Below are positions 1-64,000 of a stretch of 64,000 nt of DNA, piece after piece. Under the pieces are notes generated by a model. It did no database searches, had not been told where the DNA came from, and saw only the letters and a program-made list of their open reading frames with translations. This DNA comes from Sphingobacteriaceae bacterium (GTDB lineage Bacteria > Bacteroidota > Bacteroidia > B-17B0 > Aurantibacillaceae): positions 310,001 through 374,000 of the forward strand of contig NVQB01000001.1 in assembly GCA_002319075.1 (NCBI GenBank), read 5' to 3'. Position numbers and translations under genes: made by a program. Within the stretch, counting starts at the first letter, position 1; each line of letters opens with the position of its first letter.

Positions 1-249
1 TTACTGTTCCGAAGAAACTTTTTGAATTATTCATTTTTAAATTTTTAATATGGTTTAATAAGCCTCCTCCAATTTCATGCCAATGAAGTTTAAACGCAGT
101 AGATTCAGATTAATCTCTGTAAACCCTTTTTATTGCAGGAAACACTTAACTCTAATTATGGCCTTTTTTGATAACTTAAGCTTAACGATTTAAAAACTCC
201 GAAAAAAATTATTTAAAGTCGGCGTAATGTGCTGTTGATGTTTGCTCCT
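1..249. other. Intergenic/5' edge, AT-rich
   Basis: No convincing complete gene. A minus-strand frame opens at 34 (Met-Asn-Asn-Ser...) and runs off the left edge; it could be the first 11 codons of a gene outside the window, but nothing confirms it. The rest is AT-rich spacer upstream of the small gene at 293. Confidence 0.3.
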
Positions 250-257
250 TAATTTTG
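250..257 (+). promoter_or_regulatory. -7 box TAATTTTG of the 293 gene
   Basis: TAATTTTG matches the Bacteroidota -7 consensus TAnnTTTG exactly. It lies inside the longer reading frame that begins at 242, so translation must start downstream, at the ATG at 293. No TGAY-N4-RTCA operator is found 23 bp upstream. Confidence 0.55.
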
Positions 258-292
258 AAAAGCGAAACAGTACTAATTTAAAACGACACGCT

Positions 293-469
293 ATGGATAC
301 TATAACACGAACATACAGAGATAACGCTGAAATTGAAAAAGCCTGGCAAGACCTCATTGAGGCATTACAGCCAATTCCAAAACAAGAAAAGGAACCTGCA
401 AAACACGCAAAACATCATCCTGCACTTATTACCAGTTCTGATCTTTCTATCTGGGAAATGATAGGCTAG
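293..469 (+). CDS. Small KHHPA/WE-signature protein, paralog of 7100-7291
   Basis: 58-residue protein of unknown function. I start it at the ATG at 293 because an exact -7 box (250-257) lies within the upstream extension of the frame. It shares a pattern with the protein at 7100-7291: an N-terminal A-W-x-x-L-x-E block, a charged linker, then KHHPA-x-I-T and a terminal W-E-x-x-G. It has no signal peptide or membrane segment. The shared C-terminal signature suggests a short peptide-binding or adaptor module, but the function is unknown. Confidence 0.6.
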   Translation: MDTITRTYRDNAEIEKAWQDLIEALQPIPKQEKEPAKHAKHHPALITSSDLSIWEMIG

Positions 470-609
470 TGATTTTTTTTGCTGAATTTTCTGAAGAGAA
501 TTTCATTTTACTTCTATGTTCTCTTTTTAAAATTCTAATAAGCTGACTGCGACCTTATTAAAATTTTCCCAAACCGGTAACCATCCTGCTAAAGAATAGT
601 TATTTTAGC

Positions 610-849
610 ATGACAATTACGGATATGAAGCTGCTTAGCAAAGATGTACTCCAGGAGTACGGGTTCTCAGAGAATATACAGAAAACAAATAGTTGGATAG
701 AGGTTATGAGTCGCGACAATGTAGACATTGTTATTAAAGAGGGAAATTTTTATTATTCCAATCTTGGAATAGATTATCCTTTAAAAGATCTGGCGGCCTT
801 GAGAAAATTCTACAAAGAAATTAAAAATCAGGATCTGAAACCTTTTTAA
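610..849 (+). CDS. Hypothetical 79-aa protein
   Basis: Short acidic/basic soluble protein, not recognised. It starts MTITDMKLLSKDVL and has a central stretch resembling a small alpha/beta fold (IVIKEGNFYYSNLG), then a helical LAALRKFYKEIKN tail. No signal peptide. It stands alone, about 140 bp after the 293 gene and 150 bp before a response regulator. The codon pattern is coherent and no overlapping alternative exists. Confidence 0.5.
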   Translation: MTITDMKLLSKDVLQEYGFSENIQKTNSWIEVMSRDNVDIVIKEGNFYYSNLGIDYPLKDLAALRKFYKEIKNQDLKPF

Positions 850-1001
850 AATCTCCCGATAAATTCCTGATTCACAAATTACGATCTGAAAACTCAGAAG
901 TAATGTTAAAACACTTGTCCCTAAAGGCTTAGACATGCACTTGCAGGTAATTTCCTTCTTATATTTGTAATAGATTTAAGAGTGAAATAAACTCAAGTAC
1001 T

Positions 1002-1409
1002 ATGAAAAATCAAATTTACTGCCTGCTTATAGATGATGACACGGATGATCGCGACTTTTTTAACGTAGCTTTAAGAAATGTGAATCCAGATATTTTAGTT
1101 CATTATTCCCCTTCCGGTCACGAAGCCATTGACAATTTACGAAGTGGTGAATATAATCCCGATTATATTTTTCTGGATCTGAACATGATGCCGATGAACG
1201 GCATTGAATGTTTAAGAGAAATTAAAAAATTGGAACATTACAAAGAGACTCCTGTAATTATTTATTCTACCACTATAACAGATGACATCAAGGATGTTAC
1301 ATTGCGCGCAGGAGCTTTTGACCATCTCGAGAAGCCCTCAAAGAGATCGGTACTTGAAGATTATTTACTAAAGATTTTTGATTTCCATGTGGGTTTGAAA
1401 TTCGCTTAG
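1002..1409 (+). CDS. Single-domain response regulator (receiver only)
   Basis: 135-residue CheY-like receiver with no output domain. The acidic pocket (LLIDDDTDD, residues ~8-15), phosphoacceptor Asp (FLDLNMMPMNG, ~Asp57), switch Thr/Ser region (IIYSTT) and conserved Lys (LEKPS, ~109) are all present. It resembles the Rcp1-like lone receivers that relay phosphate from histidine kinases in Bacteroidota. A strong terminator follows at 1443. The partner kinase is not adjacent. Confidence 0.9.
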   Translation: MKNQIYCLLIDDDTDDRDFFNVALRNVNPDILVHYSPSGHEAIDNLRSGEYNPDYIFLDLNMMPMNGIECLREIKKLEHYKETPVIIYSTTITDDIKDVTLRAGAFDHLEKPSKRSVLEDYLLKIFDFHVGLKFA

Positions 1410-1442
1410 CGGAATGCTAATAGCTGAGTGCTAAACAAAACA

Positions 1443-1481
1443 AAAAAAATCCCGGACTTCACAGAAGCTCCGGGATTTTTT
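1443..1481. terminator. Bidirectional intrinsic terminator
   Basis: Stem AATCCCGGA / TCCGGGATT with a 12-nt loop, flanked by A-run and T-run, between the convergent response regulator (ends 1409) and YtxH-like gene (ends 1496). It can end transcription from both sides. Confidence 0.85.
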
Positions 1482-1495
1482 CTTTGCAAACGAGC

Positions 1496-1759
1496 CTAAG
1501 CTAATTTACTTTGTAATTTATCGGAAAGTTTATCCACTTTCCCTTTAAAGTCTTCGATGCCTGATTCAAGCATGTCTGCCAAATCATCAAATTTCTCAGT
1601 TTGTGTTTTCAACTTTCCTTTTAATTTCTCTTCAAGGTCGTGAGTTTTATCACTCACTTTTTTGTTGAATTTCCCTTTTTCAGGTGCTACTAAAATTCCA
1701 ATTGCAACACCTGCTGCAACTCCAAGGAGAATGGTCCCCAATAAGCCTTTTGCTGTCAT
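1496..1759 (-). CDS. YtxH-like general stress protein
   Basis: 87-residue protein: a glycine/alanine-rich hydrophobic segment near the N-terminus (LLGTILLGVAAGVAIGILVA) followed by the typical APEKGK... motif and a long charged amphipathic helix. This is the layout of YtxH-family envelope stress proteins. I use the ATG at 1759 (MTAKGLLG), since 13 upstream in-frame residues are charged and atypical. A second family member lies at 50771-50998, inside the stress island. Confidence 0.75.
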   Translation of the reverse strand: MTAKGLLGTILLGVAAGVAIGILVAPEKGKFNKKVSDKTHDLEEKLKGKLKTQTEKFDDLADMLESGIEDFKGKVDKLSDKLQSKLA

Positions 1760-1904
1760 AGTATTCTTTTTAAAGTTTAATTTTTTAATCTCCACCACGG
1801 AGACGTTTTAATACTTAAATTTTTATGCCAGTCTCATATCTGCAAAATATCTTACTACTGAGTAAAGTATTTTACATTTCGGGGATTTGTTAACGGCCAG
1901 ATTT

Positions 1905-2300
1905 TTAATTTCTGAGTTCAGCTGGTCGGCGGTAATAAACGACCGACAGCGAAATGATCCCAATAAGTATATTCAGAATGGCGCCTGCACGATTGAGGTT
2001 AAGAGCCTGAACAATTAATTCTCCGGCTACAGGTACAAACCAAAAAAGTCCCACAAGTACTAACAAAATCCCAAGGAAAGTACAATATCCTCCGGCTGTT
2101 TTCCTTATTCCCAAAATAATTCCCAGTACCCCAAGAACAAGATGAATAACTGCATGTGTCAGGTTGGTAGTAAAAACACCAAACACCAACTCACTAAATA
2201 GTCCCCAAACCCCTTCTACTGATAAGAATGCCCCGATGAGGATGGCGAATAAATTGTTTATTGGATTTGAATGTTCCCTGATGTCTTTTGATTTTGTCAT
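1905..2300 (-). CDS. DUF4383-like small membrane protein
   Basis: About 131 residues with four predicted hydrophobic segments (LFAILIGAFLSVEGVWGLF; HAVIHLVLGVLGIILGI; FLGILLVLVGLFWFV; AILNILIGIISLSVVYY). The N-x-x-H-x-V-I-H-L-x-L-G pattern is typical of DUF4383 integral membrane proteins of unknown function. I use the Met at 2300 (MTKSKDIREH); the 16 upstream residues look like non-coding extension. Confidence 0.65.
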   Translation of the reverse strand: MTKSKDIREHSNPINNLFAILIGAFLSVEGVWGLFSELVFGVFTTNLTHAVIHLVLGVLGIILGIRKTAGGYCTFLGILLVLVGLFWFVPVAGELIVQALNLNRAGAILNILIGIISLSVVYYRRPAELRN

Positions 2301-2469
2301 GCTAAAGATCTTCAAGTTGCATGCCACCAAAATTTCTCTGCCCAACATTTTAAAATTCGTAGGTCAATTCCGGGCTTCTGTCTAAATATTTTAATTTTAA
2401 CCGTAGCTAAATGAAACCAGCCTCCCCCTTTAACAGTATATAAGTAAAATTACCTGTCCCCCCTGGCCT

Positions 2470-2856
2470 ATGATTAAAAAAATACTTTTAATTGACGACA
2501 ACGACCTTGATAACTTTGTAAGTCGGGCAACAATTCAACAAGCAAAGTACTGTGACGATATCAAGGATTTTCTTTATGCAGAAGACGCTCTAAATTACTT
2601 AGCACATTTGGAGTCGAGTTTTACACAAATTCCGGATCTCATTTTTTTAGATGTCTCAATGCCAGTAATGGACGGATTTGCTTTCCTGGAAAAATTTGAA
2701 AGACTCCCCCATTCTGTTATCGAAAAGACCAAGATTGTGATGTTGTCATCCAGTATTAATGAGAGTGATATCTTAAGGGCAAATAAAAATCCTTACGTCT
2801 ATAAATATCTTAACAAACCTCTTACTCCGAAAAAGTTAGAGGAACTGGATGTTTGA
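2470..2856 (+). CDS. Single-domain response regulator
   Basis: 128-residue receiver-only protein. It has the DDND acidic pocket (~residues 9-12), phosphoacceptor Asp in FLDVSMPVMDG (~Asp60), Ser/Thr switch (VMLSSS) and Lys in LNKPLTP (~116). It lacks a DNA-binding domain, so it probably acts in phosphorelay or protein-protein control. This is the second lone receiver within 1.5 kb and is unlike the first in sequence. Confidence 0.88.
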   Translation: MIKKILLIDDNDLDNFVSRATIQQAKYCDDIKDFLYAEDALNYLAHLESSFTQIPDLIFLDVSMPVMDGFAFLEKFERLPHSVIEKTKIVMLSSSINESDILRANKNPYVYKYLNKPLTPKKLEELDV

Positions 2857-3002
2857 TGCAACGAGTGGTTGGACGGCTTTTAAATCCTGCTCACGACCAG
2901 TTTAAGCTTTTAGATATTCAGAAGTTAACGATTGCTTAAAGCACTCATGATGCTTAAACAATGTTGATGGATTAATTTTGTGTCAAGCAAATTAATCCCA
3001 GC

Positions 3003-3401
3003 ATGTTTTTAACAAGAACCCTTAGTTCAAAAGCCCTGATGACTACCGAGATGGTAGCAGATAAACTTGTAGAACTCTGCAGACAAAATAAGCGTGCAGA
3101 CGCCATTGACGAATTATATTCCGACAAAATCACCAGCATTGTTTTAAAGGGCGAAAGTTCTGAACAAGTAGAAGGAAAACTTGCGGTATCCCGAAAAATC
3201 TATGAACTGAATTCCTCTACGGAGCAAATTCGCGATCTGTATATTTCAGATCCAATTGTTAGCGGAGACTATTTTTCTTTCACTATGGAGACAGACTCTT
3301 TTATGAAAGGAATTGGACGCGTGCGTATGAACGAAGTTTGTGTTTATAAGGTTCAATATGGCAAAATAGTATTTGAGCAGTTTTTTTTTACTGCCCAATA
3401 A
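3003..3401 (+). CDS. SnoaL/NTF2-like protein
   Basis: 132-residue protein with the features of SnoaL-type NTF2-like folds: a helical N-terminus (VADKLVELCRQNKRADAIDELY), then a beta-rich half with IVSGDYFSFTMETDS and a final hydrophobic strand KIVFEQFFF. The family binds small ligands or has cyclase/isomerase activity. The substrate cannot be told from sequence. Standalone gene. Confidence 0.65.
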   Translation: MFLTRTLSSKALMTTEMVADKLVELCRQNKRADAIDELYSDKITSIVLKGESSEQVEGKLAVSRKIYELNSSTEQIRDLYISDPIVSGDYFSFTMETDSFMKGIGRVRMNEVCVYKVQYGKIVFEQFFFTAQ

Positions 3402-3422
3402 TACTATCGCTAAAATTTTGCT

Positions 3423-3575
3423 TTACTTTTTATCCTTCTTCGCGGATATTTTTTTCAGCACTTTTTTAATTTCTTTTTTCGGTTTCATTTTTGGTGCCGA
3501 CTCAATTTTAAGATGTTTCATAATTGCCTGAGTATTTGCAAGTAGTTCTTTTAGCATTTCTTTTTCTTTTCCCAT
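3423..3575 (-). CDS. Lysine-rich 50-aa protein
   Basis: Short frame with an ATG at 3575 and TAA at 3423, encoding MGKEKEMLKELLANTQAIMK followed by a strongly basic tail rich in KK pairs (about one third Lys). The first half is a clean amphipathic helix; the second half could bind nucleic acid or polyphosphate. It lies convergent to the SnoaL-like gene. Coding status rests on composition and clean start/stop. Confidence 0.45.
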   Translation of the reverse strand: MGKEKEMLKELLANTQAIMKHLKIESAPKMKPKKEIKKVLKKISAKKDKK

Positions 3576-3628
3576 TGGTTTTTGTTTTTATTGTGAATCA
3601 CTTCACGCGTTTATATTAAAAATAGTTT

Positions 3629-4627
3629 CTATTCAAATTCCCGCTCGCTTTTAAGGCCATATAATTTTCCACTTTGCCATAGATTTAATTCATGTTTAAG
3701 CCTCGCTTTATTCACTTCGGTTACTTCTTTGGGGTCTAAACTGCTTAAATCTGGTTTTCCTGCATTTACCCAGGCAGTAAGCCAAAAGTCTGAGGCTGCT
3801 GCTATAGCCAGTCTCATCTGATTTTCCACCATGCCGTTTAAAGCTTCGTGATAGGCTTTTGCATAGGCTGCCGTATGCACCAGTTGATTAAATTTATTGC
3901 GCACTATTTTTCCGTCAGCATCTTTTACAAAGAGTTTATCTGCAGGATATGTTTCGCTTAGTCGTTTTTCTTTTAAAAGAAGGGTGTCCGCCAACATATA
4001 AGAGTTCCTGATAATAGTTTTTATTTCCAGATTAATATCCGCAATATAGTTTGCCGGTCTTGTCTTTAAATTATAAGACTCTCCAAAAAGGTCAGGCAGC
4101 TGTGCTTCCCAAAACGCGTGAATTCCTTTCTGGTTAGTTAAGTCTCCGTCGTGATTGGCGCTGGTGTGCAAAGGCATGTGTGCATCGCCAAGATAGTGTC
4201 CGAGGTCTGCTGCTAAAAATAATATTTCGGTTTTTCTTTTTTCTTTAAAAGCTTTGGTAAGCTTTTCCATCATAGTCTCCAGGTACCAGGGAAGTGTGCC
4301 GTTGGCCTGGAGGAATTTCTCATCATACTTTTTATTCAGCGCTTTTGAATCAGGAAGACTATCCAGCCCTCCGAACTTTTCGACATTGATATAATGTCGC
4401 GGTCTCTCTAACCGGTCATTTAATGTGTATTTTCTTAAATCGGGAACTGTAGACTCTTGCGTAATAAAATCTATGTGATTATAAAAAAACTCCTGCAAAG
4501 GGTTAGGCAGAGCTAATACAGCAGCATGGTTAATATGTTCATGTCCGAAGACGCCCCAGGAAATAGTGCTCGCAGCGCAGACGAAAAGTATCAGTCGGAG
4601 AACAAGCTTTTTTAATTTATGATCCAT
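3629..4627 (-). CDS. S1/P1-type zinc nuclease, secreted
   Basis: 332 residues with an N-terminal signal/hydrophobic segment (LVLRLILFVCAASTISWG) followed at once by the mature Trp expected in this family (W-G-V-F-G-H-E-H-I). The zinc ligands are typical: GHEHIN near the N-terminus, and D-L-G-H-Y-L-G-D-A-H-M-P-L-H with a following N-H-D-G-D. Family members degrade single-stranded nucleic acid or 3'-phosphates outside the cell. It begins the minus-strand block of phosphatases and phytases, so release of phosphate from nucleic acid is a sensible role. Confidence 0.8.
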   Translation of the reverse strand: MDHKLKKLVLRLILFVCAASTISWGVFGHEHINHAAVLALPNPLQEFFYNHIDFITQESTVPDLRKYTLNDRLERPRHYINVEKFGGLDSLPDSKALNKKYDEKFLQANGTLPWYLETMMEKLTKAFKEKRKTEILFLAADLGHYLGDAHMPLHTSANHDGDLTNQKGIHAFWEAQLPDLFGESYNLKTRPANYIADINLEIKTIIRNSYMLADTLLLKEKRLSETYPADKLFVKDADGKIVRNKFNQLVHTAAYAKAYHEALNGMVENQMRLAIAAASDFWLTAWVNAGKPDLSSLDPKEVTEVNKARLKHELNLWQSGKLYGLKSEREFE

Positions 4628-4644
4628 GGGAGTGTAAAAAATAA

Positions 4645-4673
4645 AAACCGGACCGCTTAAAACGTTCCGGTTT
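4645..4673 (-). terminator. Terminator of the phytase-like esterase gene
   Basis: Inverted repeat AAACCGGA / TCCGGTTT with 13-nt loop just after the stop of the minus-strand gene at 4692, with an A-rich stretch (T-rich on the transcript) after it. Confidence 0.7.
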
Positions 4674-4691
4674 CTAAAATAAGGAAAAGAA

Positions 4692-6347
4692 TTAGTGCAT
4701 TACAACAATCTTAGTAACAGATAAGGACGTTTCAGAAGAGACTTTTACAAAATAGATTCCGTTTTCAAGAGTTGAAGTAGTTAAAGTTAAGTTTTGAGAA
4801 CCTGCATTAAAATTTTGAGTAGCTACTTCACTCACTTGTTTTCCTGTAAGGTCAACTATCACCACGTTTAAACGCACGTCTTTAGTTAAGTTTAGAGATA
4901 AAGTTACTGATTCGTTTACGGGATTTGGAAAAAGGCTTACAGAAGAAAGAGGATTTGATACCTGTTCTTTAACGGATGTTGTTAAGTGCGGTTGATAAGC
5001 ACTTAATTTGTTAGCACCTTTTAAACCATAAGTAATAAGGTGGCTTTTATTAGTTGTTGGCATGGCAATCCCATCATTAAGCGGGCAGTTTTGCCCGAAG
5101 TCGTTATCATTGCAGAAAGCGATAGTGCTATCATTAACGATTGCTAAACCTTCTGCTTTATCTAAAGCCGCCGGCCAGCTGTTGGCCAAAAGATCCATAA
5201 ATAAAGTTTTTGTAACAGGCACAATGTTATTCGCCGCTAAAGCAGTGGCAGTAACCAAAGCTTCCACTGTTTGCCCGTTATATAAACCCGAGGTAACCGC
5301 TGTTGCTCCGCTAATGTTTATTTTATAAACTCTTTTAAAATCGGAAGTTCCACGAGCAGCTGCTTCAATAACTAAAAACTCGTTGTTATTAATTGCAGCC
5401 ATATCGCCCAATTTCCAATCTCTCAAACGAATTTGATTTGCTCCGCTTGCACCAATAATTCCATCGTTCAGGTAAACTAAAACGCGGGTTGAGTTTGTTG
5501 CAGGATCAATTTCGATCATACGGTGAACTAGTGTACCTTCTCCTGTAGCTGTATTAGGAAACAAAAGCGGGCTTTGAATGATAGCGTAAACTTTTCCGTT
5601 AGGAGCGATAGTTAAACACTCAAAACCACGGTTGTTTTTACGGTATTTAAAGACGGTGTCAATGGCTATGTCTTCTGGTTGAGCTGTAGCTGGATTGTTA
5701 TAGGGTGTGTAACGTTTTAAAACAATTCCATTTGGACTTAGTTTCCAAATGGTTGGCCCACCTTCTTCAGAGATCCAGAAATTTCCATCGTTATCAACAG
5801 AAATACCTTCAGAATCAATTCCCCAAATATCTTTGGCAGCAGTATTTGCAGCAAAATTGGCACAATTAGAAACAGTTTGTGTTGACACAACTTCTAAGGT
5901 AGTACTTCCCAAACCAGCAGGATTCATAAGCCCTGTAGCAGTGCTTCCGTTTGGACGTTTCATGGTGATGGTTTGTAAAATCTGAACAGAATCACCATTA
6001 ATTTTCACTCTGTGAATTTTTGGCGCATAAGTGGGGAAACCAAACATTTTATCGTAAGTTGGAATACAACCCACGGTTCCAACAGGGGTGGCACTTGCGT
6101 TTGCACTTGCGCAATCAACGTTTACACCTCTGTCGGAGATAGTCCAGAATTCTTTTCCGTTTGTGTTGGGAATAGCCGTTAAAGCTGAAAATCCCGCTTC
6201 ACGAAAAGTAATGTTCTGAAAAACACCAATGGTTGCCGATGATTTATTTGTGTAGTCCTGCAAGAGTGTGATTTGCGACGCTACTTCATTTTTTGCGAGC
6301 AAAATGAGTCCTGCCGCCAGAATACTTTTAGTAAAAATTTTAGTCAT
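4692..6347 (-). CDS. Esterase-like phytase-family protein with T9SS sorting domain
   Basis: 551 residues: signal peptide (ILAAGLILLAKNEVAS), then an esterase-like activity of phytase domain (~30-450) with DRGVNVDC, WGIDSEGISVDNDGNFWISE and DKAEGLAIVND motifs typical of beta-propeller phosphatase/phytase-like folds. The last ~80 residues are a type A T9SS sorting domain (LFPNPVNESVTLSLN... GIYFVKVSSE). It is thus exported by type IX secretion to the surface or medium. It probably hydrolyses phosphoesters; the true substrate is not proven by sequence. Confidence 0.82.
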   Translation of the reverse strand: MTKIFTKSILAAGLILLAKNEVASQITLLQDYTNKSSATIGVFQNITFREAGFSALTAIPNTNGKEFWTISDRGVNVDCASANASATPVGTVGCIPTYDKMFGFPTYAPKIHRVKINGDSVQILQTITMKRPNGSTATGLMNPAGLGSTTLEVVSTQTVSNCANFAANTAAKDIWGIDSEGISVDNDGNFWISEEGGPTIWKLSPNGIVLKRYTPYNNPATAQPEDIAIDTVFKYRKNNRGFECLTIAPNGKVYAIIQSPLLFPNTATGEGTLVHRMIEIDPATNSTRVLVYLNDGIIGASGANQIRLRDWKLGDMAAINNNEFLVIEAAARGTSDFKRVYKINISGATAVTSGLYNGQTVEALVTATALAANNIVPVTKTLFMDLLANSWPAALDKAEGLAIVNDSTIAFCNDNDFGQNCPLNDGIAMPTTNKSHLITYGLKGANKLSAYQPHLTTSVKEQVSNPLSSVSLFPNPVNESVTLSLNLTKDVRLNVVIVDLTGKQVSEVATQNFNAGSQNLTLTTSTLENGIYFVKVSSETSLSVTKIVVMH

Positions 6348-6420
6348 GGTTGAGTTTTATAATTTGGTCAAAACTAACCACTGGTAATTATTGTACTATG
6401 TCTGATAAATTATGAAATGG

Positions 6421-6840
6421 TTAAGAGAAATTCAATTTCAAAAGTTTCATGGCATGTTTTAGCTCAACAATTCTTCTCGCTACCGATATAAAACTCACCA
6501 TACCTTCCAGGTGATTGTCGTCATCCACTACTGGTACATAATTTAAATGATAGTTTCGCATGTGCATAAGAGCGGTTGCTTCATCTTCATACCCATGCAA
6601 AAATACCGGTTCTGAACTCATGATTTCTTTCACTTTCATTTCTTTATCTGTAAGATTATTTTCCCTGATCGTCTTACATATAGAATCAAAAGTCAGTGTG
6701 CCTATTACGCGCTCCTGTTTGTCCAGTACCGGAATAAAAGTAATGGAAGAAATGGACATGCGACTGGCTACAAACTTTAAGCTATCTTCTTCTTTGCACG
6801 AATAAGGAAAGCTTCGCATAAGTTCTTTAACTGTTTTCAT
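6421..6840 (-). CDS. CBS-pair protein
   Basis: 139 residues made of two CBS motifs (~8-60: TFIPVLDKQERVIGTLTFDS; ~70-130: YVPVVDDDNHLEGMVSF). Stand-alone CBS pairs bind adenine nucleotides and act as energy sensors; related small CBS proteins (for example Hrp1) belong to the mycobacterial DosR regulon. Here no TGAY-N4-RTCA operator with a -7 box was found upstream, so it is not assigned to the 32-62 kb regulon. Confidence 0.85.
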   Translation of the reverse strand: MKTVKELMRSFPYSCKEEDSLKFVASRMSISSITFIPVLDKQERVIGTLTFDSICKTIRENNLTDKEMKVKEIMSSEPVFLHGYEDEATALMHMRNYHLNYVPVVDDDNHLEGMVSFISVARRIVELKHAMKLLKLNFS

Positions 6841-7099
6841 TATTTTATTTTTTTAAATGAACCTGAATTTGTTCATTCCAAATTACTCTGTGTTTTTAGC
6901 CTTTGTGTTAAGAAGGGATTATATTTTTCTTATCAGGAATACCGGGCAAATATTTAATAGTAGCATAACTATTTCTTTACTCCGTTAAAAATCCTAAAAA
7001 CCCCAGGTGAAGTAAAAACTTAAAATTGCGATAATGTCAAAGTAATACAATGGAAGTAACTTCGTTGTAAATCAGCACTAAGTCTGGTTCAAAACTCAA

Positions 7100-7291
7100 A
7101 TGAAAACACTCAACGAAACCCCTGTTCCGACTTCAAGCACAGATCTTGCCTGGAAAGAATTGATGGAAGTAATCAGACCTGTAAAATCCGAAATTTCTGA
7201 GATCGCAAAAACAAATGCAAAAAACAGGATCAAACATCATCCTGCCATAATTACTACACTGGAAATGGCAAACTGGGAATTATTCGGCTAG
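7100..7291 (+). CDS. Small KHHPA/WE-signature protein, paralog of 293-469
   Basis: 63 residues. It matches the protein at 293-469 in the blocks A-W-K-E-L-M-E-x-I-R-P, KHHPA-I-I-T and the end W-E-L-F-G. A near-consensus -7 box TAACTTCG lies at 7057-7064. It overlaps nothing and ends 4 bp before the convergent phosphatase gene stop. Function unknown; probably cytosolic. Confidence 0.62.
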   Translation: MKTLNETPVPTSSTDLAWKELMEVIRPVKSEISEIAKTNAKNRIKHHPAIITTLEMANWELFG

Positions 7292-7294
7292 TCT

Positions 7295-8299
7295 TTATTT
7301 TTTTAAGACCTGCTGATATAAAATCTTCCCTTCCCAATTTATAACCTGCACTTTTAGTTGTGTTTGCCCAACTGAAAAAAGCATAAAGCCATGGTCTGAG
7401 GCCTTAAATTTTGACTCTGGTAAATTCCCTTTTACATCCCTGGCTTCCGAACCGGCTCCAGAAATAAAGTGATGGGTTGATCCTTCGGGTTTAATATATT
7501 CCAGTTGATGCTCATGGCCACAGATATAAGCGTCTACAGAAAATTGTTTTAAAATGGGTTCCATTACTTTTCTGAATTGCAATGTCTCAGCACTCTTAAT
7601 GCGTTTTCCAGATGTGTAAAGAGGGTGGTGCCCTACTACAAATTTCCATTTAACAGCCGGATCATTCTCTGCAAGAACTTTGGTTAACCACTGTTTTTGC
7701 GCCGATGTGTCCTGTGTTTTCACCATTTTTCCATACTCGGGATCGTTGTAATATTTTTCTATGAAAGGGTTTGTATCTATAAAAACAAAGAGCGCTTTAG
7801 AATTTGTATCTCCATCGACAGGCATTTTCACTGAGTAATAGCGCGAAGGCATAATCCACCGGGAACTTTTTTTAGAATATTCCACTTCAGCATCAGGATT
7901 GATTTTGTAATCATGATTTCCCAGGACAACATACCAGTCTTTTTGAAGAGAATACTGGTTGTACACATTTTCGTAGCTCTTTATCCATAAAGGATCATCG
8001 ACACTTTTTACGCCCCTTGGATAAAAATTATCACCCGTTGATATAATAAAAGAGGCATCACCACTCACAGATGCAAAAGCCATTTGCTCTGCAACCTCTT
8101 TCTGAAAAAACTCCCCACACCTACCCCAGTCTCCAATAACCAAAAAATTCAGTGCACTGTCGGGAATGGTAAGCCCTTTAATGAAGCCGCCCCTGTAGCC
8201 GCCCTTAAATTCGGCGAGATCGTGTTTGTTCTGTGCGTTTTGTTTTAAAGAAATTAAACTGATGAAAAGAAAGAGAAATAAAACGGAAGACGGTTTCAT
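7295..8299 (-). CDS. Purple acid phosphatase-type metallophosphoesterase
   Basis: 334 residues, signal peptide (LFLFLFISLISLKQNAQ), then the calcineurin-like metal motifs in order: GDWGR (~57), GDNFYPRG (~91), GNHDY (~128), VVGHHPLYTSG (~222) and GHEHQLEYI (~262). This spacing fits tartrate-resistant (type 5) acid phosphatases, which release phosphate from monoesters in the periplasm or outside. The gene lies 15 bp downstream of the beta-propeller phytase gene and is likely co-transcribed. Confidence 0.88.
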   Translation of the reverse strand: MKPSSVLFLFLFISLISLKQNAQNKHDLAEFKGGYRGGFIKGLTIPDSALNFLVIGDWGRCGEFFQKEVAEQMAFASVSGDASFIISTGDNFYPRGVKSVDDPLWIKSYENVYNQYSLQKDWYVVLGNHDYKINPDAEVEYSKKSSRWIMPSRYYSVKMPVDGDTNSKALFVFIDTNPFIEKYYNDPEYGKMVKTQDTSAQKQWLTKVLAENDPAVKWKFVVGHHPLYTSGKRIKSAETLQFRKVMEPILKQFSVDAYICGHEHQLEYIKPEGSTHHFISGAGSEARDVKGNLPESKFKASDHGFMLFSVGQTQLKVQVINWEGKILYQQVLKK

Positions 8300-8314
8300 A
8301 TTACTAGTATAATT

Positions 8315-9403
8315 TTAGTTCTTTACTAATTTTGTATCTGCTATTAAAGTCTTACCGGCCACATCTTCCCAACGGTAATAATGAAACGTTTTATCAGTAC
8401 TCATAACCACAAAGAGTCCATGCTTAAAGGTCTCATTCAAAGGGATCGCTGTAACATCAGAACCATCACTGTCGATAGCCGCAACCTTTACAATTTTTAA
8501 AAGCTTGTGCGAATAAGGTTGTCCTGCCGCCCCTTCTCTTGAAAAAATATGAAAACGGTTTGCCTGCTGATCAGAAAGTAAAATGTATCCTGTTTTTTCA
8601 GAAGTAGGATAAACTGACAGTCCTTCGTGATCATTTTTTACTCCGGCAGTAGCGAACAAAGAAAGTTCTTTGCCGGAACTGTCGGGTGAAGCGTAAAATT
8701 GACGAACGCCAACTGTCTCATCTGAATAGTAAACATAGCCTAAAGCATCATCCACCACAATTGATTCAATTTCTTTTTTACCACTGAACTTCCCAAAGGC
8801 TCGTACTTTTTTTGCCTGCACTACGCCATTGGCATCGGCATACAATTTATATTGCCACAAAAAAGAACCATCGGGGCCCAACTTGCGTCCCACGATGGCA
8901 TAAATATCAGAGGCTTTTTTGTAAAGTCCAATGCCCATAGGATCACGTAATGAATCACCCACGAAAACTTTTATTCCACCGCCATCAATGGCTTGCATAT
9001 CCGGCAAAGAATATACGCGTATCATCTGGCGTCCTCGTTCTGTAAAAACAGCGATATCAATTTTTTTCCCTTTATAATCAAAACCGTATTCAATATCAAT
9101 ATTGTTAGGACGTTGCAAATGCAGAACGGTTTTTTTACGATCAATTTTCCCCTGGAGATCAAAAACATAAATTCCACCGGTTGTATCTCCTTTGTCTGTG
9201 CCGAGTACCAGGCTTTTTGAGGCATCCGCAGGATTAATCCAGATAGCAGGATCATCACTGTCGTTAAGTACTTTTTCTGTTATGATAGCCGGTTGAACAG
9301 CTTTTGTAATTATATCAGTTGTACCAAGATCTTTTTTTGAACTTGAGCACGCGGAGATGGAGATGATAAGAAGGGCTCCAAAAAAATAATGAGATACGGT
9401 CAT
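8315..9403 (-). CDS. Beta-propeller phytase, lipoprotein
   Basis: 362 residues with a lipoprotein signal (ISISAC at ~19 followed by SSSK). The beta-propeller phytase signature is clear: DSDDPAIWINP, LVLGTDKGDTTGGIYVFDL, RPNNIDIEYGF, and the later YVYYSDETVGVR and DGSDVTAIPLN repeats supplying calcium ligands. It dephosphorylates inositol hexakisphosphate. Together with the downstream acid phosphatase it would release phosphate from phytate near the outer membrane. Confidence 0.9.
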   Translation of the reverse strand: MTVSHYFFGALLIISISACSSSKKDLGTTDIITKAVQPAIITEKVLNDSDDPAIWINPADASKSLVLGTDKGDTTGGIYVFDLQGKIDRKKTVLHLQRPNNIDIEYGFDYKGKKIDIAVFTERGRQMIRVYSLPDMQAIDGGGIKVFVGDSLRDPMGIGLYKKASDIYAIVGRKLGPDGSFLWQYKLYADANGVVQAKKVRAFGKFSGKKEIESIVVDDALGYVYYSDETVGVRQFYASPDSSGKELSLFATAGVKNDHEGLSVYPTSEKTGYILLSDQQANRFHIFSREGAAGQPYSHKLLKIVKVAAIDSDGSDVTAIPLNETFKHGLFVVMSTDKTFHYYRWEDVAGKTLIADTKLVKN

Positions 9404-9430
9404 GTAATTGGTTCTGCTTAATAACGAAAA

Positions 9431-9465
9431 ATAAAAAAAAGTCCCGGAGCCGCAATAACTCCGGG
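9431..9465 (-). terminator. Terminator after the 9473-10396 gene
   Basis: Stem CCCGGAG / CTCCGGG with a 9-nt loop. On the minus strand it is followed by a run of eight T. It separates the surface-protein gene from the phytase/phosphatase operon. Confidence 0.85.
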
Positions 9466-9472
9466 TACCTGG

Positions 9473-10396
9473 TTATTCTGAAATGATTTTAAATACTTGT
9501 TGTTTTTTGTTAGCTTTTACTTTCACAAAATAAACGCCAGGTTGTAAATCAGAACCTGAAGTATATTGAAAAGTACCAGCCGATGCTTTTTCAAATGTTC
9601 TTTCTTCCATAACTTTTCCCATAAGATCGTAAACAGAGATAACAAGATCTGAGGACGTTGCCAGATCTACATTTACATGGAAAGAATTTTTAAATGGATT
9701 CGGGTAAACGGTAACAGAAGAAGACTTTTCAATTTCGTTAACACCTGTAACAGCCAGGCTATAAGTAATTACAAGCTGCGGAGCCAGGGCAGGGTCGCCA
9801 TCAAACGATTCTACTTCGCGTGTTCCTGAGCCTTTAATAAAAAACGCCATCGCATTTCCAGAAGCCCAGCCGGTTTTAAAAACCAAAGGTTGAATAAGAC
9901 TTTTTATGTCAGCAGTTCTTTGATCCGTTCCGGCAGAACCTACAACACTCCAGGTGCTCCCACTTACATTCCATGTTACAGAACCAGGTGTAAGAGACCG
10001 TGAGCTCAGGCTGAACGGATTATCAGAAAAGGTTGCAGGATTTGCATTGTTTTCAGAAGAGATGTTTAAAACACAAGGATCGGTATTTTTTGCAGTGGCG
10101 TCTACTGCAAATTGAATATAAGCACTCATAATTGTTGCCATTGGAGGAATGGTTACACTCGTAAATCTCACACCTACCAGTTGCGGATCAGAGGTAGCTG
10201 TTTCATTTCCTAATTCAAGATCACTGCTTCCCGAGTCCATATCTCCAAGGGTTCCGGTTTGCGGCACCGCACCTGATATACGTTCTTCGTGATCGTCCAG
10301 TGAACTATTCACTCTTACAGTAAAAGTTGTTTGTCCCAGCATCAGCGACGCGCTACCAATGAGCACGCTTATTAAAAAAGATTTTGTTGTTTTCAT
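9473..10396 (-). CDS. T9SS-secreted DNRLRE/CBM-like protein
   Basis: 307 residues: signal peptide (FLISVLIGSASLMLG), a beta-sandwich region (~22-215) with VRVNSSLDDHEER and GVRFTSVTIPPMATIMSAYI blocks like DNRLRE/CBM-type modules, and a C-terminal T9SS type A domain (VYPNPFKNSFHVNVD... GVYFVKVKANK). No catalytic motif is evident, so a binding role is more likely than hydrolysis. It sits between the phytase operon and a beta-helix lipoprotein. Confidence 0.7.
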   Translation of the reverse strand: MKTTKSFLISVLIGSASLMLGQTTFTVRVNSSLDDHEERISGAVPQTGTLGDMDSGSSDLELGNETATSDPQLVGVRFTSVTIPPMATIMSAYIQFAVDATAKNTDPCVLNISSENNANPATFSDNPFSLSSRSLTPGSVTWNVSGSTWSVVGSAGTDQRTADIKSLIQPLVFKTGWASGNAMAFFIKGSGTREVESFDGDPALAPQLVITYSLAVTGVNEIEKSSSVTVYPNPFKNSFHVNVDLATSSDLVISVYDLMGKVMEERTFEKASAGTFQYTSGSDLQPGVYFVKVKANKKQQVFKIISE

Positions 10397-10448
10397 GGTT
10401 TAATTTCTTAGAGGTAAAGAGTTATCAAATTTTTTCGTTTATGGTTTT

Positions 10449-10483
10449 TAAAAAACAGGAGTCAATAGCTTATCGACTCCTGT
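10449..10483 (-). terminator. Terminator after the beta-helix lipoprotein gene
   Basis: Perfect stem ACAGGAGTC / GACTCCTGT followed on the minus strand by a T-run, directly after the stop codon at 10492. Confidence 0.88.
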
Positions 10484-10491
10484 AATAAAAT

Positions 10492-11802
10492 TTAGTTAGT
10501 ACCGAAAGCACCAATGAATGCTGAAGGAGCCGGTGATTTATATTCTACACCAGCAATTGTAATTCCTGATGAAACAAAGTGTGGAGTGAAGCTTGTAGTT
10601 CCTGCATTAAGCGCCGGAGAACCTGCCTGCAAATGAAAATTCCAACTTGTGTTGAACGAAGCGTTTGCTTTCGGAGTATTTAAATCATAGTTTACAAATT
10701 TTGGATCGTTTGCTCCGATAGTAGTGGAGTTAACGTCGTGCGCAGCGGCAACAACCCCTGAAGTTGTGATTTGAAAACCGTCTACCACTGCTTTATCTTG
10801 TCCGTAGTACCATGTGTAGTCGTATACAACACCAGGCTTAGTTGCTGCTGCATCTATTTTTATTCCAAAACGACAGTTTACATACATAGTGTTATAGATG
10901 TGTGCCAGTACATTTTTTTCTAACCAGATACCACCACCTTTTGTAGTAGGATATCTCCAGCCACTGTTAACAATTGTATTATTATAACCGTAAGCATCTG
11001 TGTTGGGTGAGCGGTCGCCACTGTTTGACCATTTTAATCCGTTTTGGTTTGGATTGTAAATTACGTTGTAAGAAACGTCAGCAATATTTCCTGCTTTCAT
11101 ATTGATGGCATCACCGTTATCAGAACCCTGCGCATAGATGAGGTTATTTGAAATAATTGCTTTAGAACCTTCCAGGTAAAGACAATCTTCTCCAATGTTG
11201 TTGAAAATACAATTTTGAATTACAACCTTGCCATCTACCTCGTTACGGAAATTGATAGCTGGATCTCTTTGTCCCGCTTCAGCTTTGTATAGACCAGCTT
11301 TTACAGAGGCCGAGGTTTCTGTTAAAGTAGACCCTGTAAATTCTATTTGAGTATAAAGCATTAACAATTCTTTTGCTGAGCGATCAAACAAAATACCACC
11401 CCATAAGCGTGGGAAGTTTGTAGACGATGATGGTCTGCGGCTATCGGTTACAGTAAATTTCACCATGTTACCGGCAACTCCTTTACAGTGCAGGTTACCG
11501 AAAACAAGAATTTCATTCGTGGAATCTGAAAACATAATCTTAACGCCTTCTTCAATAGTTAAGGTTTTTCCTGCAGGCACTTTAATTGTACCGTTCACAG
11601 TGATTTGAGAACCTTTTGACCATGTGCCAAAATAATTTCCACCAGAAATGGTTTTTGTTCCGCTAACGCCCGAAGAATCAGGTGTTGCAGGTTGTGTTGT
11701 TTCTTCTTCTGTAGGTTTGTTGTCATCGTCTTTTTTGCAGGAAACAAATGCCAGACTCGCCGCAATTGCAATGAACATAAATGATTTAATCTTAGATTTC
11801 AT
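10492..11802 (-). CDS. Right-handed beta-helix lipoprotein
   Basis: 436 residues with a lipoprotein signal (AASLAFVSC, Cys ~22, then KKDDDNKP). After a Thr/Glu-rich linker, the body has repeated right-handed beta-helix turns (VVIQNCIFNNIG, AIISNNLIYAQGSDNGDAI, VSYNVIYNPNQNG). Such surface lipoproteins often bind or cleave polysaccharide, but no catalytic residues are recognisable. It lies 43 bp downstream of a TonB-dependent receptor gene and probably works with it. Confidence 0.72.
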   Translation of the reverse strand: MKSKIKSFMFIAIAASLAFVSCKKDDDNKPTEEETTQPATPDSSGVSGTKTISGGNYFGTWSKGSQITVNGTIKVPAGKTLTIEEGVKIMFSDSTNEILVFGNLHCKGVAGNMVKFTVTDSRRPSSSTNFPRLWGGILFDRSAKELLMLYTQIEFTGSTLTETSASVKAGLYKAEAGQRDPAINFRNEVDGKVVIQNCIFNNIGEDCLYLEGSKAIISNNLIYAQGSDNGDAINMKAGNIADVSYNVIYNPNQNGLKWSNSGDRSPNTDAYGYNNTIVNSGWRYPTTKGGGIWLEKNVLAHIYNTMYVNCRFGIKIDAAATKPGVVYDYTWYYGQDKAVVDGFQITTSGVVAAAHDVNSTTIGANDPKFVNYDLNTPKANASFNTSWNFHLQAGSPALNAGTTSFTPHFVSSGITIAGVEYKSPAPSAFIGAFGTN

Positions 11803-11845
11803 GGTTTTGATTTTTTTTAGTTGATTTATTTTTTTTGATTATTTT

Positions 11846-14599
11846 TTAAAATTTATAGCGCACTCCGGCAAGGTAGGTCTGCATGGAATATTCGGAACGT
11901 ACTAAAGTGTTTTTATCCGATGCACTGTGTGAAGGGAGATTGTCGTTTAATGGATTTGTTTTTTTGATGTAAACTGTAAGGTGTGTATTCAATAAGTTTT
12001 GTGCTTTAACAAAAACACTTAAACCTTTCTTAAATCTTTTCTCTGCTGAAAAATCCAATTGAAAAAATCCTTTTTGCCACAAGTCGTTGTCGATGTATCG
12101 GGAAACGGAATAAATTCTCTCACCCGTGTAAGACAAAGCCAGTTGTGCGCTTAGACCGTTATGCTGACTCTGGTACAACAAAGAAAGATTTGCTACATGA
12201 GCCGACTGTCCGAACAATGGGCGCGATTGCGAAACATAAATGGTTGAATCCTGGCCCTTAGCTGTTTTTACGCGCGACAATTTATTAGTAGTAATACTTG
12301 AACGTGTGAGTGTATAGTTTGCTTTAATTCCAATCTGGTTAAAAAATTTTGTAAAATCTAACTCAAAACCATAGTTGGTGGCTTTGTCAGAATTGATAGG
12401 AGAATATACCTGCACGTGAGAATTTCCAAGATAATCGACAAATGCATACTCAATAGGATCCTGAATGTTTTTGTAAAAAAATCCTGCCATTACCTGGTCG
12501 AGTTTAGAGGGATAATATTCCCAACGCAGATCAACATTGTCTGCCACAGCAGGCTTTAAATCGGGGTTCCCTGCCTGCGAATAATCATCACCTACAACTA
12601 TAAAGGGCACAATCTCATAAAAGCCAGGTCTGTTAGTGGCTTTGTAGTAAGACATCCGCAAATTATTTTTAGGGTTTACTTCGTATTTTAAATGAACGCT
12701 TGGCAAAACATTGGTGTAGGTGTAAGTTTCCGAAGGACGTCGTTCCCCCTGTGGATACCACATATCATAGCCCTGCTGAAAATTTTCCATTCGCAAACCT
12801 GCAATCGCCTGAAACCTTTTTACATTTACTTTCGCCATACCGTAGTAGGCTAAAGTATTTTCCACGGCCTCATAATTTTCTGAAGTGCGAATGCCATTTG
12901 GAGTAGAAACAGTCCATTGTATTTCGCTGTATTCATTCCAGTTTAAGCCTTTGTAACCTTTACTGTCCAGGGTATACTTGTTGTAAAAACTTGTACGGTC
13001 TTTCATCCGGTACATAGCTCCGGCAGAGAATTCCGTTTTCACAGACCCTGCTTTAGTCGCATATTTCAGGTTCAGATAGCCAGCTTTATCTTCATCAGTA
13101 TTGTATCTCCAGATGCGGTAGGAATTGCCATAAAGCAATGCACCATACTGCGGCAATGGCGAGCCGTTTTGAACCGGTGTTTCGTATGAAATTGTAACTT
13201 CATCCGGACTGTGATTTGAAGCTTTAGAATAAACTGCCGACCAGTTTACAAACAATCCCTTAACTAACTCGTGATCACCCTGCAAAGTGCTTGTAAATAA
13301 ATTTTGAATGGTTAAACGCGTTCGGTCCGAATGGCTTTTATTAGCGGTACCCTGCTCAGGAAAATAACTTACTTCTAAATCTGTTTGATCGTCGCTTCGT
13401 ACCTGTGCAATTTTAAAGTTCATATCGGCCACATACAATTTTAACTGATGACGTTTGTTGAAACGATAGTCCAGCTTAGCGTGTACCCCATAATTAGTCT
13501 GATGTTCATAAAACATCCTTTGATGCATATTTGTTATCAGAGGTAAATTTTGTCCATCGCGCGATAAGTCGTCTCTAAACAGCAAACTACTAGTAGCACG
13601 GTTTACATTTTGATAAGAACCTGAAATTAAAATCCCGAATTTTTTATTGAAAAACCGATTGCCAAGTGTAAGACCGGAGAAATTATTGAGGGGAAGGGCA
13701 GTTTGTTTGAGATCAAGGTTTCCTTTAGAAAAATCGCCCGGTACAGCGTTGTAATTTTTACCCTGCAATTCGTAGGGAGATTCAGGGTTTACAGCTTTTG
13801 TATCAAAGCTCTTCATACTTTGCTCAAAAAATATCTGGCTAAAACCAAAAGAAGTGTTTGCCATCACTAAAAATTTATCAGGTGCATTTTTCATTACCAG
13901 GTTCACCGCTCCTGCAATAGCGTCACCTTCCATATCTGCCGTAACAGCTTTTGTTACTTCAATACGGTCAACTAAATCAGAAGGAAAAATATCCAGAGGC
14001 ACATAGCGGTGTTTATTATTGGTACTTGGAATTTTAATGCCATTTACCAAAGTATAGTTGTAACGTTTATCCATTCCTCTCAACAAAGCATAAGTGGAGC
14101 CGTTGCCAGAGCTCTTATCTAACGTAATTCCCGACATACGCTGAATAACATTCGCAATGTTTAAATCGGGAGAAAGCTCAATTGCTTTTGCGCTCACTAC
14201 GTTCATCACATTCACAGCATCCCGTTCTGTTGTTCTCGCACTGCTTTCACTGCTTAGGTCCCGTGTTCCTAAAATTTCTATAGCGTCAATAATTATACCT
14301 ACAGATTTAAGTTTAATAGTCACCGAAACCTCTTCTTCATTACTTTTTACGAGTACCAGTGTAGATGTATACTCATAACTTATATAACTTGTGGTTAACG
14401 TATAAGTACCAGGCGGAACATTTTTTAAAACAAAACTACCGTCAAGGCCAACGGAAACAGCCATTTTTAATTCTTTAATAGCTACCGTCGCTCCTACTAA
14501 CTCCTCTCCAGTTAAGACGTCTGTTACTCTACCTTTAATTGTGGCAGAATAAAAAACCGAAGTAGTCAGTAAAAAAAAGAAAAGCAGTATTTTTTTCAT
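11846..14599 (-). CDS. TonB-dependent receptor with CarboxypepD_reg domain
   Basis: 917 residues: signal peptide, carboxypeptidase-regulatory-like domain (IKGRVTDVLTGEELVGATV, ~20-100), plug domain (~115-240, with YALLRGMDKRYNYTLVNG and EVTKAVTADMEGDAIAGAV), and a 22-strand barrel ending in an aromatic residue (GVRYKF). It carries out energised outer-membrane uptake. There is no SusD partner; the neighbours are phytases and phosphatases, so a phosphorylated or chelated ligand is plausible but unproven. Confidence 0.93.
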   Translation of the reverse strand: MKKILLFFFLLTTSVFYSATIKGRVTDVLTGEELVGATVAIKELKMAVSVGLDGSFVLKNVPPGTYTLTTSYISYEYTSTLVLVKSNEEEVSVTIKLKSVGIIIDAIEILGTRDLSSESSARTTERDAVNVMNVVSAKAIELSPDLNIANVIQRMSGITLDKSSGNGSTYALLRGMDKRYNYTLVNGIKIPSTNNKHRYVPLDIFPSDLVDRIEVTKAVTADMEGDAIAGAVNLVMKNAPDKFLVMANTSFGFSQIFFEQSMKSFDTKAVNPESPYELQGKNYNAVPGDFSKGNLDLKQTALPLNNFSGLTLGNRFFNKKFGILISGSYQNVNRATSSLLFRDDLSRDGQNLPLITNMHQRMFYEHQTNYGVHAKLDYRFNKRHQLKLYVADMNFKIAQVRSDDQTDLEVSYFPEQGTANKSHSDRTRLTIQNLFTSTLQGDHELVKGLFVNWSAVYSKASNHSPDEVTISYETPVQNGSPLPQYGALLYGNSYRIWRYNTDEDKAGYLNLKYATKAGSVKTEFSAGAMYRMKDRTSFYNKYTLDSKGYKGLNWNEYSEIQWTVSTPNGIRTSENYEAVENTLAYYGMAKVNVKRFQAIAGLRMENFQQGYDMWYPQGERRPSETYTYTNVLPSVHLKYEVNPKNNLRMSYYKATNRPGFYEIVPFIVVGDDYSQAGNPDLKPAVADNVDLRWEYYPSKLDQVMAGFFYKNIQDPIEYAFVDYLGNSHVQVYSPINSDKATNYGFELDFTKFFNQIGIKANYTLTRSSITTNKLSRVKTAKGQDSTIYVSQSRPLFGQSAHVANLSLLYQSQHNGLSAQLALSYTGERIYSVSRYIDNDLWQKGFFQLDFSAEKRFKKGLSVFVKAQNLLNTHLTVYIKKTNPLNDNLPSHSASDKNTLVRSEYSMQTYLAGVRYKF

Positions 14600-14868
14600 T
14601 GATTTTTTTGCTCAGGTAAGCTTTGCAAAGTTGAGCTTAAACCCCTGCGCATGCAATAGCCATAGTGCCTAACAGCACTAGTTAAAAGTACCAGGCACGC
14701 ACAGCACTCTGCAAATGAGCAGATTACAAAAGTGCATGCAGCATGTTGCTGATTTCGTTCACGCAAACTTAATATGCGTTGCTTTTTTATTTAGATTCTT
14801 TAGTTATTCGGTAACCATAACATAACATTAACTGAAACAAGGCTTACTAATTTCAGGCTGGAAATTAA
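14600..14868. other. Intergenic, divergent promoter region
   Basis: 269 bp between the TonB receptor (minus) and the LuxR-type regulator (plus). It holds some short direct repeats (GCATGCA-type words near 14650 and 14735) but no confident operator or RNA. Confidence 0.4.
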
Positions 14869-15516
14869 ATGGAAACTACACCCCTACGCATTATTGTTGC
14901 TGATGATCACGCTGTTGTACGCACAGGATTGCAGCTCATACTTGACGAGACGGGAGATATGGAAATTGTTGATGAGGCGCGCGATGGTGACGAATTGCTT
15001 TTAAAACTGGAGCAAACTAAGTACGACCTTGTTTTACTTGATATGTCTATGCCCGGCAAAGACGCCCTGGATGTTTTAAAAGAAATAAAATTAAAATGGA
15101 GTACCCTTCCGGTCATTATTTTCTCAATGAATCCGGATGAATTGCATTCGGTACGGATGATTCAAAATGGCGCTTCGGCATATGTAAATAAACAAACGCA
15201 TTCCGATCAGTTAATTGAAATCATAAGAACGGTTTCCTCCGGGAAGAAATATATTTTTCCGCACCAGGCACATTTGCTTGCAGATCAGATCTCCGCGCCC
15301 TCGCAGTCTGCCCTGCCACACACCCAACTTACTGACCGGGAATCTCAGGTTTTTGTATTACTGGCGAGCGGAATTAGAAAATCGGAAATCGCTGAAAAAC
15401 TTGATATCAGTAAAAACACTATTAGTAATCACAGGAACAACATCATGAAAAAAATGAACATGTCCCTAAATTCAGAATTGACCAGATATGCCATTCAGCA
15501 CAAAATTATTCAGTAA
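14869..15516 (+). CDS. LuxR/NarL-family response regulator
   Basis: 215 residues: receiver (~6-125) with DDHAVVR pocket, phosphoacceptor Asp in LLDMSMPGKDAL (~58) and Lys in NKQTH, then a C-terminal LuxR HTH (~150-215; LTDRESQVFVLLASG, KSEIAEKLDISKNTISNHR). A DNA-binding two-component regulator. Its last 29 bp overlap the start of the TPR histidine kinase gene, its probable partner. Its Lys position (Y-V-N-K-Q) is followed by Gln instead of the usual Pro. Confidence 0.92.
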   Translation: METTPLRIIVADDHAVVRTGLQLILDETGDMEIVDEARDGDELLLKLEQTKYDLVLLDMSMPGKDALDVLKEIKLKWSTLPVIIFSMNPDELHSVRMIQNGASAYVNKQTHSDQLIEIIRTVSSGKKYIFPHQAHLLADQISAPSQSALPHTQLTDRESQVFVLLASGIRKSEIAEKLDISKNTISNHRNNIMKKMNMSLNSELTRYAIQHKIIQ

Positions 15517-17860
15517 AAAAAATAAACGTCAGATAGCTCTGTCATTATTCATTTTAGTTTTTGTTCTTATTTTTCCTTTTTTTCTTGACCTGGAAAAAAA
15601 TTCGCCTGTTACCTCTAACACTAAAGCGCCGGAATCGTCTTTAAAATCTATTCTCCAAAGGGCAAAACACTATTCAAGTACTGCTTCTGATTCGGCTGAG
15701 TTGCTTGCAAGGAAATCTTTAAATATTTCGGTAAATCAAAACGACAAAACTTCCGAAATTCAAAGTCTGCTTATACTGGGGCACATTAAGAAACTAAAAA
15801 GTGAACATTCAAAAGCCCTCGGATTTTATTCGCGTGCTACTAAGCTAGCCAGGCAAACGGGAAATATAAACGCTTTGTGTGAAGCTATTGTGAACGAAGG
15901 AGAGATTGTTTACAAACGCGGCGACTACAATAAATCTCTCTACTATTTTAAAAAAGTAGATTCCCTTGCAAAAGTATACTCCTTAGAAGAGCAGCAGGCT
16001 TATGCGGAATATTATCTCGGCAAAGCTTACCAGACAAAAGGAAATTTTGATAAAGCGAATTTCTATTATCATAGCTCTTTAGCTTTGGCCAGAAAAAACA
16101 AAGATAAAAAACAACTCGCCCTTCTTCTTCCAAGTCTAGGCAAACATTATATTTCTGAAGGCAAATTAAACAAGGCCTTAAGCTCATACCAGGAAGCATT
16201 TCGCATCAGTACTGAGCTAAACGATTTACTCTTAAGTGCTGACATCTGCAATCATCTGGGAAGTTTATATCTTGATCTGAAAGAATTTGATAAAGCAATT
16301 ATTTATCATCGCCAGGCATTATCTTATCGCCTTACATTAAATTATCCTGGTGAACTTGCAAAATCGTACAACAATCTTGGAAAAATTCATCTGGCAACAA
16401 ATCAACTTGACAGCGCTGAGTTCTATTTTCATAAATCTTATCTTCTTTGTGTAAACATCGACTACAAAAAAGGCCTGGTAAAGTCCCTAACGAATCTTGG
16501 AGATGTTTACCGCTCGGCAAATCAATACAACAAAGCCTTCGAATGTCTGAACGAATCTTTTAAAATTGCCACTTCTATTGGATACGATATTGGTGTTGCA
16601 GAGGCTAGTCTTGGTCTTGCAGAAGTACTTTTTAAAGAAAACAAGATGGATAGTGCGATCTTTTATTACAATGTTTCGCTTTCAAAATTTGAAAAAACAA
16701 ATTATAACGAAGATCTTCTGAGGGTTTACAAGGGGCTATACACTTGTTACTTTAATAAAAAAGAATATAAAAAAGCTCTGACTTATCATATCTCCGTTTT
16801 AGAAACGGAAAAGAAATCGCTGGATGTTGAGAATAAAAGACAATTGGCCATTGTAAATATTTCGTTTGACACTGAGCGAAAAGAACAAGATTACAAAGTT
16901 CTTCTTAAAGACAATGCCTTAAAAGCCTCACTAATTAAAAGCAAAAATACTTTTATCTGGCTTATTGTTGCTGTTTTAGGCTTTACTATTTTATTATGTC
17001 TTCACGTTTACAACCGCTTTTATTTGAAGAAAAAAGCAAACGCCAAATTAGAAGAACTTAATCGTACGATTACAAACCGCAATATTGAATTCAAAAAATT
17101 AAACAAAGAACTTGAAATGGCGAACAAGGAAAAGGATAAGCTGTTTTCGATTATTTCACATGAGCTGCGCAATCCGCTTTACTGGTTGCAGAACCTGGCC
17201 GAGGTACTCTCGCGAAAACATACAACCATGTCAGAAGAAAAAGTCAAAAAAACACTCATTTCAATGGACGAATCGGCAAAAAATGTCTATCATCTGATGG
17301 ACAATTTACTCCACTGGTCACGTAATAAACTAAACCGGGTGCATCCAAAAAAATCCCGTCATAATTTATTCACCCTTGTAACCGATACAACGCGCATGTA
17401 TGAAACTTTTCTTCAACAAAAAGAAATTAGTTTTAGCATCGATATTCCAAAAGATATTTTTATTCACGCAGATGGTGATTTGTTTGCCTGCGTGATTCGA
17501 AACCTTATTTCAAACGCCATCAAGTACACTCCCAACGGAGGAAAAATCAGCTTTAAACAAGAAATCAGTACTTACCACGTAACCGTTGTGTTAATCGACT
17601 CTGGTAAAGGCATGAGTGATCGGCAATTAAAATCTATTTTTGATTTTGAAGATACCAATATCTCTATGCCGGGACTGATGCAGGAAAAAGGCTCAGGTCT
17701 GGGTTTAAAACTATGCAAAGACTTTGTAGAAATGAATGATGGGAAATTCTGGGCAGACAGTATTGCCGGTATAGGCACGCGTTTTTTCTTTACCGTGCCA
17801 TTGCAAAGTCCGGTAAGAATTAAATTAGAGGAGCTTGAAATTGCAGAGAACCTCAACTAG
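15488..17860 (+). CDS. TPR-domain hybrid-type sensor histidine kinase
   Basis: 790 residues: N-terminal membrane segment (~16-34), about ten tetratricopeptide repeats (~60-440), a second membrane segment (FIWLIVAVLGFTILLCLHV, ~488), coiled coil, HisKA with SHELRNPL (~His555), and HATPase with NLISNAIKYT, DSGKGM and GSGLGLKLC. The TPR sensor lies in the periplasm. The frame begins inside the end of the response-regulator gene, so translational coupling is likely. The membrane layout is that of the common Bacteroidota TPR kinases. Confidence 0.9.
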   Translation: MPFSTKLFSKKNKRQIALSLFILVFVLIFPFFLDLEKNSPVTSNTKAPESSLKSILQRAKHYSSTASDSAELLARKSLNISVNQNDKTSEIQSLLILGHIKKLKSEHSKALGFYSRATKLARQTGNINALCEAIVNEGEIVYKRGDYNKSLYYFKKVDSLAKVYSLEEQQAYAEYYLGKAYQTKGNFDKANFYYHSSLALARKNKDKKQLALLLPSLGKHYISEGKLNKALSSYQEAFRISTELNDLLLSADICNHLGSLYLDLKEFDKAIIYHRQALSYRLTLNYPGELAKSYNNLGKIHLATNQLDSAEFYFHKSYLLCVNIDYKKGLVKSLTNLGDVYRSANQYNKAFECLNESFKIATSIGYDIGVAEASLGLAEVLFKENKMDSAIFYYNVSLSKFEKTNYNEDLLRVYKGLYTCYFNKKEYKKALTYHISVLETEKKSLDVENKRQLAIVNISFDTERKEQDYKVLLKDNALKASLIKSKNTFIWLIVAVLGFTILLCLHVYNRFYLKKKANAKLEELNRTITNRNIEFKKLNKELEMANKEKDKLFSIISHELRNPLYWLQNLAEVLSRKHTTMSEEKVKKTLISMDESAKNVYHLMDNLLHWSRNKLNRVHPKKSRHNLFTLVTDTTRMYETFLQQKEISFSIDIPKDIFIHADGDLFACVIRNLISNAIKYTPNGGKISFKQEISTYHVTVVLIDSGKGMSDRQLKSIFDFEDTNISMPGLMQEKGSGLGLKLCKDFVEMNDGKFWADSIAGIGTRFFFTVPLQSPVRIKLEELEIAENLN

Positions 17861-17873
17861 CTCTCTTTTGCTT

Positions 17874-17993
17874 TTAAATGTGTACAGTTGTAAGAAACGA
17901 CCATAAAGAGAGTATAGCCACAATTGCAACTATAGCCAACACAAGTTGTTTTACTCCTACTACATCATCGTCGGTATTCAAATTTTCTATCAT
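17874..17993 (-). CDS. Possible 39-aa membrane peptide
   Basis: Short frame MIENLNTDDDVVGVKQLVLA followed by a hydrophobic segment (AIVAIVAILSLWSFL). It is the right size for a single-pass small protein. A longer in-frame start at 18092 adds an unconvincing hydrophobic N-terminus. There is no supporting context apart from the orphan position between two convergent units. Confidence 0.35.
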   Translation of the reverse strand: MIENLNTDDDVVGVKQLVLAIVAIVAILSLWSFLTTVHI

Positions 17994-18236
17994 AAGTAAT
18001 GCGATGAAGGTTATTATTTTTTGAACGCCTAAAATAATGAAACTCCTTTCTATCAGGACTGACGGCCTCCCAAAAAACAAAAAACTTAACAAGGAATTTA
18101 CTTACAGAGCTTTAAAATGAAGATTGTTAAGTTATTAAACGCTGTTTAAGTCGTTTTGACGGAGTCTTAAAAGAAAAAAATCAGCTCCGTTAACTAGTTC
18201 TTTTTGAAGATCCCGTTTGAAAAAATAGCCTGGATC

Positions 18237-18932
18237 CTAAAGCTCCGAAAGCATGTTCAGTAATGTTTTGTGTTTTAGGATCGTAATTTTTGTGCCCCTG
18301 GTAGAAATTATTTTCTCGTCTTTAAATATTCTCAGCATACGGACTAAAGTCTCCTTGGCAGTTCCAACAAATCCAGCAAAGTCATCTCTCGTGATCGAAA
18401 TCACTACCACTTTTCCTTTTTCCTCCGTTACTGTATAAATCCTTTTTAAAATAAGCAAACTCAGAGCTACCCGTTCTTTAACGCCATACTGAGAAAACAC
18501 AGTGAGTTTATTTACCCATACCGTAAATTCTTTAGTAAGATTCTGTAAAAGTCTACGTGCCAGGCCCGGTGAAGCATTTAGAATTTCTAAAAAAATATCT
18601 TTGGGAATAAATGTAATTACAACATTATCCATAGCCACACCCGAAACAGGATGCGGTTCCTCAGCCAGTAAAGGACGGTAACCAAAAAATTCGCCTTTTT
18701 TATAAATATAAACTACACTCTGTTTTCCAACGCTGTTAGTCTGGAAAATTTTGACCTTACCTTTCCTGATACTATAAATTCCTTTTGAAAAAGTATTCTC
18801 TTTAAAAAGGTACTCTCCTTTTGTAAATTCCTTTCGCTGAGCGGTTACCTTGATCTTAGCTAACTCCTCTTCCGACAGCAAGTCAAAAAAAGACAGCGAT
18901 TTAAGATGATATTTTTCGAGGTTAAATTCCAC
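18237..18932 (-). CDS. Crp/Fnr-family transcriptional regulator
   Basis: 231 residues: cNMP-binding jelly roll (~15-130; GIYSIRKGKVKIF, GEFFGYRPLLAEEPHPVS) and C-terminal Crp HTH (~155-220; DDFAGFVGTAKETLVRMLRIFKDE). The recognition helix is E-T-L-V-R, so the FNR-type Ser (E-x-x-S-R) is replaced by Val. It lacks Cys clusters for an iron-sulfur centre. Two TGAY-N4-RTCA palindromes lie upstream (18967, 19027). It could share or compete for the operators of the 32-62 kb cluster. Confidence 0.9.
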   Translation of the reverse strand: MEFNLEKYHLKSLSFFDLLSEEELAKIKVTAQRKEFTKGEYLFKENTFSKGIYSIRKGKVKIFQTNSVGKQSVVYIYKKGEFFGYRPLLAEEPHPVSGVAMDNVVITFIPKDIFLEILNASPGLARRLLQNLTKEFTVWVNKLTVFSQYGVKERVALSLLILKRIYTVTEEKGKVVVISITRDDFAGFVGTAKETLVRMLRIFKDEKIISTRGTKITILKHKTLLNMLSEL

Positions 18933-18966
18933 GGCGAAGTTTAAGCTTATTTGCCAGAACCAAGTT

Positions 18967-18978
18967 TGATTTTTATCA
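18967..18978 (-). promoter_or_regulatory. FNR-like operator TGATTTTTATCA upstream of the Crp/Fnr gene
   Basis: TGAT-TTTT-ATCA, 34 bp before the start of the 18237-18932 regulator. Unlike the island promoters it lacks an in-phase TAnnTTTG box, so its meaning is less certain; autoregulation (perhaps repression) is possible. Confidence 0.4.
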
Positions 18979-19026
18979 GTGTAAAAAAATAAGTCCAGGA
19001 TTTATATTTTTTGAGAGTGGCAGAAT

Positions 19027-19038
19027 TGACAATTGTCA
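19027..19038. promoter_or_regulatory. Perfect palindrome TGACAATTGTCA (TTGAC-AATT-GTCAA)
   Basis: Fully symmetrical 14-bp palindrome TTGACAATTGTCAA (19026-19039) between the divergent Crp/Fnr gene and the 19101 gene. It fits TGAY-N4-RTCA. A good -7 box is not found at the 23-bp spacing on either side. Confidence 0.45.
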
Positions 19039-19100
19039 ATGTGCGAAACAATCCTTCTTTGTTTCTTAGGTTACCTTATTAAAAGGGCTAAATAAAAAGC

Positions 19101-19307
19101 ATGAAGTGGCGTAATACAAGGTTAGATAAACTCCCAAAAGACAAACAAGAAGTTCTTCTCTCAAAGGATGGGATTAACTACGTAGCAGTTTATACCGAAA
19201 AAGGAAAGTTTTTTAGCTTCGACGAAAAAGGAAAAGAAAAAATAATACGATCAAATGAGGAGCAACTCTATTGGACAGAGTATTCAAGACCCGGAGCAAA
19301 AAAATAA
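19101..19307 (+). CDS. DUF551-like small protein
   Basis: 68 residues. The pattern K-W-R-N-T...L-P-K-D-K-Q-E-V-L-L-S-K-D-G-I-N-Y-x-A-x-Y, with a final Y-W-x-E-Y, resembles DUF551-type small beta domains (usually seen as W-x-P-x-x-x-P-x-x-G-x-x-V-L). Function unknown. It is divergent from the Crp/Fnr gene across a region with two palindromes. Confidence 0.6.
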   Translation: MKWRNTRLDKLPKDKQEVLLSKDGINYVAVYTEKGKFFSFDEKGKEKIIRSNEEQLYWTEYSRPGAKK

Positions 19308-19324
19308 ATCCAGTTCAGAAATTG

Positions 19325-19759
19325 TCAGGATTTCTCATCAAACTTCATGATCAGGTAGTCATCTTCTACATGAAGGCTATCTGTGCAGTAATCCAATTTA
19401 TCCTGCATCTCTTTAGGAAAGTTATCACAAACCCGGAAGCCTAGTGGTTCAAAAAACGAAGGAGTAATGCAACACAGGTAAAGATCTTTCTTTGCTTTTT
19501 TCATCAGAGCTTCGGCCATTAACCTGCCAAACCCTTTTCCCCGCTCACTCTCAACAATACCTAACGAACACATTTCAGAAAGTGCGGGATACTCACGAAT
19601 TCTGCCAAAGCCAATTAATCCCGACTCGCCGGTAAAAATCAAAAACTGACCTATTTGCAGAGCCCTGTCATCAAGATCAAATTTTCGGATGTGTTTTTTT
19701 ACAAGTTCAAAATCTTCCTCTGAACATGATTTTGCTTCAAGTAAACTTTGACCCATCAT
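19325..19759 (-). CDS. GNAT-family acetyltransferase
   Basis: 144 residues with the GNAT acetyl-CoA loop (SLGIVESERGKGFGRLMAEA, ~86-105: R-G-K-G-F-G) and a C-terminal beta strand around FFEPLGFRV. It transfers an acetyl group from acetyl-CoA to an unknown amine. Its start overlaps the recR stop by 4 bp (ATGA type), so translation is coupled to RecR. Confidence 0.85.
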   Translation of the reverse strand: MMGQSLLEAKSCSEEDFELVKKHIRKFDLDDRALQIGQFLIFTGESGLIGFGRIREYPALSEMCSLGIVESERGKGFGRLMAEALMKKAKKDLYLCCITPSFFEPLGFRVCDNFPKEMQDKLDYCTDSLHVEDDYLIMKFDEKS

Positions 19760-20382
19760 TTTTTTAGCAGTGTATCAAAAGGAATGCGGTTAATAATTGA
19801 GCGGCCAAGGGTAACTTCATCAGCATACTCAAGTTCGTCTCCAACAGCAATGCCACGGGCGATAGCACTTAAGCGAATGTTGTACGGAGCAATTTTTCTG
19901 AAGATATAAAAAGAAGTAGTTTCGCCTTCCATTGTAGCATTTAAAGCAAGTATAATTTCTTTTACAGAATTAGCACTCAATTTATTTACAAGTGTTTCTA
20001 TGTTTAAACCCGAAGGCGTTATTCCTTCCAGGGGCGAAATCAATCCTCCAAGAACATGGTAATGCCCCTTGTAAAGCCCGGTATTTTCGATCGCCATAAT
20101 ATCGCGGTAATCCTGCACTACACAAACAAGCGTTTCATCACGCGAAGGATTGGCACAAATTTCGCAAACGTCTGATTCAGAAATATTATGACACTTGGCG
20201 CAATATTTAAGATCTGTTTTTAACTGAGCAATGAGGCTGCTTAAATTATCAGATTGTTGTTTATCTTGTTTTATTACATGAAGTACAAAACGTAGCGCGG
20301 TTTTTTTCCCAACGCCTGGCAGTTGTGCAAAAGCATCAACGGCCTGTTCTATTATTTTAGAGCTGAATTCCAAGGAGTACAA
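19756..20382 (-). CDS. recR: Recombination mediator RecR
   Basis: 208 residues, standard RecR length: helix-hairpin-helix (~10-30; AFAQLPGVGKKTALRFVLH), zinc finger C4 (CAKCHNISESDVCEICANP, ~57-75), Toprim domain (~80-175; CVVQDYRDIMAIENT) and C-terminal Walker-like segment (AIARGIAVGDELEYADE). It works with RecF/RecO in loading RecA at gaps. Confidence 0.96.
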   Translation of the reverse strand: MYSLEFSSKIIEQAVDAFAQLPGVGKKTALRFVLHVIKQDKQQSDNLSSLIAQLKTDLKYCAKCHNISESDVCEICANPSRDETLVCVVQDYRDIMAIENTGLYKGHYHVLGGLISPLEGITPSGLNIETLVNKLSANSVKEIILALNATMEGETTSFYIFRKIAPYNIRLSAIARGIAVGDELEYADEVTLGRSIINRIPFDTLLKK

Positions 20383-20517
20383 AGATACGCGTTTTCAATA
20401 AAAAAGCCACAGTTTTCGCTGATTCCATTGATTAATAATTAAAAAGATTAATTTATACCTGAGTTTTGATAAAAAAACATGTTCTCTGTAAATCCTAATA
20501 GCTACCGGATCTCTGCC

Positions 20518-21408
20518 TTATCTCCGCACGAAATTACCAATAGTCTTCAGGTAGATCTCAAAGCCCATTTTTGCCGGTACTTCCCCGTGATCGGCGCCGT
20601 CGACAAGATATTTTTCTTTGTAAGATCCTTGATAATTTTTGTACACGACTTCGCCATGCGTTTTGTAATTCAGAAAATTATCTTTCGTGCCATGCAGCCA
20701 CAGGAAGGGTTGATTTACTTTTTTAATCTCTTCAGCATTGTCAATTTTTACATCTGTAAAATAATCTGCGGGCATAGTGAGTTGCGAAGCATCCTGAACC
20801 ATTACAGCAGAACTTCCAAACGGAGCTTCCAAAATCAATTTCGATGGACGCAAAGATTTTGTGTTCGCTGACAATTCGCATGCTGAGGCACTTCCCAGAC
20901 TGAATCCATAAATAATTAAACGTTTATCATCCAGACCTTTCTCCTTTAACCATTTCATACAAGCGTCCACATCTGCATACATACCATCTTCCGCAGGCTT
21001 TCCTGAACTTAGACCAAAACCACGGTAGTCCATCATCATTACACCATAAGTATTTTTTCCATTTACGTGCGCTAATAATTTTGCACGTTGCCAGTAAAAA
21101 TCCATATGCCATTTATTTCCGTGACAATAAAGGATAACTGTATCAGTGATTATTTTTGAGGGATCGCCAATATAAATCGCTTTAATTTCAGTAGAACTGG
21201 ATTCTTTTTCTGTTTGAGAATTTAATGACAGTAAAGTTATTTTGTCAGCGCCTATAGTGTAAGAAGCGTCCAGAATAAAATCCTGTTCACCACTGTAATT
21301 CTCCAGTTCGTAACTCTTGATTTTATTATCGTTATTGTAAAGATTTGTATCCAACTTCAGACAAGAAGAGGCAAGGGCACTTAGAGTTATCAAAATTATA
21401 TACTTCAT
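20518..21408 (-). CDS. Alpha/beta hydrolase lipoprotein
   Basis: 296 residues with a lipoprotein signal (LITLSALASSC, Cys ~16). Hydrolase fold: oxyanion region LYCHGNKWHMD, nucleophile elbow GFSLGSASACE (~Ser170), Asp in GTKDNF (~244) and His in ADHGE (~273). It resembles the BEM46/Abhd13-type serine hydrolases. Substrate unknown. It lies 1 bp downstream of the 21410 gene and forms an operon with it. Confidence 0.82.
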   Translation of the reverse strand: MKYIILITLSALASSCLKLDTNLYNNDNKIKSYELENYSGEQDFILDASYTIGADKITLLSLNSQTEKESSSTEIKAIYIGDPSKIITDTVILYCHGNKWHMDFYWQRAKLLAHVNGKNTYGVMMMDYRGFGLSSGKPAEDGMYADVDACMKWLKEKGLDDKRLIIYGFSLGSASACELSANTKSLRPSKLILEAPFGSSAVMVQDASQLTMPADYFTDVKIDNAEEIKKVNQPFLWLHGTKDNFLNYKTHGEVVYKNYQGSYKEKYLVDGADHGEVPAKMGFEIYLKTIGNFVRR

Positions 21409-21409
21409 T

Positions 21410-22078
21410 CTAAAATTTTCTTATGAGTGAATAATAAATCCCAAAACTTCCTTTGTGTGAAACACCAATATAATCAACAACTCCTGGCAGATTAGGAATT
21501 CCGATTCCTAAATACTTGCATTCGAATTGATGTTGCCATTTCGTTTTTACAATTACGTATCCTATCTGCAAATTAGGGAGTACATGCTTTTTTTGCGTTT
21601 CGTCATGGGCTTTCAGTTTTGAAAATTCAAACCAGGAATTAATTCCTGCATAGATATAGGAAGGTTTTTTCGTCAAATGAAAGTAAGCGTTAAGATCTAC
21701 CGAAGGCCATACGCGAAATCCTGTCCGGTTGCGAATGTTGTATGCCAGTTGGAAGGCAGGCGAGGCAGTGATGCCGAATTTCTCTTCTTTTTTATAAATA
21801 GTAAAAGTTGTGCCCAGATCCACTTGTCCGTTCCCAAACAAGGCACTCGTGGTGTGCAGATTTCCGTAAAGCGTAAGGTTATCGCTGAGACCATAACCAT
21901 ATCCTAAAGTAGAAAAAGGAATAGGAATCGGTGCTCCCGAAAATTTTATTAGTGGTCCGCCAAAAGAAAAACTTGCAGCGCTTTGTTTTTTTGCCAAAGG
22001 TTTCACGTAGCGCGAAGGGGCGCAACTATTAAGAATAACTATTAGGAGCGTTGCAAAATAAAGTTTAAAATAAAGCAT
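21410..22078 (-). CDS. Outer-membrane lipoprotein, barrel-like
   Basis: About 222 residues from the Met at 22078 (MLYFKLYFATLLIVILNSC); the lipobox Cys is ~19. The body has alternating amphipathic strands (FSFGGPLIKFSG, LGYGYGLSDNLTLYGNLH, FQLAYNIRN) and ends in an aromatic-rich strand, like small outer-membrane beta barrels. The 12-residue upstream extension lacks signal character. Specific function unknown. Confidence 0.65.
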   Translation of the reverse strand: MLYFKLYFATLLIVILNSCAPSRYVKPLAKKQSAASFSFGGPLIKFSGAPIPIPFSTLGYGYGLSDNLTLYGNLHTTSALFGNGQVDLGTTFTIYKKEEKFGITASPAFQLAYNIRNRTGFRVWPSVDLNAYFHLTKKPSYIYAGINSWFEFSKLKAHDETQKKHVLPNLQIGYVIVKTKWQHQFECKYLGIGIPNLPGVVDYIGVSHKGSFGIYYSLIRKF

Positions 22079-22273
22079 TCTATGTTTGAAGGGGTAAGCG
22101 TTATTGGTAAACATATTTACAAGGTAAGAATATTAAAAGGCAGATCAAATTTAAAACTGCCGGTAAATTTGGATTTGCTTTTATCCACAGTCCGATTGTT
22201 TAGAACTATCTACGACAAAAACGCAATTCCCTCATAAATCACAAATCTTTGTAGCACTGCTAAAAACACTACC

Positions 22274-23821
22274 ATGTCTACTGCTTTACTTTTTACTATT
22301 GTTATCTCTTACTTTTTATTATTACTCGGCGTGGCCTGGATCACCGGCAGAAATTCGAGTAACCACTCTTTTTTTATAGGCAATAAAAACAGTAACTGGA
22401 TGCTTGTGGCTTTCGGTATGATTGGTACGAGTTTGAGCGGTGTGACCTTTGTGAGCGTTCCAGGCGGAGTTATGACAAATGGTTTTTTCTATTTTCAGAT
22501 TGTGATTGGTTATTTATTCGGTTACATAGTTATCGCATACGTTCTTATTCCTCTGTATTATAAATTAAATGTGACTTCCATTTACACTTACCTTGAAAAA
22601 CGTTTCGGCACAAATGCGCACAAAGCAGGAGCTTTCTTTTTCATTCTGTCACGGGTAGTAGGTGCCACTGCCCGACTCTATCTGGTGATAAGCGTTCTGC
22701 AAATATTTATATTCGATCGCATGGGAATTCCTTTTGAACTCACAGCGCTTGTTATTCTGCTACTTATACTGTTGTATACTTTTGAAGGAGGCGTTAAAAC
22801 CATTATTTATACAGATACTCTGCAAACTACCGGAATGTTGGTAGGACTGGTTGTTTGTATTTATGTTATAGTAAAAGCCATGCATTTGGATTTTGGAGAT
22901 GCATTAACGCTCATGTCAGACAAAGGCTATACGAAAATGTTTAACACCGATGTGATGTCGGGTTCTTTCTTTTTGAAGCAAATTTTAGGAGGTATGTTTA
23001 TTGCTATTGCTATGACGGGACTTGATCAGGAGATGATGCAGAAAAACATCAGCGTAAAAACGATAAAGGATTCGCAAAAAAACATCATCACTTTTACTTT
23101 AGTTTTAATGTTTGTAAACTTCCTTTTTTTATTTCTTGGCGGCATTTTAAGATTGTACGCAGAAGCTAAAGGCATAAGTGTTGCTCCCGATGATTTATTT
23201 CCCACTATTGCACTGAGTGATACTTTTAGTGGTGCTATCGGCATTATTTTTATTCTTGCTTTGATCTCTGCTTTGTTTCCAAGTGTTGACGGAGCTATTA
23301 CTTCTATTACCTCCAGTTTTTGTATCGACATTCTGGATATGAACAGAAAACCCGGCACAGAAAAAGAAAAGCGCAGAACGCGTTTAAAGGTGCATTTTAC
23401 TTTTGCCGCTTTATTTTTTTTCATGGTCCTTATTTTTAAAGCGATTAACGACAAACTTATCATTGACTTTATCCTAAAATTTGCAAGCATCACTTACGGA
23501 CCTTTACTGGGTTTATTTTCTTTCGGAATTCTTACGCACCGCCGTTTGAAGGATAAATGGGTTTGGGCGGTGTGCATTCTAGCTCCCTTACTTGTTCTGG
23601 TGTTGGACATAAGTTGCAGTCCCGAATGGTATGAAAAGAAACTTCATGTCAGTTTGGGGTTAAGCAATCTGTCCACTAAAATATTTCATGGTTATAAGAT
23701 TGGCACCGAGCTTATCCTGATCAATGGCATTTTCACTTTTCTGGGTTTACTTCTTATTTCAAAAAAAGGCTCTGCTCTTTCTGAGAAGGTGGACGCTGAA
23801 TTAGCAGCTGCCTGGCGCTAA
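22274..23821 (+). CDS. Sodium:solute symporter (SSS family)
   Basis: 515 residues with about 13 membrane helices. SSS features: the early G-x-S-x-S-G-V-T-F region (GTSLSGVTFVSVPGG, ~50-65), the GATARLYL segment (~128), the FEGGVKTIIYTD loop (~172) and GLDQEMMQKN (~245). It couples Na+ entry to uptake of a sugar, amino acid or organic acid; the substrate is not clear. The next plus-strand gene is a degenerate-Nudix regulator, often the controller of sugar transport in this phylum. Confidence 0.9.
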   Translation: MSTALLFTIVISYFLLLLGVAWITGRNSSNHSFFIGNKNSNWMLVAFGMIGTSLSGVTFVSVPGGVMTNGFFYFQIVIGYLFGYIVIAYVLIPLYYKLNVTSIYTYLEKRFGTNAHKAGAFFFILSRVVGATARLYLVISVLQIFIFDRMGIPFELTALVILLLILLYTFEGGVKTIIYTDTLQTTGMLVGLVVCIYVIVKAMHLDFGDALTLMSDKGYTKMFNTDVMSGSFFLKQILGGMFIAIAMTGLDQEMMQKNISVKTIKDSQKNIITFTLVLMFVNFLFLFLGGILRLYAEAKGISVAPDDLFPTIALSDTFSGAIGIIFILALISALFPSVDGAITSITSSFCIDILDMNRKPGTEKEKRRTRLKVHFTFAALFFFMVLIFKAINDKLIIDFILKFASITYGPLLGLFSFGILTHRRLKDKWVWAVCILAPLLVLVLDISCSPEWYEKKLHVSLGLSNLSTKIFHGYKIGTELILINGIFTFLGLLLISKKGSALSEKVDAELAAAWR

Positions 23822-23963
23822 TCCATTCTCAATTTTTTCATTGATAGTGGCATGAAAATTATAACTATGTATTGCATCTCCTGAATAAAAACAGCCGCAG
23901 AAACCCTGGTTTCCTGGTATGCAGAGAATTTTCGTATTTTCGTCCGCATTCCGGCAATAAACT

Positions 23964-24632
23964 ATGAGCACTTATTATTCTAAAGTAAAAAAACAATTGG
24001 TGGCGGTTGACTGCATTGCCTTTGGTTTTAATGAAGATGGCTTAAAATTGCTGATCGTAAAACGAAAGGTAGAGCCCGAACTGGGTAAGTGGTCGTTGAT
24101 GGGAGGTTTTGTAAGCGAAAATGAAAGTCTGGATGATGCCGCAAAAAGAGTTCTTAATAATTTAACCGGACTCGAGACTAGTTATCTTGAACAGATCGGA
24201 ACATACGGCGAAGTAAACCGTGATCCTGGAGCACGCGTAATTTCAGTGGCCTATTTTTCGTTAATGCGGGTTAGTGATTATAACCCTGAGTTAGGCGAAA
24301 AGTATGGAGCGCATTGGGTAAGTCTACGCTCTTTACCTAAACTCATCTTTGATCATTCGTATATGGTAAAAGCAGCGCTCAGTAAGCTTCAGGAAGCTAC
24401 CATGATAAAGCCTGTTGGCGTAAGACTGCTGCCTGAAAAATTTTCTTTGCTTCAAATGAAATTGTTGTATGAGGCCATTCATCAGAAAAAAATCGATAAA
24501 CGTAATTTTCATAAATGGATACTGTCTCTCGGTATCTTAAAAAAGACCACTATTAAAGACAAATCCACCTCCAAAAAGGGAACCTTCCTTTATGAATTTA
24601 ATAAAAGTAAAAGCAGGGATTCTAAACTGTAA
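23964..24632 (+). CDS. NrtR-like regulator with inactive Nudix domain
   Basis: 222 residues: N-terminal Nudix-fold domain (~10-140) and C-terminal winged helix (~150-215; FSLLQMKLLYEAIHQKKIDK, KGTFLYEFNK). The Nudix box GGFVSENESLDDAAKRVLNN lacks the catalytic R-E-x-x-E-E acids, as in ligand-sensing NrtR-type transcription factors rather than hydrolases. It probably senses a nucleotide-linked or pentose metabolite and controls the adjacent symporter. Confidence 0.85.
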   Translation: MSTYYSKVKKQLVAVDCIAFGFNEDGLKLLIVKRKVEPELGKWSLMGGFVSENESLDDAAKRVLNNLTGLETSYLEQIGTYGEVNRDPGARVISVAYFSLMRVSDYNPELGEKYGAHWVSLRSLPKLIFDHSYMVKAALSKLQEATMIKPVGVRLLPEKFSLLQMKLLYEAIHQKKIDKRNFHKWILSLGILKKTTIKDKSTSKKGTFLYEFNKSKSRDSKL

Positions 24633-24635
24633 CGC

Positions 24636-25688
24636 TTAGTTCTTTGATTTTAGTTCAGCGAATGCCTTTTCAAGGTCGCTAAATTTTTTCTTATGTTTCA
24701 GAAAATGTTCCGTTACTATATTTGCCTGGTATATTTCTGTGCTGGCATAAGAAAAGCCATGCTTGGCCTGCATTGATCTCCTTTTTGCAAGCGTTTTACC
24801 AAGCCATATATAATAATAGTAATGCGCTCTCAGTACGGCAAAAAAATGTTTGGGTTGACCTTCCACTAAAAATTTAAAAGCCGCAACACCATCCAGGATC
24901 ATTCGGAATATAATTTTCCAGAATAAAAATTCGGGAGAACTGTTTTTTGTGTAGGTAATTAAATTGTTGCGAAAATTAAGGAAGGTTTTTCTTTTTGAAA
25001 GTTTATTTAATGTCCCTCCACCAATATGATAAATGACTGAGGCAGGTTCAACGTAAATTTTGTAGCCAATATTTTTTAACCTCCAGCAAAGATCGATCTC
25101 TTCCATATGGGCAAAGTAATCGTTGTCGAATCCTCCAACTTCCCAAAATGCTTTTGATTTTACAAACAGACAAGCACCGCTTGCCCAGAAAATTTCGGCT
25201 TTAGTATCGTATTGACCTGAATCTTTTTCAAGTACATTAAAAATTCTTCCCCTGCAAAAAGGATAACCATATTTATCGATAAATCCTCCCGACGCACCGG
25301 CGTATTCAAAAGTAGTTTGATGTGCGTGATCCAGTATTTTTGGCTGACATGCCGCAATCAGGGGATTTTTCTCCATCAACGAAATTACGGGCTCAATCCA
25401 GTTTTCACTTACTTCCACATCACTATTCAGAAGAATAAAATACTCGGCATCAATATTCTCTAAAGCCCTGTTGTAACCCTCGGCATAGCCGTAGTTACCG
25501 CCATTCTCAATTAAACGAACCTGCTGAAAATTTTCTTTTAAAAACGAAATAGAATTATCCGTACTTCCGTTATCAGCTACTATTACCTGGTGAGGAAAAG
25601 AATTTCTAACAATATCAGGAAGGAATTTTTCCAGATAATACTTTCCATTAAAATTTAAAATGACCACCGCTACTTTCACCAGACTCAT
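24636..25688 (-). CDS. Family 2 glycosyltransferase
   Basis: 350 residues. GT-A fold with VVILNFNGKYYLEKFL at the N-terminus, VADNGSTDNS (~36-45), the metal-binding region LLNSDVEVSENW (~87), acceptor loop GGFDNDYFAHMEEIDLCWRL (~170-189) and a C-terminal amphipathic tail. This is the rhamnosyltransferase-like type used in surface polysaccharide synthesis. It follows the GWxTD gene on the minus strand, 5 bp apart. Confidence 0.92.
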   Translation of the reverse strand: MSLVKVAVVILNFNGKYYLEKFLPDIVRNSFPHQVIVADNGSTDNSISFLKENFQQVRLIENGGNYGYAEGYNRALENIDAEYFILLNSDVEVSENWIEPVISLMEKNPLIAACQPKILDHAHQTTFEYAGASGGFIDKYGYPFCRGRIFNVLEKDSGQYDTKAEIFWASGACLFVKSKAFWEVGGFDNDYFAHMEEIDLCWRLKNIGYKIYVEPASVIYHIGGGTLNKLSKRKTFLNFRNNLITYTKNSSPEFLFWKIIFRMILDGVAAFKFLVEGQPKHFFAVLRAHYYYYIWLGKTLAKRRSMQAKHGFSYASTEIYQANIVTEHFLKHKKKFSDLEKAFAELKSKN

Positions 25689-25693
25689 AAATT

Positions 25694-27208
25694 TTAACGC
25701 GGATTACTGTAAATTTCGTTGAACTGATTAAATTGTGTGTTCGAAGGCGTATTATTATCAGGATTTGCCATGCCCTGGTTATTTCTTCGTGTAAGTTCAA
25801 ACTGCCAGCGTGGGTTATTTACTTCACCACGCATATCACTGTGTATCATCATAAAACAATCATCCCCCAACATCTTATTTACAAATACAAATCTGCGATC
25901 ATTCATAGCCACTCCTGTGGCGCCATCCACCGCCTTGTAATACTGCCAGATCTCATAAGGAAAAGTATTGTTTTCGACATTCTGCTGACTTCTTTGATTT
26001 GGCGCACCATACTGGAGATAAACTCTGCCGCGATCGCTATAATAACCTTTCTGCTTGCCACATTTAAAAAGAATCATAACCTTTTGCACCTCTTTATAAT
26101 AATTTGCCCAAAGTTTCACCGGATTGGCAGTATCTCCAGCTCTTCGTTCCCAAAAGTCCACCATAAAATTTTTCATCATCGCTTCATTTTTTCGCAGAGA
26201 CTGGTTAATGATCCTTTCTTTGTCAACCGTGCCTGCGATTGGCCATAAGCACTCTACAAACATTTTTAGAGTATCCAGATCTGTAACGTGGCCAAAGTAC
26301 TCGGCAGTAGTAGCTTCATTGCTTTTTCGTTTCACAAGAGCAATATCTTCTGTCATATTTACACGCTGAAATGGAAATTTTTTCTGAAGCCTTGTTACAT
26401 TATTAGCGTCTTTGAGATCGATAACCAGATCGTAATTTCCGCTGGGTAGCTTAGTAATATCCATTCTCGCGAGAAGTGGATTAACTTTGGAAGCGGTCTG
26501 TTTTTTAAAAGCCCCATAGTTTTCAAGTATACTCTGATCTGAACTTACTTCGAGGTAATAAGAAAAAACAAAAGGCTTCCCCTCTCCTATAATAAGGTTG
26601 GCATTGTAAACCTCGTAATAAAAATTAAGCTCCTTGGTCGATTCGGGATACAAATTAGCGGGATAAGGAACCAGGTCGTATCCTGATTTACTAATACTAC
26701 TTTCTGCAATGCTTTTTTTGAAACTCTCAAGGGGCTGTATACTCGACGATTGCAGGACCTTGTCATCAAAATCCATAACAAGCGGACATTTTATTAACAG
26801 CGGTTTTTTTGCCGGATCATAATTATCCGTTAAGGTAAGTTCCATTTCGTAAACACCGTTTGGCAAAGCATAACGTTGATTATCAATGAAAGTAGGCGAT
26901 TTTTCGGACGAAAGAAAAACAGGCCCCATTAAATTATACTTATTCGCTTTAACAATTATGGAATCCTTCAGGACTTTAAATTCAATGGTGACCGAATTCT
27001 GAAGTTGATCCCCCCCTCTGCTCTTTACGGCAAGACTTTTTCCTACAATTGTGAGGTAAGTTTCTACAAAAGGCTCATTTTTTGGTGTAGTAAACTTGCC
27101 AAAACTAAAATATGCATCCACCTGAGCCGGTACCAAACAAGGAAGCAGAACAGCTAAAATAAGCAGTATCAAAGGCTTGCGGGAATTATGAAAAGAAAAA
27201 ACTAGCAA
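25694..27208 (-). CDS. GWxTD domain-containing secreted protein
   Basis: 504 residues with an N-terminal signal (LILLILAVLLPCLVPAQVDA) and the C-terminal GWxTD-type domain (~330-470; WANYYKEVQKVMILF, GYYSDRGRVYLQYGAPNQ, PYEIWQYY). The family is conserved in Bacteroidota and has unknown function in the envelope. The family-name G-W-x-T-D itself is not evident here, while the RGRVYLQYGAP core is kept. It starts 74 bp from tRNA-Ser, on the opposite strand. Confidence 0.85.
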   Translation of the reverse strand: MLVFSFHNSRKPLILLILAVLLPCLVPAQVDAYFSFGKFTTPKNEPFVETYLTIVGKSLAVKSRGGDQLQNSVTIEFKVLKDSIIVKANKYNLMGPVFLSSEKSPTFIDNQRYALPNGVYEMELTLTDNYDPAKKPLLIKCPLVMDFDDKVLQSSSIQPLESFKKSIAESSISKSGYDLVPYPANLYPESTKELNFYYEVYNANLIIGEGKPFVFSYYLEVSSDQSILENYGAFKKQTASKVNPLLARMDITKLPSGNYDLVIDLKDANNVTRLQKKFPFQRVNMTEDIALVKRKSNEATTAEYFGHVTDLDTLKMFVECLWPIAGTVDKERIINQSLRKNEAMMKNFMVDFWERRAGDTANPVKLWANYYKEVQKVMILFKCGKQKGYYSDRGRVYLQYGAPNQRSQQNVENNTFPYEIWQYYKAVDGATGVAMNDRRFVFVNKMLGDDCFMMIHSDMRGEVNNPRWQFELTRRNNQGMANPDNNTPSNTQFNQFNEIYSNPR

Positions 27209-27281
27209 TACTATAAATTTAGAAAAAAAATATGGAAATAGGTTTGCCAGTTGTAAAAAAAATATTAATTTTGCCGTCTCT

Positions 27282-27366
27282 GGAGAAATGGCAGAGTGGT
27301 CGATTGCGGCAGTCTTGAAAACTGTTGTACCGCGAGGTACCTGGGGTTCGAATCCCTATTTCTCCG
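27282..27366 (+). tRNA. tRNA-Ser (anticodon TGA)
   Basis: 85-nt class II tRNA: acceptor GGAGAAA / TTTCTCC, D arm GCAGAGTGGTCGATTGCGGC, anticodon stem GCAGT / ACTGT with loop CTTGAAA (TGA at 27316-27318), long variable arm GTACC-GCGA-GGTAC and T loop TTCGAAT. CCA is not encoded. The 3' end AATCCCTATTTCTCCG recurs, with one base deleted, in the 31.3-31.8 kb repeats. A terminator follows. Confidence 0.97.
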
Positions 27367-27380
27367 CTTGAAAAAACAAA

Positions 27381-27413
27381 AACCCCTGTTGAGTTGATCA
27401 TCAGGGGTTTTTT
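27381..27413 (+). terminator. Terminator of tRNA-Ser
   Basis: Stem AACCCCTG / CAGGGGTT with 13-nt loop, followed by a T-run, 15 bp after the tRNA. Confidence 0.9.
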
Positions 27414-27695
27414 ATGGTTCGAAATTTTTGTTGTTTAATTTGTTGATTTCGTAACTTCTTGTAATTCAGAGTTAATCTAGGTTCGACCACTACTTTACGC
27501 CGTCCAATATTATAGACGTTATTGACTACTATAATTTTAAAAATCCATTGATCCAAATCACCGCAATTTCTTGCTTGGCGACAACAATTCTTCGACGGAG
27601 CGTACCTAACAATTATTAGTTGAGCTTAATATGTAAAAAGAATGTGAAAGTTAGGAGTAATAGTGCGATTTTTGCAGAAATTTAGACGTGAGGTT
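27414..27695. other. Intergenic spacer with possible -7 box
   Basis: About 280 bp with no gene. A near-consensus -7 box GATTTTTG (about 27667-27674) lies just upstream of CorA. It argues against the GTG at 27663 and for the ATG at 27696 as the CorA start. No other structure seen. Confidence 0.4.
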
Positions 27696-28652
27696 ATGAT
27701 AGAAATTTTATTAAAGAACAGCCAAATAATTAAGGTCAATAACACCGACGAGATTTCTAATAATTTAGATTTTCATGTGATCCAATTTATCGATTACACA
27801 CCTCAGGAAATCAAATGGGTAGAGGAAAAATTCGGTGCGGATTTGTCTATCATGAAAAATTTCGAAGACATTGAAATCAGTTCTCACTTATTAGCTGGAA
27901 AAGATCAGGTGGCATTTCACATTTCATTGCCATATTATAAGGAAGAAAAGGTGCTTGTCGAAGCTCCTATCTTTTTTATAATTACTTCCAAAGGCCTTTT
28001 TTTCTTTTCAAATTCAGAAGTGGATGTTTTCATTAATAAAAACTATTCAAGCAAATATTCTCAAATGCAAAAATTCTCAGAAACAAAAGATGTTTTAAAA
28101 TTCCATATGGAGTTTATCTCTGACTATTTCGCTGACATCACAGAAAGCGAAACAAAAAAGGTAAAAGCACTGTCAAGCACCATTTTATTGGATAAGAAAT
28201 TTTCCAATGACGTGATGGATCTTATTACAAGATGCAATTTCAATAACCTGCTCATAAAAGAATCCTTAATCGAAACCACCAGAGTTTTCAATTTGTACAA
28301 GAAAAGTACGTGGGAACAAAAAATAGACATTAAAGATACGATAGAAACTGAGCTTAACGATCTTTCGGTTGTTTCTGATTACATTCAATTTAATTTTGAT
28401 CGCTTAGATGACTTAAAGGAAAATGTCTCGAACAAGATTGATCTCGAACAAAATTATATTTTTAAAATGCTTACCGTTGTTACTGTGTGTATCTCTTTGC
28501 CAACATTAATTGCAGGCGTATATGGGATGAACTTTGAACATATGCCTGAACTCAAATCTTCATTTGGATATCCTATTATACTTGTGGTAATGATTTTGTC
28601 TGCAATTCTCCCATTTATTTATTTCAAGAAAAAAAAGTGGCTGAAACACTAA
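27696..28652 (+). CDS. CorA-family Mg2+/Co2+ transporter
   Basis: 318 residues from the ATG at 27696. A soluble alpha/beta and coiled-helix N-terminal domain (~1-240) precedes two C-terminal membrane helices; the first ends in the CorA signature YGMN (LIAGVYGMNFEHMPEL). It forms a pentameric divalent-cation channel in the inner membrane. The C-terminal KKKKW tail is basic, as in CorA. The GTG at 27663 is a poor alternative start because it overlaps the likely -7 box. Confidence 0.93.
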   Translation: MIEILLKNSQIIKVNNTDEISNNLDFHVIQFIDYTPQEIKWVEEKFGADLSIMKNFEDIEISSHLLAGKDQVAFHISLPYYKEEKVLVEAPIFFIITSKGLFFFSNSEVDVFINKNYSSKYSQMQKFSETKDVLKFHMEFISDYFADITESETKKVKALSSTILLDKKFSNDVMDLITRCNFNNLLIKESLIETTRVFNLYKKSTWEQKIDIKDTIETELNDLSVVSDYIQFNFDRLDDLKENVSNKIDLEQNYIFKMLTVVTVCISLPTLIAGVYGMNFEHMPELKSSFGYPIILVVMILSAILPFIYFKKKKWLKH

Positions 28653-28787
28653 GCTTATATTTTTTATAAAAACAAGCATTATTTGGAAAACAATTAGAGA
28701 AAATATGCGAATTGTTATTTATTAGATGTTTATTCTACGAAAATCCTAGACCTTTTTAAAAGCCACTCGTTTGATGCTGTCGATTTT

Positions 28788-28982
28788 TTAATGTGTAAGA
28801 TAAGGTTCAGCTTCAACGAAGTGTATAAAATCATTAATTGCTGTTAAATCACTCACCAAAAAATCAATGGGCTTATTAAAATCGGTACGCTCGATTTTGT
28901 GCGGCGAAATGGCTTTTTGTAATCGTCTGGATTCCAATAAATTTAATGGTTGTAGGTTCGAACTGGGTAACTTTCTTTCCGC
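28788..28982 (-). pseudogene. Possible remnant of a gene 3' end
   Basis: A 65-codon open frame on the minus strand with no start codon: ...LLESRRLQKAISPHK, then RTDFNKPIDFLVSDL and a natural-looking end FIHFVEAEPYLTH-stop. The upstream stop is TAA immediately before the frame. It reads like the C-terminus of a degraded protein, not recognised. Flanking copies of AAAAGCCA near 28758 and 29000 may mark a deletion or insertion. Confidence 0.3.
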
Positions 28983-28999
28983 TTACTTTTATTACCTTT

Positions 29000-29030
29000 A
29001 AAAGCCATCTGTTTACACAGGTGGCTTTTT
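29000..29030. terminator. Hairpin terminator AAAAGCCAtCTG / CAGgTGGCTTTTT
   Basis: 12-bp stem with one mismatch and short TTTACA loop, flanked by A and T runs, located just after the AraC gene stop (29051, minus). It can stop transcription from both strands. Confidence 0.8.
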
Positions 29031-29050
29031 AGCTTTCTGCAAATCAGCAT

Positions 29051-29998
29051 TTATAGCATACTCCACTTCTTGGGCTTCACGCCAATATGTTGTTCAAATA
29101 CTCTTCCAAAATGACTTAGGTTGCTAAAGCCCAATTTATAACCTACCTCAGATACGGAAAGGTTATCTTCCTTAAGTAGCCTGGCTGCTTCTTTCATGCG
29201 AATGTGTTGATAGTAATCGTAAATGCCCATCCCAAAAACCTGGGTGAATAATTTTCTCAGCTTTAGTTCATTCATGCCTGCCAGTTTTACCAATTTTGAT
29301 ACAGGTACTGGTGTATCCAAGCGTTTTGTCAATACATCTCTTACTTTGTAAATTAACAGCACCTCTTTTGCCGTTAAGTCTTTCTGCTTAATGTCTTTAC
29401 GTTTTTTGAGATCACGAAATAAAAAATAAATTAGTTCGAGCGTTTTTAATTTAAAAAAGAAATTTTCAAGTTTAGCATCTTTTGTTCTTGTTAGTTCATT
29501 GGCTACTCTTATGATGTCTTCAGACATTATTTCTTCCATCCAAAACACGGTGTCTTCCTCAAAAAGCTCAAAAAAATGCTTGTCATCTTTAAGTTGTTCC
29601 CGTAGATGCTTTAAGGTTACTAAAATTACAATCTGCTTTTTGTGTAAATTCTTTTCAAATTTAATTTCGTCGTACAAATTCAAAGTTCGTATTTGCACAT
29701 GCGGTATTTCTTCAATTAATGTATGACCAGAATTTTCGTCGGGTATTAGTTCATCATCAAAAATATTATTAAAAGAGATCAACAAGCTAGGTTCAAAATT
29801 ACGGGAGATCTTCCTTTGAAATAAAAAATCTTCTTTTGAAACAAGGCTTCTTATCATCATCGCCATGTCTGGTAAATAGTCGTAAACCTGCAAATTAATA
29901 AACCCCAATTTAGTTACCTGCTCCCTGATTCCAGAAGAATATTCAACCCCAAGTTTTTTACCCAGCTCAAGAAACTTCTGTAAGTCGTTTGCTTTCAT
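29051..29998 (-). CDS. AraC-family transcriptional regulator
   Basis: 315 residues: N-terminal ligand/sensor region of unknown type and C-terminal AraC HTH pair (~225-315; LVKLAGMNELKLRKLFTQVF, and VSEVGYKLGFSNLSHFGRVF). It is divergent from the FAD monooxygenase gene with a short shared promoter (29999-30082), so it most likely controls that gene in response to an aromatic or drug-like compound. Confidence 0.92.
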   Translation of the reverse strand: MKANDLQKFLELGKKLGVEYSSGIREQVTKLGFINLQVYDYLPDMAMMIRSLVSKEDFLFQRKISRNFEPSLLISFNNIFDDELIPDENSGHTLIEEIPHVQIRTLNLYDEIKFEKNLHKKQIVILVTLKHLREQLKDDKHFFELFEEDTVFWMEEIMSEDIIRVANELTRTKDAKLENFFFKLKTLELIYFLFRDLKKRKDIKQKDLTAKEVLLIYKVRDVLTKRLDTPVPVSKLVKLAGMNELKLRKLFTQVFGMGIYDYYQHIRMKEAARLLKEDNLSVSEVGYKLGFSNLSHFGRVFEQHIGVKPKKWSML

Positions 29999-30056
29999 TT
30001 GATTTATTCGACTATTAATACAATTAATAAGGCTATTTTATCAATAAAAATACAAA

Positions 30057-30064
30057 TAATTTTG
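30057..30064 (+). promoter_or_regulatory. -7 box TAATTTTG of the monooxygenase gene
   Basis: Exact TAnnTTTG match. It lies inside the long reading frame that begins at 29999, which supports the ATG at 30083 as the real start. Confidence 0.6.
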
Positions 30065-30082
30065 CCTTATAAATTAAAGAAT

Positions 30083-31195
30083 ATGAAAAGAACAGTATTA
30101 ATTTCAGGGGCAAGCATTGCAGGGTTAACAATGGCTTATTGGATGAATCGTTATGGTTACAAAGTAACAGTGGTGGAAATCGGACCAGCACCCCGTTTGG
30201 GTGGATCACCCATTGATGTGCGTGGCGATTCATTGGATATAGCAAAACGTATGAATATACTTGAAGCCATTAAAGCCGCCAAGTTGCAAACAAAAGGACT
30301 TCAGTTTATGAATGCTGACAATGAAAAGCAGGGACTCATGCTAGTTGAAGAAATTGGGGCTATCAGGCCCGGCGATGATACTGAAATCCGTAGAGATGAT
30401 TTGGTAAATATTCTTTATTCAGTAGCACAGGGCGATGTGATATATAAATTTAATAATCACATTTCAGCCATTGAGCAGGATCACAACAAAGTCACTGTTA
30501 CATTTAAAGATAAAGCAATTGAAGAGTTTGATTTTGTTATTGGGGCCGATGGTATTCATTCGGGAGTTCGGAAGTTAGTATTTGGACCTGAGGATCAATT
30601 TGCTCATTTTTTAAATTTTTACTTTTCTATTTTGCCGGTCGATAAAAGTCTGGGGGAGTTAAACTATTGCCAAATGTATAATACTCCAAACACAATGGCA
30701 GCTGTGTATTATTACAACAGTGGTATAGCGGATGCTATCCTTACTTTTAAGGCCGGCGAGAAAATAACTTATGATTTTAAAGATATTGAAGCTCAAAAGA
30801 AAATTGTCATAAATGCTTTTGAAGGTATAGGATGGAAAGTTCCGCATCTCATTGAAGAAATTAAAAACAGTAAAAATTTTTATCTCAGTCAGGGCTGTCA
30901 AATAAAAATGCCAAACTGGACGAATGAAAGAGTTGCGTTGATTGGCGATGCGGGTTACGCACCTGCTTTTCCAACAGGTATGGGAAGCACATTGGCAATG
31001 CATGGCGCTACAATACTTGCAGACGCAATGGCTGAAAACGAAGACTACAAAATAGCGTTCAAAAAATATAATGAAACCTTCCGACCAGTTGTCAATCGTA
31101 TGCAGGAAACAGTTTATTCCGGTATATCTTTTCTAATGCCTGATACTGAAGAAGCTATTAACGAAAGAAATAAAGGAACGAATAATCTATCATGA
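30083..31195 (+). CDS. FAD-dependent monooxygenase (TetX/aromatic hydroxylase type)
   Basis: 370 residues from the ATG at 30083. FAD-binding GxGxxG variant ISGASIAGLTMAYWMN (~6-21), DG motif VIGADGIHSGVR (~155) and GD motif GDAGYAPAFPTGMGS (~290). It hydroxylates a small aromatic or polycyclic compound using NAD(P)H and O2. TetX and related drug-modifying enzymes belong here, but sequence alone does not show tetracycline activity. Divergent AraC control supports an inducible detoxification role. Confidence 0.88.
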   Translation: MKRTVLISGASIAGLTMAYWMNRYGYKVTVVEIGPAPRLGGSPIDVRGDSLDIAKRMNILEAIKAAKLQTKGLQFMNADNEKQGLMLVEEIGAIRPGDDTEIRRDDLVNILYSVAQGDVIYKFNNHISAIEQDHNKVTVTFKDKAIEEFDFVIGADGIHSGVRKLVFGPEDQFAHFLNFYFSILPVDKSLGELNYCQMYNTPNTMAAVYYYNSGIADAILTFKAGEKITYDFKDIEAQKKIVINAFEGIGWKVPHLIEEIKNSKNFYLSQGCQIKMPNWTNERVALIGDAGYAPAFPTGMGSTLAMHGATILADAMAENEDYKIAFKKYNETFRPVVNRMQETVYSGISFLMPDTEEAINERNKGTNNLS

Positions 31196-31326
31196 AAAAA
31201 TTACTGTTAAAGGGTATGGTGGTGCAAAACAATAATAATAACTATAGTTTGACGGATTTATGCTGAAACTCAATTATTTTCTCTAAATCCCATATAAAAA
31301 AGTTAGATATTTCTCCCTCGTTACCC
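31196..31326. other. Intergenic spacer before the repeat array
   Basis: About 130 bp after the monooxygenase. It has no gene; a stretch ATTTCTCCCTCGTTACCCGC near 31307 looks like an interrupted copy of the tRNA-Ser acceptor-end motif seen in the repeats. Confidence 0.4.
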
Positions 31327-31770
31327 GCAGATAAATACAAAAGGATTGAGCTTTGCTCAATCCTTTTTTGTTTGACATAAGCGCATAAAGCCCTTCAGCT
31401 TTAATGCGTGAAATGGCAAACAAAAATGAAGGCTTGTTTTTCACAAGCCGCCTTTTGGATTATGACTCTGGGAGTGATTGGGATCAGCGGAGCTAATCCT
31501 ATTTCTCCGCAGATAAATACAAAAGGATTGAGCTTTGCTCAATCCTTTTTTGTTTGACATAAGCGCATAAAGCCCTTCAGCTTTAATGCGTGAAATGGCA
31601 AACAAAAATGAAGGCTTGTTTTTCACAAGCCGCCTTTTGAATTATGACTCTGGGAGTGATTGGGATCTGCGGAGCTAATCCTATTTCTCCGCAGATAAAT
31701 ACAAAAGGATTGAGCTTTGCTCAATCCTTTTTTGTTTGACATAAGCGCATAAAGCCCTTCAGCTTTAATG
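31327..31770 (+). repeat. 182-bp tandem repeat, 2.4 copies, structured
   Basis: Copy 1 is 31327-31508, copy 2 is 31509-31690, and a partial copy runs 31691-~31770. The two full copies differ at about two positions. Each unit holds a terminator-like hairpin (AAAAGGATTGAGC / GCTCAATCCTTTT), a long imperfect inverted repeat (TTTGTTTG...CAAACAAA around AAAGC/GCTTT and GCGCAT/ATGCG), a second hairpin (GGCTTG / CAAGCC), and ends with AATCCTATTTCTCCGC, nearly identical to the tRNA-Ser 3' end. No open frame is plausible. Confidence 0.9.
31339..31369 (+). terminator. Intrinsic terminator inside repeat copy 1
   Basis: 13-bp stem AAAAGGATTGAGC / GCTCAATCCTTTT with a TTT loop, then a T-run. Recurs at 31521 and 31703 in copies 2 and 3. 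Confidence 0.85.
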
Positions 31771-31879
31771 TGTAGTTGTACTTGTTTCTTTTAAACATAA
31801 AAATACCCCCATTAAGTCTCTAACTTTTTGAGGGCAGTCTATTACATATCGCCTTTTTTATAGTGTATACAAAGATATT

Positions 31880-32012
31880 CTATTTTTTTACTGCTGCTTT
31901 AAACATAGTATCAAGCTCGCTTACATTATCTTCTAATAAAAAAAGTCTTTAAGCAGTGATTCTAATCTACCGTCAGTGTTTTTAATATTATAAATGGATT
32001 GGCATGTGAGTA
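31880..32012 (-). pseudogene. Frameshifted gene remnant
   Basis: Minus strand reads SIYNIKNTDGRLESLLKDFF, then after a one-base shift in a T7 tract continues LLEDNVSELDTMFKAAVKK-stop. This looks like a C-terminus broken at a homopolymer, with the upstream part missing. It overlaps nothing functional except the edge of the USP promoter. Parent family not recognised. Confidence 0.3.
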
Positions 32013-32016
32013 ATAG

Positions 32017-32081
32017 TGACATTAATCACTTAATTAGCAGACCTACATCACGATGCTGTGCTTACTGCAAGCGTATTTTTG
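32017..32081 (+). promoter_or_regulatory. Island promoter A: USP-Mla operon
   Basis: Distal site TGACATTAATCA (32017-32028), weaker proximal site AGACCTACATCA (32039-32050) 22 bp on, then exactly 23 bp to the perfect -7 box TATTTTTG (32074-32081). The whole element lies inside the longest reading frame of the USP, so it also fixes the start at 32099. Confidence 0.82.
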
Positions 32082-32098
32082 AAGTAAAACTAAAACCG

Positions 32099-32905
32099 AT
32101 GAAAGCAATAATCGCGGGAACAGATTTTACACCCTCATCACAAAATGCTTGTAGATATGCAGCTTTACTGGCATTAAAACTCAATTGCAAGCTAACTATA
32201 TTTAATCTCTTTCAGGCGCCGGTCTTACATTCAAATTCGGGTTTGTATGGGATCTCTTACATGTCTGTAAAAAAGACAAGCGAGAAGCAAGTGGATGAAT
32301 TTATTAAAGATCTTGTCAAAGAATTTCCCTCTCTTAAAATAAGTGCTTTAACAACCACTGGTGCTTTTGAAGAGGAGCTGGAGGTTTTCGTTGCCAGGCA
32401 TAAGGTTGCAGCTGTGGTGATGGGACTCCAGGCCAAAGACAGAATTTCGAGATTTATTTATGGAAGTCATGGCGTTAAAGTCGCAGGAAAAATAAATGCC
32501 CCGGTGATCATTGTTCCGGAGCGTTACAAAGATCATCGTCTTGAAACAATCTTGTTAGCGGTAGATAATGCCGAAAAACTTAAGAATTCATCGTTAAAAT
32601 TACTGGAAGCCTTTTCGACCAATACTCAATCGCAGGTAAAATTGCTGCATGTGCGAACCCCTGAAGAAGTATTAAGCCCGCGAGAAACCAGTTTCGTTAA
32701 GATCAATAAATCGCCTGTAGAAGTAAAAGTAGTAAGATCTAAAACAATAGAAAATGGCATCAGGAATTTTTGCAGCGACAAACAAACAGATCTTGTTACA
32801 GTGATCAGCAAAAAGCATTCAGTGCTTTATAATTTATTCAACGAATCCGTTACAAAGCGTGTATGCTTCACCGCCAATGTACCTGTTCTAGCGATCCATG
32901 AATAA
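32099..32905 (+). CDS. Universal stress protein, tandem Usp domains
   Basis: 268 residues from the ATG at 32099. Two Usp domains (~1-138 and ~142-268): first begins MKAIIAGTDFTPSSQNACRY and carries VVMGLQAK...GSHGVKVAGKINAPVIIVP; second ends VTKRVCFTANVPVLAIHE. Usp proteins bind ATP or AMP and support survival in stasis and hypoxia. It leads an operon with an unknown 106-aa protein and the MlaEFD transporter. The upstream in-frame start at 31994 is rejected because the promoter occupies that stretch. Confidence 0.92.
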   Translation: MKAIIAGTDFTPSSQNACRYAALLALKLNCKLTIFNLFQAPVLHSNSGLYGISYMSVKKTSEKQVDEFIKDLVKEFPSLKISALTTTGAFEEELEVFVARHKVAAVVMGLQAKDRISRFIYGSHGVKVAGKINAPVIIVPERYKDHRLETILLAVDNAEKLKNSSLKLLEAFSTNTQSQVKLLHVRTPEEVLSPRETSFVKINKSPVEVKVVRSKTIENGIRNFCSDKQTDLVTVISKKHSVLYNLFNESVTKRVCFTANVPVLAIHE

Positions 32906-32914
32906 TTTTAAGTG

Positions 32915-33235
32915 ATGGACCTATTACCTGCATACGACATGGCCAGTAAGACCATCAACGCCCTGATTAAAAAAGCATATACCTCTGATTTTTTAATGGA
33001 TCATGAAACGGACTGCCTGCACTGCCAGGAAACAAGCAGGGCTTTATCTCGCAATAAATTCACAATTAATGAGGTTTACAGATTTGAAGGAAACACAGAT
33101 CCGGCAGATGAGATGATCGTTTTTACTATTTCTTCTACTGATAGAAAAAGCAAAGGTTTTGTTGTTAACACGTATGTAATTTACTCCGGTTATAAATCAC
33201 AAAAGCTCGTTGAGCATTTGCCTAAAAAAATCTAA
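32915..33235 (+). CDS. Hypothetical protein in the USP-Mla operon
   Basis: 106 residues, not recognised. It begins MDLLPAYDMASKTINALIKK and has an HETDCLHCQETSRAL stretch with two Cys and a His that could bind metal or respond to redox. The second half resembles an NTF2/beta sheet. A GTG precedes the ATG; I use the ATG at 32915. Its stop overlaps the MlaE start by 1 bp, so it is tightly coupled to the transporter genes. Confidence 0.65.
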   Translation: MDLLPAYDMASKTINALIKKAYTSDFLMDHETDCLHCQETSRALSRNKFTINEVYRFEGNTDPADEMIVFTISSTDRKSKGFVVNTYVIYSGYKSQKLVEHLPKKI

Positions 33236-34002
33236 TGAAAGGGTCATCATTTACATCTTTCCTGGAAGAATGCGGAGAGATTTCCCGTTTCGGTTGGAGG
33301 TTCCTAAAAGAAGGGTTTCGTCCCAGGTACGAAATACAGGAGTTTCTGAGACAATGCTATTTCATAGGCAATAAGTCGTTGCCGTTGGTAGCAATAACAG
33401 CTTTCATCATGGGGCTAGTCATTACGATACAATCCCGACCTACTTTGGTTGAGTTTGGTGCAGAGGCCTGGCTTCCAAAAATGGTGTCTGTTTCTTTAAT
33501 AAGGGAAATAGCGCCAGTGATAACGGCACTGATTTGCGCGGGAAAGATAGGATCCGGAATTGGCGCCGAACTCGGGTCTATGAAGGTAACGGAGCAGATC
33601 GACGCAATGGAAGTATCAGGGACTAATCCATTTAAATACCTGGTGGTAACACGGGTAATGGCTAGCACATTTATGATACCGGTACTGGTGATACTCGCTG
33701 ATTTTATTTCTTTGTATGGCGCCTACCTTGGTACAAATATTCATGGGCTTGTAAAATGGGACTTGTTCTGGAGTCAGGTGTTTGCCACACTTACCTTCAG
33801 CGACGTGTTTCCTTCTATTATTAAAACTTTTTTCTTTGGTTTCATTATTGGTCTTGTTGGATGTTACAAAGGGTATAAAACCATTAAGGGTACCGAAGGT
33901 GTAGGCTTATCGGCCAATTCTGCGGTGGTTGTGTCTTCGCTTCTGGTGTTTATAATTGATCTGATAGCCGTGCAAATAATTGACGTATTAAAGTTAACAT
34001 GA
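33235..34002 (+). CDS. mlaE: MlaE-family ABC permease
   Basis: 255 residues with 5-6 membrane helices and the MlaE/YrbE signature: GLVITIQSRPTLVEFGAE, REIAPVITALICAGKIGSGI, GAELGSMKVTEQIDAMEV and GFIIGLVGCYKGY. It is the permease of an MCE-type phospholipid transporter between the outer and inner membranes. Its end overlaps MlaF by 4 bp. Confidence 0.95.
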   Translation: MKGSSFTSFLEECGEISRFGWRFLKEGFRPRYEIQEFLRQCYFIGNKSLPLVAITAFIMGLVITIQSRPTLVEFGAEAWLPKMVSVSLIREIAPVITALICAGKIGSGIGAELGSMKVTEQIDAMEVSGTNPFKYLVVTRVMASTFMIPVLVILADFISLYGAYLGTNIHGLVKWDLFWSQVFATLTFSDVFPSIIKTFFFGFIIGLVGCYKGYKTIKGTEGVGLSANSAVVVSSLLVFIIDLIAVQIIDVLKLT

Positions 34003-34775
34003 TCACTGACGACGTAATAGAGAAAAAGACCAAAACTTCAGCCACAGAAGTGCCGGTGATCAGGTTAGAACATGTGTTTAAATCATTTGGCGATAACCAT
34101 GTCTTGTCGGATTTCACTTTCAGTTTAAGAAAAGGTGAAAACGTAGTTGTTTTGGGAAAATCAGGATCCGGGAAATCGGTGCTTATCAAATGTATAATTG
34201 GCCTGATCCAGTCCGATTCGGGAATCATCAATGTTCTTGGGAATAACATTCCTGAAATAACTCATGAACAACTAAATGATCTTAGAAGCCGCATTGGCTT
34301 TCTTTTTCAAAGCAACGCTCTGTACGATTCCATGACCGTAAAAGAGAACCTGGAGTTTCCGCTGCGGCGTCATAAAGAAAAATACACAAAGCATCAGGAA
34401 GAGGCCTTAATTAAAGAGGTGTTAAACAGTGTCGGGCTTTTTCACACACTCAACATGCGTCCTGCGGAATTATCAGGAGGCATGCGTAAACGGATTGCAT
34501 TGGCCAGAACCCTTATTTTGAAGCCCGAAATAATCTTGTACGATGAACCCACCACCGGTCTCGATCCAATTACTGGAAGGGAAATAAGTAAACTCATGCG
34601 CGAACTGGCCGCTAAATACACAACCTCTTCGTTAATCATATCACACGATATCAATTGCGTTAAGATAGTAGCAGATAAAATAGTTATGCTGATAGAAGGT
34701 AAATGTTACGCGCAGGGCACTTACGAAGAACTAAAGACATCGTCGGATCCTAAAATAAAAATGTTTTTCGAATAA
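33999..34775 (+). CDS. mlaF: MlaF-type ABC ATPase
   Basis: 258 residues with Walker A GKSGSGKSVLIK (~48), Q-loop LFQSNALYDSMTV, ABC signature LSGGMRKRIALART (~155), Walker B IILYDEPTTGLDP and switch His SHDINC. The G-G-M-R-K-R signature is typical for Mla/Ttg2A ATPases. It is followed 1 bp later by the MCE gene. Confidence 0.95.
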   Translation: MITDDVIEKKTKTSATEVPVIRLEHVFKSFGDNHVLSDFTFSLRKGENVVVLGKSGSGKSVLIKCIIGLIQSDSGIINVLGNNIPEITHEQLNDLRSRIGFLFQSNALYDSMTVKENLEFPLRRHKEKYTKHQEEALIKEVLNSVGLFHTLNMRPAELSGGMRKRIALARTLILKPEIILYDEPTTGLDPITGREISKLMRELAAKYTTSSLIISHDINCVKIVADKIVMLIEGKCYAQGTYEELKTSSDPKIKMFFE

Positions 34776-34776
34776 T

Positions 34777-35736
34777 ATGAAACCAGCACAACAAAATATC
34801 CGCGTCGGCGTATTTGTATTGGCAGCTTTGCTGACCTTAATTGCCGCATTGTATTTTATAGGTAACAAGCAAAATTTGTTTGGCAGTACCTTCCGCATTG
34901 CCGCCAGATTCTATAATGTAAATGGTCTTACAAAAGGAAACAATGTACGTTTCGCTGGAATTGACATAGGGACCGTAGCAAGTGTAAAGGTTGTGAATGA
35001 TTCTTCAGTATATGTTGTTATGGTCATTCAAAATGATATGAACCCTTTCATCCGAATCAATGCGATCGCCTCCGTGGGCACGGATGGGTTGATGGGAAAT
35101 AAACTCGTGAACATTAATGCGGGGGCGAGTGATGCACCGGTTATTAAAGAGGGCCAGATGCTGCAGACCCTGCGACCTGTAGAAATGGATGTGATGGTAC
35201 GCACCCTTGATATAACTAACCAAAACCTGGAAGTAATCACTTCTAATCTCAAACATATCACCAATAAAATAAATAGCGAGAACAGCCTTTGGAATATTTT
35301 AATGGATACTGTTATTGCTGCCAATGTAAAATCCTCTTTTGTAAATATAGAAACGATGAGTTCCGGTGGAGTTCGGGTAATTGATAATTTGGAAAACGTT
35401 ACCGGAAAAGTAAGGCGCGGTGAGGGAAGTCTTGGCTCGTTGGTTACTGACACTGCGATAGCTTCTAACTTAAGAAGTGCGGTTAAATCTTTGAAATTTG
35501 CAGGCGACACAGTGAAACAAATCTCGGAAGACCTTTCGTATGTTATCCGTAAACTCAAAAGTGGCGAAGGCTCGGCAGGGAAATTGCTAACCGACACAAC
35601 GCTTGTGTACAATCTTAATCAGGGCGTTCTTTCAGTAAAAAAAGGAGCAGAGAGTTTTGACGAAAATATGACAGCTCTGCATGGCTCATGGCCTTTCAAA
35701 AAATATTTTAAAAAGCAGACGAAACAAAAAAAATAA
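34777..35736 (+). CDS. mlaD: MlaD-type MCE substrate-binding protein
   Basis: 319 residues: N-terminal membrane anchor (VGVFVLAALLTLIAALYFIG), one MCE domain (~38-120; GLTKGNNVRFAGIDIGTVASV), then an amphipathic helical region with repeated GEGSLGSLVTD / GEGSAGKLLTD motifs. It presents phospholipid to MlaE in the periplasm. Inclusion of an MCE system behind a stress operator is unusual and suggests envelope repair during stasis. Confidence 0.93.
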   Translation: MKPAQQNIRVGVFVLAALLTLIAALYFIGNKQNLFGSTFRIAARFYNVNGLTKGNNVRFAGIDIGTVASVKVVNDSSVYVVMVIQNDMNPFIRINAIASVGTDGLMGNKLVNINAGASDAPVIKEGQMLQTLRPVEMDVMVRTLDITNQNLEVITSNLKHITNKINSENSLWNILMDTVIAANVKSSFVNIETMSSGGVRVIDNLENVTGKVRRGEGSLGSLVTDTAIASNLRSAVKSLKFAGDTVKQISEDLSYVIRKLKSGEGSAGKLLTDTTLVYNLNQGVLSVKKGAESFDENMTALHGSWPFKKYFKKQTKQKK

Positions 35737-35769
35737 AGCTGTAAACCGAGTTTTAAAACGATAAATCTC

Positions 35770-36597
35770 ATGAGTATAAAACCATCGCATGTCTCTTTCT
35801 TACTTTCATGCATTGTTTGTATGTTGATCGTAATTTCTGCTGTTGCGGGACTATCTGATCCGGATTTTTATTACAATGAAACAGATGAATGGCGCTGGCA
35901 ATGTTATGCTCAGGACCTGGTTAACCTGTTTCTAGTGATGCCTTCGTTACTGATCACTTCACTACTTGTTCTGAAAAAGCCTTCTCTTGGAGGTATGTTG
36001 CAGCCAGGTGTATTGCTGTACTTAGCTTATACTTATACAATTTACTGTTTCAACGTACACTTTAATAAATCCTTTGTTCACTATTGCGCCATCCTTGCCA
36101 TCTCTTTTTATTTATTTTCTTATTCACTTTACAAAGCCATAACCGAACCAAAGGTTCTGGATTATCGCATTAAATTTACCCGAATAACCGGCATTTATTT
36201 TTTAGTAATAGCGGGTATATTTTATATTCTCTGGCTTAAAGATATTTTACCGGCGATCCGCCGCGAAAGTATTCCCCAGGAGCTAATTGAAACAGGATTG
36301 GTTACAAATCCTGTTCACGTACTTGATCTATCTTTTGCTTTACCTGGTTTTTTTCTTGCAGGAATTTTGTTGTTGAGAAATACTTCACTTGGGTATTTTT
36401 TTGCGGGACCTTTGCTCGTTTTTGCTTTCCTGATGGATCTGACCATCACTGCTTTAAATAGTTTAGGTCCGAAAGCGTTTGACAAAAATGTAATAACACT
36501 ATCGGGTATAATGTTAACCCTGGCTATATTTAGTTCAATTCTTCTCGTTTTGTTAATTAAAAGCCGGCTGAGTTTACCCCAGCCAACTTTTAAATAA
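35770..36597 (+). CDS. Polytopic membrane protein, unknown
   Basis: 275 residues with seven or eight hydrophobic segments and a periplasmic loop LSDPDFYYNETDEWRWQCYAQD near the first helix. Family not recognised. It is 33 bp after mlaD on the same strand and probably co-transcribed. It converges on the USP gene at 36602 with only 4 bp between. Confidence 0.7.
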   Translation: MSIKPSHVSFLLSCIVCMLIVISAVAGLSDPDFYYNETDEWRWQCYAQDLVNLFLVMPSLLITSLLVLKKPSLGGMLQPGVLLYLAYTYTIYCFNVHFNKSFVHYCAILAISFYLFSYSLYKAITEPKVLDYRIKFTRITGIYFLVIAGIFYILWLKDILPAIRRESIPQELIETGLVTNPVHVLDLSFALPGFFLAGILLLRNTSLGYFFAGPLLVFAFLMDLTITALNSLGPKAFDKNVITLSGIMLTLAIFSSILLVLLIKSRLSLPQPTFK

Positions 36598-36601
36598 ACG
36601 T

Positions 36602-37423
36602 TTAATGAATTACAAGTAATGGAGTTTCTAATGTGTACGCGAGCGATTTGGTAACACTTTCTGTGAAAAGTTTTTGAAGCAAGGTGTGTTTTCGGGGGTT
36701 AACCATAACCACATCTGTTTTGTGAAATTTAAAATAATACTCTAAAGCTTTTGAAACATTCTTATCTTCGATATGCACCTGTTTGTGCTTAATTCCCTGC
36801 AGGCGTTTTTCTGCAAACGCGTAGGTTTCGGATTTATCATACACCAATTCTTTATCATTGCCATCAACCGTTACAAGTTCAAGCTCTGCATCAAAAATGT
36901 CCGCGAAATCTCTCGCCGTGTAAAGCAGTGTTCCTTCCTCAATTTTATCCATATCGCATGCAAAACAAATGCTGCTTATTTTCCGGTATCGGGCTGCTTC
37001 AGGTACAATAAAAGTTGGTATTTCCAGATCTCTTGCCACGCTTACAGCTGAGCTTCCCATAATGTGACGTTTCAAAAAGCTGCCTTCCCCTACCATGCCC
37101 ATAACAACTAGCTCGCCACTGTATTTGGCCACTGCATCTGTAAGGGCACCATAAGGAGTGCCCAGGTATGAAAAGCATTCAACACCAAAATCATAATTTT
37201 CTCTGAGAATCTCATCCTTCAATGATTTTAAACTCACCCTTGATGCTTCCTGCAAAGTCGAAATCATATCTAACGGCGCTAAGGAGTCATATCCCGCTAT
37301 GGGGAGCGAATAAGAATTTACGAGTACGAGCTTTGCGCTAAAATGTTTAGCGAGCCCAACCGCATAATTTACTGCGTTTTGTGCCGGCAAAGAAAAGTCT
37401 GTTCCTACGATAATTGTTTCCAT
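36602..37423 (-). CDS. Universal stress protein, tandem Usp domains
   Basis: 273 residues, two Usp domains (~1-138; METIIVGTDFSLPAQNAVNY, VVMGMVGEGSFLKRHIMGSS; ~143-273; SICFACDMDKIEEG, ending SLAYTLETPLLVIH). The ATP-binding loop G-x-x-G-x-x-x-R/K-x-x-x-G-S is retained in the first domain. It has its own island promoter (37435-37499). The predicted transcript starts about 5 nt from the ATG, so it may be nearly leaderless. Confidence 0.92.
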   Translation of the reverse strand: METIIVGTDFSLPAQNAVNYAVGLAKHFSAKLVLVNSYSLPIAGYDSLAPLDMISTLQEASRVSLKSLKDEILRENYDFGVECFSYLGTPYGALTDAVAKYSGELVVMGMVGEGSFLKRHIMGSSAVSVARDLEIPTFIVPEAARYRKISSICFACDMDKIEEGTLLYTARDFADIFDAELELVTVDGNDKELVYDKSETYAFAEKRLQGIKHKQVHIEDKNVSKALEYYFKFHKTDVVMVNPRKHTLLQKLFTESVTKSLAYTLETPLLVIH

Positions 37424-37434
37424 GTTTTTTTCTA

Positions 37435-37499
37435 TAAAAATATACTTTGCGTTTCCTTATGTACATGATCTTTATTTTCCCTTTCTATGATTCAGATCA
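37435..37499 (-). promoter_or_regulatory. Island promoter B: USP 36602-37423
   Basis: On the minus strand: distal TGATTCAGATCA (37488-37499), weak proximal TGATCTTTATTT (37466-37477) 22 bp nearer, 23-bp gap, -7 box TATTTTTA (37435-37442, last base off consensus). Confidence 0.72.
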
Positions 37500-37514
37500 C
37501 TCTCTCCAGGTGTA

Positions 37515-37579
37515 TGACTGATATCATGCATTTCGGTGAGCAAAGTCAATGGTCTTAGTAAGAAAGGCGCGCATCTTTG
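37515..37579 (+). promoter_or_regulatory. Island promoter C: TerB-USP operon
   Basis: Distal TGACTGATATCA (37515-37526), proximal TGAGCAAAGTCA (37537-37548) 22 bp on, 23-bp gap, -7 box CATCTTTG (37572-37579). The predicted start of transcription nearly coincides with the ATG at 37584, implying a leaderless message, or use of the ATG at 37593. Confidence 0.72.
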
Positions 37580-37583
37580 ATAT

Positions 37584-37991
37584 ATGAATACAATGAGACC
37601 ACAAGAGAATTTACATTATGCCATTGGTTTAATGGCTTACGCCATTGCAAGGGCAGATGGTGCAGTGCAAAAAGAGGAGCGCCAAAAATTCTTTGACCTG
37701 GTGCACGCCGAACTGAAGCGTGAGCACTATGATTTCGATATTGCTTCGATTATTTTCCAGGTAATGGATAAAGATCAGAGTTCGCTGGAAGACACCTATC
37801 ACTGGGCCATAAATCAGATCAAGGTAAATAGCCATTATTTAAGCCCTTCGCTAAAAACAACTTTTATAAGGGTAATGGAAAAGGTAGCAAAAGCCTATCC
37901 TCCGGTGACCGTAGAAGAGTCATCATTACTTGACAGGTTTAAAAAAGACATTGAACCTCTTCATGGAGATCCGGTTTACTATTCGAAATAA
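37584..37991 (+). CDS. TerB-like protein
   Basis: 135 residues. The N-terminus (HYAIGLMAYAIARADGAVQK, residues ~11-30) and EERQKFFDLV form the first acidic helical pair of TerB/DjlA-type domains (A-x-A-D-G-x-V-x-x-E-E). A second half with DYTHWAIN-like helices follows (DTYHWAINQIKVNS). TerB proteins bind metal at membranes and link to stress responses. It leads an operon with a USP, a membrane protein and a nuclease fusion. Confidence 0.75.
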   Translation: MNTMRPQENLHYAIGLMAYAIARADGAVQKEERQKFFDLVHAELKREHYDFDIASIIFQVMDKDQSSLEDTYHWAINQIKVNSHYLSPSLKTTFIRVMEKVAKAYPPVTVEESSLLDRFKKDIEPLHGDPVYYSK

Positions 37992-38012
37992 AAAAAATTA
38001 AAAAATAAATTC

Positions 38013-38855
38013 ATGGGATTAGTAATATTAGTACCTACAGATTTTTCAAGGGCGGCCAGAAATGCCATTAACTATGCCACAGAAATGGCAAAACGTATGA
38101 AAGCGAAACTTGTTTTACTTCATGTGTATCTTCCTCCTGTGCCAGTGTCGGAAGTTCCCATGATAATTCCGCTCCCCGCTGAATCCGAAACATACATTCT
38201 TAAAAAGTTAAAGCGCATTAAAAATGATCTTCTTTTAAAACGAGGAAATAAAAACCTTGAAATTGAAACCGTTTGCACCAGTGGTGTGCCCGTGGATGAG
38301 ATTTATTTATACAGCCTGAGCCAAAAAGTGGATTTTGTTGTTATGGGCATGCAGGGTAAAGGTTTTTTGAAAGAAAAATTAATGGGTAGCACCACAACAA
38401 GTCTTATTCAAAAATGCGAGGTTCCCGTTTTAACCATTGACAAAAGCATAAGTTTTAAAAATCCTAAGAAAATTGTCTTTGCCAGTGACAGTAAAGGGAT
38501 ATTTAGCAGAGAGACTTTACATCCTCTCTCACAGGTCTGTTCGGTTTACAGATCCCACATCTATGTTTTGAACGTTGTAATCTCTTCTGCCTCCTTACCT
38601 GGTGCAGATGTTATTCATAATAAAAACATTCGTACTAGTTTCAGAAACTTTGATCATAGTATTCATCAGATCATAAGTGTTTCAGTGCAGCAGGGTCTAA
38701 GTGATTTTGTCGCAGCTAAACATATGGACATGATTGTTATGATCCCGCACCACCATAGTTTGATAGAGAGGGTAATGGTCGGAAGACAAACGAAAGAGAT
38801 GGCTTTCCACTCCACTGTTCCATTACTTACGCTTCACGAAAAATTAATGCTTTAA
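38013..38855 (+). CDS. Universal stress protein, tandem Usp domains
   Basis: 280 residues, two Usp domains: VILVPTDFSRAARNAINYAT start, VVMGMQGKGFLKEKLMGSTT (~110-130) in the first domain, ending MAFHSTVPLLTLHEKL. The ATP-binding glycine loop is intact in the first domain and degenerate in the second (MIPHHHSLIERVMVGRQTKE). It is 21 bp after the TerB-like gene. Confidence 0.9.
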   Translation: MGLVILVPTDFSRAARNAINYATEMAKRMKAKLVLLHVYLPPVPVSEVPMIIPLPAESETYILKKLKRIKNDLLLKRGNKNLEIETVCTSGVPVDEIYLYSLSQKVDFVVMGMQGKGFLKEKLMGSTTTSLIQKCEVPVLTIDKSISFKNPKKIVFASDSKGIFSRETLHPLSQVCSVYRSHIYVLNVVISSASLPGADVIHNKNIRTSFRNFDHSIHQIISVSVQQGLSDFVAAKHMDMIVMIPHHHSLIERVMVGRQTKEMAFHSTVPLLTLHEKLML

Positions 38856-38871
38856 ATAATTAAGAAAGAAA

Positions 38872-39330
38872 ATGTTTAAATTATTTTTCCGAAAGCCTCA
38901 GATCTTCTTTTTAGGAATTTCGCTCATAACCTTATTGGCAGGCATAAATTATTTCTATTATTACCCGGAAGCTTATTTCGACTTAGGAGGTGATTTTCAA
39001 CTTACTGTAAGTTGTGCTACCTGCTGGTTCACATTTTCCGGATATACCCTTACACTCTCCGGAATTTATTACACGGCCTCTAAAGGAGAGTTAAAGACCC
39101 GTCATTGGCTGGTGATGTTGCATTTTATTTTTGTTATTTTATTTCTGTTGTTATTTTTTGCCATCAGCTCCTTTAATACGCCCTATGTGCAAAAACATGT
39201 TTCAGGCATGCCCTTCTTTTCACTGGTCTTTATTTATGCGGTAGTATTTTTCTTAGACCTGATCTTCTTCATTATTAGTCTGATTTTACTATTGGTAAAC
39301 ATTCTATCATTCAAAAGGCCGGGATCATGA
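38872..39330 (+). CDS. Four-helix membrane protein, unknown
   Basis: 152 residues with four hydrophobic helices and a short charged loop (ASKGELKTRHWLVMLH). The second helix region holds the sequence SCATCWFTFSGYT with a C-x-x-C pair near the membrane face. Function unknown. Its stop overlaps the nuclease-fusion start by 4 bp. Confidence 0.7.
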   Translation: MFKLFFRKPQIFFLGISLITLLAGINYFYYYPEAYFDLGGDFQLTVSCATCWFTFSGYTLTLSGIYYTASKGELKTRHWLVMLHFIFVILFLLLFFAISSFNTPYVQKHVSGMPFFSLVFIYAVVFFLDLIFFIISLILLLVNILSFKRPGS

Positions 39331-40190
39331 GGCAGGGCATATTCGTGACCAAGTCGTCCGGAAAGAAAGAGCCTTTTTCAATGATTAAGTTAAGGCGTTC
39401 TCTTGAAAGAGCAAAGGCTGGTGAAGAAGAAATAGAAAGGATTCTTGAACAGGTGATGCCTGAGTTATATCAAGGTGTCAGCACCAAGCGCATACATAGT
39501 CTCGCCTTTCGTCTTTTACGAAAAAGCTCGAGGCCAAATGCCGCACGCTATCATTTGAAAAAAGGCATTATGGAATTAGGGCCTTCAGGTTTTCCTTTTG
39601 AAAAATTTATAGCCAAGATCTTTGAACATCAAAACTATACGACCTGTGTAGATCAGATCCTGCAGGGTAAATGCGTGACCCACGAAATTGATGTGATCGC
39701 CCGTAAAGAAAAAGAAGTGGTATTGGTAGAATGTAAATACAGGAATACAGCTGGTATAGCAGTTGACATAAAAACGCCGCTTTATATTCATGCACGTTTT
39801 GAAGATGTGCTGGCAAATTCAGAATTTAAGAACCAATTCGAAAAAGTAAGTGGCTGGGTGGCTACAAACGCTAAGTTCACAGGGGACGCCGTTACTTATG
39901 GAAAATGCCAGGGCATGAATTTGTTAAGTTGGGACTATCCCTCTCATAATGGTCTTAAAGATATTATCGATACTACAGGATTATACCCTTTAACCTGTCT
40001 TACAAGTCTGACGAAACAGGAGAAGCAATGGCTCATGTCAAAGAATTATGTACTTGTGGGGGAGATCTATAAAAACGAAGCACTCTTATCGCAGGCAGGG
40101 GTCACAGTGCAAAGGCTCCCAGCGGTTGCAATGGAAGGCAGAACGCTATGCGAGGAGCTTGTCCTTAAGAAAAATGCCGCTCAAAAATAA
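39327..40190 (+). CDS. ATP-cone / Mrr-like restriction endonuclease fusion
   Basis: 287 residues. The N-terminal ~90 residues form an ATP-cone (VTKSSGKKEPFSMIKLRRSL, ending before FPFEKF), the nucleotide-sensing module of ribonucleotide reductases. The middle is a PD-(D/E)xK endonuclease of the Mrr type (E-I-D-V-I-A...VVLVECKYRN, ~130-150), the catalytic D-x13-E-x-K. A short C-terminal helix-hairpin-like tail (LTKQEKQWLMSKNYVLVGEI) follows. It may cut DNA or sense adenylate charge. No methyltransferase or known restriction partner is adjacent. Confidence 0.85.
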   Translation: MRQGIFVTKSSGKKEPFSMIKLRRSLERAKAGEEEIERILEQVMPELYQGVSTKRIHSLAFRLLRKSSRPNAARYHLKKGIMELGPSGFPFEKFIAKIFEHQNYTTCVDQILQGKCVTHEIDVIARKEKEVVLVECKYRNTAGIAVDIKTPLYIHARFEDVLANSEFKNQFEKVSGWVATNAKFTGDAVTYGKCQGMNLLSWDYPSHNGLKDIIDTTGLYPLTCLTSLTKQEKQWLMSKNYVLVGEIYKNEALLSQAGVTVQRLPAVAMEGRTLCEELVLKKNAAQK

Positions 40191-40264
40191 GTGCATTATA
40201 AGTGTTTTTTTGAAACGATCAAAGTTACCTGTTACGCCGCGGCATAAACTACTTTAGAGAATTG

Positions 40265-40675
40265 TTATGGACGAAACCGGGCATAAACAACTCCTGCAAA
40301 AATTGCTTCTGCAAGATTTGAAATGGCCCAACTTACAACAATGGCGCCTGACAGCTGGAAAGTGCAATAAGACATGATCATTCCCGGAATAGTAACTGCC
40401 CAGTAGATCAAGCCGAAATTAAGTCCTTTGCTACTATATGTGTAACCTTTTATGCGATGTTTGGCCAGGTTCCAGATCCATAACATAAGTCCGGCTGTGA
40501 TAAAAGGCACAAACCAGTAGAATGCCATTTTGGGATCAGTGACTGAACGGAAAATAGTGGTGTTCATATATTCCGTTTCAATGGAGGGCTCCATCGCGTT
40601 AGCCAGCTTTCCTAAGCCCATGCCTATGGCCAGCATACCAAAGCCGGTCAACACTACTATCCCAGGGTTTTTCAT
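40265..40675 (-). CDS. Small membrane protein, unknown
   Basis: 136 residues with four hydrophobic segments (GIVVLTGFGMLAIGMGLGKLA; FYWFVPFITAGLMLWIWNLA; FGLIYWAVTIPGMIMSY; AIVVSWAISNLAEAIFAGVVY). Not recognised. It lies 11 bp downstream of the USP at 40687-41547 and probably shares its operon, controlled by promoter D. Confidence 0.7.
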   Translation of the reverse strand: MKNPGIVVLTGFGMLAIGMGLGKLANAMEPSIETEYMNTTIFRSVTDPKMAFYWFVPFITAGLMLWIWNLAKHRIKGYTYSSKGLNFGLIYWAVTIPGMIMSYCTFQLSGAIVVSWAISNLAEAIFAGVVYARFRP

Positions 40676-40686
40676 GTGTTTGAATG

Positions 40687-41547
40687 TTAATAGAGTTTTG
40701 ATGTTAATTTTTTATCGTAATGAAAGGCTATGATAGGTATCTTCATGTCAATCCCCATTTCACGGGTTGTGCTTGTTCCAAAGATCCGTTCCAAAAAATT
40801 GCGTTTGTGAGTTGACATACCAAGAATATCCGTGCAACCTTCTGCAACATACGTTTCAAGCTTTTCTCCGACATCGTCGCCGCTTATGAGTTGAAAAGAA
40901 AAGGAGGGATAGGTGATCGTCTTAGTCACCCTGTTTTTAAAATCGGCCATGAGCGCGCGTTCTTCAAGTGGCTCCAAATTAGTATCGCTAATATGTAACA
41001 CGTTTAGCTGTGCTTTGAATAATCCCGCGAAATCTGCCAGCTTAACCAGATCTGCCAGGTCACTTTCGCGATAGTCGGTGGCATAGGTGATTGTTTTCAC
41101 CGGTCTGTTAAAACGAAAACCGGCAGGTATAGCCATTACGGGACAGGTCGCATGCTCCATCACGTAAGTGGCCGTTGTGCCGAAAAACGCATCTCCAAGT
41201 CCATCAGCGCCTTTGGTGCCCATAATGATCATGTCCGCCCGGTTTTCTTTTGCGACCTCTACAATGGTGTCTCCGGGGCTTCCTTCACCGATATTAAAAC
41301 GATAGCTCTTTAATCCCTCTTGCTCAAAAAAGGCAGCCTGAGTTTTTAATTTCCGTTCCGAGTCCTTATGAAACTGCTCTTTTTCTTCTCTGAGTATGTC
41401 ATAGGGTATTTCTGCTATTGGTATCGGCACCTGAAAGCTATGATGCAGAATTATTTTTGCGTTTTGCTTTTTCGCCAACAAAGCAGCAAAACGTAATGCG
41501 TTTTCAGCATTCTCCGAAAAATCGGTTGGTATAAGTAAGGTTTTCAT
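40687..41547 (-). CDS. Universal stress protein, tandem Usp domains
   Basis: 286 residues, two Usp domains (~1-145: MKTLLIPTDFSENAENALRF, MIIMGTKGADGLGDAFFGTT; ~148-280: TITYATDYRESDLADLV, ending MKIPIIAFHYDK). Both halves keep G-loops (second: LGMSTHKRNFLERIFGTSTT). Promoter D lies directly upstream. Confidence 0.92.
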   Translation of the reverse strand: MKTLLIPTDFSENAENALRFAALLAKKQNAKIILHHSFQVPIPIAEIPYDILREEKEQFHKDSERKLKTQAAFFEQEGLKSYRFNIGEGSPGDTIVEVAKENRADMIIMGTKGADGLGDAFFGTTATYVMEHATCPVMAIPAGFRFNRPVKTITYATDYRESDLADLVKLADFAGLFKAQLNVLHISDTNLEPLEERALMADFKNRVTKTITYPSFSFQLISGDDVGEKLETYVAEGCTDILGMSTHKRNFLERIFGTSTTREMGIDMKIPIIAFHYDKKLTSKLY

Positions 41548-41567
41548 AATTCGGTTTTTTACAGGAT

Positions 41568-41632
41568 CAAATTTACTGAGGCATTTGCCGCAACAGCGTA
41601 AGCAGGGTCACAAAACAAGGTGATTCTGCTCA
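41568..41632 (-). promoter_or_regulatory. Island promoter D: USP 40687-41547
   Basis: Minus strand: distal TGATTCTGCTCA (41621-41632), weak proximal TAAGCAGGGTCA (41599-41610) 22 bp nearer, 23-bp gap, perfect -7 box TAAATTTG (41568-41575). Confidence 0.75.
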
Positions 41633-41638
41633 CTCAGG

Positions 41639-42622
41639 TCAGGACGAAAGTTCTTTAATGATATTTACAAAACGTTTATTGATTTTTTTTCTACCTGTAG
41701 CAGCCTTCAAAAAAGGAGTATACATCAGTCTGTTATTGCTCACTCCTACTACAAACCCGGTCTTTCCCTGCATCATTTCTTTTACAGCTTCATTCCCAAG
41801 CAGACTTGCAAGAGTTCTGTCAAAGCAGCTGGGGTTACCCCCTCTTTGTATGTGACCGAGTACCGCAGTGCGTATTTCATAATGTTTAAAGCGATCCTCT
41901 AATTCTGCAGCAAGGGCCATAACCCCACCTTTTACCGCACCTTCAGCAACAACCACGATCAACGAGGATTTATTTCTTTTCCATCCTTTTTCAAGGCAGG
42001 CAGTAAGATCAGAAATACTGTTTTTATCTTCAGGAATTAAAATTGCTTCTGCACCCGCAGCAAGTCCGCATTGAAGGGCGATATGCCCGGCGTCCCTCCC
42101 CATCACTTCTACAAAAAACAATCTGTTGTGCGCATCTGCGGTATCCCTGATCTTGTCAATTGCTTCCAAAGCGGTGTTGCAGGCGGTATCAAAACCAATA
42201 GTGTAATCGCATCCGTAAACGTCATTGTCTATGGTCTTTGGAACACCTATCACAGGGATAGGAAATTCGGAACAGAATGCGTGTGCGCCTGCAAACGATC
42301 CATTGCCTCCAATAATTACAAGTCCATCGATGCCAGACTTTGTGAGCTGATAGTAGGCAGCTTTTCTTCCTTCCTGCGTTTTAAATCGTTCGCTCCTTGA
42401 CGTTTTAATTATAGTACCCCCACGCTGGATAATGTTACTAACGGAAAAGGAATCCATCTCTGAAAAGTTACCGTCAATAAGACCTTCAAATCCCCCGTGT
42501 ACACTCCACACTTCAAGATCATGTGCCAGGGCAGTTCTTAACACTGACCGGATGGCAGCGTTCATCCCGGGAGCGTCGCCACCCGAAGTCATTACAGCAA
42601 TTTTTTTTATAAGGTTTTTCAT
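41639..42622 (-). CDS. pfkA: 6-phosphofructokinase (PfkA type)
   Basis: 327 residues, standard PfkA length. N-terminal MTSGGDAPGMNAAIRSVLR, PKTIDND catalytic loop (Asp ~134) and FVEVMGRDAGHIALQ are all present. An oddity: the magnesium/ATP loop reads GGNGS instead of GGDGS (Asn for Asp103 of the E. coli enzyme); the next Gly is the form that favours ATP over pyrophosphate. It makes fructose-1,6-bisphosphate. The 8-bp gap to the 69-aa gene upstream implies a shared transcript from promoter E. Confidence 0.93.
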   Translation of the reverse strand: MKNLIKKIAVMTSGGDAPGMNAAIRSVLRTALAHDLEVWSVHGGFEGLIDGNFSEMDSFSVSNIIQRGGTIIKTSRSERFKTQEGRKAAYYQLTKSGIDGLVIIGGNGSFAGAHAFCSEFPIPVIGVPKTIDNDVYGCDYTIGFDTACNTALEAIDKIRDTADAHNRLFFVEVMGRDAGHIALQCGLAAGAEAILIPEDKNSISDLTACLEKGWKRNKSSLIVVVAEGAVKGGVMALAAELEDRFKHYEIRTAVLGHIQRGGNPSCFDRTLASLLGNEAVKEMMQGKTGFVVGVSNNRLMYTPFLKAATGRKKINKRFVNIIKELSS

Positions 42623-42629
42623 ATTTGTC

Positions 42630-42839
42630 TTAAACTAAACGCTTGATCCTGGTAAGCATTTTATCCCGGGTAACTCTTGACTGTTGTGCACTGGTGTTTT
42701 CTCCGGGCATCCATTTTCCGGCGTAGTACCTGATCGCATGATCGCTCCGGCAGATGATGTAGCGAAGGCAAACGATGAACAACACGATGAGAGCCGGAAT
42801 AATCATGAGTAGCTTACGGCTCCTTCGTGTCATTTTCAT
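42630..42839 (-). CDS. Small single-pass membrane protein, first gene of the PFK operon
   Basis: 69 residues: basic N-terminus (KMTRRSRKLLMI), one membrane helix (IPALIVLFIVCLRYII) and a charged tail. A perfect island promoter is positioned just upstream, which supports it as a real gene even though no family is recognised. Confidence 0.65.
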   Translation of the reverse strand: MKMTRRSRKLLMIIPALIVLFIVCLRYIICRSDHAIRYYAGKWMPGENTSAQQSRVTRDKMLTRIKRLV

Positions 42840-42853
42840 ATTCTAATTTTTTT

Positions 42854-42949
42854 CAAATGTAAAGTCGCATGCACCTATAGCGCGTGATGGCAATCATTTC
42901 AAGAGGTGATCTAGATCATCCGGCTCTTGGTTATTTCGGTGTTGCTTTG
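42854..42949. promoter_or_regulatory. Symmetric divergent island promoters E (minus) and F (plus)
   Basis: Two good sites, TGATGGCAATCA (42885-42896) and perfect TGATCTAGATCA (42907-42918), 22 bp apart. To the left, 23 bp on, is the minus-strand -7 box TACATTTG (42854-42861) for the PFK operon; to the right, 23 bp on, is TTGCTTTG (42942-42949) for the L,D-transpeptidase. The same operator pair therefore serves both directions, each promoter taking the nearer site as proximal. Confidence 0.85.
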
Positions 42950-42990
42950 TGTATCCATAAAGAGTGTAAAAGCATTGAAAAGAGAAAACT

Positions 42991-44226
42991 ATGTACTACT
43001 TCGAAAATAATCGCTTCGTAAATTATTTTTACAGGAACATTCGTGCGTTAATGTTGATCATGAGCGTTTGCGTTGGAGCATGTGTAGCAGCGCAGCAACC
43101 ATCGACAGGAGATACTTTCAGCTTAAATAAACAGTATTATCTTTTGCAAAATTATGTAGCCAAATATGATAGTCTGCAAAAGCTGGGCGGATGGAAAAGT
43201 ATTCCTAAAATCAAAAAGAGTTTTACACAGGGGGAAGTAGATCCAATTATCGAGGCTGTGAACGCACGGCTATTGAAGGAGTGGTACCTGAAGAATGTTA
43301 GTTTTAAATCAGATTCTTTCGATACTCCGCTCCGGCTTGCTTTAGAATATTTTCAAAGAAATCATGGATGCAAGGTTTCAGGATGTATTGATGTGGAAAC
43401 GATTGAGGCAATGAATATTCCTGCTGAAAGACGGCTCGAACAACTGAAAGTTAACGTGGAGCGATGGGCATCAATGCCGGCTGATCTGGGTTGGCGTTAC
43501 ATTATTGTAAACGTGGCAGATTTTAAATTGAGCGTTGTTGAAAATAACAGGGAAGTGCTAAGCATGAAAACCATTGTAGGCAGGTACTACCGCAAAACGC
43601 CAACTATTCATTCTCAATTGAGCCACATTGTGTTTAATCCTGAATGGTCAATCCCGGAGAATATTTTAGTAAAAGATATTTTGCCGGAGATCAGGAAAGA
43701 TTCTCTCTATTTGCCAAAGCATCATATCCGGGTGTATCGTTACGAAAAAAATGGGAGCAAAACAGAAATTGACCGTTATGGCATTGACTGGCAACACATT
43801 TCTCCCCAGCATATACCCTTTGTGCTGATCCAGGAACCTGGCCCCTGGAATGCACTCGGGCAGGTGAAATTTTTATTTCAGAATCCATATCATGTATATA
43901 TTCACGACACGCCGGCAAAAGAACTCTTTAAGGCCAAAGAGCCTATCTTTAGCTCGGGCTGTATCCGGTTATCAGATGCATTAGGGCTCGCAGCTTACTT
44001 ATTAGAACCAGAAGAACCCTTAATTAGCGAAGAACTGGTTGATGTGATTGAAAGTAGAGGTGATAATTACACCATTGCTTTAAGGAAACAAGTACCTGTT
44101 TACATTGATTATTTTACGGCCTGGGTTGACCTGGCAGGAAATTTGAATTTCCGGAGAGATGTCTACAATAAAGATGTTTTACGCCCCAGATCTTTAACAC
44201 CAGTTACTTCACTGGATCAGGAATGA
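42991..44226 (+). CDS. L,D-transpeptidase (YcbB/LdtD-like)
   Basis: 411 residues: hydrophobic N-terminus (ALMLIMSVCVGACVA), peptidoglycan-binding helical domain (~75-135; LALEYFQRNHGCKVSGCIDVE), and YkuD catalytic domain with HDTPAKELFKAKEPIFSSGC (Cys ~327; His 20 residues upstream). It forms 3-3 cross-links or attaches protein to peptidoglycan. Known Ldt enzymes are induced when growth stops, which fits its place in this regulon. Confidence 0.9.
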   Translation: MYYFENNRFVNYFYRNIRALMLIMSVCVGACVAAQQPSTGDTFSLNKQYYLLQNYVAKYDSLQKLGGWKSIPKIKKSFTQGEVDPIIEAVNARLLKEWYLKNVSFKSDSFDTPLRLALEYFQRNHGCKVSGCIDVETIEAMNIPAERRLEQLKVNVERWASMPADLGWRYIIVNVADFKLSVVENNREVLSMKTIVGRYYRKTPTIHSQLSHIVFNPEWSIPENILVKDILPEIRKDSLYLPKHHIRVYRYEKNGSKTEIDRYGIDWQHISPQHIPFVLIQEPGPWNALGQVKFLFQNPYHVYIHDTPAKELFKAKEPIFSSGCIRLSDALGLAAYLLEPEEPLISEELVDVIESRGDNYTIALRKQVPVYIDYFTAWVDLAGNLNFRRDVYNKDVLRPRSLTPVTSLDQE

Positions 44227-44252
44227 TCCCCGCCTTTTATAGAAAGTTAATA

Positions 44253-44317
44253 AGACATCTATCATATACGCATATGACCCAGATCAGGACCCTTCGGGCT
44301 GTATATGATTATTATTG
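44253..44317 (+). promoter_or_regulatory. Island promoter G: RR-Crp regulator (autoregulation)
   Basis: Weak distal AGACATCTATCA (44253-44264), proximal TGACCCAGATCA (44275-44286) 22 bp on, 23-bp gap, -7 box TATTATTG (44310-44317). The regulator gene itself thus carries the island operator. Confidence 0.75.
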
Positions 44318-44341
44318 TGCTATAAACTAAATTAAGAATTC

Positions 44342-45391
44342 ATGGTACAAAAAATTCTTATAATTGATGATAACGCCGAAGTGCTTGAGAATACCTCTGA
44401 ACTTCTGCAACTGGCGGGCTATGACACGATAACCAGCTGCAATGGCAAAGAAGGGCTGGAAGTAATTAGAACGCATAAACCTGATCTGATTCTTTGCGAC
44501 ATTAATATGCCAGTACTGGACGGCTATGGGGTACTGCAGGCCCTTCAAAACATTCCCAGTGCTGCCACTATTCCCTTTGTTTTCCTTACCTCAAAGGCGG
44601 AGATGTCTGACATGAGGAAAGCGATGGATCTTGGAGCAGACGATTATCTTACAAAACCTTATACAGGAGATGGCTTATTAAAAATTGTTTCAGCGCGTAT
44701 TAAAAAAAGCAGTCTTTTAAAGAAGATCATGGAGGAAAGCCAGGAATATACAGGATCGTCAAATGAGCAGACTGATCATCATATCCTACTTGAGAACAAA
44801 CCGATAAAAAAAATACGAAAAAAAGGATTTGTTTATTCTGAGGGTGATTCAGCAGGTTCACTTTATTTTTTGAAGTCTGGAAAATTAAAGATCTATAAAT
44901 CGAACGAGTATGGGAAGGATTATATTATAGACCTTCTAAAGGAGGGTGATTTTTTTGGGTATACGGCTTTACTCGAAGATTCGGAACACAAAGAATCGGT
45001 AATGGCTATTGAGAACTCTGAAGTGGTGATGGTTCCTAAGCAAGATTTCCTGCATTACCTATACGGAGATAAAGCTATGTCTATTACTTTTATAAAACTT
45101 CTTTCTAAAAATTTAACTGTTGCTGAAGATAAGTTGATCAAACTCGCTTATAACTCGGCGCGTAAACGCGTGGCGGAAGCCTTGCTTTTTTTTGCAGGAA
45201 AGTTTAGAGCTGATAATAAGAATGAAATTACCTTTGAGCTTAATCGCGAAAATCTTTCCTCTCTGGCCGGCATTTCGCCTGAATCCGTAAGCAGGCATCT
45301 TACTGATTTTAAAGACGAGGGATTATTAGAAAGCAACGGTGGAGCAATGAAGATCTGCGATGTAAAAAAGTTGGAAAATATAAAAAATTAG
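44342..45391 (+). CDS. Receiver-cNMP-Crp/Fnr fusion regulator (candidate island master regulator)
   Basis: 349 residues. Receiver ~1-120 with DDN pocket, phosphoacceptor Asp53 (LILCDINMP) and Lys in LTKPYTG (~103). Linker, then a cNMP jelly roll (~150-245; GFVYSEGDSAGSLYFLKSGK). C-terminal Crp HTH (~270-349) with recognition segment SPESVSRHLTDFKDEG: E-x-x-S-R, the FNR pattern for reading TGAT. It lacks FNR iron-sulfur cysteines, so the input is probably phosphorylation. It is under its own operator type and followed by a terminator. Confidence 0.93.
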   Translation: MVQKILIIDDNAEVLENTSELLQLAGYDTITSCNGKEGLEVIRTHKPDLILCDINMPVLDGYGVLQALQNIPSAATIPFVFLTSKAEMSDMRKAMDLGADDYLTKPYTGDGLLKIVSARIKKSSLLKKIMEESQEYTGSSNEQTDHHILLENKPIKKIRKKGFVYSEGDSAGSLYFLKSGKLKIYKSNEYGKDYIIDLLKEGDFFGYTALLEDSEHKESVMAIENSEVVMVPKQDFLHYLYGDKAMSITFIKLLSKNLTVAEDKLIKLAYNSARKRVAEALLFFAGKFRADNKNEITFELNRENLSSLAGISPESVSRHLTDFKDEGLLESNGGAMKICDVKKLENIKN

Positions 45392-45446
45392 AAACATTCA
45401 TAAATCACTGACGTCCTCCGATTATCCGTACTTTACACGAATATAA

Positions 45447-45475
45447 GACCAGCCTCGTAAGGCTGGCTTTTTGTT
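45447..45475 (+). terminator. Terminator of the regulator gene
   Basis: Stem CCAGCC / GGCTGG with TCGTAA loop and CTTTTTGTTTT tail, between the regulator (plus) and the Na/Pi transporter (minus) stop codons. Confidence 0.9.
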
Positions 45476-47194
45476 TTAAGCTGTTTCGTTTTCCGTCTGA
45501 AATGCTTCCCCGTAAGGAGATGAAGTATTGCCGGCTAAATTTGCGCTGCTAGCATCAAGCATACCCTCTTTAACAGCCAGCAAAGCAGACTCACCGGCCG
45601 AGAAAAGTTCTCTGCTGATATTAAACACCGTTGCAATTTCAATTTCTTTTAATTGACTGTTGGTTACCCTTTCAAATGTCATCTGCGTTCTTTTGGTATA
45701 GTCCTTTTCTGAAGTGGCCTGTATGGCCCCTAGTCGTTTTAAAATTTCCGGCTGACTATTGTCCTGAAGAATGGACAGAAGTTCCAGGTAAAAATGTTTT
45801 TGCTGGTCGCAGAATAAATTATAAAGATTAAATTTTTCATCATTTCCTGAATTTCTGAATTCCTGCAGATTGTGCTTTATATCTTTCATTCCCTTTGCGG
45901 AATACATAGCGCTTCTTAATGCGGACATCAGTTGGTTGATCTGTGTCATGGTATCGCGGGAAATGCCGTTAGTATCTAACTTTGAATAGAAATCGATAAC
46001 CGTACCCTCGGCTTGTTTAAGGAGTGTATATTTTTCAGAATTATCAATCCGCCTGGTCTGCCCATTCTTTTTGAAACCCTGAAATGTTGAATCCGTATGC
46101 TCCGCCACCGGCACATTTTCACCAAGTACTTCCAGGTTTAGTGCAATGACATTCCTGATAAAAAGAAGAACCTCTTTTTCGAGCAACTCCGGTATACCAG
46201 CAGAGATACCCGGCACACTATTTTGAATATAAAGTGTTACCTGCTCTTTTTTATTTTTAAAGTAACGCTCAAGGAAACTCACAAATCTGTTCAGGAAGAA
46301 TGCAAAGATCAACGCAGAAAAAACATTAATGAAAGTCTGAAAAAAAACCAGGATAAGAATGGGATTTTCAAAACCAATAGATTTGATAAATGTGACGATC
46401 GGAACAAGGAATATAAAACCGAAAAGAGTGCTCCCTGTATTAAAAACCACGTTAGCGAAGGATAATTGTTTCTGAGCTTTAATACCATTCATGGATGCTA
46501 ATACAACTTTTAAAGTTGTACCAAGTTCTGCTCCCAGCACCACGACTATGGCTGCATGCAATGGAATGACATGCGCATACAAAGAACTTAATACAATGGC
46601 CACGGTAGCGGCGCTGGTTTGAACTACGGCCGTAATAGCTAAGCCGGCGAGCAAAATAATAAGCAGATTATTGTCCAGGTAAGCGGGTATGTTAAGTTGT
46701 TCCAGCAGGGGTTGTGTACTCTGTTTGATGTAATCCAGTCCGAATAATAGAAACCCCAGGCCCATGCTGATCTTGACTAGTTGCAGATAGTTTTTTCTAT
46801 TTCGTAAAAGGATCATTGCAATGCCGGATATTCCCACAAGCGGCAGGGCGAGTGCCTGGATGCCGAGACCGTTAAAACCCAGTAGTGCTATCAGCCAGCT
46901 GTTACAAGTACCCCCAATGTTAGATCCGAGGATTACGCCTAGTGCATTTGTTAAGCTGATGGTGCCGGCCCCAACGAAAGAGAGGAGCGTTAAATTCACC
47001 ACAGAGCTGCTTTGCAGGAGGCTGGTGAGAAATGTACCGCTGACAATGGCCCGCAACCTGGTTTTGGTGTATTTTTTCAATAGCAACTTAAAAGAACGCA
47101 CCTGCACTTGTTTTACCGAATCTTCCAAATGAATGATGCCGTAAAGAAACAAGGCGATGCCAAAAAGAAAATGCCAGAAAAATGTGAGGGTCAT
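45476..47194 (-). CDS. Na/Pi cotransporter family protein with PhoU-like domain
   Basis: 572 residues. The N-terminal ~310 residues form two inverted Na/Pi repeats with the QSSS motif (SLLQSSSVVNLTLLSFVGAG; and QTSAATVAIVLSS for the second). The C-terminal ~250 residues are helical and PhoU-like (NQLMSALRSAMYSAKGMKD). It imports or exports phosphate with sodium. It is 62 bp after the receiver protein gene and likely in its operon. Confidence 0.93.
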   Translation of the reverse strand: MTLTFFWHFLFGIALFLYGIIHLEDSVKQVQVRSFKLLLKKYTKTRLRAIVSGTFLTSLLQSSSVVNLTLLSFVGAGTISLTNALGVILGSNIGGTCNSWLIALLGFNGLGIQALALPLVGISGIAMILLRNRKNYLQLVKISMGLGFLLFGLDYIKQSTQPLLEQLNIPAYLDNNLLIILLAGLAITAVVQTSAATVAIVLSSLYAHVIPLHAAIVVVLGAELGTTLKVVLASMNGIKAQKQLSFANVVFNTGSTLFGFIFLVPIVTFIKSIGFENPILILVFFQTFINVFSALIFAFFLNRFVSFLERYFKNKKEQVTLYIQNSVPGISAGIPELLEKEVLLFIRNVIALNLEVLGENVPVAEHTDSTFQGFKKNGQTRRIDNSEKYTLLKQAEGTVIDFYSKLDTNGISRDTMTQINQLMSALRSAMYSAKGMKDIKHNLQEFRNSGNDEKFNLYNLFCDQQKHFYLELLSILQDNSQPEILKRLGAIQATSEKDYTKRTQMTFERVTNSQLKEIEIATVFNISRELFSAGESALLAVKEGMLDASSANLAGNTSSPYGEAFQTENETA

Positions 47195-47256
47195 AACAAA
47201 TAGATAAAAGATTAATTAAGGGCCAACCTCATACGATCCAGCTTCATGCTGAACAT

Positions 47257-47619
47257 TTAATTCAATTTAAGAAAGTGATTAATAGTTTTTAGCAGTTGCT
47301 TGTATGTAAAAGGTTTGCTGATGTAAGCGTCCGCTTTATATTCCTTGTTATCCTGAATGGATGCTGAGCCAGCAGAGAGAAATACAAAGGCAATCCCACT
47401 GATCGTCTTAATCTTTTTTTTGGTCTCAAGTAATTTCATTCCTCCTGCTTTTGGCATCACGAGGTCGCTGAGTATAAGATCAGGATGATGTGTAATGGTT
47501 TGCTGAAAGCTTTCATCACTTTTGGTAGCAGTAACAACACGAAAGCCGGCTATCTTAAGGAGTGCGCTGGTATCTTCACGTGATTCATCTTTATCTTCTA
47601 CAACCAAAATAGTCCGCAT
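47257..47619 (-). CDS. Single-domain response regulator, leaderless
   Basis: 120-residue receiver with VEDKDESRED pocket, Asp52 in LILSDLVMP and Lys in ISKPFTYK (~104). Its receiver resembles that of the regulator at 44342 (shared patterns TS-x-LL-x-x-AG and HxPDLIL-x-D-x-x-MP), so both may take phosphate from the same kinase. Predicted transcription start falls on the ATG, implying a leaderless mRNA. Confidence 0.88.
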   Translation of the reverse strand: MRTILVVEDKDESREDTSALLKIAGFRVVTATKSDESFQQTITHHPDLILSDLVMPKAGGMKLLETKKKIKTISGIAFVFLSAGSASIQDNKEYKADAYISKPFTYKQLLKTINHFLKLN

Positions 47620-47623
47620 CCAT

Positions 47624-47688
47624 CAAAGTTAGGCTCCTTTTTTTCGCGTGGATATGATAGAGGTCATTTAAAGAAATGATTGACTTCA
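47624..47688 (-). promoter_or_regulatory. Island promoter H: receiver and Na/Pi genes
   Basis: Minus strand: proximal TGATAGAGGTCA (47655-47666), distal TGATTGACTTCA (47677-47688) 22 bp away, 23-bp gap, perfect -7 box TAACTTTG (47624-47631). The box ends 5 bp from the start codon. Confidence 0.82.
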
Positions 47689-47731
47689 TCTTCAAAAAAA
47701 TTATAAAGGGCGTAAATCCGCCAACGAACTT

Positions 47732-48628
47732 TTAGATACCTAAGGCATCGTCAAAATACGGCATCCTGTTTTTGTTCATCACCCTTTCCGCTCTTTTCTT
47801 CGCTATTCTCACTTTGATACCGAGCCAGTGTTTACCTAATAATTTATTTAAGGCTTTATCAAGTGGTAAAAAGATCACAAGGTTCCGGATGCCGCAGAGT
47901 ACATACAACGCATTTGGAAGCTTGCGGTAACTCGCAGAAAAACTTCCTTCCAGGTAGGTCATGTAGTGCCAGTAACCAGCTGGCATAAAAATGCTGTCGC
48001 CTGGTTCCAGGATCACCTCGGCGCCTTTTATAAATTGCAAAGCAGGATAGGTTTTATAGTCGGGTTTATCGAGGTTAACCAGGGAATAAGTATTGAGGGG
48101 AAGGCGGTATAGCAAAGTTGAATATTCAGGTGCTATTAATACAACCCGTTTTCGCCCACCGAAATGCGTATGCAGCACATGCGACATGTCAATGTCCTGG
48201 TGTATGCGAACAGTCGTGTTTTTTCCACCAAAGAACATGTAAGCCATACCCGAAAGGAGACCTCTGAAAAAACGGGGGCAGGGAAATTCTTTTTTTAACT
48301 CCGGGTTATACTTAAATAAATTAAACAGAAACATGCGCAGTGAACTGGGTTCATCTTTGGATATCACATCGAGGAAATCCTTGAACTTCATTTTCAGATC
48401 TGGTTTTGTAAAAGCAGAGCCGGCTGTTTTTTTATTGCCATTGTCAAATACATCGATAGCAAATTCGCCCATTGTACTTTTAAAATAGGGTATAGACCAT
48501 TTTCTGCCTGCTACTTCATTGTAGGCGAGACCTTTCATAACCAAAGGTTTTTGCAGGTTCAGGTAATTTTTCCTGAAAGCTTGTTCCGAGATATTCTCAA
48601 CAACATCAATTTTCCCACTGAGATCCAT
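47732..48628 (-). CDS. Cupin-8/JmjC-like 2-oxoglutarate oxygenase
   Basis: 298 residues. The Fe(II)-binding H-x-D is in RIHQDIDMSHVLHTHFGG (~142-159), with the distal His in MPAGYWHYMTYLEG (~218). The cupin core is typical of FIH-like/JmjC hydroxylases, which need O2. It is the last gene of the promoter I operon, 2 bp after the nitroreductase. Possible substrate: a ribosomal or cytosolic protein. Confidence 0.82.
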   Translation of the reverse strand: MDLSGKIDVVENISEQAFRKNYLNLQKPLVMKGLAYNEVAGRKWSIPYFKSTMGEFAIDVFDNGNKKTAGSAFTKPDLKMKFKDFLDVISKDEPSSLRMFLFNLFKYNPELKKEFPCPRFFRGLLSGMAYMFFGGKNTTVRIHQDIDMSHVLHTHFGGRKRVVLIAPEYSTLLYRLPLNTYSLVNLDKPDYKTYPALQFIKGAEVILEPGDSIFMPAGYWHYMTYLEGSFSASYRKLPNALYVLCGIRNLVIFLPLDKALNKLLGKHWLGIKVRIAKKRAERVMNKNRMPYFDDALGI

Positions 48629-48630
48629 GA

Positions 48631-49587
48631 CTATAAAAAAAGAATGTTATCTGTTTTCCTTTCATGGGCTGCCGGTTGTTCGTCACCATAGCCCAACACA
48701 ATAGCAAGATGAATTTGTTCGGAATCTGGAATGCGCAGTTGAGAATAAACCGGTGTATTCTCAATGAATTTTGCAAGGCCAACAGGACATGTATCTAAGC
48801 CCAAAGATTTGGCAGCAAGCATTAGATTCTGGCCGCACAGTCCAATATCCACACCAGCCCATGTATGATTTTTTGGTGCAGTAATAAAGATAACTACAGG
48901 GGCGCCATGGTAAACCGGGTCTTCTTCATTTAGTAATCCCAACAGCAGGTCGTGATACACTTTATCGGCAGCTTTAATGGTTTCATGCGAATAACTTTTC
49001 AGTTTCGCGCTATCACTTAGCACGTAAAATTTCCAGGGTTGCCGATTAATAGCAGATGGCGCCATAGCAGCGGCTTTTAGAACCTCCTGAACTAAGTGTT
49101 TCTCTACTTTAGCGGTTTTGTATTTTCGTACAGCGCGTCTTTCATAAATAGTGTGTAAGGTTTTGTTACCATTCAAAAAATTATGGTCGATCACCTTAAC
49201 CAGCGCAAACACAGATTTCTTTACAGAACGGAGGTGGTTGTCTAAGTGTTGAAATTTGTCTTTAAGCAGTTCATGTTGATTTCGGTAATCCCGTTCATCT
49301 TCGCTCTCTGGCTTTGTAAGTAAAGTGTACAAAAAGGTTTCGTGGTCCAGCAGTTCTTTTCTCAAAGACACGAGCTCTTCGCTGCTTATCCTCTCAAGCA
49401 GGTTTTTAATGTCCGTTTTTTCTTCTTCTGTTGTGTGAAGCAATTTTGTAGCGATCAGATCCGTAAAGAATTTTTTCTCATCTTCCCATAGGGCAATCTG
49501 GTTGATCCATGATCTGCATTGCTGGTGCAACGCTTCCAGGGCTTGCTCAAGAAGTAATTTTTCTGTGGCTGTAGTTAATAGTTTCAT
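48631..49587 (-). CDS. Nitroreductase with N-terminal helical domain
   Basis: 318 residues: an N-terminal all-helical domain (~1-140, charged, rich in Leu heptads and His, somewhat like a hemerythrin-type bundle) fused to a nitroreductase domain (~145-318; YERRAVRKYKTAKVEKHLV, APSAINRQPWKFYVL, GLCGQNLMLAAKSLGLDTCP). The reductase half binds FMN and reduces quinones or nitro compounds. The fused bundle is unusual. The role of the N-domain is not clear. Confidence 0.82.
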   Translation of the reverse strand: MKLLTTATEKLLLEQALEALHQQCRSWINQIALWEDEKKFFTDLIATKLLHTTEEEKTDIKNLLERISSEELVSLRKELLDHETFLYTLLTKPESEDERDYRNQHELLKDKFQHLDNHLRSVKKSVFALVKVIDHNFLNGNKTLHTIYERRAVRKYKTAKVEKHLVQEVLKAAAMAPSAINRQPWKFYVLSDSAKLKSYSHETIKAADKVYHDLLLGLLNEEDPVYHGAPVVIFITAPKNHTWAGVDIGLCGQNLMLAAKSLGLDTCPVGLAKFIENTPVYSQLRIPDSEQIHLAIVLGYGDEQPAAHERKTDNILFL

Positions 49588-49606
49588 GGGTATATGATTT
49601 AATGTG

Positions 49607-50017
49607 TTAGAGTTTATAAAAATCTTTTACTTTTTCTACGCATTGGTTCAAGGTCAAATGGTCTGTGGTTATAAGACCTGTCAGTTTAGGCTGCATTTGT
49701 TTATCAGCTACCATTCTTGCCTGTAACTTTTTTTTCATGCCCGATGGGCCCATAATGAAAATCTCATTCACGTTCTTTACTTCAGCTATTACTTCGTCAA
49801 GAAATTGAAATTCCTGGCGCATTTTGCGATGTGCGAAGGTAGCTTCGTGATTCAGATGATGAATACCCATAAAGGTGCCTTTGTCTCCTTCATGGCCAGG
49901 GTGATGGCTGTTGTTTTCAACATTGGAACTAATTTCACGGATGGTTTCTTTTCCATCATAAAAAGTGATCACAAATGCCTTTGCTCCGTCTATCCAGATT
50001 CCGGATTGCGTTTTCAT
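49607..50017 (-). CDS. eRF1-domain-1-like/host-attachment-type protein
   Basis: 136 residues. The opening SGIWIDGAKAFVITFYDGK and the region EIFIMGPSGMKKKLQARM, followed by a final helix, match the fold often labelled host attachment protein, related to eRF1 domain 1 and found with stasis genes. It may bind RNA or ribosomes. Starts 1 bp after the previous gene in the promoter I operon. Confidence 0.65.
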   Translation of the reverse strand: MKTQSGIWIDGAKAFVITFYDGKETIREISSNVENNSHHPGHEGDKGTFMGIHHLNHEATFAHRKMRQEFQFLDEVIAEVKNVNEIFIMGPSGMKKKLQARMVADKQMQPKLTGLITTDHLTLNQCVEKVKDFYKL

Positions 50018-50018
50018 T

Positions 50019-50393
50019 TTAGTCGTGTTTAGCAGGTTTAAATATTGAAAGTATGGTTCTCAGATAATTCGGAATGCCTCCATCCGTTTTATCTTCGCTA
50101 CTCATTTTTTTAGAAAGTAAAGACAGCAGAGCGTCACTTGTTTTTGGAGATTGGATGATTTTACCCAGGTAATTAGTTGCTGCGCTTAAGCCTATTCTCA
50201 AAAGGTCTTTTCTGAAATCCTTGTCTTTTGCCAGCTCGCTTACCAGTTCCTGCAGATAGGGTGCGGGATCGGAAACCACAGCCACCGTATTTCTTAGCTC
50301 AGCAACCAGGTACCTTTCTCGTTCTTTTTGAGAATCTTCAAGTTGCCGCATTTTTTCTATCAGCTCTTTGCGAGTGTTTATTTGCCTTGTCAT
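50019..50393 (-). CDS. Helical protein of the YtxH/holin operon
   Basis: 124 residues from the ATG at 50393 (MTRQINTRKELIEKMRQLED). Charged N-terminal coiled coil, then a hydrophobic amphipathic region DLLRIGLSAATNYLGKI. Not recognised. The longer frame starting at 50462 overlaps the holin-like gene and is rejected, as the ATG at 50393 lies 7 bp after that gene's stop. Confidence 0.6.
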   Translation of the reverse strand: MTRQINTRKELIEKMRQLEDSQKERERYLVAELRNTVAVVSDPAPYLQELVSELAKDKDFRKDLLRIGLSAATNYLGKIIQSPKTSDALLSLLSKKMSSEDKTDGGIPNYLRTILSIFKPAKHD

Positions 50394-50400
50394 GCTGGTG

Positions 50401-50787
50401 TTATTGAGGAATGTCTGCTGTGAGAATTGAAATGATCTTATTTTGAACCGCTCCCCCTGCAAGTCTGTTTTTAAAAAGAAAAAACACTACAGCTATTAAA
50501 AGATAGAAAGCGCCGACCAGTGCAAATCCCCAACTAGTAGTTCCAAGCAGATGCGAGAGATACAAGGCAGCTGCAATACTTAAAAATACAAGAGCAATCA
50601 TAAATATACTGTATGGCAAAAGTACCGCCAACAGATAAGATTCAGCCGAAGCAATTTTTTCTACGCTGCGTAATTTAAGCAGTTCCAGTTCTGTAGACGA
50701 GTAGCCTTTTAATTGGCTAACGAATTCATTAAGTCGTTCTTCTTTTATCAATTCCATAAATGCTTGTTGTTTATACTGGTCTGTCAT
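50401..50787 (-). CDS. Phage-holin-superfamily-III-like membrane protein
   Basis: 128 residues from the Met at 50787 (MTDQYKQQAFMELIK). A charged helix, then two membrane helices (YLLAVLLPYSIFMIALVFLSIAAALYL; GFALVGAFYLLIAVVFFLF). This is the pattern of Actinobacterial holin-like (Phage_holin_3_6) stress membrane proteins found beside YtxH and DUF883 genes. It overlaps the YtxH gene end by 17 bp. Confidence 0.6.
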   Translation of the reverse strand: MTDQYKQQAFMELIKEERLNEFVSQLKGYSSTELELLKLRSVEKIASAESYLLAVLLPYSIFMIALVFLSIAAALYLSHLLGTTSWGFALVGAFYLLIAVVFFLFKNRLAGGAVQNKIISILTADIPQ

Positions 50788-50998
50788 TTTCAGGGTCAGC
50801 TTCATCTTTTACCTCTGATTTTTTACTATGCTCACAGTGCTCATCTTTTAATTCCGAAAACAAGTCGCGCAGCTTGCGTCGGGTATCTCTGCCTTTGGCC
50901 GGAGCGAAAGCAATCCCAAGAATACTGCCTGCTATGATGCCAAGCAACAGTCCTGCAACTAAGGTTTTGGTTTTACTACTATGCTCTTGTTGGTTCAT
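50771..50998 (-). CDS. YtxH-like stress protein
   Basis: 75 residues from the ATG at 50998 (MNQQEHSSKTK). Hydrophobic glycine-rich segment (LVAGLLLGIIAGSILGIAFAP) followed by AKGRDTRRKLRDLFSEL, the typical YtxH layout. The start at 50998 is chosen because promoter I and its -7 box lie inside the longer frame from 51124. First gene of a six-gene operon. Confidence 0.8.
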   Translation of the reverse strand: MNQQEHSSKTKTLVAGLLLGIIAGSILGIAFAPAKGRDTRRKLRDLFSELKDEHCEHSKKSEVKDEADPENDRPV

Positions 50999-51007
50999 AT
51001 TTTTATA

Positions 51008-51072
51008 CAAAGTAAAACCAACAAAGGGCAGATGGAAATGATCCTTATCACCAGCTTTGTTGATCTTTGTCA
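51008..51072 (-). promoter_or_regulatory. Island promoter I: YtxH operon
   Basis: Minus strand: proximal TGATCCTTATCA (51039-51050), distal TGATCTTTGTCA (51061-51072) 22 bp away, 23-bp gap, -7 box TTACTTTG (51008-51015). Both operators are strong. The distal site touches the stop of the upstream USP gene. Confidence 0.85.
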
Positions 51073-51909
51073 AAAAATCAACGGAGGTGTTGCCTGGTGA
51101 AAAATAAGGATCGGGTAACGGCATTCAAGCGAAAGGCTTTCACTAATGCCTGGTCCGGCAATGCGTTCAATGGATTGGCGTTTACGGGTAGATATCGCGA
51201 ACAGATCAGGCTGTTCTGAATCAAGATACCGCTCTAAAGTTTCCTGCAATTGCATCCCTTGAATTACCTCAAAATCAAAATGAGAATTGGAAATCTGTTT
51301 TCTTATGTTTTTTTCGAATGCATACATCACCTGCTCAATCCGGTCTTCATCAGGTTTTGCGGCATGCACAACTTTTATAATACCCTGATAAGGTCTTACC
51401 AGTTCAACAACCGAGCGTAGTTCTTCAATATCGTCGCGGTGAAAGCCGGAGGCAAAACATACTTTTTTTAAACCTTTGAAGGTTGCCTTTTCAGGAATAG
51501 AAATAACAGGACACTGTGCCTTTCGAATAATCTGCGAAGTCTTACTGCCGCCAAATAATTTCTTAAGTCCTTTTGCCCCGCGCGTTCCCATAATAATGTA
51601 ATCGGGTTGCTGTTCATTTACCGTTTTATGGATCGCGTCCATAAGAGTACCCTCCTCAAAGAGGCATTCAATTTTAGCTTTCGTTTTTCTGCTGATTAAA
51701 TCTTTCGTGGAAGCCAGGCCATCATGGGCGGCGTCTTTGAAGGAATGGGTTGCCGGCACTATCCGGGTATAAAGAACATCAGCAAGTGAAAGGTCAAAAG
51801 CATGAAGAAGTAGGATTTTAAAATCACCGGTATTGGCAAGTGTGGCGGCATATTCTACGCCAGCGCCTGCTTCATGGGAAAAATCGGTTGGTACTAAAAG
51901 TATTTTCAT
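51070..51909 (-). CDS. Universal stress protein, tandem Usp domains
   Basis: 279 residues: MKILLVPTDFSHEAGAGVEY start, IIMGTRGAKGLKKLFGGSKT G-loop (~105-124) in domain 1, second domain from ~150 ending LECRYPILIFH. Its start overlaps the preceding secreted-protein gene by 4 bp, so it belongs to the promoter J operon. Confidence 0.92.
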   Translation of the reverse strand: MKILLVPTDFSHEAGAGVEYAATLANTGDFKILLLHAFDLSLADVLYTRIVPATHSFKDAAHDGLASTKDLISRKTKAKIECLFEEGTLMDAIHKTVNEQQPDYIIMGTRGAKGLKKLFGGSKTSQIIRKAQCPVISIPEKATFKGLKKVCFASGFHRDDIEELRSVVELVRPYQGIIKVVHAAKPDEDRIEQVMYAFEKNIRKQISNSHFDFEVIQGMQLQETLERYLDSEQPDLFAISTRKRQSIERIAGPGISESLSLECRYPILIFHQATPPLIF

Positions 51910-52301
51910 TTCTTTTGCAGGGTGGCACGTAAATTACAGTCATTGTCAAAAAATGCATAAACAGTTTGGCCGTTGATTATAAGTGCTATTTTAAAATTGT
52001 TGAAACCCGGGTAAGGTACCTTAACTCTCAGCGAGTTTGTGCGTGCAAATTGAGCAAGTTCTTCCGTCAGGCAACTTTCATCAGGATAATAAAACTCTGC
52101 ATAGCCTGTTAATTCGGTACCGGCCAGAGGCTTGTTGTTTTTATGGTAAATAGTTACATCCATGTAATTTATACAACCGGACACTTCTATCTGGTAACTT
52201 CCGGCTCGCTTGCGTGTGCATGTATTTGCGTCACAAGCGTGTGTTTGCGCCTGCGTAGAAATTTGCATTAACAGGTAGAAAATGAATAAGACTTTTCTCA
52301 T
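51906..52301 (-). CDS. Small secreted protein, unknown
   Basis: 131 residues with a signal peptide (VLFIFYLLMQISTQAQTHA) and several Cys (ACDANTCTRK, GCINYMD, ESCLTE, FDNDCNL) suited to disulfides. The body is beta-rich. Not recognised. It lies between the coiled-coil gene and the USP gene in one operon. Confidence 0.7.
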   Translation of the reverse strand: MRKVLFIFYLLMQISTQAQTHACDANTCTRKRAGSYQIEVSGCINYMDVTIYHKNNKPLAGTELTGYAEFYYPDESCLTEELAQFARTNSLRVKVPYPGFNNFKIALIINGQTVYAFFDNDCNLRATLQKK

Positions 52302-52329
52302 AAAATAAGCTCTAATGATGGTTTATGAA

Positions 52330-52944
52330 CTAATCCATTGGTAAAAAAGAAAACTTCATATCGCTGAATGCGTCTTTGATCTCATCTTTAAAGTGCTGCC
52401 ATTTATTTTTAACACCTGCTTCTTTTATTAAGAGTTTTGTTTTTAAGGTGTTCAGTCTTTGTTCAAAATCTTCTTTCTTTTGTTTGAGGTCATACTCCAG
52501 TTTGATCTTCTTAAGCTGGTAACTTAAAGATAACAGTTGAAGCTTCGCGGTGAACTTCTCAATTTCAAGTTGCATTTTAGCAACTTGCCGGCCGGGAGCG
52601 CGCAGTCTTAATTGATTTTCGAGTTCAGACAGGCTTCTCTCTATACTCTTTCGCTGTATTTCAAATGCTTCTTTTGTTTCAGCAAGCCCAAGGGCGAGCT
52701 GCACCTCTAAATGTTGTAAAGCATTTATTAGTGGAAGTACGTCCTCATTCGTTTTTAAATTACGGATCTTTAATTTTAACTGTTGTGCACGTATATGCAG
52801 AGATTTTTTGAGATCTTCAAAAACATCCTTTGCGTCAGCTTTACCAAGCGAAATCTGAACCTGCAGTTCTTCCAGCTCTGCGGCTGCTGTTTTTAAGCCG
52901 TTAATAATATACTCAACGGGGTTTCTTTGTGTGGCTGTTGTCAT
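52330..52944 (-). CDS. Coiled-coil protein with an internal repeat
   Basis: 204 residues, nearly all helix. Two related blocks: LEELQVQISLGKADAKDVFE...LKKSLHIRAQQLK (~22-60) and LEVQLALGLAETKEAFE...RKSIERSLSELE (~73-112), followed by a charged coiled coil (LQLLSLSYQLKKIKLEYDLK). It resembles apolipoprotein or DUF-type stress coiled coils. First gene of the promoter J operon. Confidence 0.7.
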   Translation of the reverse strand: MTTATQRNPVEYIINGLKTAAAELEELQVQISLGKADAKDVFEDLKKSLHIRAQQLKLKIRNLKTNEDVLPLINALQHLEVQLALGLAETKEAFEIQRKSIERSLSELENQLRLRAPGRQVAKMQLEIEKFTAKLQLLSLSYQLKKIKLEYDLKQKKEDFEQRLNTLKTKLLIKEAGVKNKWQHFKDEIKDAFSDMKFSFLPMD

Positions 52945-52962
52945 TAGCTTTGATTAATGGAT

Positions 52963-53027
52963 CAAAAGTAATCTGGTAAGTATATTTCTCACATAATTTT
53001 GCTCACGTGGTCAGGTGATCTTTGTCA
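52963..53027 (-). promoter_or_regulatory. Island promoter J: coiled-coil/USP operon
   Basis: Minus strand: distal TGATCTTTGTCA (53016-53027), weak proximal TAATTTTGCTCA (52994-53005) 22 bp nearer, 23-bp gap, perfect -7 box TACTTTTG (52963-52970). Confidence 0.78.
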
Positions 53028-53329
53028 CAAACACAGTTTATTGAAAAAGCGTTTAGTCTGGTCTGGTAAAATGATCAAGCTGATGCGCACACTCCGCTAG
53101 TTCAATAGTACATTCTGAGCTATTGGATGCCATTTGAGAAACACCACTTCACAAAATAAATAAGGCAAATCCCTATGCATTTCTTGGAAGATTCATTGAT
53201 CGTTTTTGTAAAAGATGCTTTATGAGTAAGCTTACAGCAATGATTCAGATCACTTATTCTTAATGGTTATTGTACAAGCCATCGAACTAAAAATACTTGA
53301 TATTTATTACTAGTCTTCCGCCTCAAAGC
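53028..53329. other. Intergenic region between promoters J and K
   Basis: About 300 bp without a gene. It contains one orphan operator (53241-53252). No clear hairpin or frame; a small RNA is possible but not shown. Confidence 0.4.
53241..53252. promoter_or_regulatory. Orphan FNR-like operator TGATTCAGATCA
   Basis: Same core as promoter B's strong site. There is no TAnnTTTG at the proper spacing on either strand; it is 89 bp (about four 22-bp steps) upstream of the promoter K site. Confidence 0.5.
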
Positions 53330-53372
53330 TGATTTAGATCAGGGCAGGAACTTTAATTAATTTCTAATTTTG
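53330..53372 (+). promoter_or_regulatory. Island promoter K: PAS histidine kinase
   Basis: TGATTTAGATCA (53330-53341), 23-bp gap, perfect -7 box TAATTTTG (53365-53372). No convincing second site 22 bp upstream. The box covers the ATG at 53370, so the kinase must start downstream, at 53424. Confidence 0.82.
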
Positions 53373-53423
53373 ATACTAAACCCCGGATTCCGTTTCCACT
53401 ATCTTGTTATTGGTTATACAGAC

Positions 53424-54998
53424 ATGACACAAACAACACATCTTTTCTCGCCTGGTGAGACTGCTTTTGCCCAGATGTTCCTCAGTGCGTCTGTTGGGAT
53501 TATTCTTGTGAACGAAATGGGCTGCATTGAATATTTAAATCCTTACGCGGAAAAATTATTTGGGTATACGGCTGCTGAGTTAACAGGGTTTAAGGTGGAG
53601 AAATTAGTCATGGAAAGATTCCATAGTAAAAATATCCGTTATAGGGAGATCCTGTTTAAAAGACCTGCAGCAAAGATCAACACCCAGGGAATTCACCATC
53701 AGGCTTTGTGTAAAGACGGCTCCCTAGTTGCTGTTCATGTTTCTGTAAGTCGTTATACATACAATGGCTCCGAAGTAATGACTGTTTTTGTTAACCGAGT
53801 TACAAGCCAGTTCCGTGAACACGAACAACTAATAATGAAAGAGCAGAGTATTCGTTTGTTTGTAGAACACACGCCCTCTGCTGTTGCCGTATTCGATGAG
53901 AAAATGCGTTATCTTACCGCCAGTAAACGCTGGATTGAAGACTACCACTTAAATAGTGATAATATCATCGGGCTTTCGCACTACGAAGTGTTCCCCGATA
54001 TACCAGGGCGCTGGAAAGAAATTCACAGGCGCGGCCTCAACGGAGAAACATTGCACTGTACTGAAGACAGTTTTGAAAGATCAGATGGAAGAAAAGAATG
54101 GGTGAGCTGGGAGCTTTGTCCATGGTACACCTATTCTGGCGCCATCGGAGGGATCGTTATTTTTTCAGAGGTTGTCACAGGCCGGAAGCAAGTGGAAGAA
54201 GAGCTTCGTAAACTTAACGAAGAGCTGGAACAAAAAGTGGTAGAGCGTACAGTGTTACTGGCACATGCTCTCCAAAGAGCGAATGAAACAAATGAGATGA
54301 AAAACGCTTTTGTATCTATGGCCTCTCATGAGTTCCGCACGCCGCTGAGCGCTATTCTTTCCAGCGCGGCCATTGCTGAAAAATACAAAGAGAAAGAGCA
54401 ACAGGATAAACGTGAAAAACACTTTTTAAGGATCAAGTCTTCGGTTATGCACCTGGTAGATATTCTTGACGATTTTCTTTCACTTGAAAAACTGGAACAG
54501 GGCAATATAAAGTCAGAAAAACTGATCTTTAACCTGGATGAGCTCATGCAGAACACGATCGATGAATTCAGTGAGATTTTAAAAAAAGATCAGGTGATTC
54601 GTTACACTTATGCCGGTGAAACGCACGTGCTTCTGGATAAAAAGATCCTGCGAAACATTATGCACAATCTTTTATCGAATGCGATCAAATACTCCGATGC
54701 TGCCATTGATTTGACTGTAGATGTGAAAAAACAGGAGGTTCATATTCAGGTGAGGGACCGGGGAATTGGGATTCCTGCAGAGGATCAAAAAAATATATTC
54801 ACTAAGTTTTATCGGGCTAAGAACGTATCGTACATTCAAGGTACAGGACTAGGCCTTAACATGGTTAAAAATTATATTAATCTCCTCGGCGGAACAATTG
54901 AATTTTCAAGCCGTGAAGGCGATGGTTCACTTTTTTCTATCCTCCTCTATTCTCATCATGGCGGGACACAACACTTTGCATGCGAGGTAACTGATTAA
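53424..54998 (+). CDS. PAS-domain sensor histidine kinase
   Basis: 524 residues from the ATG at 53424: PAS 1 (~10-115; ASVGIILVNEMGCIEYLNP), PAS 2 (~150-250; HTPSAVAVFDEKMRYLTASK, WVSWELCPWYTYSGAIGGIV), coiled coil, HisKA with SHEFRTPLSA, and HATPase with NLLSNAIKYSD, DRGIGIP and GTGLGLNM. No membrane helix, so a cytosolic sensor of redox, O2 or small molecule. Good candidate for phosphorylating the RR-Crp regulator, since both carry the same operator. Confidence 0.93.
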   Translation: MTQTTHLFSPGETAFAQMFLSASVGIILVNEMGCIEYLNPYAEKLFGYTAAELTGFKVEKLVMERFHSKNIRYREILFKRPAAKINTQGIHHQALCKDGSLVAVHVSVSRYTYNGSEVMTVFVNRVTSQFREHEQLIMKEQSIRLFVEHTPSAVAVFDEKMRYLTASKRWIEDYHLNSDNIIGLSHYEVFPDIPGRWKEIHRRGLNGETLHCTEDSFERSDGRKEWVSWELCPWYTYSGAIGGIVIFSEVVTGRKQVEEELRKLNEELEQKVVERTVLLAHALQRANETNEMKNAFVSMASHEFRTPLSAILSSAAIAEKYKEKEQQDKREKHFLRIKSSVMHLVDILDDFLSLEKLEQGNIKSEKLIFNLDELMQNTIDEFSEILKKDQVIRYTYAGETHVLLDKKILRNIMHNLLSNAIKYSDAAIDLTVDVKKQEVHIQVRDRGIGIPAEDQKNIFTKFYRAKNVSYIQGTGLGLNMVKNYINLLGGTIEFSSREGDGSLFSILLYSHHGGTQHFACEVTD

Positions 54999-55130
54999 TT
55001 TGGATTACAATTTTTCCTCTCCACCCCTATTTCAACTATCTAAATAATGGTTCCTGTTCTGTCTATCCATTAAGTTGTTTTGAATTTCTATGTATTTTAT
55101 TGGCTAAAGTTTATAGCTGGCAGAAATAGA

Positions 55131-55156
55131 AAAGCCTGTCTTTTAAACAGGCTTTA
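55131..55156. terminator. Bidirectional terminator AAAGCCTGT / ACAGGCTTT
   Basis: 9-bp perfect stem with CTTTTAA loop and A/T flanks, between the convergent kinase (plus) and Hsp20 (minus) genes. Confidence 0.85.
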
Positions 55157-55163
55157 AAATATA

Positions 55164-55628
55164 TTAAGCTACCTTAATTTCTTTCTTAAGGCTGGCTATC
55201 GTCTCTTCCTTTTTTGGAAGCGTTAACTTCAGGATGCCATCCTGGTAATGAGCATCTATTTTATCCGGCAACGAATTGTCAGGTACAACAAAAGAACGTG
55301 AAAAACTTTGATATGAAAATTCTCGGCGACAATAATTGTTCTTTTCCTCTTTCTCTTCCTGTTTTTTCTCTGCGCTCACTGTCAGTAAACCGTTTTCGAC
55401 TTCAATTTTAAAATCTTTTTTCTCAAGACCGGGCGCCGCCATCTCAATAGAAAAGTCTTTTGTGTTTTCTGAAATGTTTACAGAAGGCGCAAAGGCTTGC
55501 TTATTTTTAAAGAAGTTGCCATTAAAGTCGGCAAGTCCGTAATTAAAAAAATCATTGTCAAAAAAATCGTTGACAAGTCTTGGGAACAAACTCCCGTTCC
55601 CGTTTGGTTTTGATTTTACCAGCGTCAT
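55164..55628 (-). CDS. Hsp20/alpha-crystallin small heat-shock protein
   Basis: 154 residues: variable N-terminus (SLFPRLVNDFFDNDFFNYGL), alpha-crystallin domain (~48-140; PSVNISENTKDFSIEMAAPG, YQSFSRSFVVPDNSLPDKID, AHYQDGILKLTLPK) and C-terminal tail with I-x-I-like KKEIKVA. Holdase chaperone. Promoter L upstream is one of the clearest in the island. HspX, a DosR-regulon marker, is of this family. Confidence 0.95.
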   Translation of the reverse strand: MTLVKSKPNGNGSLFPRLVNDFFDNDFFNYGLADFNGNFFKNKQAFAPSVNISENTKDFSIEMAAPGLEKKDFKIEVENGLLTVSAEKKQEEKEEKNNYCRREFSYQSFSRSFVVPDNSLPDKIDAHYQDGILKLTLPKKEETIASLKKEIKVA

Positions 55629-55669
55629 AATAAATTGGTTTTTAAATTAAACATCTATGAATTATAGAA

Positions 55670-55734
55670 CAAAGATAATGGCCGTATAAAATCATAAGAA
55701 TGACGACGGTCACATGCCCCAGTGATCTTAAACA
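55670..55734 (-). promoter_or_regulatory. Island promoter L: hsp20
   Basis: Minus strand: proximal TGACGACGGTCA (55701-55712), weaker distal TGATCTTAAACA (55723-55734) 22 bp away, 23-bp gap, perfect -7 box TATCTTTG (55670-55677). Confidence 0.85.
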
Positions 55735-55742
55735 TCAACACA

Positions 55743-56312
55743 TCAGGTGTTCAGGAAAACAGTTTTACTTTTTGTCATTTTAGAGTAAAATTCAATTTCA
55801 GGTTTTTCCTTTCGTGTAGTGTTAATGAGATGTTCCATACTGATCCAGACAAGGAACCAGCCTGCAGGTTCAAAGACAACAAGTAAGATATGCAGCGAGA
55901 CTGTTTGCGATTTCATAGACGAAATATAACCGGCGCACACCATCATAAAAATGCCTATCAGGCTCAGCATCACGTCCTTTTTTCCTTCCGTCTTTTTTTT
56001 CTTTTGAAAATAATGAAGGTTCTTAATAAAATGTCCGTGCAGACGTTTGGTAATAATAGTTTCTGATGTTTTGTCCCTGGCCCTCTCTGGCAAAAGCAGT
56101 CTGAGTTCGTCAATATGAGAGTCTGTTTCATGCGAGAGTTTCCTCAGCTCACGAAGAAAATCATCTGAAATGTTCCGGGAAGTGTAAGGCCGGAGATCAA
56201 AGTCGGAGAAGATGTCGTCATAGCAATCCACCCACAAACTAATGTTCGATGCCGCGTTCTGTTCCTGAACCTCTTCTTCCTCGTCATGTGAATGTTTTAT
56301 CAGTTGTAACAT
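55743..56312 (-). CDS. Membrane protein, unknown
   Basis: 189 residues: acidic N-terminus (HSHDEEEEVQEQN), a soluble helical part (DDIFSDFDLRPYTSRNISDD), then two membrane helices (LSLIGIFMMVCAGYISS; ILLVVFEPAGWFLVWIS). Not recognised. It lies 9 bp after the 56322 gene and shares promoter M. Confidence 0.65.
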   Translation of the reverse strand: MLQLIKHSHDEEEEVQEQNAASNISLWVDCYDDIFSDFDLRPYTSRNISDDFLRELRKLSHETDSHIDELRLLLPERARDKTSETIITKRLHGHFIKNLHYFQKKKKTEGKKDVMLSLIGIFMMVCAGYISSMKSQTVSLHILLVVFEPAGWFLVWISMEHLINTTRKEKPEIEFYSKMTKSKTVFLNT

Positions 56313-56321
56313 GGATCTCTT

Positions 56322-57002
56322 TTACTTTATAACCATTAGCCTGCTGTCTCTTAATACATTTGTTTTCCACATCTCATAGCGAAAGAAACGTATTTCAGCT
56401 AAAACATGCTTTAAAGAACCAGCCCAGTAATTTCTTAAACCAAAACCTGAAGGTGCGCCCGAGCAATAGTCGCTGAAAAGGATCTTGTGTGTTTTGATGT
56501 CAAAAAACACCACCCAGAAATTTCCCTTCCTGTAGGATTTATCAAAACTTTCTACAATAAGAACCAGTCCCAGGCCGTCTTTCCGGCTTCCTTCGGGATA
56601 GGCAGAAACCATGGCGCCAAGCTGATCCTTGTGCAGCATGCAACTGTTGTAGGTGAGAATGCCCTCTGGATTTATTTTTGAATTCAAGTTCGCAACAGGT
56701 TGTATCTCATAAAAAATACTGGTTTTACGAAAGGTGTTTTTAAGATCAAAATTTCTCGGCTCATCCAGCACGAGTTGGTTCCATGCGGGTACGTAGTAAG
56801 AAATAAGTTCGTTGGCGCTGGTGGGTTTACTGTCGAAGCCATCGTCAAACTTTCCGATGAACTTTGCACCGGTAAAATCAAGGCCGTACCAAACCAGCTC
56901 GTTGTTTGTAAAAATAGCATTGGCACTTAGTTGTGCATGGCTTGTTTGTGAAAGAGACACAACCAGTGTAGTAATGAGGAGCAACATTTTGAAGGTTTTC
57001 AT
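56322..57002 (-). CDS. Secreted protein, unknown
   Basis: 226 residues with a signal peptide (LLLITTLVVSLSQTSHAQ), then a beta-rich body (VWYGLDFTGAKFIGKFDDGF, FWVVFFDIKTHKILFSDYC). It is a periplasmic protein of unknown role, the first gene behind promoter M. Confidence 0.68.
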   Translation of the reverse strand: MKTFKMLLLITTLVVSLSQTSHAQLSANAIFTNNELVWYGLDFTGAKFIGKFDDGFDSKPTSANELISYYVPAWNQLVLDEPRNFDLKNTFRKTSIFYEIQPVANLNSKINPEGILTYNSCMLHKDQLGAMVSAYPEGSRKDGLGLVLIVESFDKSYRKGNFWVVFFDIKTHKILFSDYCSGAPSGFGLRNYWAGSLKHVLAEIRFFRYEMWKTNVLRDSRLMVIK

Positions 57003-57051
57003 AAGGGTTGGTTTTAAATTATAAATTTCCGGTTACAATTAATTGTAAGCG

Positions 57052-57116
57052 TAAAAATACCGCGCAGATCTTCCAGGGTAAATGATCCAGGTCACTGGTA
57101 GAGATGATATACTGCA
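57052..57116 (-). promoter_or_regulatory. Island promoter M: 57002/56312 genes
   Basis: Minus strand: proximal TGATCCAGGTCA (57083-57094), weak distal TGATATACTGCA (57105-57116) 22 bp away, 23-bp gap, -7 box TATTTTTA (57052-57059, last base off). Confidence 0.75.
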
Positions 57117-57117
57117 T

Positions 57118-57717
57118 TTAGGGCTGCTGCGACAAAGCATAGAGATGATTAACCATGAATGTCTTACGTGTATCGTCATAAACACTGAGATCTCTTTCGG
57201 TCTGTATGTTACAATTCACAAGTTGCAGAAATTTTTGATTGCCTGAAAAAGTGCTCCTTATGTTTTGCAGCGTCAAAGGCAACAGAGGTCCGTCTGGTCT
57301 TACAGCAAAATAAAAAATGCGCTCGCTATTAAAAGAAGTGCCGTTAGATACATTCTCTTCCAAAAAATAAATGCTTAAGTCCCTTATCTCAGCGAGCTGA
57401 AACTCCTGGTTGCAGTAAAACCGAAACATGTTTCCTTTGCAATCCTGGTAACCAAAAAGTTCATCTTTAAATAATTTGATCTTTCTGCCTTTGTAAAAAA
57501 CTTCTACAAAAGGCTTCTGCATAAAATCATGCAACCTGATTTTTTGTTTTTCCATGCTGCAATCTATCTGGTAGGACAGCCTTCCGTTTGTAAAATCATC
57601 GTAAGATGCATAAATACCTGCAAGTGTAGAATCCTTTACTGGGGTTTGAGCCATTGAGTTTTGGCAAAAAATCAAGACGAGAAAAAAAGAGATCAATAAC
57701 CTGCGATTATTTTTCAT
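57118..57717 (-). CDS. Secreted protein, unknown
   Basis: 199 residues from the Met at 57717 (MKNNRRLLISFFLVLIFCQN, signal peptide ending SMAQ). A beta-rich mature part with SLAGIYASYDDFTNGRLSYQ and FGYQDCKGNMFRFYC. Not recognised. The 35 extra residues from 57822 lie over the intergenic space and are dropped. It is downstream of the thioredoxin-like gene. Confidence 0.68.
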   Translation of the reverse strand: MKNNRRLLISFFLVLIFCQNSMAQTPVKDSTLAGIYASYDDFTNGRLSYQIDCSMEKQKIRLHDFMQKPFVEVFYKGRKIKLFKDELFGYQDCKGNMFRFYCNQEFQLAEIRDLSIYFLEENVSNGTSFNSERIFYFAVRPDGPLLPLTLQNIRSTFSGNQKFLQLVNCNIQTERDLSVYDDTRKTFMVNHLYALSQQP

Positions 57718-57752
57718 GGCGCGTAAGGTTTTAAATTCCTTTAAAGGGATCA

Positions 57753-58163
57753 TTATCTTTTTATAAAATACTTTAGCTGTTCCATGATCTTCTCTTTTTC
57801 CTGGAAGCCCACGCGGTTCCATACCATAGTGCCATCTTTATATAAGATAAGAGCTGGCAAAGCATCTATCTCAAAATATTCTGCAATAAGGGGATTGCTT
57901 TCCATAGTAATGGAGAGTAGTTCTGCATCAGCGCCGGTTTCTGAAAACACCTGCTTAAGCACGGGCATCTGCCTTTTACACACCACACACCAATTTGCAC
58001 TAAAGTAAACTAACAAAGGTTTGTTGGTGGTTTTGATGCGCCGGTTAAACTGATCAACGGTCATGCCTACCGGTCCTCCCGATATGGTGCTATCCACCTG
58101 ATGTCCCTGGCTAAAAGACAAAAAACTAAACAGGGTCAATAGAATGCTGAAGATAATTTTCAT
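57753..58163 (-). CDS. Secreted thioredoxin-like protein
   Basis: 136 residues from the Met at 58163. Signal peptide (IIFSILLTLFSFLSFSQ), thioredoxin fold with active site WCVVCK (~C66/C69) and the cis-Pro in EIDALPALILYKDG. A periplasmic disulfide reductase or isomerase. A perfect TAnnTTTG -7 box (58257-58264) lies upstream without an island operator, so it may have its own promoter or depend on read-through. Confidence 0.85.
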   Translation of the reverse strand: MKIIFSILLTLFSFLSFSQGHQVDSTISGGPVGMTVDQFNRRIKTTNKPLLVYFSANWCVVCKRQMPVLKQVFSETGADAELLSITMESNPLIAEYFEIDALPALILYKDGTMVWNRVGFQEKEKIMEQLKYFIKR

Positions 58164-58256
58164 GTTTAGTTGTTTGCCGCGCATGTATATCGCAGCTGTT
58201 AAAGTAGTTGAAAATGGTATGAGTTGCATATTCATTTTCTCATGGTTTAATTATGG

Positions 58257-58264
58257 CAAAAGTA
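58257..58264 (-). promoter_or_regulatory. -7 box TACTTTTG of the thioredoxin-like gene
   Basis: Exact TAnnTTTG match on the minus strand between the peroxiredoxin stop and the thioredoxin start. No TGAY-N4-RTCA site at the usual spacing. Confidence 0.45.
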
Positions 58265-58266
58265 TT

Positions 58267-58995
58267 TTATAAACTCTCACTTTTTTTATTTAACACGGTG
58301 TCCATGATTTTGATTTTATCAATTTTTCTTGTGCAAAAAAACCAATCATGACAGGTCATTTCCGTTTTGCTTTCCATTCGTTCTTTTGCTACACCACAAG
58401 ATCCGGCTGTTGGAATGATTACATCGTCGCCCGGTTGCCAGTCTGCAGGTGTTGCAATGGAGAAGGCGTCTGCCGCCTGCATTGCAATTAAAGCTCTATA
58501 AAGTTCCGCGAAATTGCGACCAAGACTTAAAGGGTAATAAATTATTGCGCGAATAATTCCCTTGGGATCAATAAAGAAAACTGCGCGAACGGCTTTGGTA
58601 CTGCTTTCGCCAGGCATTACCATACCATACTTTTTAGCTACCTCCATAGTTATGTCTTCAATCAAGGGAAATTTCACCTCAATATCCTTCATACCTTTAT
58701 ATTCAATCTTCTCCTTAATAGTTCTTAACCAGGCTATATGACTGTAAAGGCCGTCTACAGATAAACCAACTAATTTGCAATTGGCCTCGTTAAATTTACT
58801 TTCCATGCTTGCAAAGGTCATAAACTCAGATGTGCAGACCGGCGTAAAATCTGCGGGATGGCTGAACAGTATAACCCAGTTACCTTTATAGTCCGCAGGG
58901 AAATTTATGTTCCCTTGTGTTGTTATTGCATTAAATTCAGGTGCGGCTTCGCCAATCCTTGGCATATATACTTTTTGTTCAGTTGCTGTTTCCAT
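58267..58995 (-). CDS. 1-Cys peroxiredoxin (Prx6-like)
   Basis: 242 residues. Peroxidatic motif HPADFTPVCTSEF (Cys ~54), then a Prx6-type middle (KVRAVFFIDPKGIIRAIIYY-like: KAVRAVFFIDPKGII) and long C-terminal part (WQPGDDVIIPTAGSCGV). Reduces H2O2 and organic peroxides; archaeal Prx6-like enzymes are close in length. Its promoter N carries the island operators. Confidence 0.93.
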   Translation of the reverse strand: METATEQKVYMPRIGEAAPEFNAITTQGNINFPADYKGNWVILFSHPADFTPVCTSEFMTFASMESKFNEANCKLVGLSVDGLYSHIAWLRTIKEKIEYKGMKDIEVKFPLIEDITMEVAKKYGMVMPGESSTKAVRAVFFIDPKGIIRAIIYYPLSLGRNFAELYRALIAMQAADAFSIATPADWQPGDDVIIPTAGSCGVAKERMESKTEMTCHDWFFCTRKIDKIKIMDTVLNKKSESL

Positions 58996-59022
58996 CTTCT
59001 TATTTATTTAGTTTATAGCAAT

Positions 59023-59087
59023 CAAAAGTAGAGTATAAAGAAGTCCTGAAGCATGATGAATTTCAGTAGCATCTATGATCTTAATCA
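59023..59087 (-). promoter_or_regulatory. Island promoter N: peroxiredoxin
   Basis: Minus strand: strong distal TGATCTTAATCA (59076-59087), proximal TGATGAATTTCA (59054-59065) 22 bp nearer, 23-bp gap, perfect -7 box TACTTTTG (59023-59030). Confidence 0.8.
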
Positions 59088-59311
59088 CTCAGCCGCTTTT
59101 CCACAAAAGAACATCTTTATCGCTATAGGATGGAATTTGGATTGATCATATTATTGGTATTGAAAAACAAGATTACTGAAAAGTTCAGGTCAGTTACGAA
59201 TACAAAGACTGTGTAACGAGTATCATGCAGCTAGTAATATCCTTTCTTCTTAGCGGATGAAACTTCCACTACAAAAAAAATAAACATAGGACCAACTTGG
59301 GAAATCAAACG
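59088..59311. other. Intergenic spacer
   Basis: About 220 bp between the peroxiredoxin promoter and the PRPP-synthetase-like gene stop. Nothing recognised. Confidence 0.5.
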
Positions 59312-60181
59312 CTAACTAAATTTTAATAAGCTACTGATGTCGATCTGGTTGCTGGAATGCACGATCGTATTGGTGGTAACTATCTGTGCTGCTCCTGCGT
59401 TCTTCAACTCCTGGTAAGCATCGCCTGCAAAGATGCCATGTACACCAATGCATACAGGCGCCTGAGTACTGCGTTTTTTTAGCTGCAGAACGGTTTCAAT
59501 CATTGTTCTCGCGCTTGAAATAATGTCATCTACCAAAACGGGAGTAATACCGTTTAAGTTAATATCAGCTGGAATAACTATTTCCACTTGCTTGTCACCA
59601 ACCCGGCTTTTATTCAGGAAAGTATAAGGGGCATCGCAGTGCGCCGCCACCTGTTTCACCCACTGCTCGCTTTCACTGTCAGGTCCGATAATAAAAGGTT
59701 TTTTCACATGGGTCTTAATCCAGGCAGCGATAGGTTCGGCAGCGCTGCACACTTTGGTTTTAACAGAATATATTTCCTTTAGCGAATGAATACGGTGAAG
59801 ATGCGGATCAATCGTGACAATCTCATCCACCATAGAGGATAAAAGTTTCGCAAACTCTGCCGAAGTAACACCTTCTCCCTGATGGAAGATTTTATCTTGT
59901 CGCATGTAAGGAAGGTAAGGGCTAATTAATGTGATCGTTGCCGCCTTCATCGATCTGGCAATTTTTGAAAAAAAATAAATGGGCATTATTTTTTCATCCG
60001 GTTTATAAAGTGAACACACCATTACCACATGTTTGCCACATACGTCTGATTGAATGCGTATATAACTTTCTTCATCTGGAAAACGCCGCATTTGCATTGC
60101 TCCTGTGCTGCAATTGGCAGTAAGGGCCAATGCACGTGTTAATTGTTCGTTACCGGGAAAAGCGAAATAAATATGTTCCAT
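59312..60181 (-). CDS. PRPP-synthetase-like phosphoribosyl enzyme
   Basis: 289 residues, archaeal/class III-like length. The ATP-binding flexible loop region PYLPYMRQDK (~86-95), DPHLHRIHSL (~122-131) and the PRPP loop VDDIISSARTM (~215-225) are recognisable, as in ribose-phosphate pyrophosphokinase. It is 1 bp from the AMP phosphorylase gene stop, so the two form an operon. It would make or use PRPP from ribose phosphate released by nucleotide breakdown. Confidence 0.8.
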   Translation of the reverse strand: MEHIYFAFPGNEQLTRALALTANCSTGAMQMRRFPDEESYIRIQSDVCGKHVVMVCSLYKPDEKIMPIYFFSKIARSMKAATITLISPYLPYMRQDKIFHQGEGVTSAEFAKLLSSMVDEIVTIDPHLHRIHSLKEIYSVKTKVCSAAEPIAAWIKTHVKKPFIIGPDSESEQWVKQVAAHCDAPYTFLNKSRVGDKQVEIVIPADINLNGITPVLVDDIISSARTMIETVLQLKKRSTQAPVCIGVHGIFAGDAYQELKNAGAAQIVTTNTIVHSSNQIDISSLLKFS

Positions 60182-60182
60182 G

Positions 60183-61685
60183 TTAGCGGATAGTAATAAT
60201 ATCAGGTTGCTGTTTTAAATAATCCAAAGCATAATGTAATTCGCCGGAGGCCTGTGCATAAACATAATACAGTACGTCTCCTTTTTTCAGAGGTGTGCCT
60301 ACCGGACATAATAATACTACACCTGCCCCTGGTTCCTTAGGGGCTCCGGCAAGCTTAGCTACTTTGGCAAGTAGCCGGTTATCAATTTCCTTTACCACTC
60401 CATCTCTATTAGCACGTACCGCTTTTTTGTACCGCGCCGGTTTTGGTTTTTTCATGCCACCCTGTGCTAAACAAATAGCTTCGAACTTTTTGTAAGCAGA
60501 TCCATTTTCGAGGATCAAGAGTGCAGCAGCGAACCCTTTCCCCGACCTCACTTTGCCTACAAGTTCAAGAATCTCACCTGCAATCATCACCGATCTGTTT
60601 TTAAGATCTTGCGGGGCGCCTTTTTCGTTTTTTAAAACACTCAGTACATCCAGGGCTTCCAGCGCGGGCCCTACCCCACGCCCTATTGGCTGCGAACCGT
60701 CAGTGATCAAAATTTTTACTTTTAGATTCAGCGAGGCAGCCACTACTTTAAAATAATATTTTAATTTTTCAGCATCTTCTTTTGTGCGCACCTTTGCTGT
60801 TTTGCCAACCGGAATGTCAATCACCACATGCGTAGATCCCGCTGCACTTTTTTTAGACAGTACTGAGGCGATCATCTGGCCGTAGCTGTCAATATCGAGA
60901 GCGCGTTCGATGCGGATCAGAATTTCGTCTGCAGGGCTTAGTTTTACAGTACCTCCCCAGCTCAGGCAGCCATTTTCGGCGGCAATCACTTTCCTTATCT
61001 TAGCAGTGTCCAGTTCAACATAAGTAAGTGTCTCCATGGTATCCGCTGTTCCCGCAGGTGAGGTGATAGCGCGGGAAGATGTTTTTGGAATCTTGATTCC
61101 GGCAGCAGCTACAATCGCTACAACTATTGGACTGGTGCGGTTCCCGGGCAGACCACCTACACAGTGTTTGTCAGCCACTATTTTACTGTTCCAAGTTAAA
61201 GTACGACCCGAACCTACCATGGCTCTCGTTAAAAAAGTAATTTCTTTCAGACTGAGGTTGTCTCCTGCGCATGCCGTAATAAATGCAGACAACTCCACAT
61301 TCGAGTAACGGCCTTCAACAACATCTTGCAGTATCTCCTTAAAATTAATTTCGGAAAGCTTTTTGCCGTACATTTTTCCCCGAACGTATTTCATAGAGTC
61401 TACCGGCGCACAATGTGAAAACCGAATGAGGTCGCCTTCCCGGGCATTTAAGGCTTTCCAGGCGCTTTCCGATAAACCAGCCTCACCCTCTTTTAATATG
61501 CCGTTATCAATAATGTTTAACGAAGCGATCAGCGTTTTTTTATTCACCCTTACTTTTACGCGGTTAAGTGATGAAAATCCCTCAGATTTATGTATGGGGC
61601 AATCCTTAGGCATAAACACGATGTGTTCTATCTGCGCGTCAATGTGCAGCCGCTTTAATTTCAAAGAATTGGAATTTCGTTTCAT
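60183..61685 (-). CDS. AMP phosphorylase / thymidine phosphorylase family
   Basis: 500 residues, like archaeal AMP phosphorylase and longer than bacterial DeoA. An N-terminal beta extension (~1-90) is followed by the nucleoside phosphorylase alpha domain (DKHCVGGLPGNRTSPIVVAI, ~167-186), TSSRAITSPAGTADTME (~200), and C-terminal alpha/beta with G-A-P-K-E-P-G. It would phosphorolyse AMP (or another nucleoside monophosphate) to base and ribose-1,5-bisphosphate. In archaea this feeds RuBisCO; no RuBisCO is in the window, but the PRPP-type partner is adjacent. Confidence 0.88.
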   Translation of the reverse strand: MKRNSNSLKLKRLHIDAQIEHIVFMPKDCPIHKSEGFSSLNRVKVRVNKKTLIASLNIIDNGILKEGEAGLSESAWKALNAREGDLIRFSHCAPVDSMKYVRGKMYGKKLSEINFKEILQDVVEGRYSNVELSAFITACAGDNLSLKEITFLTRAMVGSGRTLTWNSKIVADKHCVGGLPGNRTSPIVVAIVAAAGIKIPKTSSRAITSPAGTADTMETLTYVELDTAKIRKVIAAENGCLSWGGTVKLSPADEILIRIERALDIDSYGQMIASVLSKKSAAGSTHVVIDIPVGKTAKVRTKEDAEKLKYYFKVVAASLNLKVKILITDGSQPIGRGVGPALEALDVLSVLKNEKGAPQDLKNRSVMIAGEILELVGKVRSGKGFAAALLILENGSAYKKFEAICLAQGGMKKPKPARYKKAVRANRDGVVKEIDNRLLAKVAKLAGAPKEPGAGVVLLCPVGTPLKKGDVLYYVYAQASGELHYALDYLKQQPDIITIR

Positions 61686-61771
61686 AATTGAGTTAATACA
61701 CTAGCTAATAGTTAGCGGGTTTAATCCGTGAAGGATCAATGATCCGTTTTAATGAGACAAATGAATTAATA

Positions 61772-62443
61772 TTAAAGTGCCTGAACCAAATTTGCAGGAA
61801 CATAAGATTTTTTGATTTGATGCATCACGGCCAATACAGTAATACTTATTACAGATGCAAAAAAGCACCACACGGAAACTATATAATCCTCGTAAAAAAT
61901 AGCGGTGATGATATAGGAGATGAGGATCGCCATGCCCACACTCCACATGCGTTTAATGCCCGAGAAAAAAGGTGGTACGATGGTAGCAATGACGTACAAT
62001 ACGCCTCCATAGCGGCTGAGCCCGGCGGGATAATCCTGCTGATAGGAAATATGCAGCCCAAGAATTTTTGCCTCCACGTAATAAGAAATGAGGCAGTACG
62101 CCAGGTACAAAGAGACACTGGCCCCAAGAACGGTGAGTATCCTTTCTATTTGTTTTCGCTTTCGGTCTCGTTCCAGTTTCAAAATTGAGTAGGGTACCCA
62201 AAAGGGCCAGACTATCTGCGCAAAAAACAGGAATGTATAAGTCATAGGCCACCGTAAAAAGCTCCAGCCTTGATACGTGAGTGAGAGCCACACAAAGCCC
62301 TCAGATATCTGCTGTATTCCGAAGATCAGGGGTATGCTTGCAAACAGCAATTGAGAACTGTGTTGGCTTTTTTTGATGGAGGCCACTCCGATTGTTACCA
62401 GGACAATACCTGCTCCAAAACTTGCATTGGCGGAAAAACACAT
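61772..62443 (-). CDS. DUF6629-like membrane protein
   Basis: 223 residues with six to seven hydrophobic helices. It opens MCFSANASFGAGIVLVTIGV, the MCFSA-x-ASF start typical of DUF6629. Function unknown. Lies 86 bp upstream of the AMP phosphorylase gene and behind promoter O; the three genes may form one transcript. Confidence 0.8.
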   Translation of the reverse strand: MCFSANASFGAGIVLVTIGVASIKKSQHSSQLLFASIPLIFGIQQISEGFVWLSLTYQGWSFLRWPMTYTFLFFAQIVWPFWVPYSILKLERDRKRKQIERILTVLGASVSLYLAYCLISYYVEAKILGLHISYQQDYPAGLSRYGGVLYVIATIVPPFFSGIKRMWSVGMAILISYIITAIFYEDYIVSVWCFFASVISITVLAVMHQIKKSYVPANLVQAL

Positions 62444-62530
62444 GGACGTAATTTTAAATTATGGCTGATGATTTCTGCAAATACTAATCTGCGGGACGTC
62501 TTTGCAATTACCTTTCCCGCTTCCTAAATT

Positions 62531-62594
62531 CAAAGGTAAGTGCGTCCTAAATCTATCAGATGATATCTCTCATGCATTAACATGAAATACATCA
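62531..62594 (-). promoter_or_regulatory. Island promoter O: DUF6629/AMP phosphorylase/PRPP operon
   Basis: Minus strand: proximal TGATATCTCTCA (62561-62572), distal TGAAATACATCA (62583-62594) 22 bp away, -7 box TACCTTTG (62531-62538). Spacing to the -7 box is 22 bp rather than 23; otherwise like the others, but both sites are weak. Confidence 0.55.
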
Positions 62595-62659
62595 TGCTTT
62601 ATAACTTGAATCACATTGTTAAACAAAGTAATTTCACCTAACTATTAGACTAAAAAAAA

Positions 62660-63127
62660 ATGTTTGAGTTGATCTATTGTTCCGAAGCAAATGCGAATAT
62701 ATCGGAAGACGATATTGCGTCTATTCTCAGTACCTCCAGAGCCTTTAATAAAACCCATAGCATTACCGGATGTCTTTTATATTACAATGGCGAGTTTATA
62801 CAGATTTTGGAAGGAGAGGAAAATGTTGTGCAGAGCCTGTTTTCAAACATCCGTAAAGATAAGCGGCATACAAATGTTCAGCTTATAGCAGAAGAATTTG
62901 CGGCAGGCCGCGCCTTTGAAAGCTGGAACATGGCTTTCAACAGCATTAATCCCGCTCAGTTTTCGCCCATTATCGAATCCTTGTTTATTGAAAATGTAAT
63001 GGCGTTTTCTGACTTTGCGGCTAAGCCCAATGAAGCCACAAAACTTTTTTGGTACATGACCCGCCAACTACTGGACGGGAATTGGCCGGAAACAAAAGAG
63101 TCTGATCGCACCAGGCTGTTTTTCTAA
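62660..63127 (+). CDS. BLUF-domain photoreceptor
   Basis: 155 residues. BLUF core: LIYCSEANANISEDDIASIL (Tyr ~5 near FAD), SRAFNKTHSITGCLLYYNGEFIQILEGE (Asn and Gln positions ~31 and ~49) and a C-terminal helix pair. A blue-light sensor binding FAD, usually acting on a partner protein. Standalone and divergent from the promoter O operon. No clear promoter. Confidence 0.92.
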   Translation: MFELIYCSEANANISEDDIASILSTSRAFNKTHSITGCLLYYNGEFIQILEGEENVVQSLFSNIRKDKRHTNVQLIAEEFAAGRAFESWNMAFNSINPAQFSPIIESLFIENVMAFSDFAAKPNEATKLFWYMTRQLLDGNWPETKESDRTRLFF

Positions 63128-63808
63128 TTATTGTTTTATAACCCTTCCGTCTTCCATTTCAATGATCCGTTTGGTGCGGTTGGCAAAATCATTGTCGTGA
63201 GTTACAATTAAAAGCGATTGATTATAATTAGCCGCCAGCTCTTCGAAAATGTGAAACACGATCTCACTGTTTTTTTTATCGAGGTTACCGGTGGGTTCAT
63301 CACCCATGATAATGAGCGGGTCATTAATAAGAGCTCGCGCTATGGCCACCCTTTGTTTTTGCCCGCCCGAAAGCTGGTTCGGAAATTTCAGCGCTTCGCT
63401 TTCAATGCCGAGTACTTTCAGTTTTTCGTATGCCCTGTGTTCAATTTCTTTCTCTGAGAAAGCCCCAAGTTTTAAACCAGGAAGCATCACATTTTTCAGT
63501 ACACTGAATTCATTCAGTAAATAATGGAACTGGAACACGAAACCTATTTTTTCGTTCCTTACCCTCGCCAGCTCTTCCTCTTTTTTAGCCACCATGCTAA
63601 CACCATCTATTTTCAGGTCCCCCCTAAAGTCCATATCCATTGTTGAAAGTATATAAAGGAGTGTAGATTTTCCGCAGCCTGACTTCCCGATCACCGACAC
63701 AAACTCCCCTCTATCAATAGAAAAGCAAATGTCTTTCAATACAGGTACTGTAATTGGATCGTGAAACTCCTTACAGATATTTATCGCTTCGATGACTTTG
63801 CTGTTCAT
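63128..63808 (-). CDS. LolD/MacB-type ABC transporter ATPase
   Basis: 226 residues with Walker [15 protein letters not shown] (~39), Q-loop [14 protein letters not shown], signature [14 protein letters not shown] (~142), Walker [14 protein letters not shown] and H-loop VTHDND. The sequence is that of LolD/MacB ATPases, which drive lipoprotein release or efflux. Followed upstream by the permease gene 1 bp away. Confidence 0.93.
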
Positions 63809-63809
63809 T

Positions 63810-64000
63810 TTATTTTCCCCTGATAATAATAACCGGATCTACTTTGCTCGCTTTGCGCGACGGAAAATAACCCGCGAAATAAGTAGTGACCACTGAAAAA
63901 ACTCCGCCAATAATATAAAACACAGGGCTGTAGTTAACCGGATAGGTTTTAATGGTAGGAAGTGCTTCTGTGTTAAAAGGAATGAGGTCTATGAGCGCAG
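63810..64000 (-). CDS. FtsX/LolC-type ABC permease, C-terminal part
   Basis: Partial: only the last ~63 residues are in the window (TAA at 63810, 5' end off the right edge). The segment SPVFYIIGGVFSVVTTYFAG is the last membrane helix, followed by YFPSRKASKVDPVIIIRGK, the typical C-terminus of LolC/LolE/MacB-family permeases. Partner of the ATPase at 63128. Confidence 0.88.
   Translation of the reverse strand, partial: ALIDLIPFNTEALPTIKTYPVNYSPVFYIIGGVFSVVTTYFAGYFPSRKASKVDPVIIIRGK

Follow-up and report, generated by a model that had tools for sequence, protein, structure and literature searches.

The question raised by this locus is whether the intergenic regions in the second half of the 64,000-nucleotide stretch analysed (the window) share one fixed promoter architecture, in which FNR-like palindromes stand at set distances from a TAnnTTTG -7 box, and, if so, which regulator reads it. 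A scan of the window found all 15 promoters that had been proposed to share this layout, each at its claimed position (Table 1). Thirteen of them carry a pair of sites 22 bp apart, followed by exactly 23 bp and the -7 box, and match at least 19 of the 22 defined bases, while the promoter at 53330 has only one good site (its upstream copy matches at just 4 of 8 bases) and that at 62531 has a gap of 22 bp between site and box. As an exact match, TGAY-N4-RTCA-N23-TAnnTTTG is present in only 4 of the 15 promoters, and in six (37435, 37515, 42885, 44253, 51008 and 57052) the -7 box is one base off, with 5 of 6 bases. Of the 13 composites of paired sites and box, 12 lie between genes, and that at 51008 runs 3 bases into the 3' end of the gene next to it. 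The occurrence of fixed paired-site promoters is thus confirmed.

Table 1. Promoters of the common layout and regulatory genes in the window. Fractions give matched bases of the 22 defined; G003 is a related genome.
Feature	Position	Strand	Genes or domains	Basis
Double-site promoter	32017..32081	+	Operon: Usp gene (start codon ~32099), then MlaE, ABC ATPase and MlaD genes (Pfam)	21/22; 17 nt from -7 box to ATG; ortholog in G003 with same layout
Double-site promoter	37435..37499	-	Usp gene 36602-37423	19/22; kept in G003
Double-site promoter	37515..37579	+	TerB-like 37584-37991 (Pfam TerB score slightly below family cut-off), Usp 38013-38855 and following genes	20/22; kept in G003
Double-site promoter	41568..41632	-	Usp gene 40687-41547	19/22; kept in G003
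Double-site promoter	42854..42918	-	Small ORF 42630-42839, phosphofructokinase 41639-42622	22/22
Divergent promoter	42885..42949	+	YkuD (L,D-transpeptidase) gene 42991-44226	21/22; uses the two sites of the 42854 promoter
Double-site promoter	44253..44317	+	Receiver-CRP regulator gene	20/22; 24 nt to ATG; kept in G003
RR-CRP1, 349 aa	44342..45391	+	Response-regulator receiver, cNMP-binding fold, Crp-type HTH; candidate activator	Pfam
Double-site promoter	47624..47688	-	Single-domain response regulator 47257-47619, Na/Pi cotransporter-like 45476-47194	21/22; kept in G003
Double-site promoter	51008..51072	-	75-aa ORF from ~50998, genes down to nitroreductase 48631-49587 and cupin 47732-48628	21/22; Pfam
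Double-site promoter	52963..53027	-	52330-52944, 51906-52301, Usp 51070-51909	20/22; kept in G003
Single-site promoter	53330..53372	+	PAS histidine kinase gene	Exact single-site composite
PAS-PAS-HisKA-HATPase histidine kinase	53424..54998	+	ORF listed from 53370; first start past -7 box near 53424	Pfam
Double-site promoter	55670..55734	-	Hsp20 gene 55164-55628	21/22; kept in G003
Double-site promoter	57052..57116	-	56322-57002, 55743-56312 (without Pfam match)	19/22
Double-site promoter	59023..59087	-	Peroxiredoxin 58267-58995, thioredoxin 57753-58235, 57118-57822	21/22; Pfam
Double-site promoter, 22-bp gap	62531..62594	-	DUF6629 61772-62443, thymidine phosphorylase family 60183-61685, ribose-phosphate diphosphokinase 59312-60181	20/22 at gap 22; Pfam and NCBIfam for genes

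Comparison with shuffled sequence had been named beforehand as one test that could refute the pattern, and the composite withstands it, as it does a reversed control. At 19/22 or better and spacings of 22 and 23 bp, the second half of the window holds 13 composites, none occurs in the first half or when the sequence is reversed, and 200 dinucleotide shuffles give a mean of 0.015 (maximum 1); no composite appears in the first half even at 18/22. The first 32 kb had been said to contain only two palindromes, and this count does not hold, there being six exact ones (6512, 18392, 18967, 19027, 27549 and 31475), but the accompanying statement that none is in phase with a -7 box does, since no TAnnTTTG occurs within 80 bp after any of the six. 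When both spacings were varied over the second half, a 22-bp period gave 1, 3, 13, 4, 3, 1 and 3 composites at gaps of 21 to 27 bp; periods of 20, 21, 23 and 24 bp gave none at any gap from 19 to 27, a period of 19 gave 2 at gap 26 and 1 at gap 27, and a period of 25 gave 2 at gap 23. It should be borne in mind that in this grid a perfect site pair passes with only 3 of 6 box bases.

The genome-wide search that had been suggested, with the 22-bp partner site included, yielded 38 matches with at most 3 mismatches in the 5.65-Mb genome and none with the reversed pattern, and 37 of the 38 fall in two islands, at 342-392 kb and 4.298-4.339 Mb (near 4318100, where sites overlap, a few are shifted-register readings). 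The exact single-site pattern has 14 matches, and its reversal none. The regulon therefore exceeds the 15 promoters of the window, comprising 37 composites across two islands. Beyond this genome, 80 named loci of Bacteroidota contain 93 matches at 22 and 23 bp, as against 0-12 at neighbouring spacings and none in reverse; 87 family genomes give 505 matches (reversed, 3) and 296 class genomes 1102 (reversed, 5). A reciprocal-best downstream gene together with a composite is found in G003 for 19 of the 37 own composites, and the non-motif columns of these orthologous promoters are identical at 345 of 817 positions. Agreement at the motif columns (377/418) was discarded as a test of conservation because both sets had been chosen by the motif, and conservation is judged instead from the downstream genes common to both genomes and from the columns on which no selection was made.

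A TAnnTTTG -7 box of the Bacteroidota sigma-A type near the start is indicated by the window promoters, by the logo and by the distance from box to ATG (median 26 nt for 92 of the 93 sites of the named loci). In the logo of 120 matches, whose motif columns were themselves selection criteria, the spacer carries no information except a T beside the site, and no -33 element is visible in the 23-bp spacer. A published start-site map of a flavobacterium, in the part available, places this box between -12 and -5 (PMC9723704); the sites therefore centre at -41.5 and -63.5, as had been proposed. The 23-bp gap that gives the class II distance occurs in 13 of the 15 promoters and also at 53330 with its one site, starts being unmapped in this organism. 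Taken with the genome search and its reversed control, the shuffles and the relatives, this supports the interpretation of a single regulon in which one FNR-type palindrome stands at class II distance and another lies two helical turns further upstream. The palindrome centred at -41.5 is shared with class II promoters of E. coli FNR and CRP, whereas here a further site at -63.5 is regularly present.

The likeliest regulator is the receiver-CRP fusion RR-CRP1 encoded in the window, with a second, RR-CRP2, at C1:4319501, although binding and phosphotransfer are inferred. Receiver and CRP output form one protein (Pfam) that is conserved as one clade, and both genes lie within the islands behind the same promoter type. 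RR-CRP2, whose kind is more widespread in the family, sits behind a kinase at 4.32 Mb, and a 22/22 composite precedes this pair. Among 81 aligned sequences, the phospho-acceptor column is Asp in 80 (with one gap), and the recognition helix has E and R in all; E..xR is the recognition helix of FNR, and the helices of RR-CRP1 and RR-CRP2 differ (S versus I). Unlike E. coli FNR, RR-CRP1 has just three cysteines, at 33, 52 and 339, with C52 alone unchanged across 10 orthologs, and lacks the cysteine cluster that carries [4Fe-4S] in FNR; sensing would be via phosphorylation.

The distribution of the fusion bears on its role. A motif match is found in 127 of 145 class genomes having an RR-CRP and in 61 of 151 without (odds ratio 10.4), a comparison uncorrected for kinship in which only 7 candidates were scored per genome. 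Eighteen of the 145 have no motif match, and 33 of the 151 without a detected RR-CRP have at least three, G350 among these being a repeat artefact. In seven family genomes that are at least 90% complete and lack any RR-CRP match at E<=1e-20, motif matches total 2; in the family-level count, the group without RR-CRP still includes G066, G017 and G063, and the group with it includes genomes having only fragments (e.g. G001, G002, G035 and G072). G017, a draft of 630 contigs, has 16 motif matches and no RR-CRP was found in it, and G066 was set aside as a counterexample, since one of its contigs ends in a fragment with 75% identity to RR-CRP2. In G217 and G336, with no RR-CRP detected, the motif matches look real and plain CRPs of a separate clade adjoin the sites. 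As judged from genome content, RR-CRP presence thus tracks the motif but not exclusively, and to regard it as the sole possible binder is too strong.

The genome encodes 10 Crp-type HTH proteins, and its other CRP/FNR proteins are not excluded as the regulator. One or more plain ones (window 18237-18932, C1:446682, C1:4288258 or C1:3343256) might be the main activator, leaving the fusions some other or auxiliary part, and several observations are compatible with this: all four have the E..xR helix, two exact palindromes (18967 and 19027) lie upstream of the gene at 18237, the motif is retained in class genomes without a detected fusion, and the plain CRPs beside the sites of G217 and G336 resemble RR-CRP2 in their helix. 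It is nevertheless judged unlikely, though not negligible, for the presence of RR-CRP strongly predicts the motif at the class level and in the seven family genomes, its genes are inside the islands behind the very promoter in question, and plain proteins occur in many genomes regardless (they were not counted).

Two further readings concern the sites themselves. The pair could act as a brake rather than a cooperative activator, the distal site activating and the proximal one repressing, but this appears very improbable, since the proximal site lies at -41.5, the classical activating position of class II, at a fixed gap to the box in target genes generally as well as in the regulator gene, and both sites keep exact phase. 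Dual anaeroboxes of R. leguminosarum fnrN do work in opposition, according to the available part of one report (PMC7888657). An origin as a repeat element or by chance in AT-rich intergenic DNA can be practically dismissed for this genome, where spacers vary between sites of the window, controls by shuffling, reversal and altered spacing yield almost nothing, and the non-motif columns shared with G003 are limited as given above; it is accepted for G350, whose 57 matches come from a dispersed TGTTGATAATTGTCAACA-type repeat.

With the receiver-CRP fusion as the preferred regulator, the kinase and its signal can be considered. A histidine kinase lies directly upstream of RR-CRP in 62 of 80 loci, and a FixL-type PAS with HDxY is present in 34 of 80 (best solved match FixL 1dp6, 3e-31). 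Among the aligned kinases, His occupies the haem position in 55 of 59 and is accompanied by the distal Arg in 49 of 59. For relatives, the HDxY PAS and the 1dp6 match indicate a FixL-type haem PAS kinase beside the regulator. In the genome itself, the kinase before RR-CRP2, at C1:4318272-4319495, is the sole match at E<=1e-10 in a FixL-type search (26% identity), and it has H, G and K at three FixL positions; haem is unproven in this species because only the His is kept, and none is claimed for this kinase. The predicted targets, namely Usp, Hsp20, cbb3 oxidase, HemN, a D-lactate-dehydrogenase-like enzyme and nitroreductase, point to low oxygen, the oxygen response itself being inferred.

A low-oxygen survival regulon, spread over two islands whose genes serve stress, respiration and survival, and driven from a PAS kinase through the receiver-CRP fusion at paired sites, is considered probable, in the absence of binding, start-site or expression data for the organism. 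In such a scheme, the PAS histidine kinase would phosphorylate RR-CRP1 and RR-CRP2, most likely under low oxygen, and the regulator would bind as two adjacent dimers on one DNA face, substituting for the absent -33 contact and activating transcription through an inferred contact with polymerase. RR-CRP1 may also regulate itself through the 44253 promoter; as its own gene has the same promoter, the response would be self-reinforcing. The whole would amount to FixL-FixJ-FixK with the FixJ receiver and the FixK DNA-binding part in one protein, and FixK-type targets (cbb3 oxidase, HemN) would be driven alongside genes of dormancy type (Usp, Hsp20, nitroreductase). A wider proposal remains tentative: that much of the Bacteroidota uses a one-piece FixJ-FixK under an oxygen-sensing FixL-type kinase, as a phosphorylation-gated cooperative switch and an independent counterpart of the mycobacterial dormancy regulon. 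Activation would then occur only at the -63.5/-41.5 pair, since two neighbouring CRP dimers would have to be linked through dimerisation of their receivers.

Rhizobial FixL-FixJ-FixK (and hFixL-FxkR-FixK) likewise combines a FixL-kind PAS kinase, a receiver, a CRP/FNR-family output and a cbb3 oxidase target, with TTGAT-N4-ATCAA-like FixK-type sites, as far as the accessible text describes them (PMC7888657). The present system differs in that receiver and CRP part are one protein, with no separate FixJ of NarL-type output activating a separate fixK gene, that TGAY-N4-RTCA sites come as pairs of fixed spacing upstream of a -7 box of Bacteroidota type, and that many Usp and Hsp20 genes are among the targets. 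The original prediction knew of no described precedent for phased double sites, which cannot be upheld: promoters of the mycobacterial DevR/DosR regulon carry closely packed paired sites that are bound cooperatively, the proximal copy overlapping -35, in the part of that study available (PMC3029386). This dormancy regulon (and that of Streptomyces OsdR) is described, in the excerpt at hand, as a set of some 50 genes whose products include Usp, nitroreductase and heat-shock proteins (PMC5069765). Both systems have a response regulator, paired sites with a promoter-proximal copy, and Usp, Hsp20 and nitroreductase targets, yet DevR/DosR has a NarL-type output, an unrelated binding site, and another phylum and promoter type, while RR-CRP1 has a Crp-type HTH (Pfam) and no NarL/LuxR-type domain. 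The Bacteroidota regulon works like the DevR/DosR regulon but is no member of it. The Usp-rich lxa locus of Burkholderia cenocepacia belongs to a different phylum, and to our knowledge, without a detailed search, has no paired fixed-distance sites or receiver-CRP regulator. That locus is activated by low oxygen and important for anoxic survival, according to the portion of the report available (PMC3759415). Myxococcus NmpRSTU, a phosphorelay thought to sense oxygen limitation and to raise oxygen-utilisation genes, differs in its NtrC-like regulator and sigma-54 promoters, on the partial text of its description (PMC11841059). No description of a receiver-CRP oxygen regulon or of the paired design in Bacteroidota was found in searches limited to the open-licence PubMed Central literature.

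Transcription control is little known in Bacteroidota outside the gut lineages. The present work provides a promoter rule that is exact and can be counted, along with a list of genes and a candidate pair of kinase and regulator, whereby low-oxygen responses in Bacteroidota from soil and water (Mucilaginibacter, Pedobacter, Saprospiraceae and flavobacteria) become predictable from sequence and directly testable. It also makes a case for convergence, in which a dormancy-type set is placed under paired phased sites, the regulator being of NarL type in Mycobacterium and of CRP type here. Site pairs read in both directions number 22 among the 175 composites of the scanned set, including 42854/42885; as both sites are palindromic, one pair could fire two divergent promoters at once.

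The genome, 5.65 Mb on two contigs, carries a cis grammar that the sequence itself shows, laid out in two islands. The original prediction described 15 promoters of one fixed architecture, usually composed of two TGAY-N4-RTCA sites and a TAnnTTTG -7 box, and all 15 were located when the 22 defined bases of this composite were scored on both strands of the window. The fixed layout holds for most of them, as a site-to-site period of 22 bp and a site-to-box gap of 23 bp, scoring at least 19/22, are found in 13 of the 15, but one promoter has a single good site and another a gap of 22 bp. The -7 box is perfect in nine promoters and retains five of six bases in the other six. The second half of the window (split at about 32 kb) contains 13 composites at ≥19/22, while the reversed sequence contains none and 200 dinucleotide shuffles average 0.015 and never exceed 1. 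The first half, said to hold only two palindromes, has six exact ones, although composites at ≥18/22 are indeed absent there. Two of its exact palindromes, not in phase with a -7 box, lie 60 bp apart upstream of a plain CRP/FNR gene with an E..VR helix.

Positions of the features discussed (window positions unless prefixed with contig C1)
Feature	Position
Window	C1:310001-374000
First island	C1:342-392 kb
Second island	C1:4.298-4.339 Mb
Plain CRP/FNR gene	18237-18932
Exact palindromes upstream of this gene	18967-18978; 19027-19038
ATP-cone/Mrr-type protein gene	39327-40190
Palindrome pair of two divergent promoters	42885-42918
RR-CRP1 gene	44342-45391
Promoter with one good site	53330
Thymidine-phosphorylase-family and ribose-phosphate diphosphokinase genes	59312-61685
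Promoter with 22-bp gap	62531
BLUF gene	62660-63127
RR-CRP2 gene	C1:4319501

The genome-wide search for the double-site pattern that had been suggested as a check returned 38 matches (≤3 mismatches) against none for the reversed pattern, and 37 of these fall within the two islands, the remaining one being at 3993254; a few, near 4318100, arise where overlapping sites are read in a shifted register. In its exact form, the single-site pattern occurs 14 times in the genome versus 0 reversed. One palindrome pair in the window serves two divergent promoters, and 22 site pairs are read both ways among 175 composites scanned (≤3 mismatches).

The cis design is demonstrably conserved in relatives. With up to two mismatches, 505 double-site matches occur in 71 of 87 genomes of the family (reversed, 3), and 1102 in 188 of 296 genomes of the class that are at least 90% complete (reversed, 5). 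Of the class matches, 57 come from one genome, G350, where a dispersed TGTTGATAATTGTCAACAGATC-type repeat on contigs C1-C20 imitates the double-site pattern. The spacing was further surveyed in 80 named Bacteroidota loci that carry a gene for RR-CRP, a receiver-CRP fusion regulator; these loci are the 80 best among at least 575 relatives. In these best 80, period 22 with gap 23 accounts for 93 matches in 44 loci, compared with 12 for 23/23, 8 for 22/24, 7 for 22/22 and 0-3 elsewhere in the grid, and the reversed loci give 0. In the same best 80, exact palindromes have TAnnTTTG at a distance of 23 bp 50 times and of 45 bp 44 times, against 0.38 for each other gap. Within the stretches compared with a close relative (G003), 37 composites are found in the genome studied and 44 in the relative; for 19 of the former, the gene behind the composite has a reciprocal best match that is likewise preceded by one, and promoters sharing such genes are identical at 345 of 817 non-motif positions.

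The box lies a median of 26 nt from the ATG (for 92 of the 93 sites in the 80 named loci, the best among at least 575). In a start-site map of Flavobacterium psychrophilum the sigma-A box occupies -12 to -5 (PMC9723704); with that placement the proximal site would span -47 to -36, centred at -41.5, with the distal site centred at -63.5. No -33 element is seen in the spacer in a logo of 120 matches, where the only spacer preference is a T adjoining the proximal site; A-rich DNA lies immediately upstream of the distal site.

The window encodes one receiver-CRP regulator, RR-CRP1, with a receiver, a cNMP-binding fold and a Crp-type HTH, and the genome a second, RR-CRP2. The fusions form one clade, one very long branch excepted, and none of the 60 structural matches listed covers receiver and CRP part together. 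Of 81 sequences, 80 have D at the phospho-acceptor Asp column and one has a gap, and the recognition helix keeps E and R in all 81, the residue between them being I (45), S (31), N (4) or A (1). RR-CRP1 was ruled out as an FNR-type cluster protein, having only three Cys. The neighbourhood of kinase and regulator is also shown by sequence: in 62 of the 80 named loci (the best among at least 575), no more than 400 bp separate RR-CRP from the end of an upstream histidine kinase gene, and a FixL-type PAS with HDxY is present in 34 of the 80; that of one locus (L082) matches the solved FixL 1dp6 at 3e-31. When these 62 kinases and that of the genome studied (63 in all) were compared with FixL, 59 aligned, with the haem-position His in 55, His and the distal Arg in 49, and all three residues in 21. 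The genome's own kinase before RR-CRP2 retains only the His; it is the sole location in the genome matching a FixL-type PAS at E≤1e-10, and a 22/22 composite precedes the pair.

Whether the fusion accounts for the motif can be judged from its distribution. Motif matches occur in 127 of 145 class genomes with RR-CRP versus 61 of 151 without (odds ratio 10.4, Fisher P 9e-18, uncorrected for kinship), and the family mean is 6.7 in 70 genomes with an RR-CRP match versus 2.2 in 17 without. Against such a link, 18 genomes with RR-CRP have no motif match, and 33 without detected RR-CRP have at least three, among them the artefactual G350; G017, likewise without detected RR-CRP, has 16. Two genomes (G217 and G336) have plain CRP proteins next to motif sites; these belong to a separate clade, and their helix closely resembles the one in RR-CRP2. 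On balance, the cis design reads as older or more widespread than the fusion, with RR-CRP as its commonest partner.

The class II promoter rule and the FNR recognition-helix code form the background to a possible mechanism. Low oxygen would be the signal and RR-CRP would be phosphorylated; two adjacent dimers may then bind the paired sites, an inference without binding data, and class II activation could stand in for the -33 contact. Autoregulation of RR-CRP is likewise inferred. The likeness to DevR is drawn from PMC3029386 and PMC5069765, and that to FixK from PMC7888657.

The window promoters precede five Usp genes and genes for Hsp20, nitroreductase, phosphofructokinase, peroxiredoxin, thioredoxin, L,D-transpeptidase, a single-domain response regulator with a Na/Pi cotransporter, a PAS kinase and RR-CRP1, and a thymidine-phosphorylase-family gene with ribose-phosphate diphosphokinase. 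Elsewhere in the islands, composites precede further Usp and Hsp20 genes, a Usp gene closely followed by a decarboxylase and HemN (the latter over its NCBIfam cut-off), and a 2-hydroxyacid dehydrogenase like D-lactate dehydrogenase, which scores under the cut-offs; the fused cbb3 oxidase gene CcoNO has a composite with 3 mismatches, its box 211 nt away. In the 80 named loci, the best among at least 575, and judged by eye only, the sites stand before genes that include those for Usp, Hsp20, cbb3 oxidase, a CcoI-like ATPase, acetate kinase, D-lactate-dehydrogenase-like proteins, kinases and RR-CRP.

The thymidine-phosphorylase-family protein (500 aa), whose gene follows the promoter with the 22-bp gap, is archaeal AMP-phosphorylase-like, and the AMP phosphorylase model scores 489 bits on it against a cut-off of 535; together with the adjoining diphosphokinase it perhaps serves nucleotide salvage during survival. 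Barely beyond the regulon edge lies a gene for a BLUF blue-light sensor, to which the scans assign no composite. The window also encodes a 287-aa protein joining an ATP-cone domain to an Mrr-type endonuclease domain.
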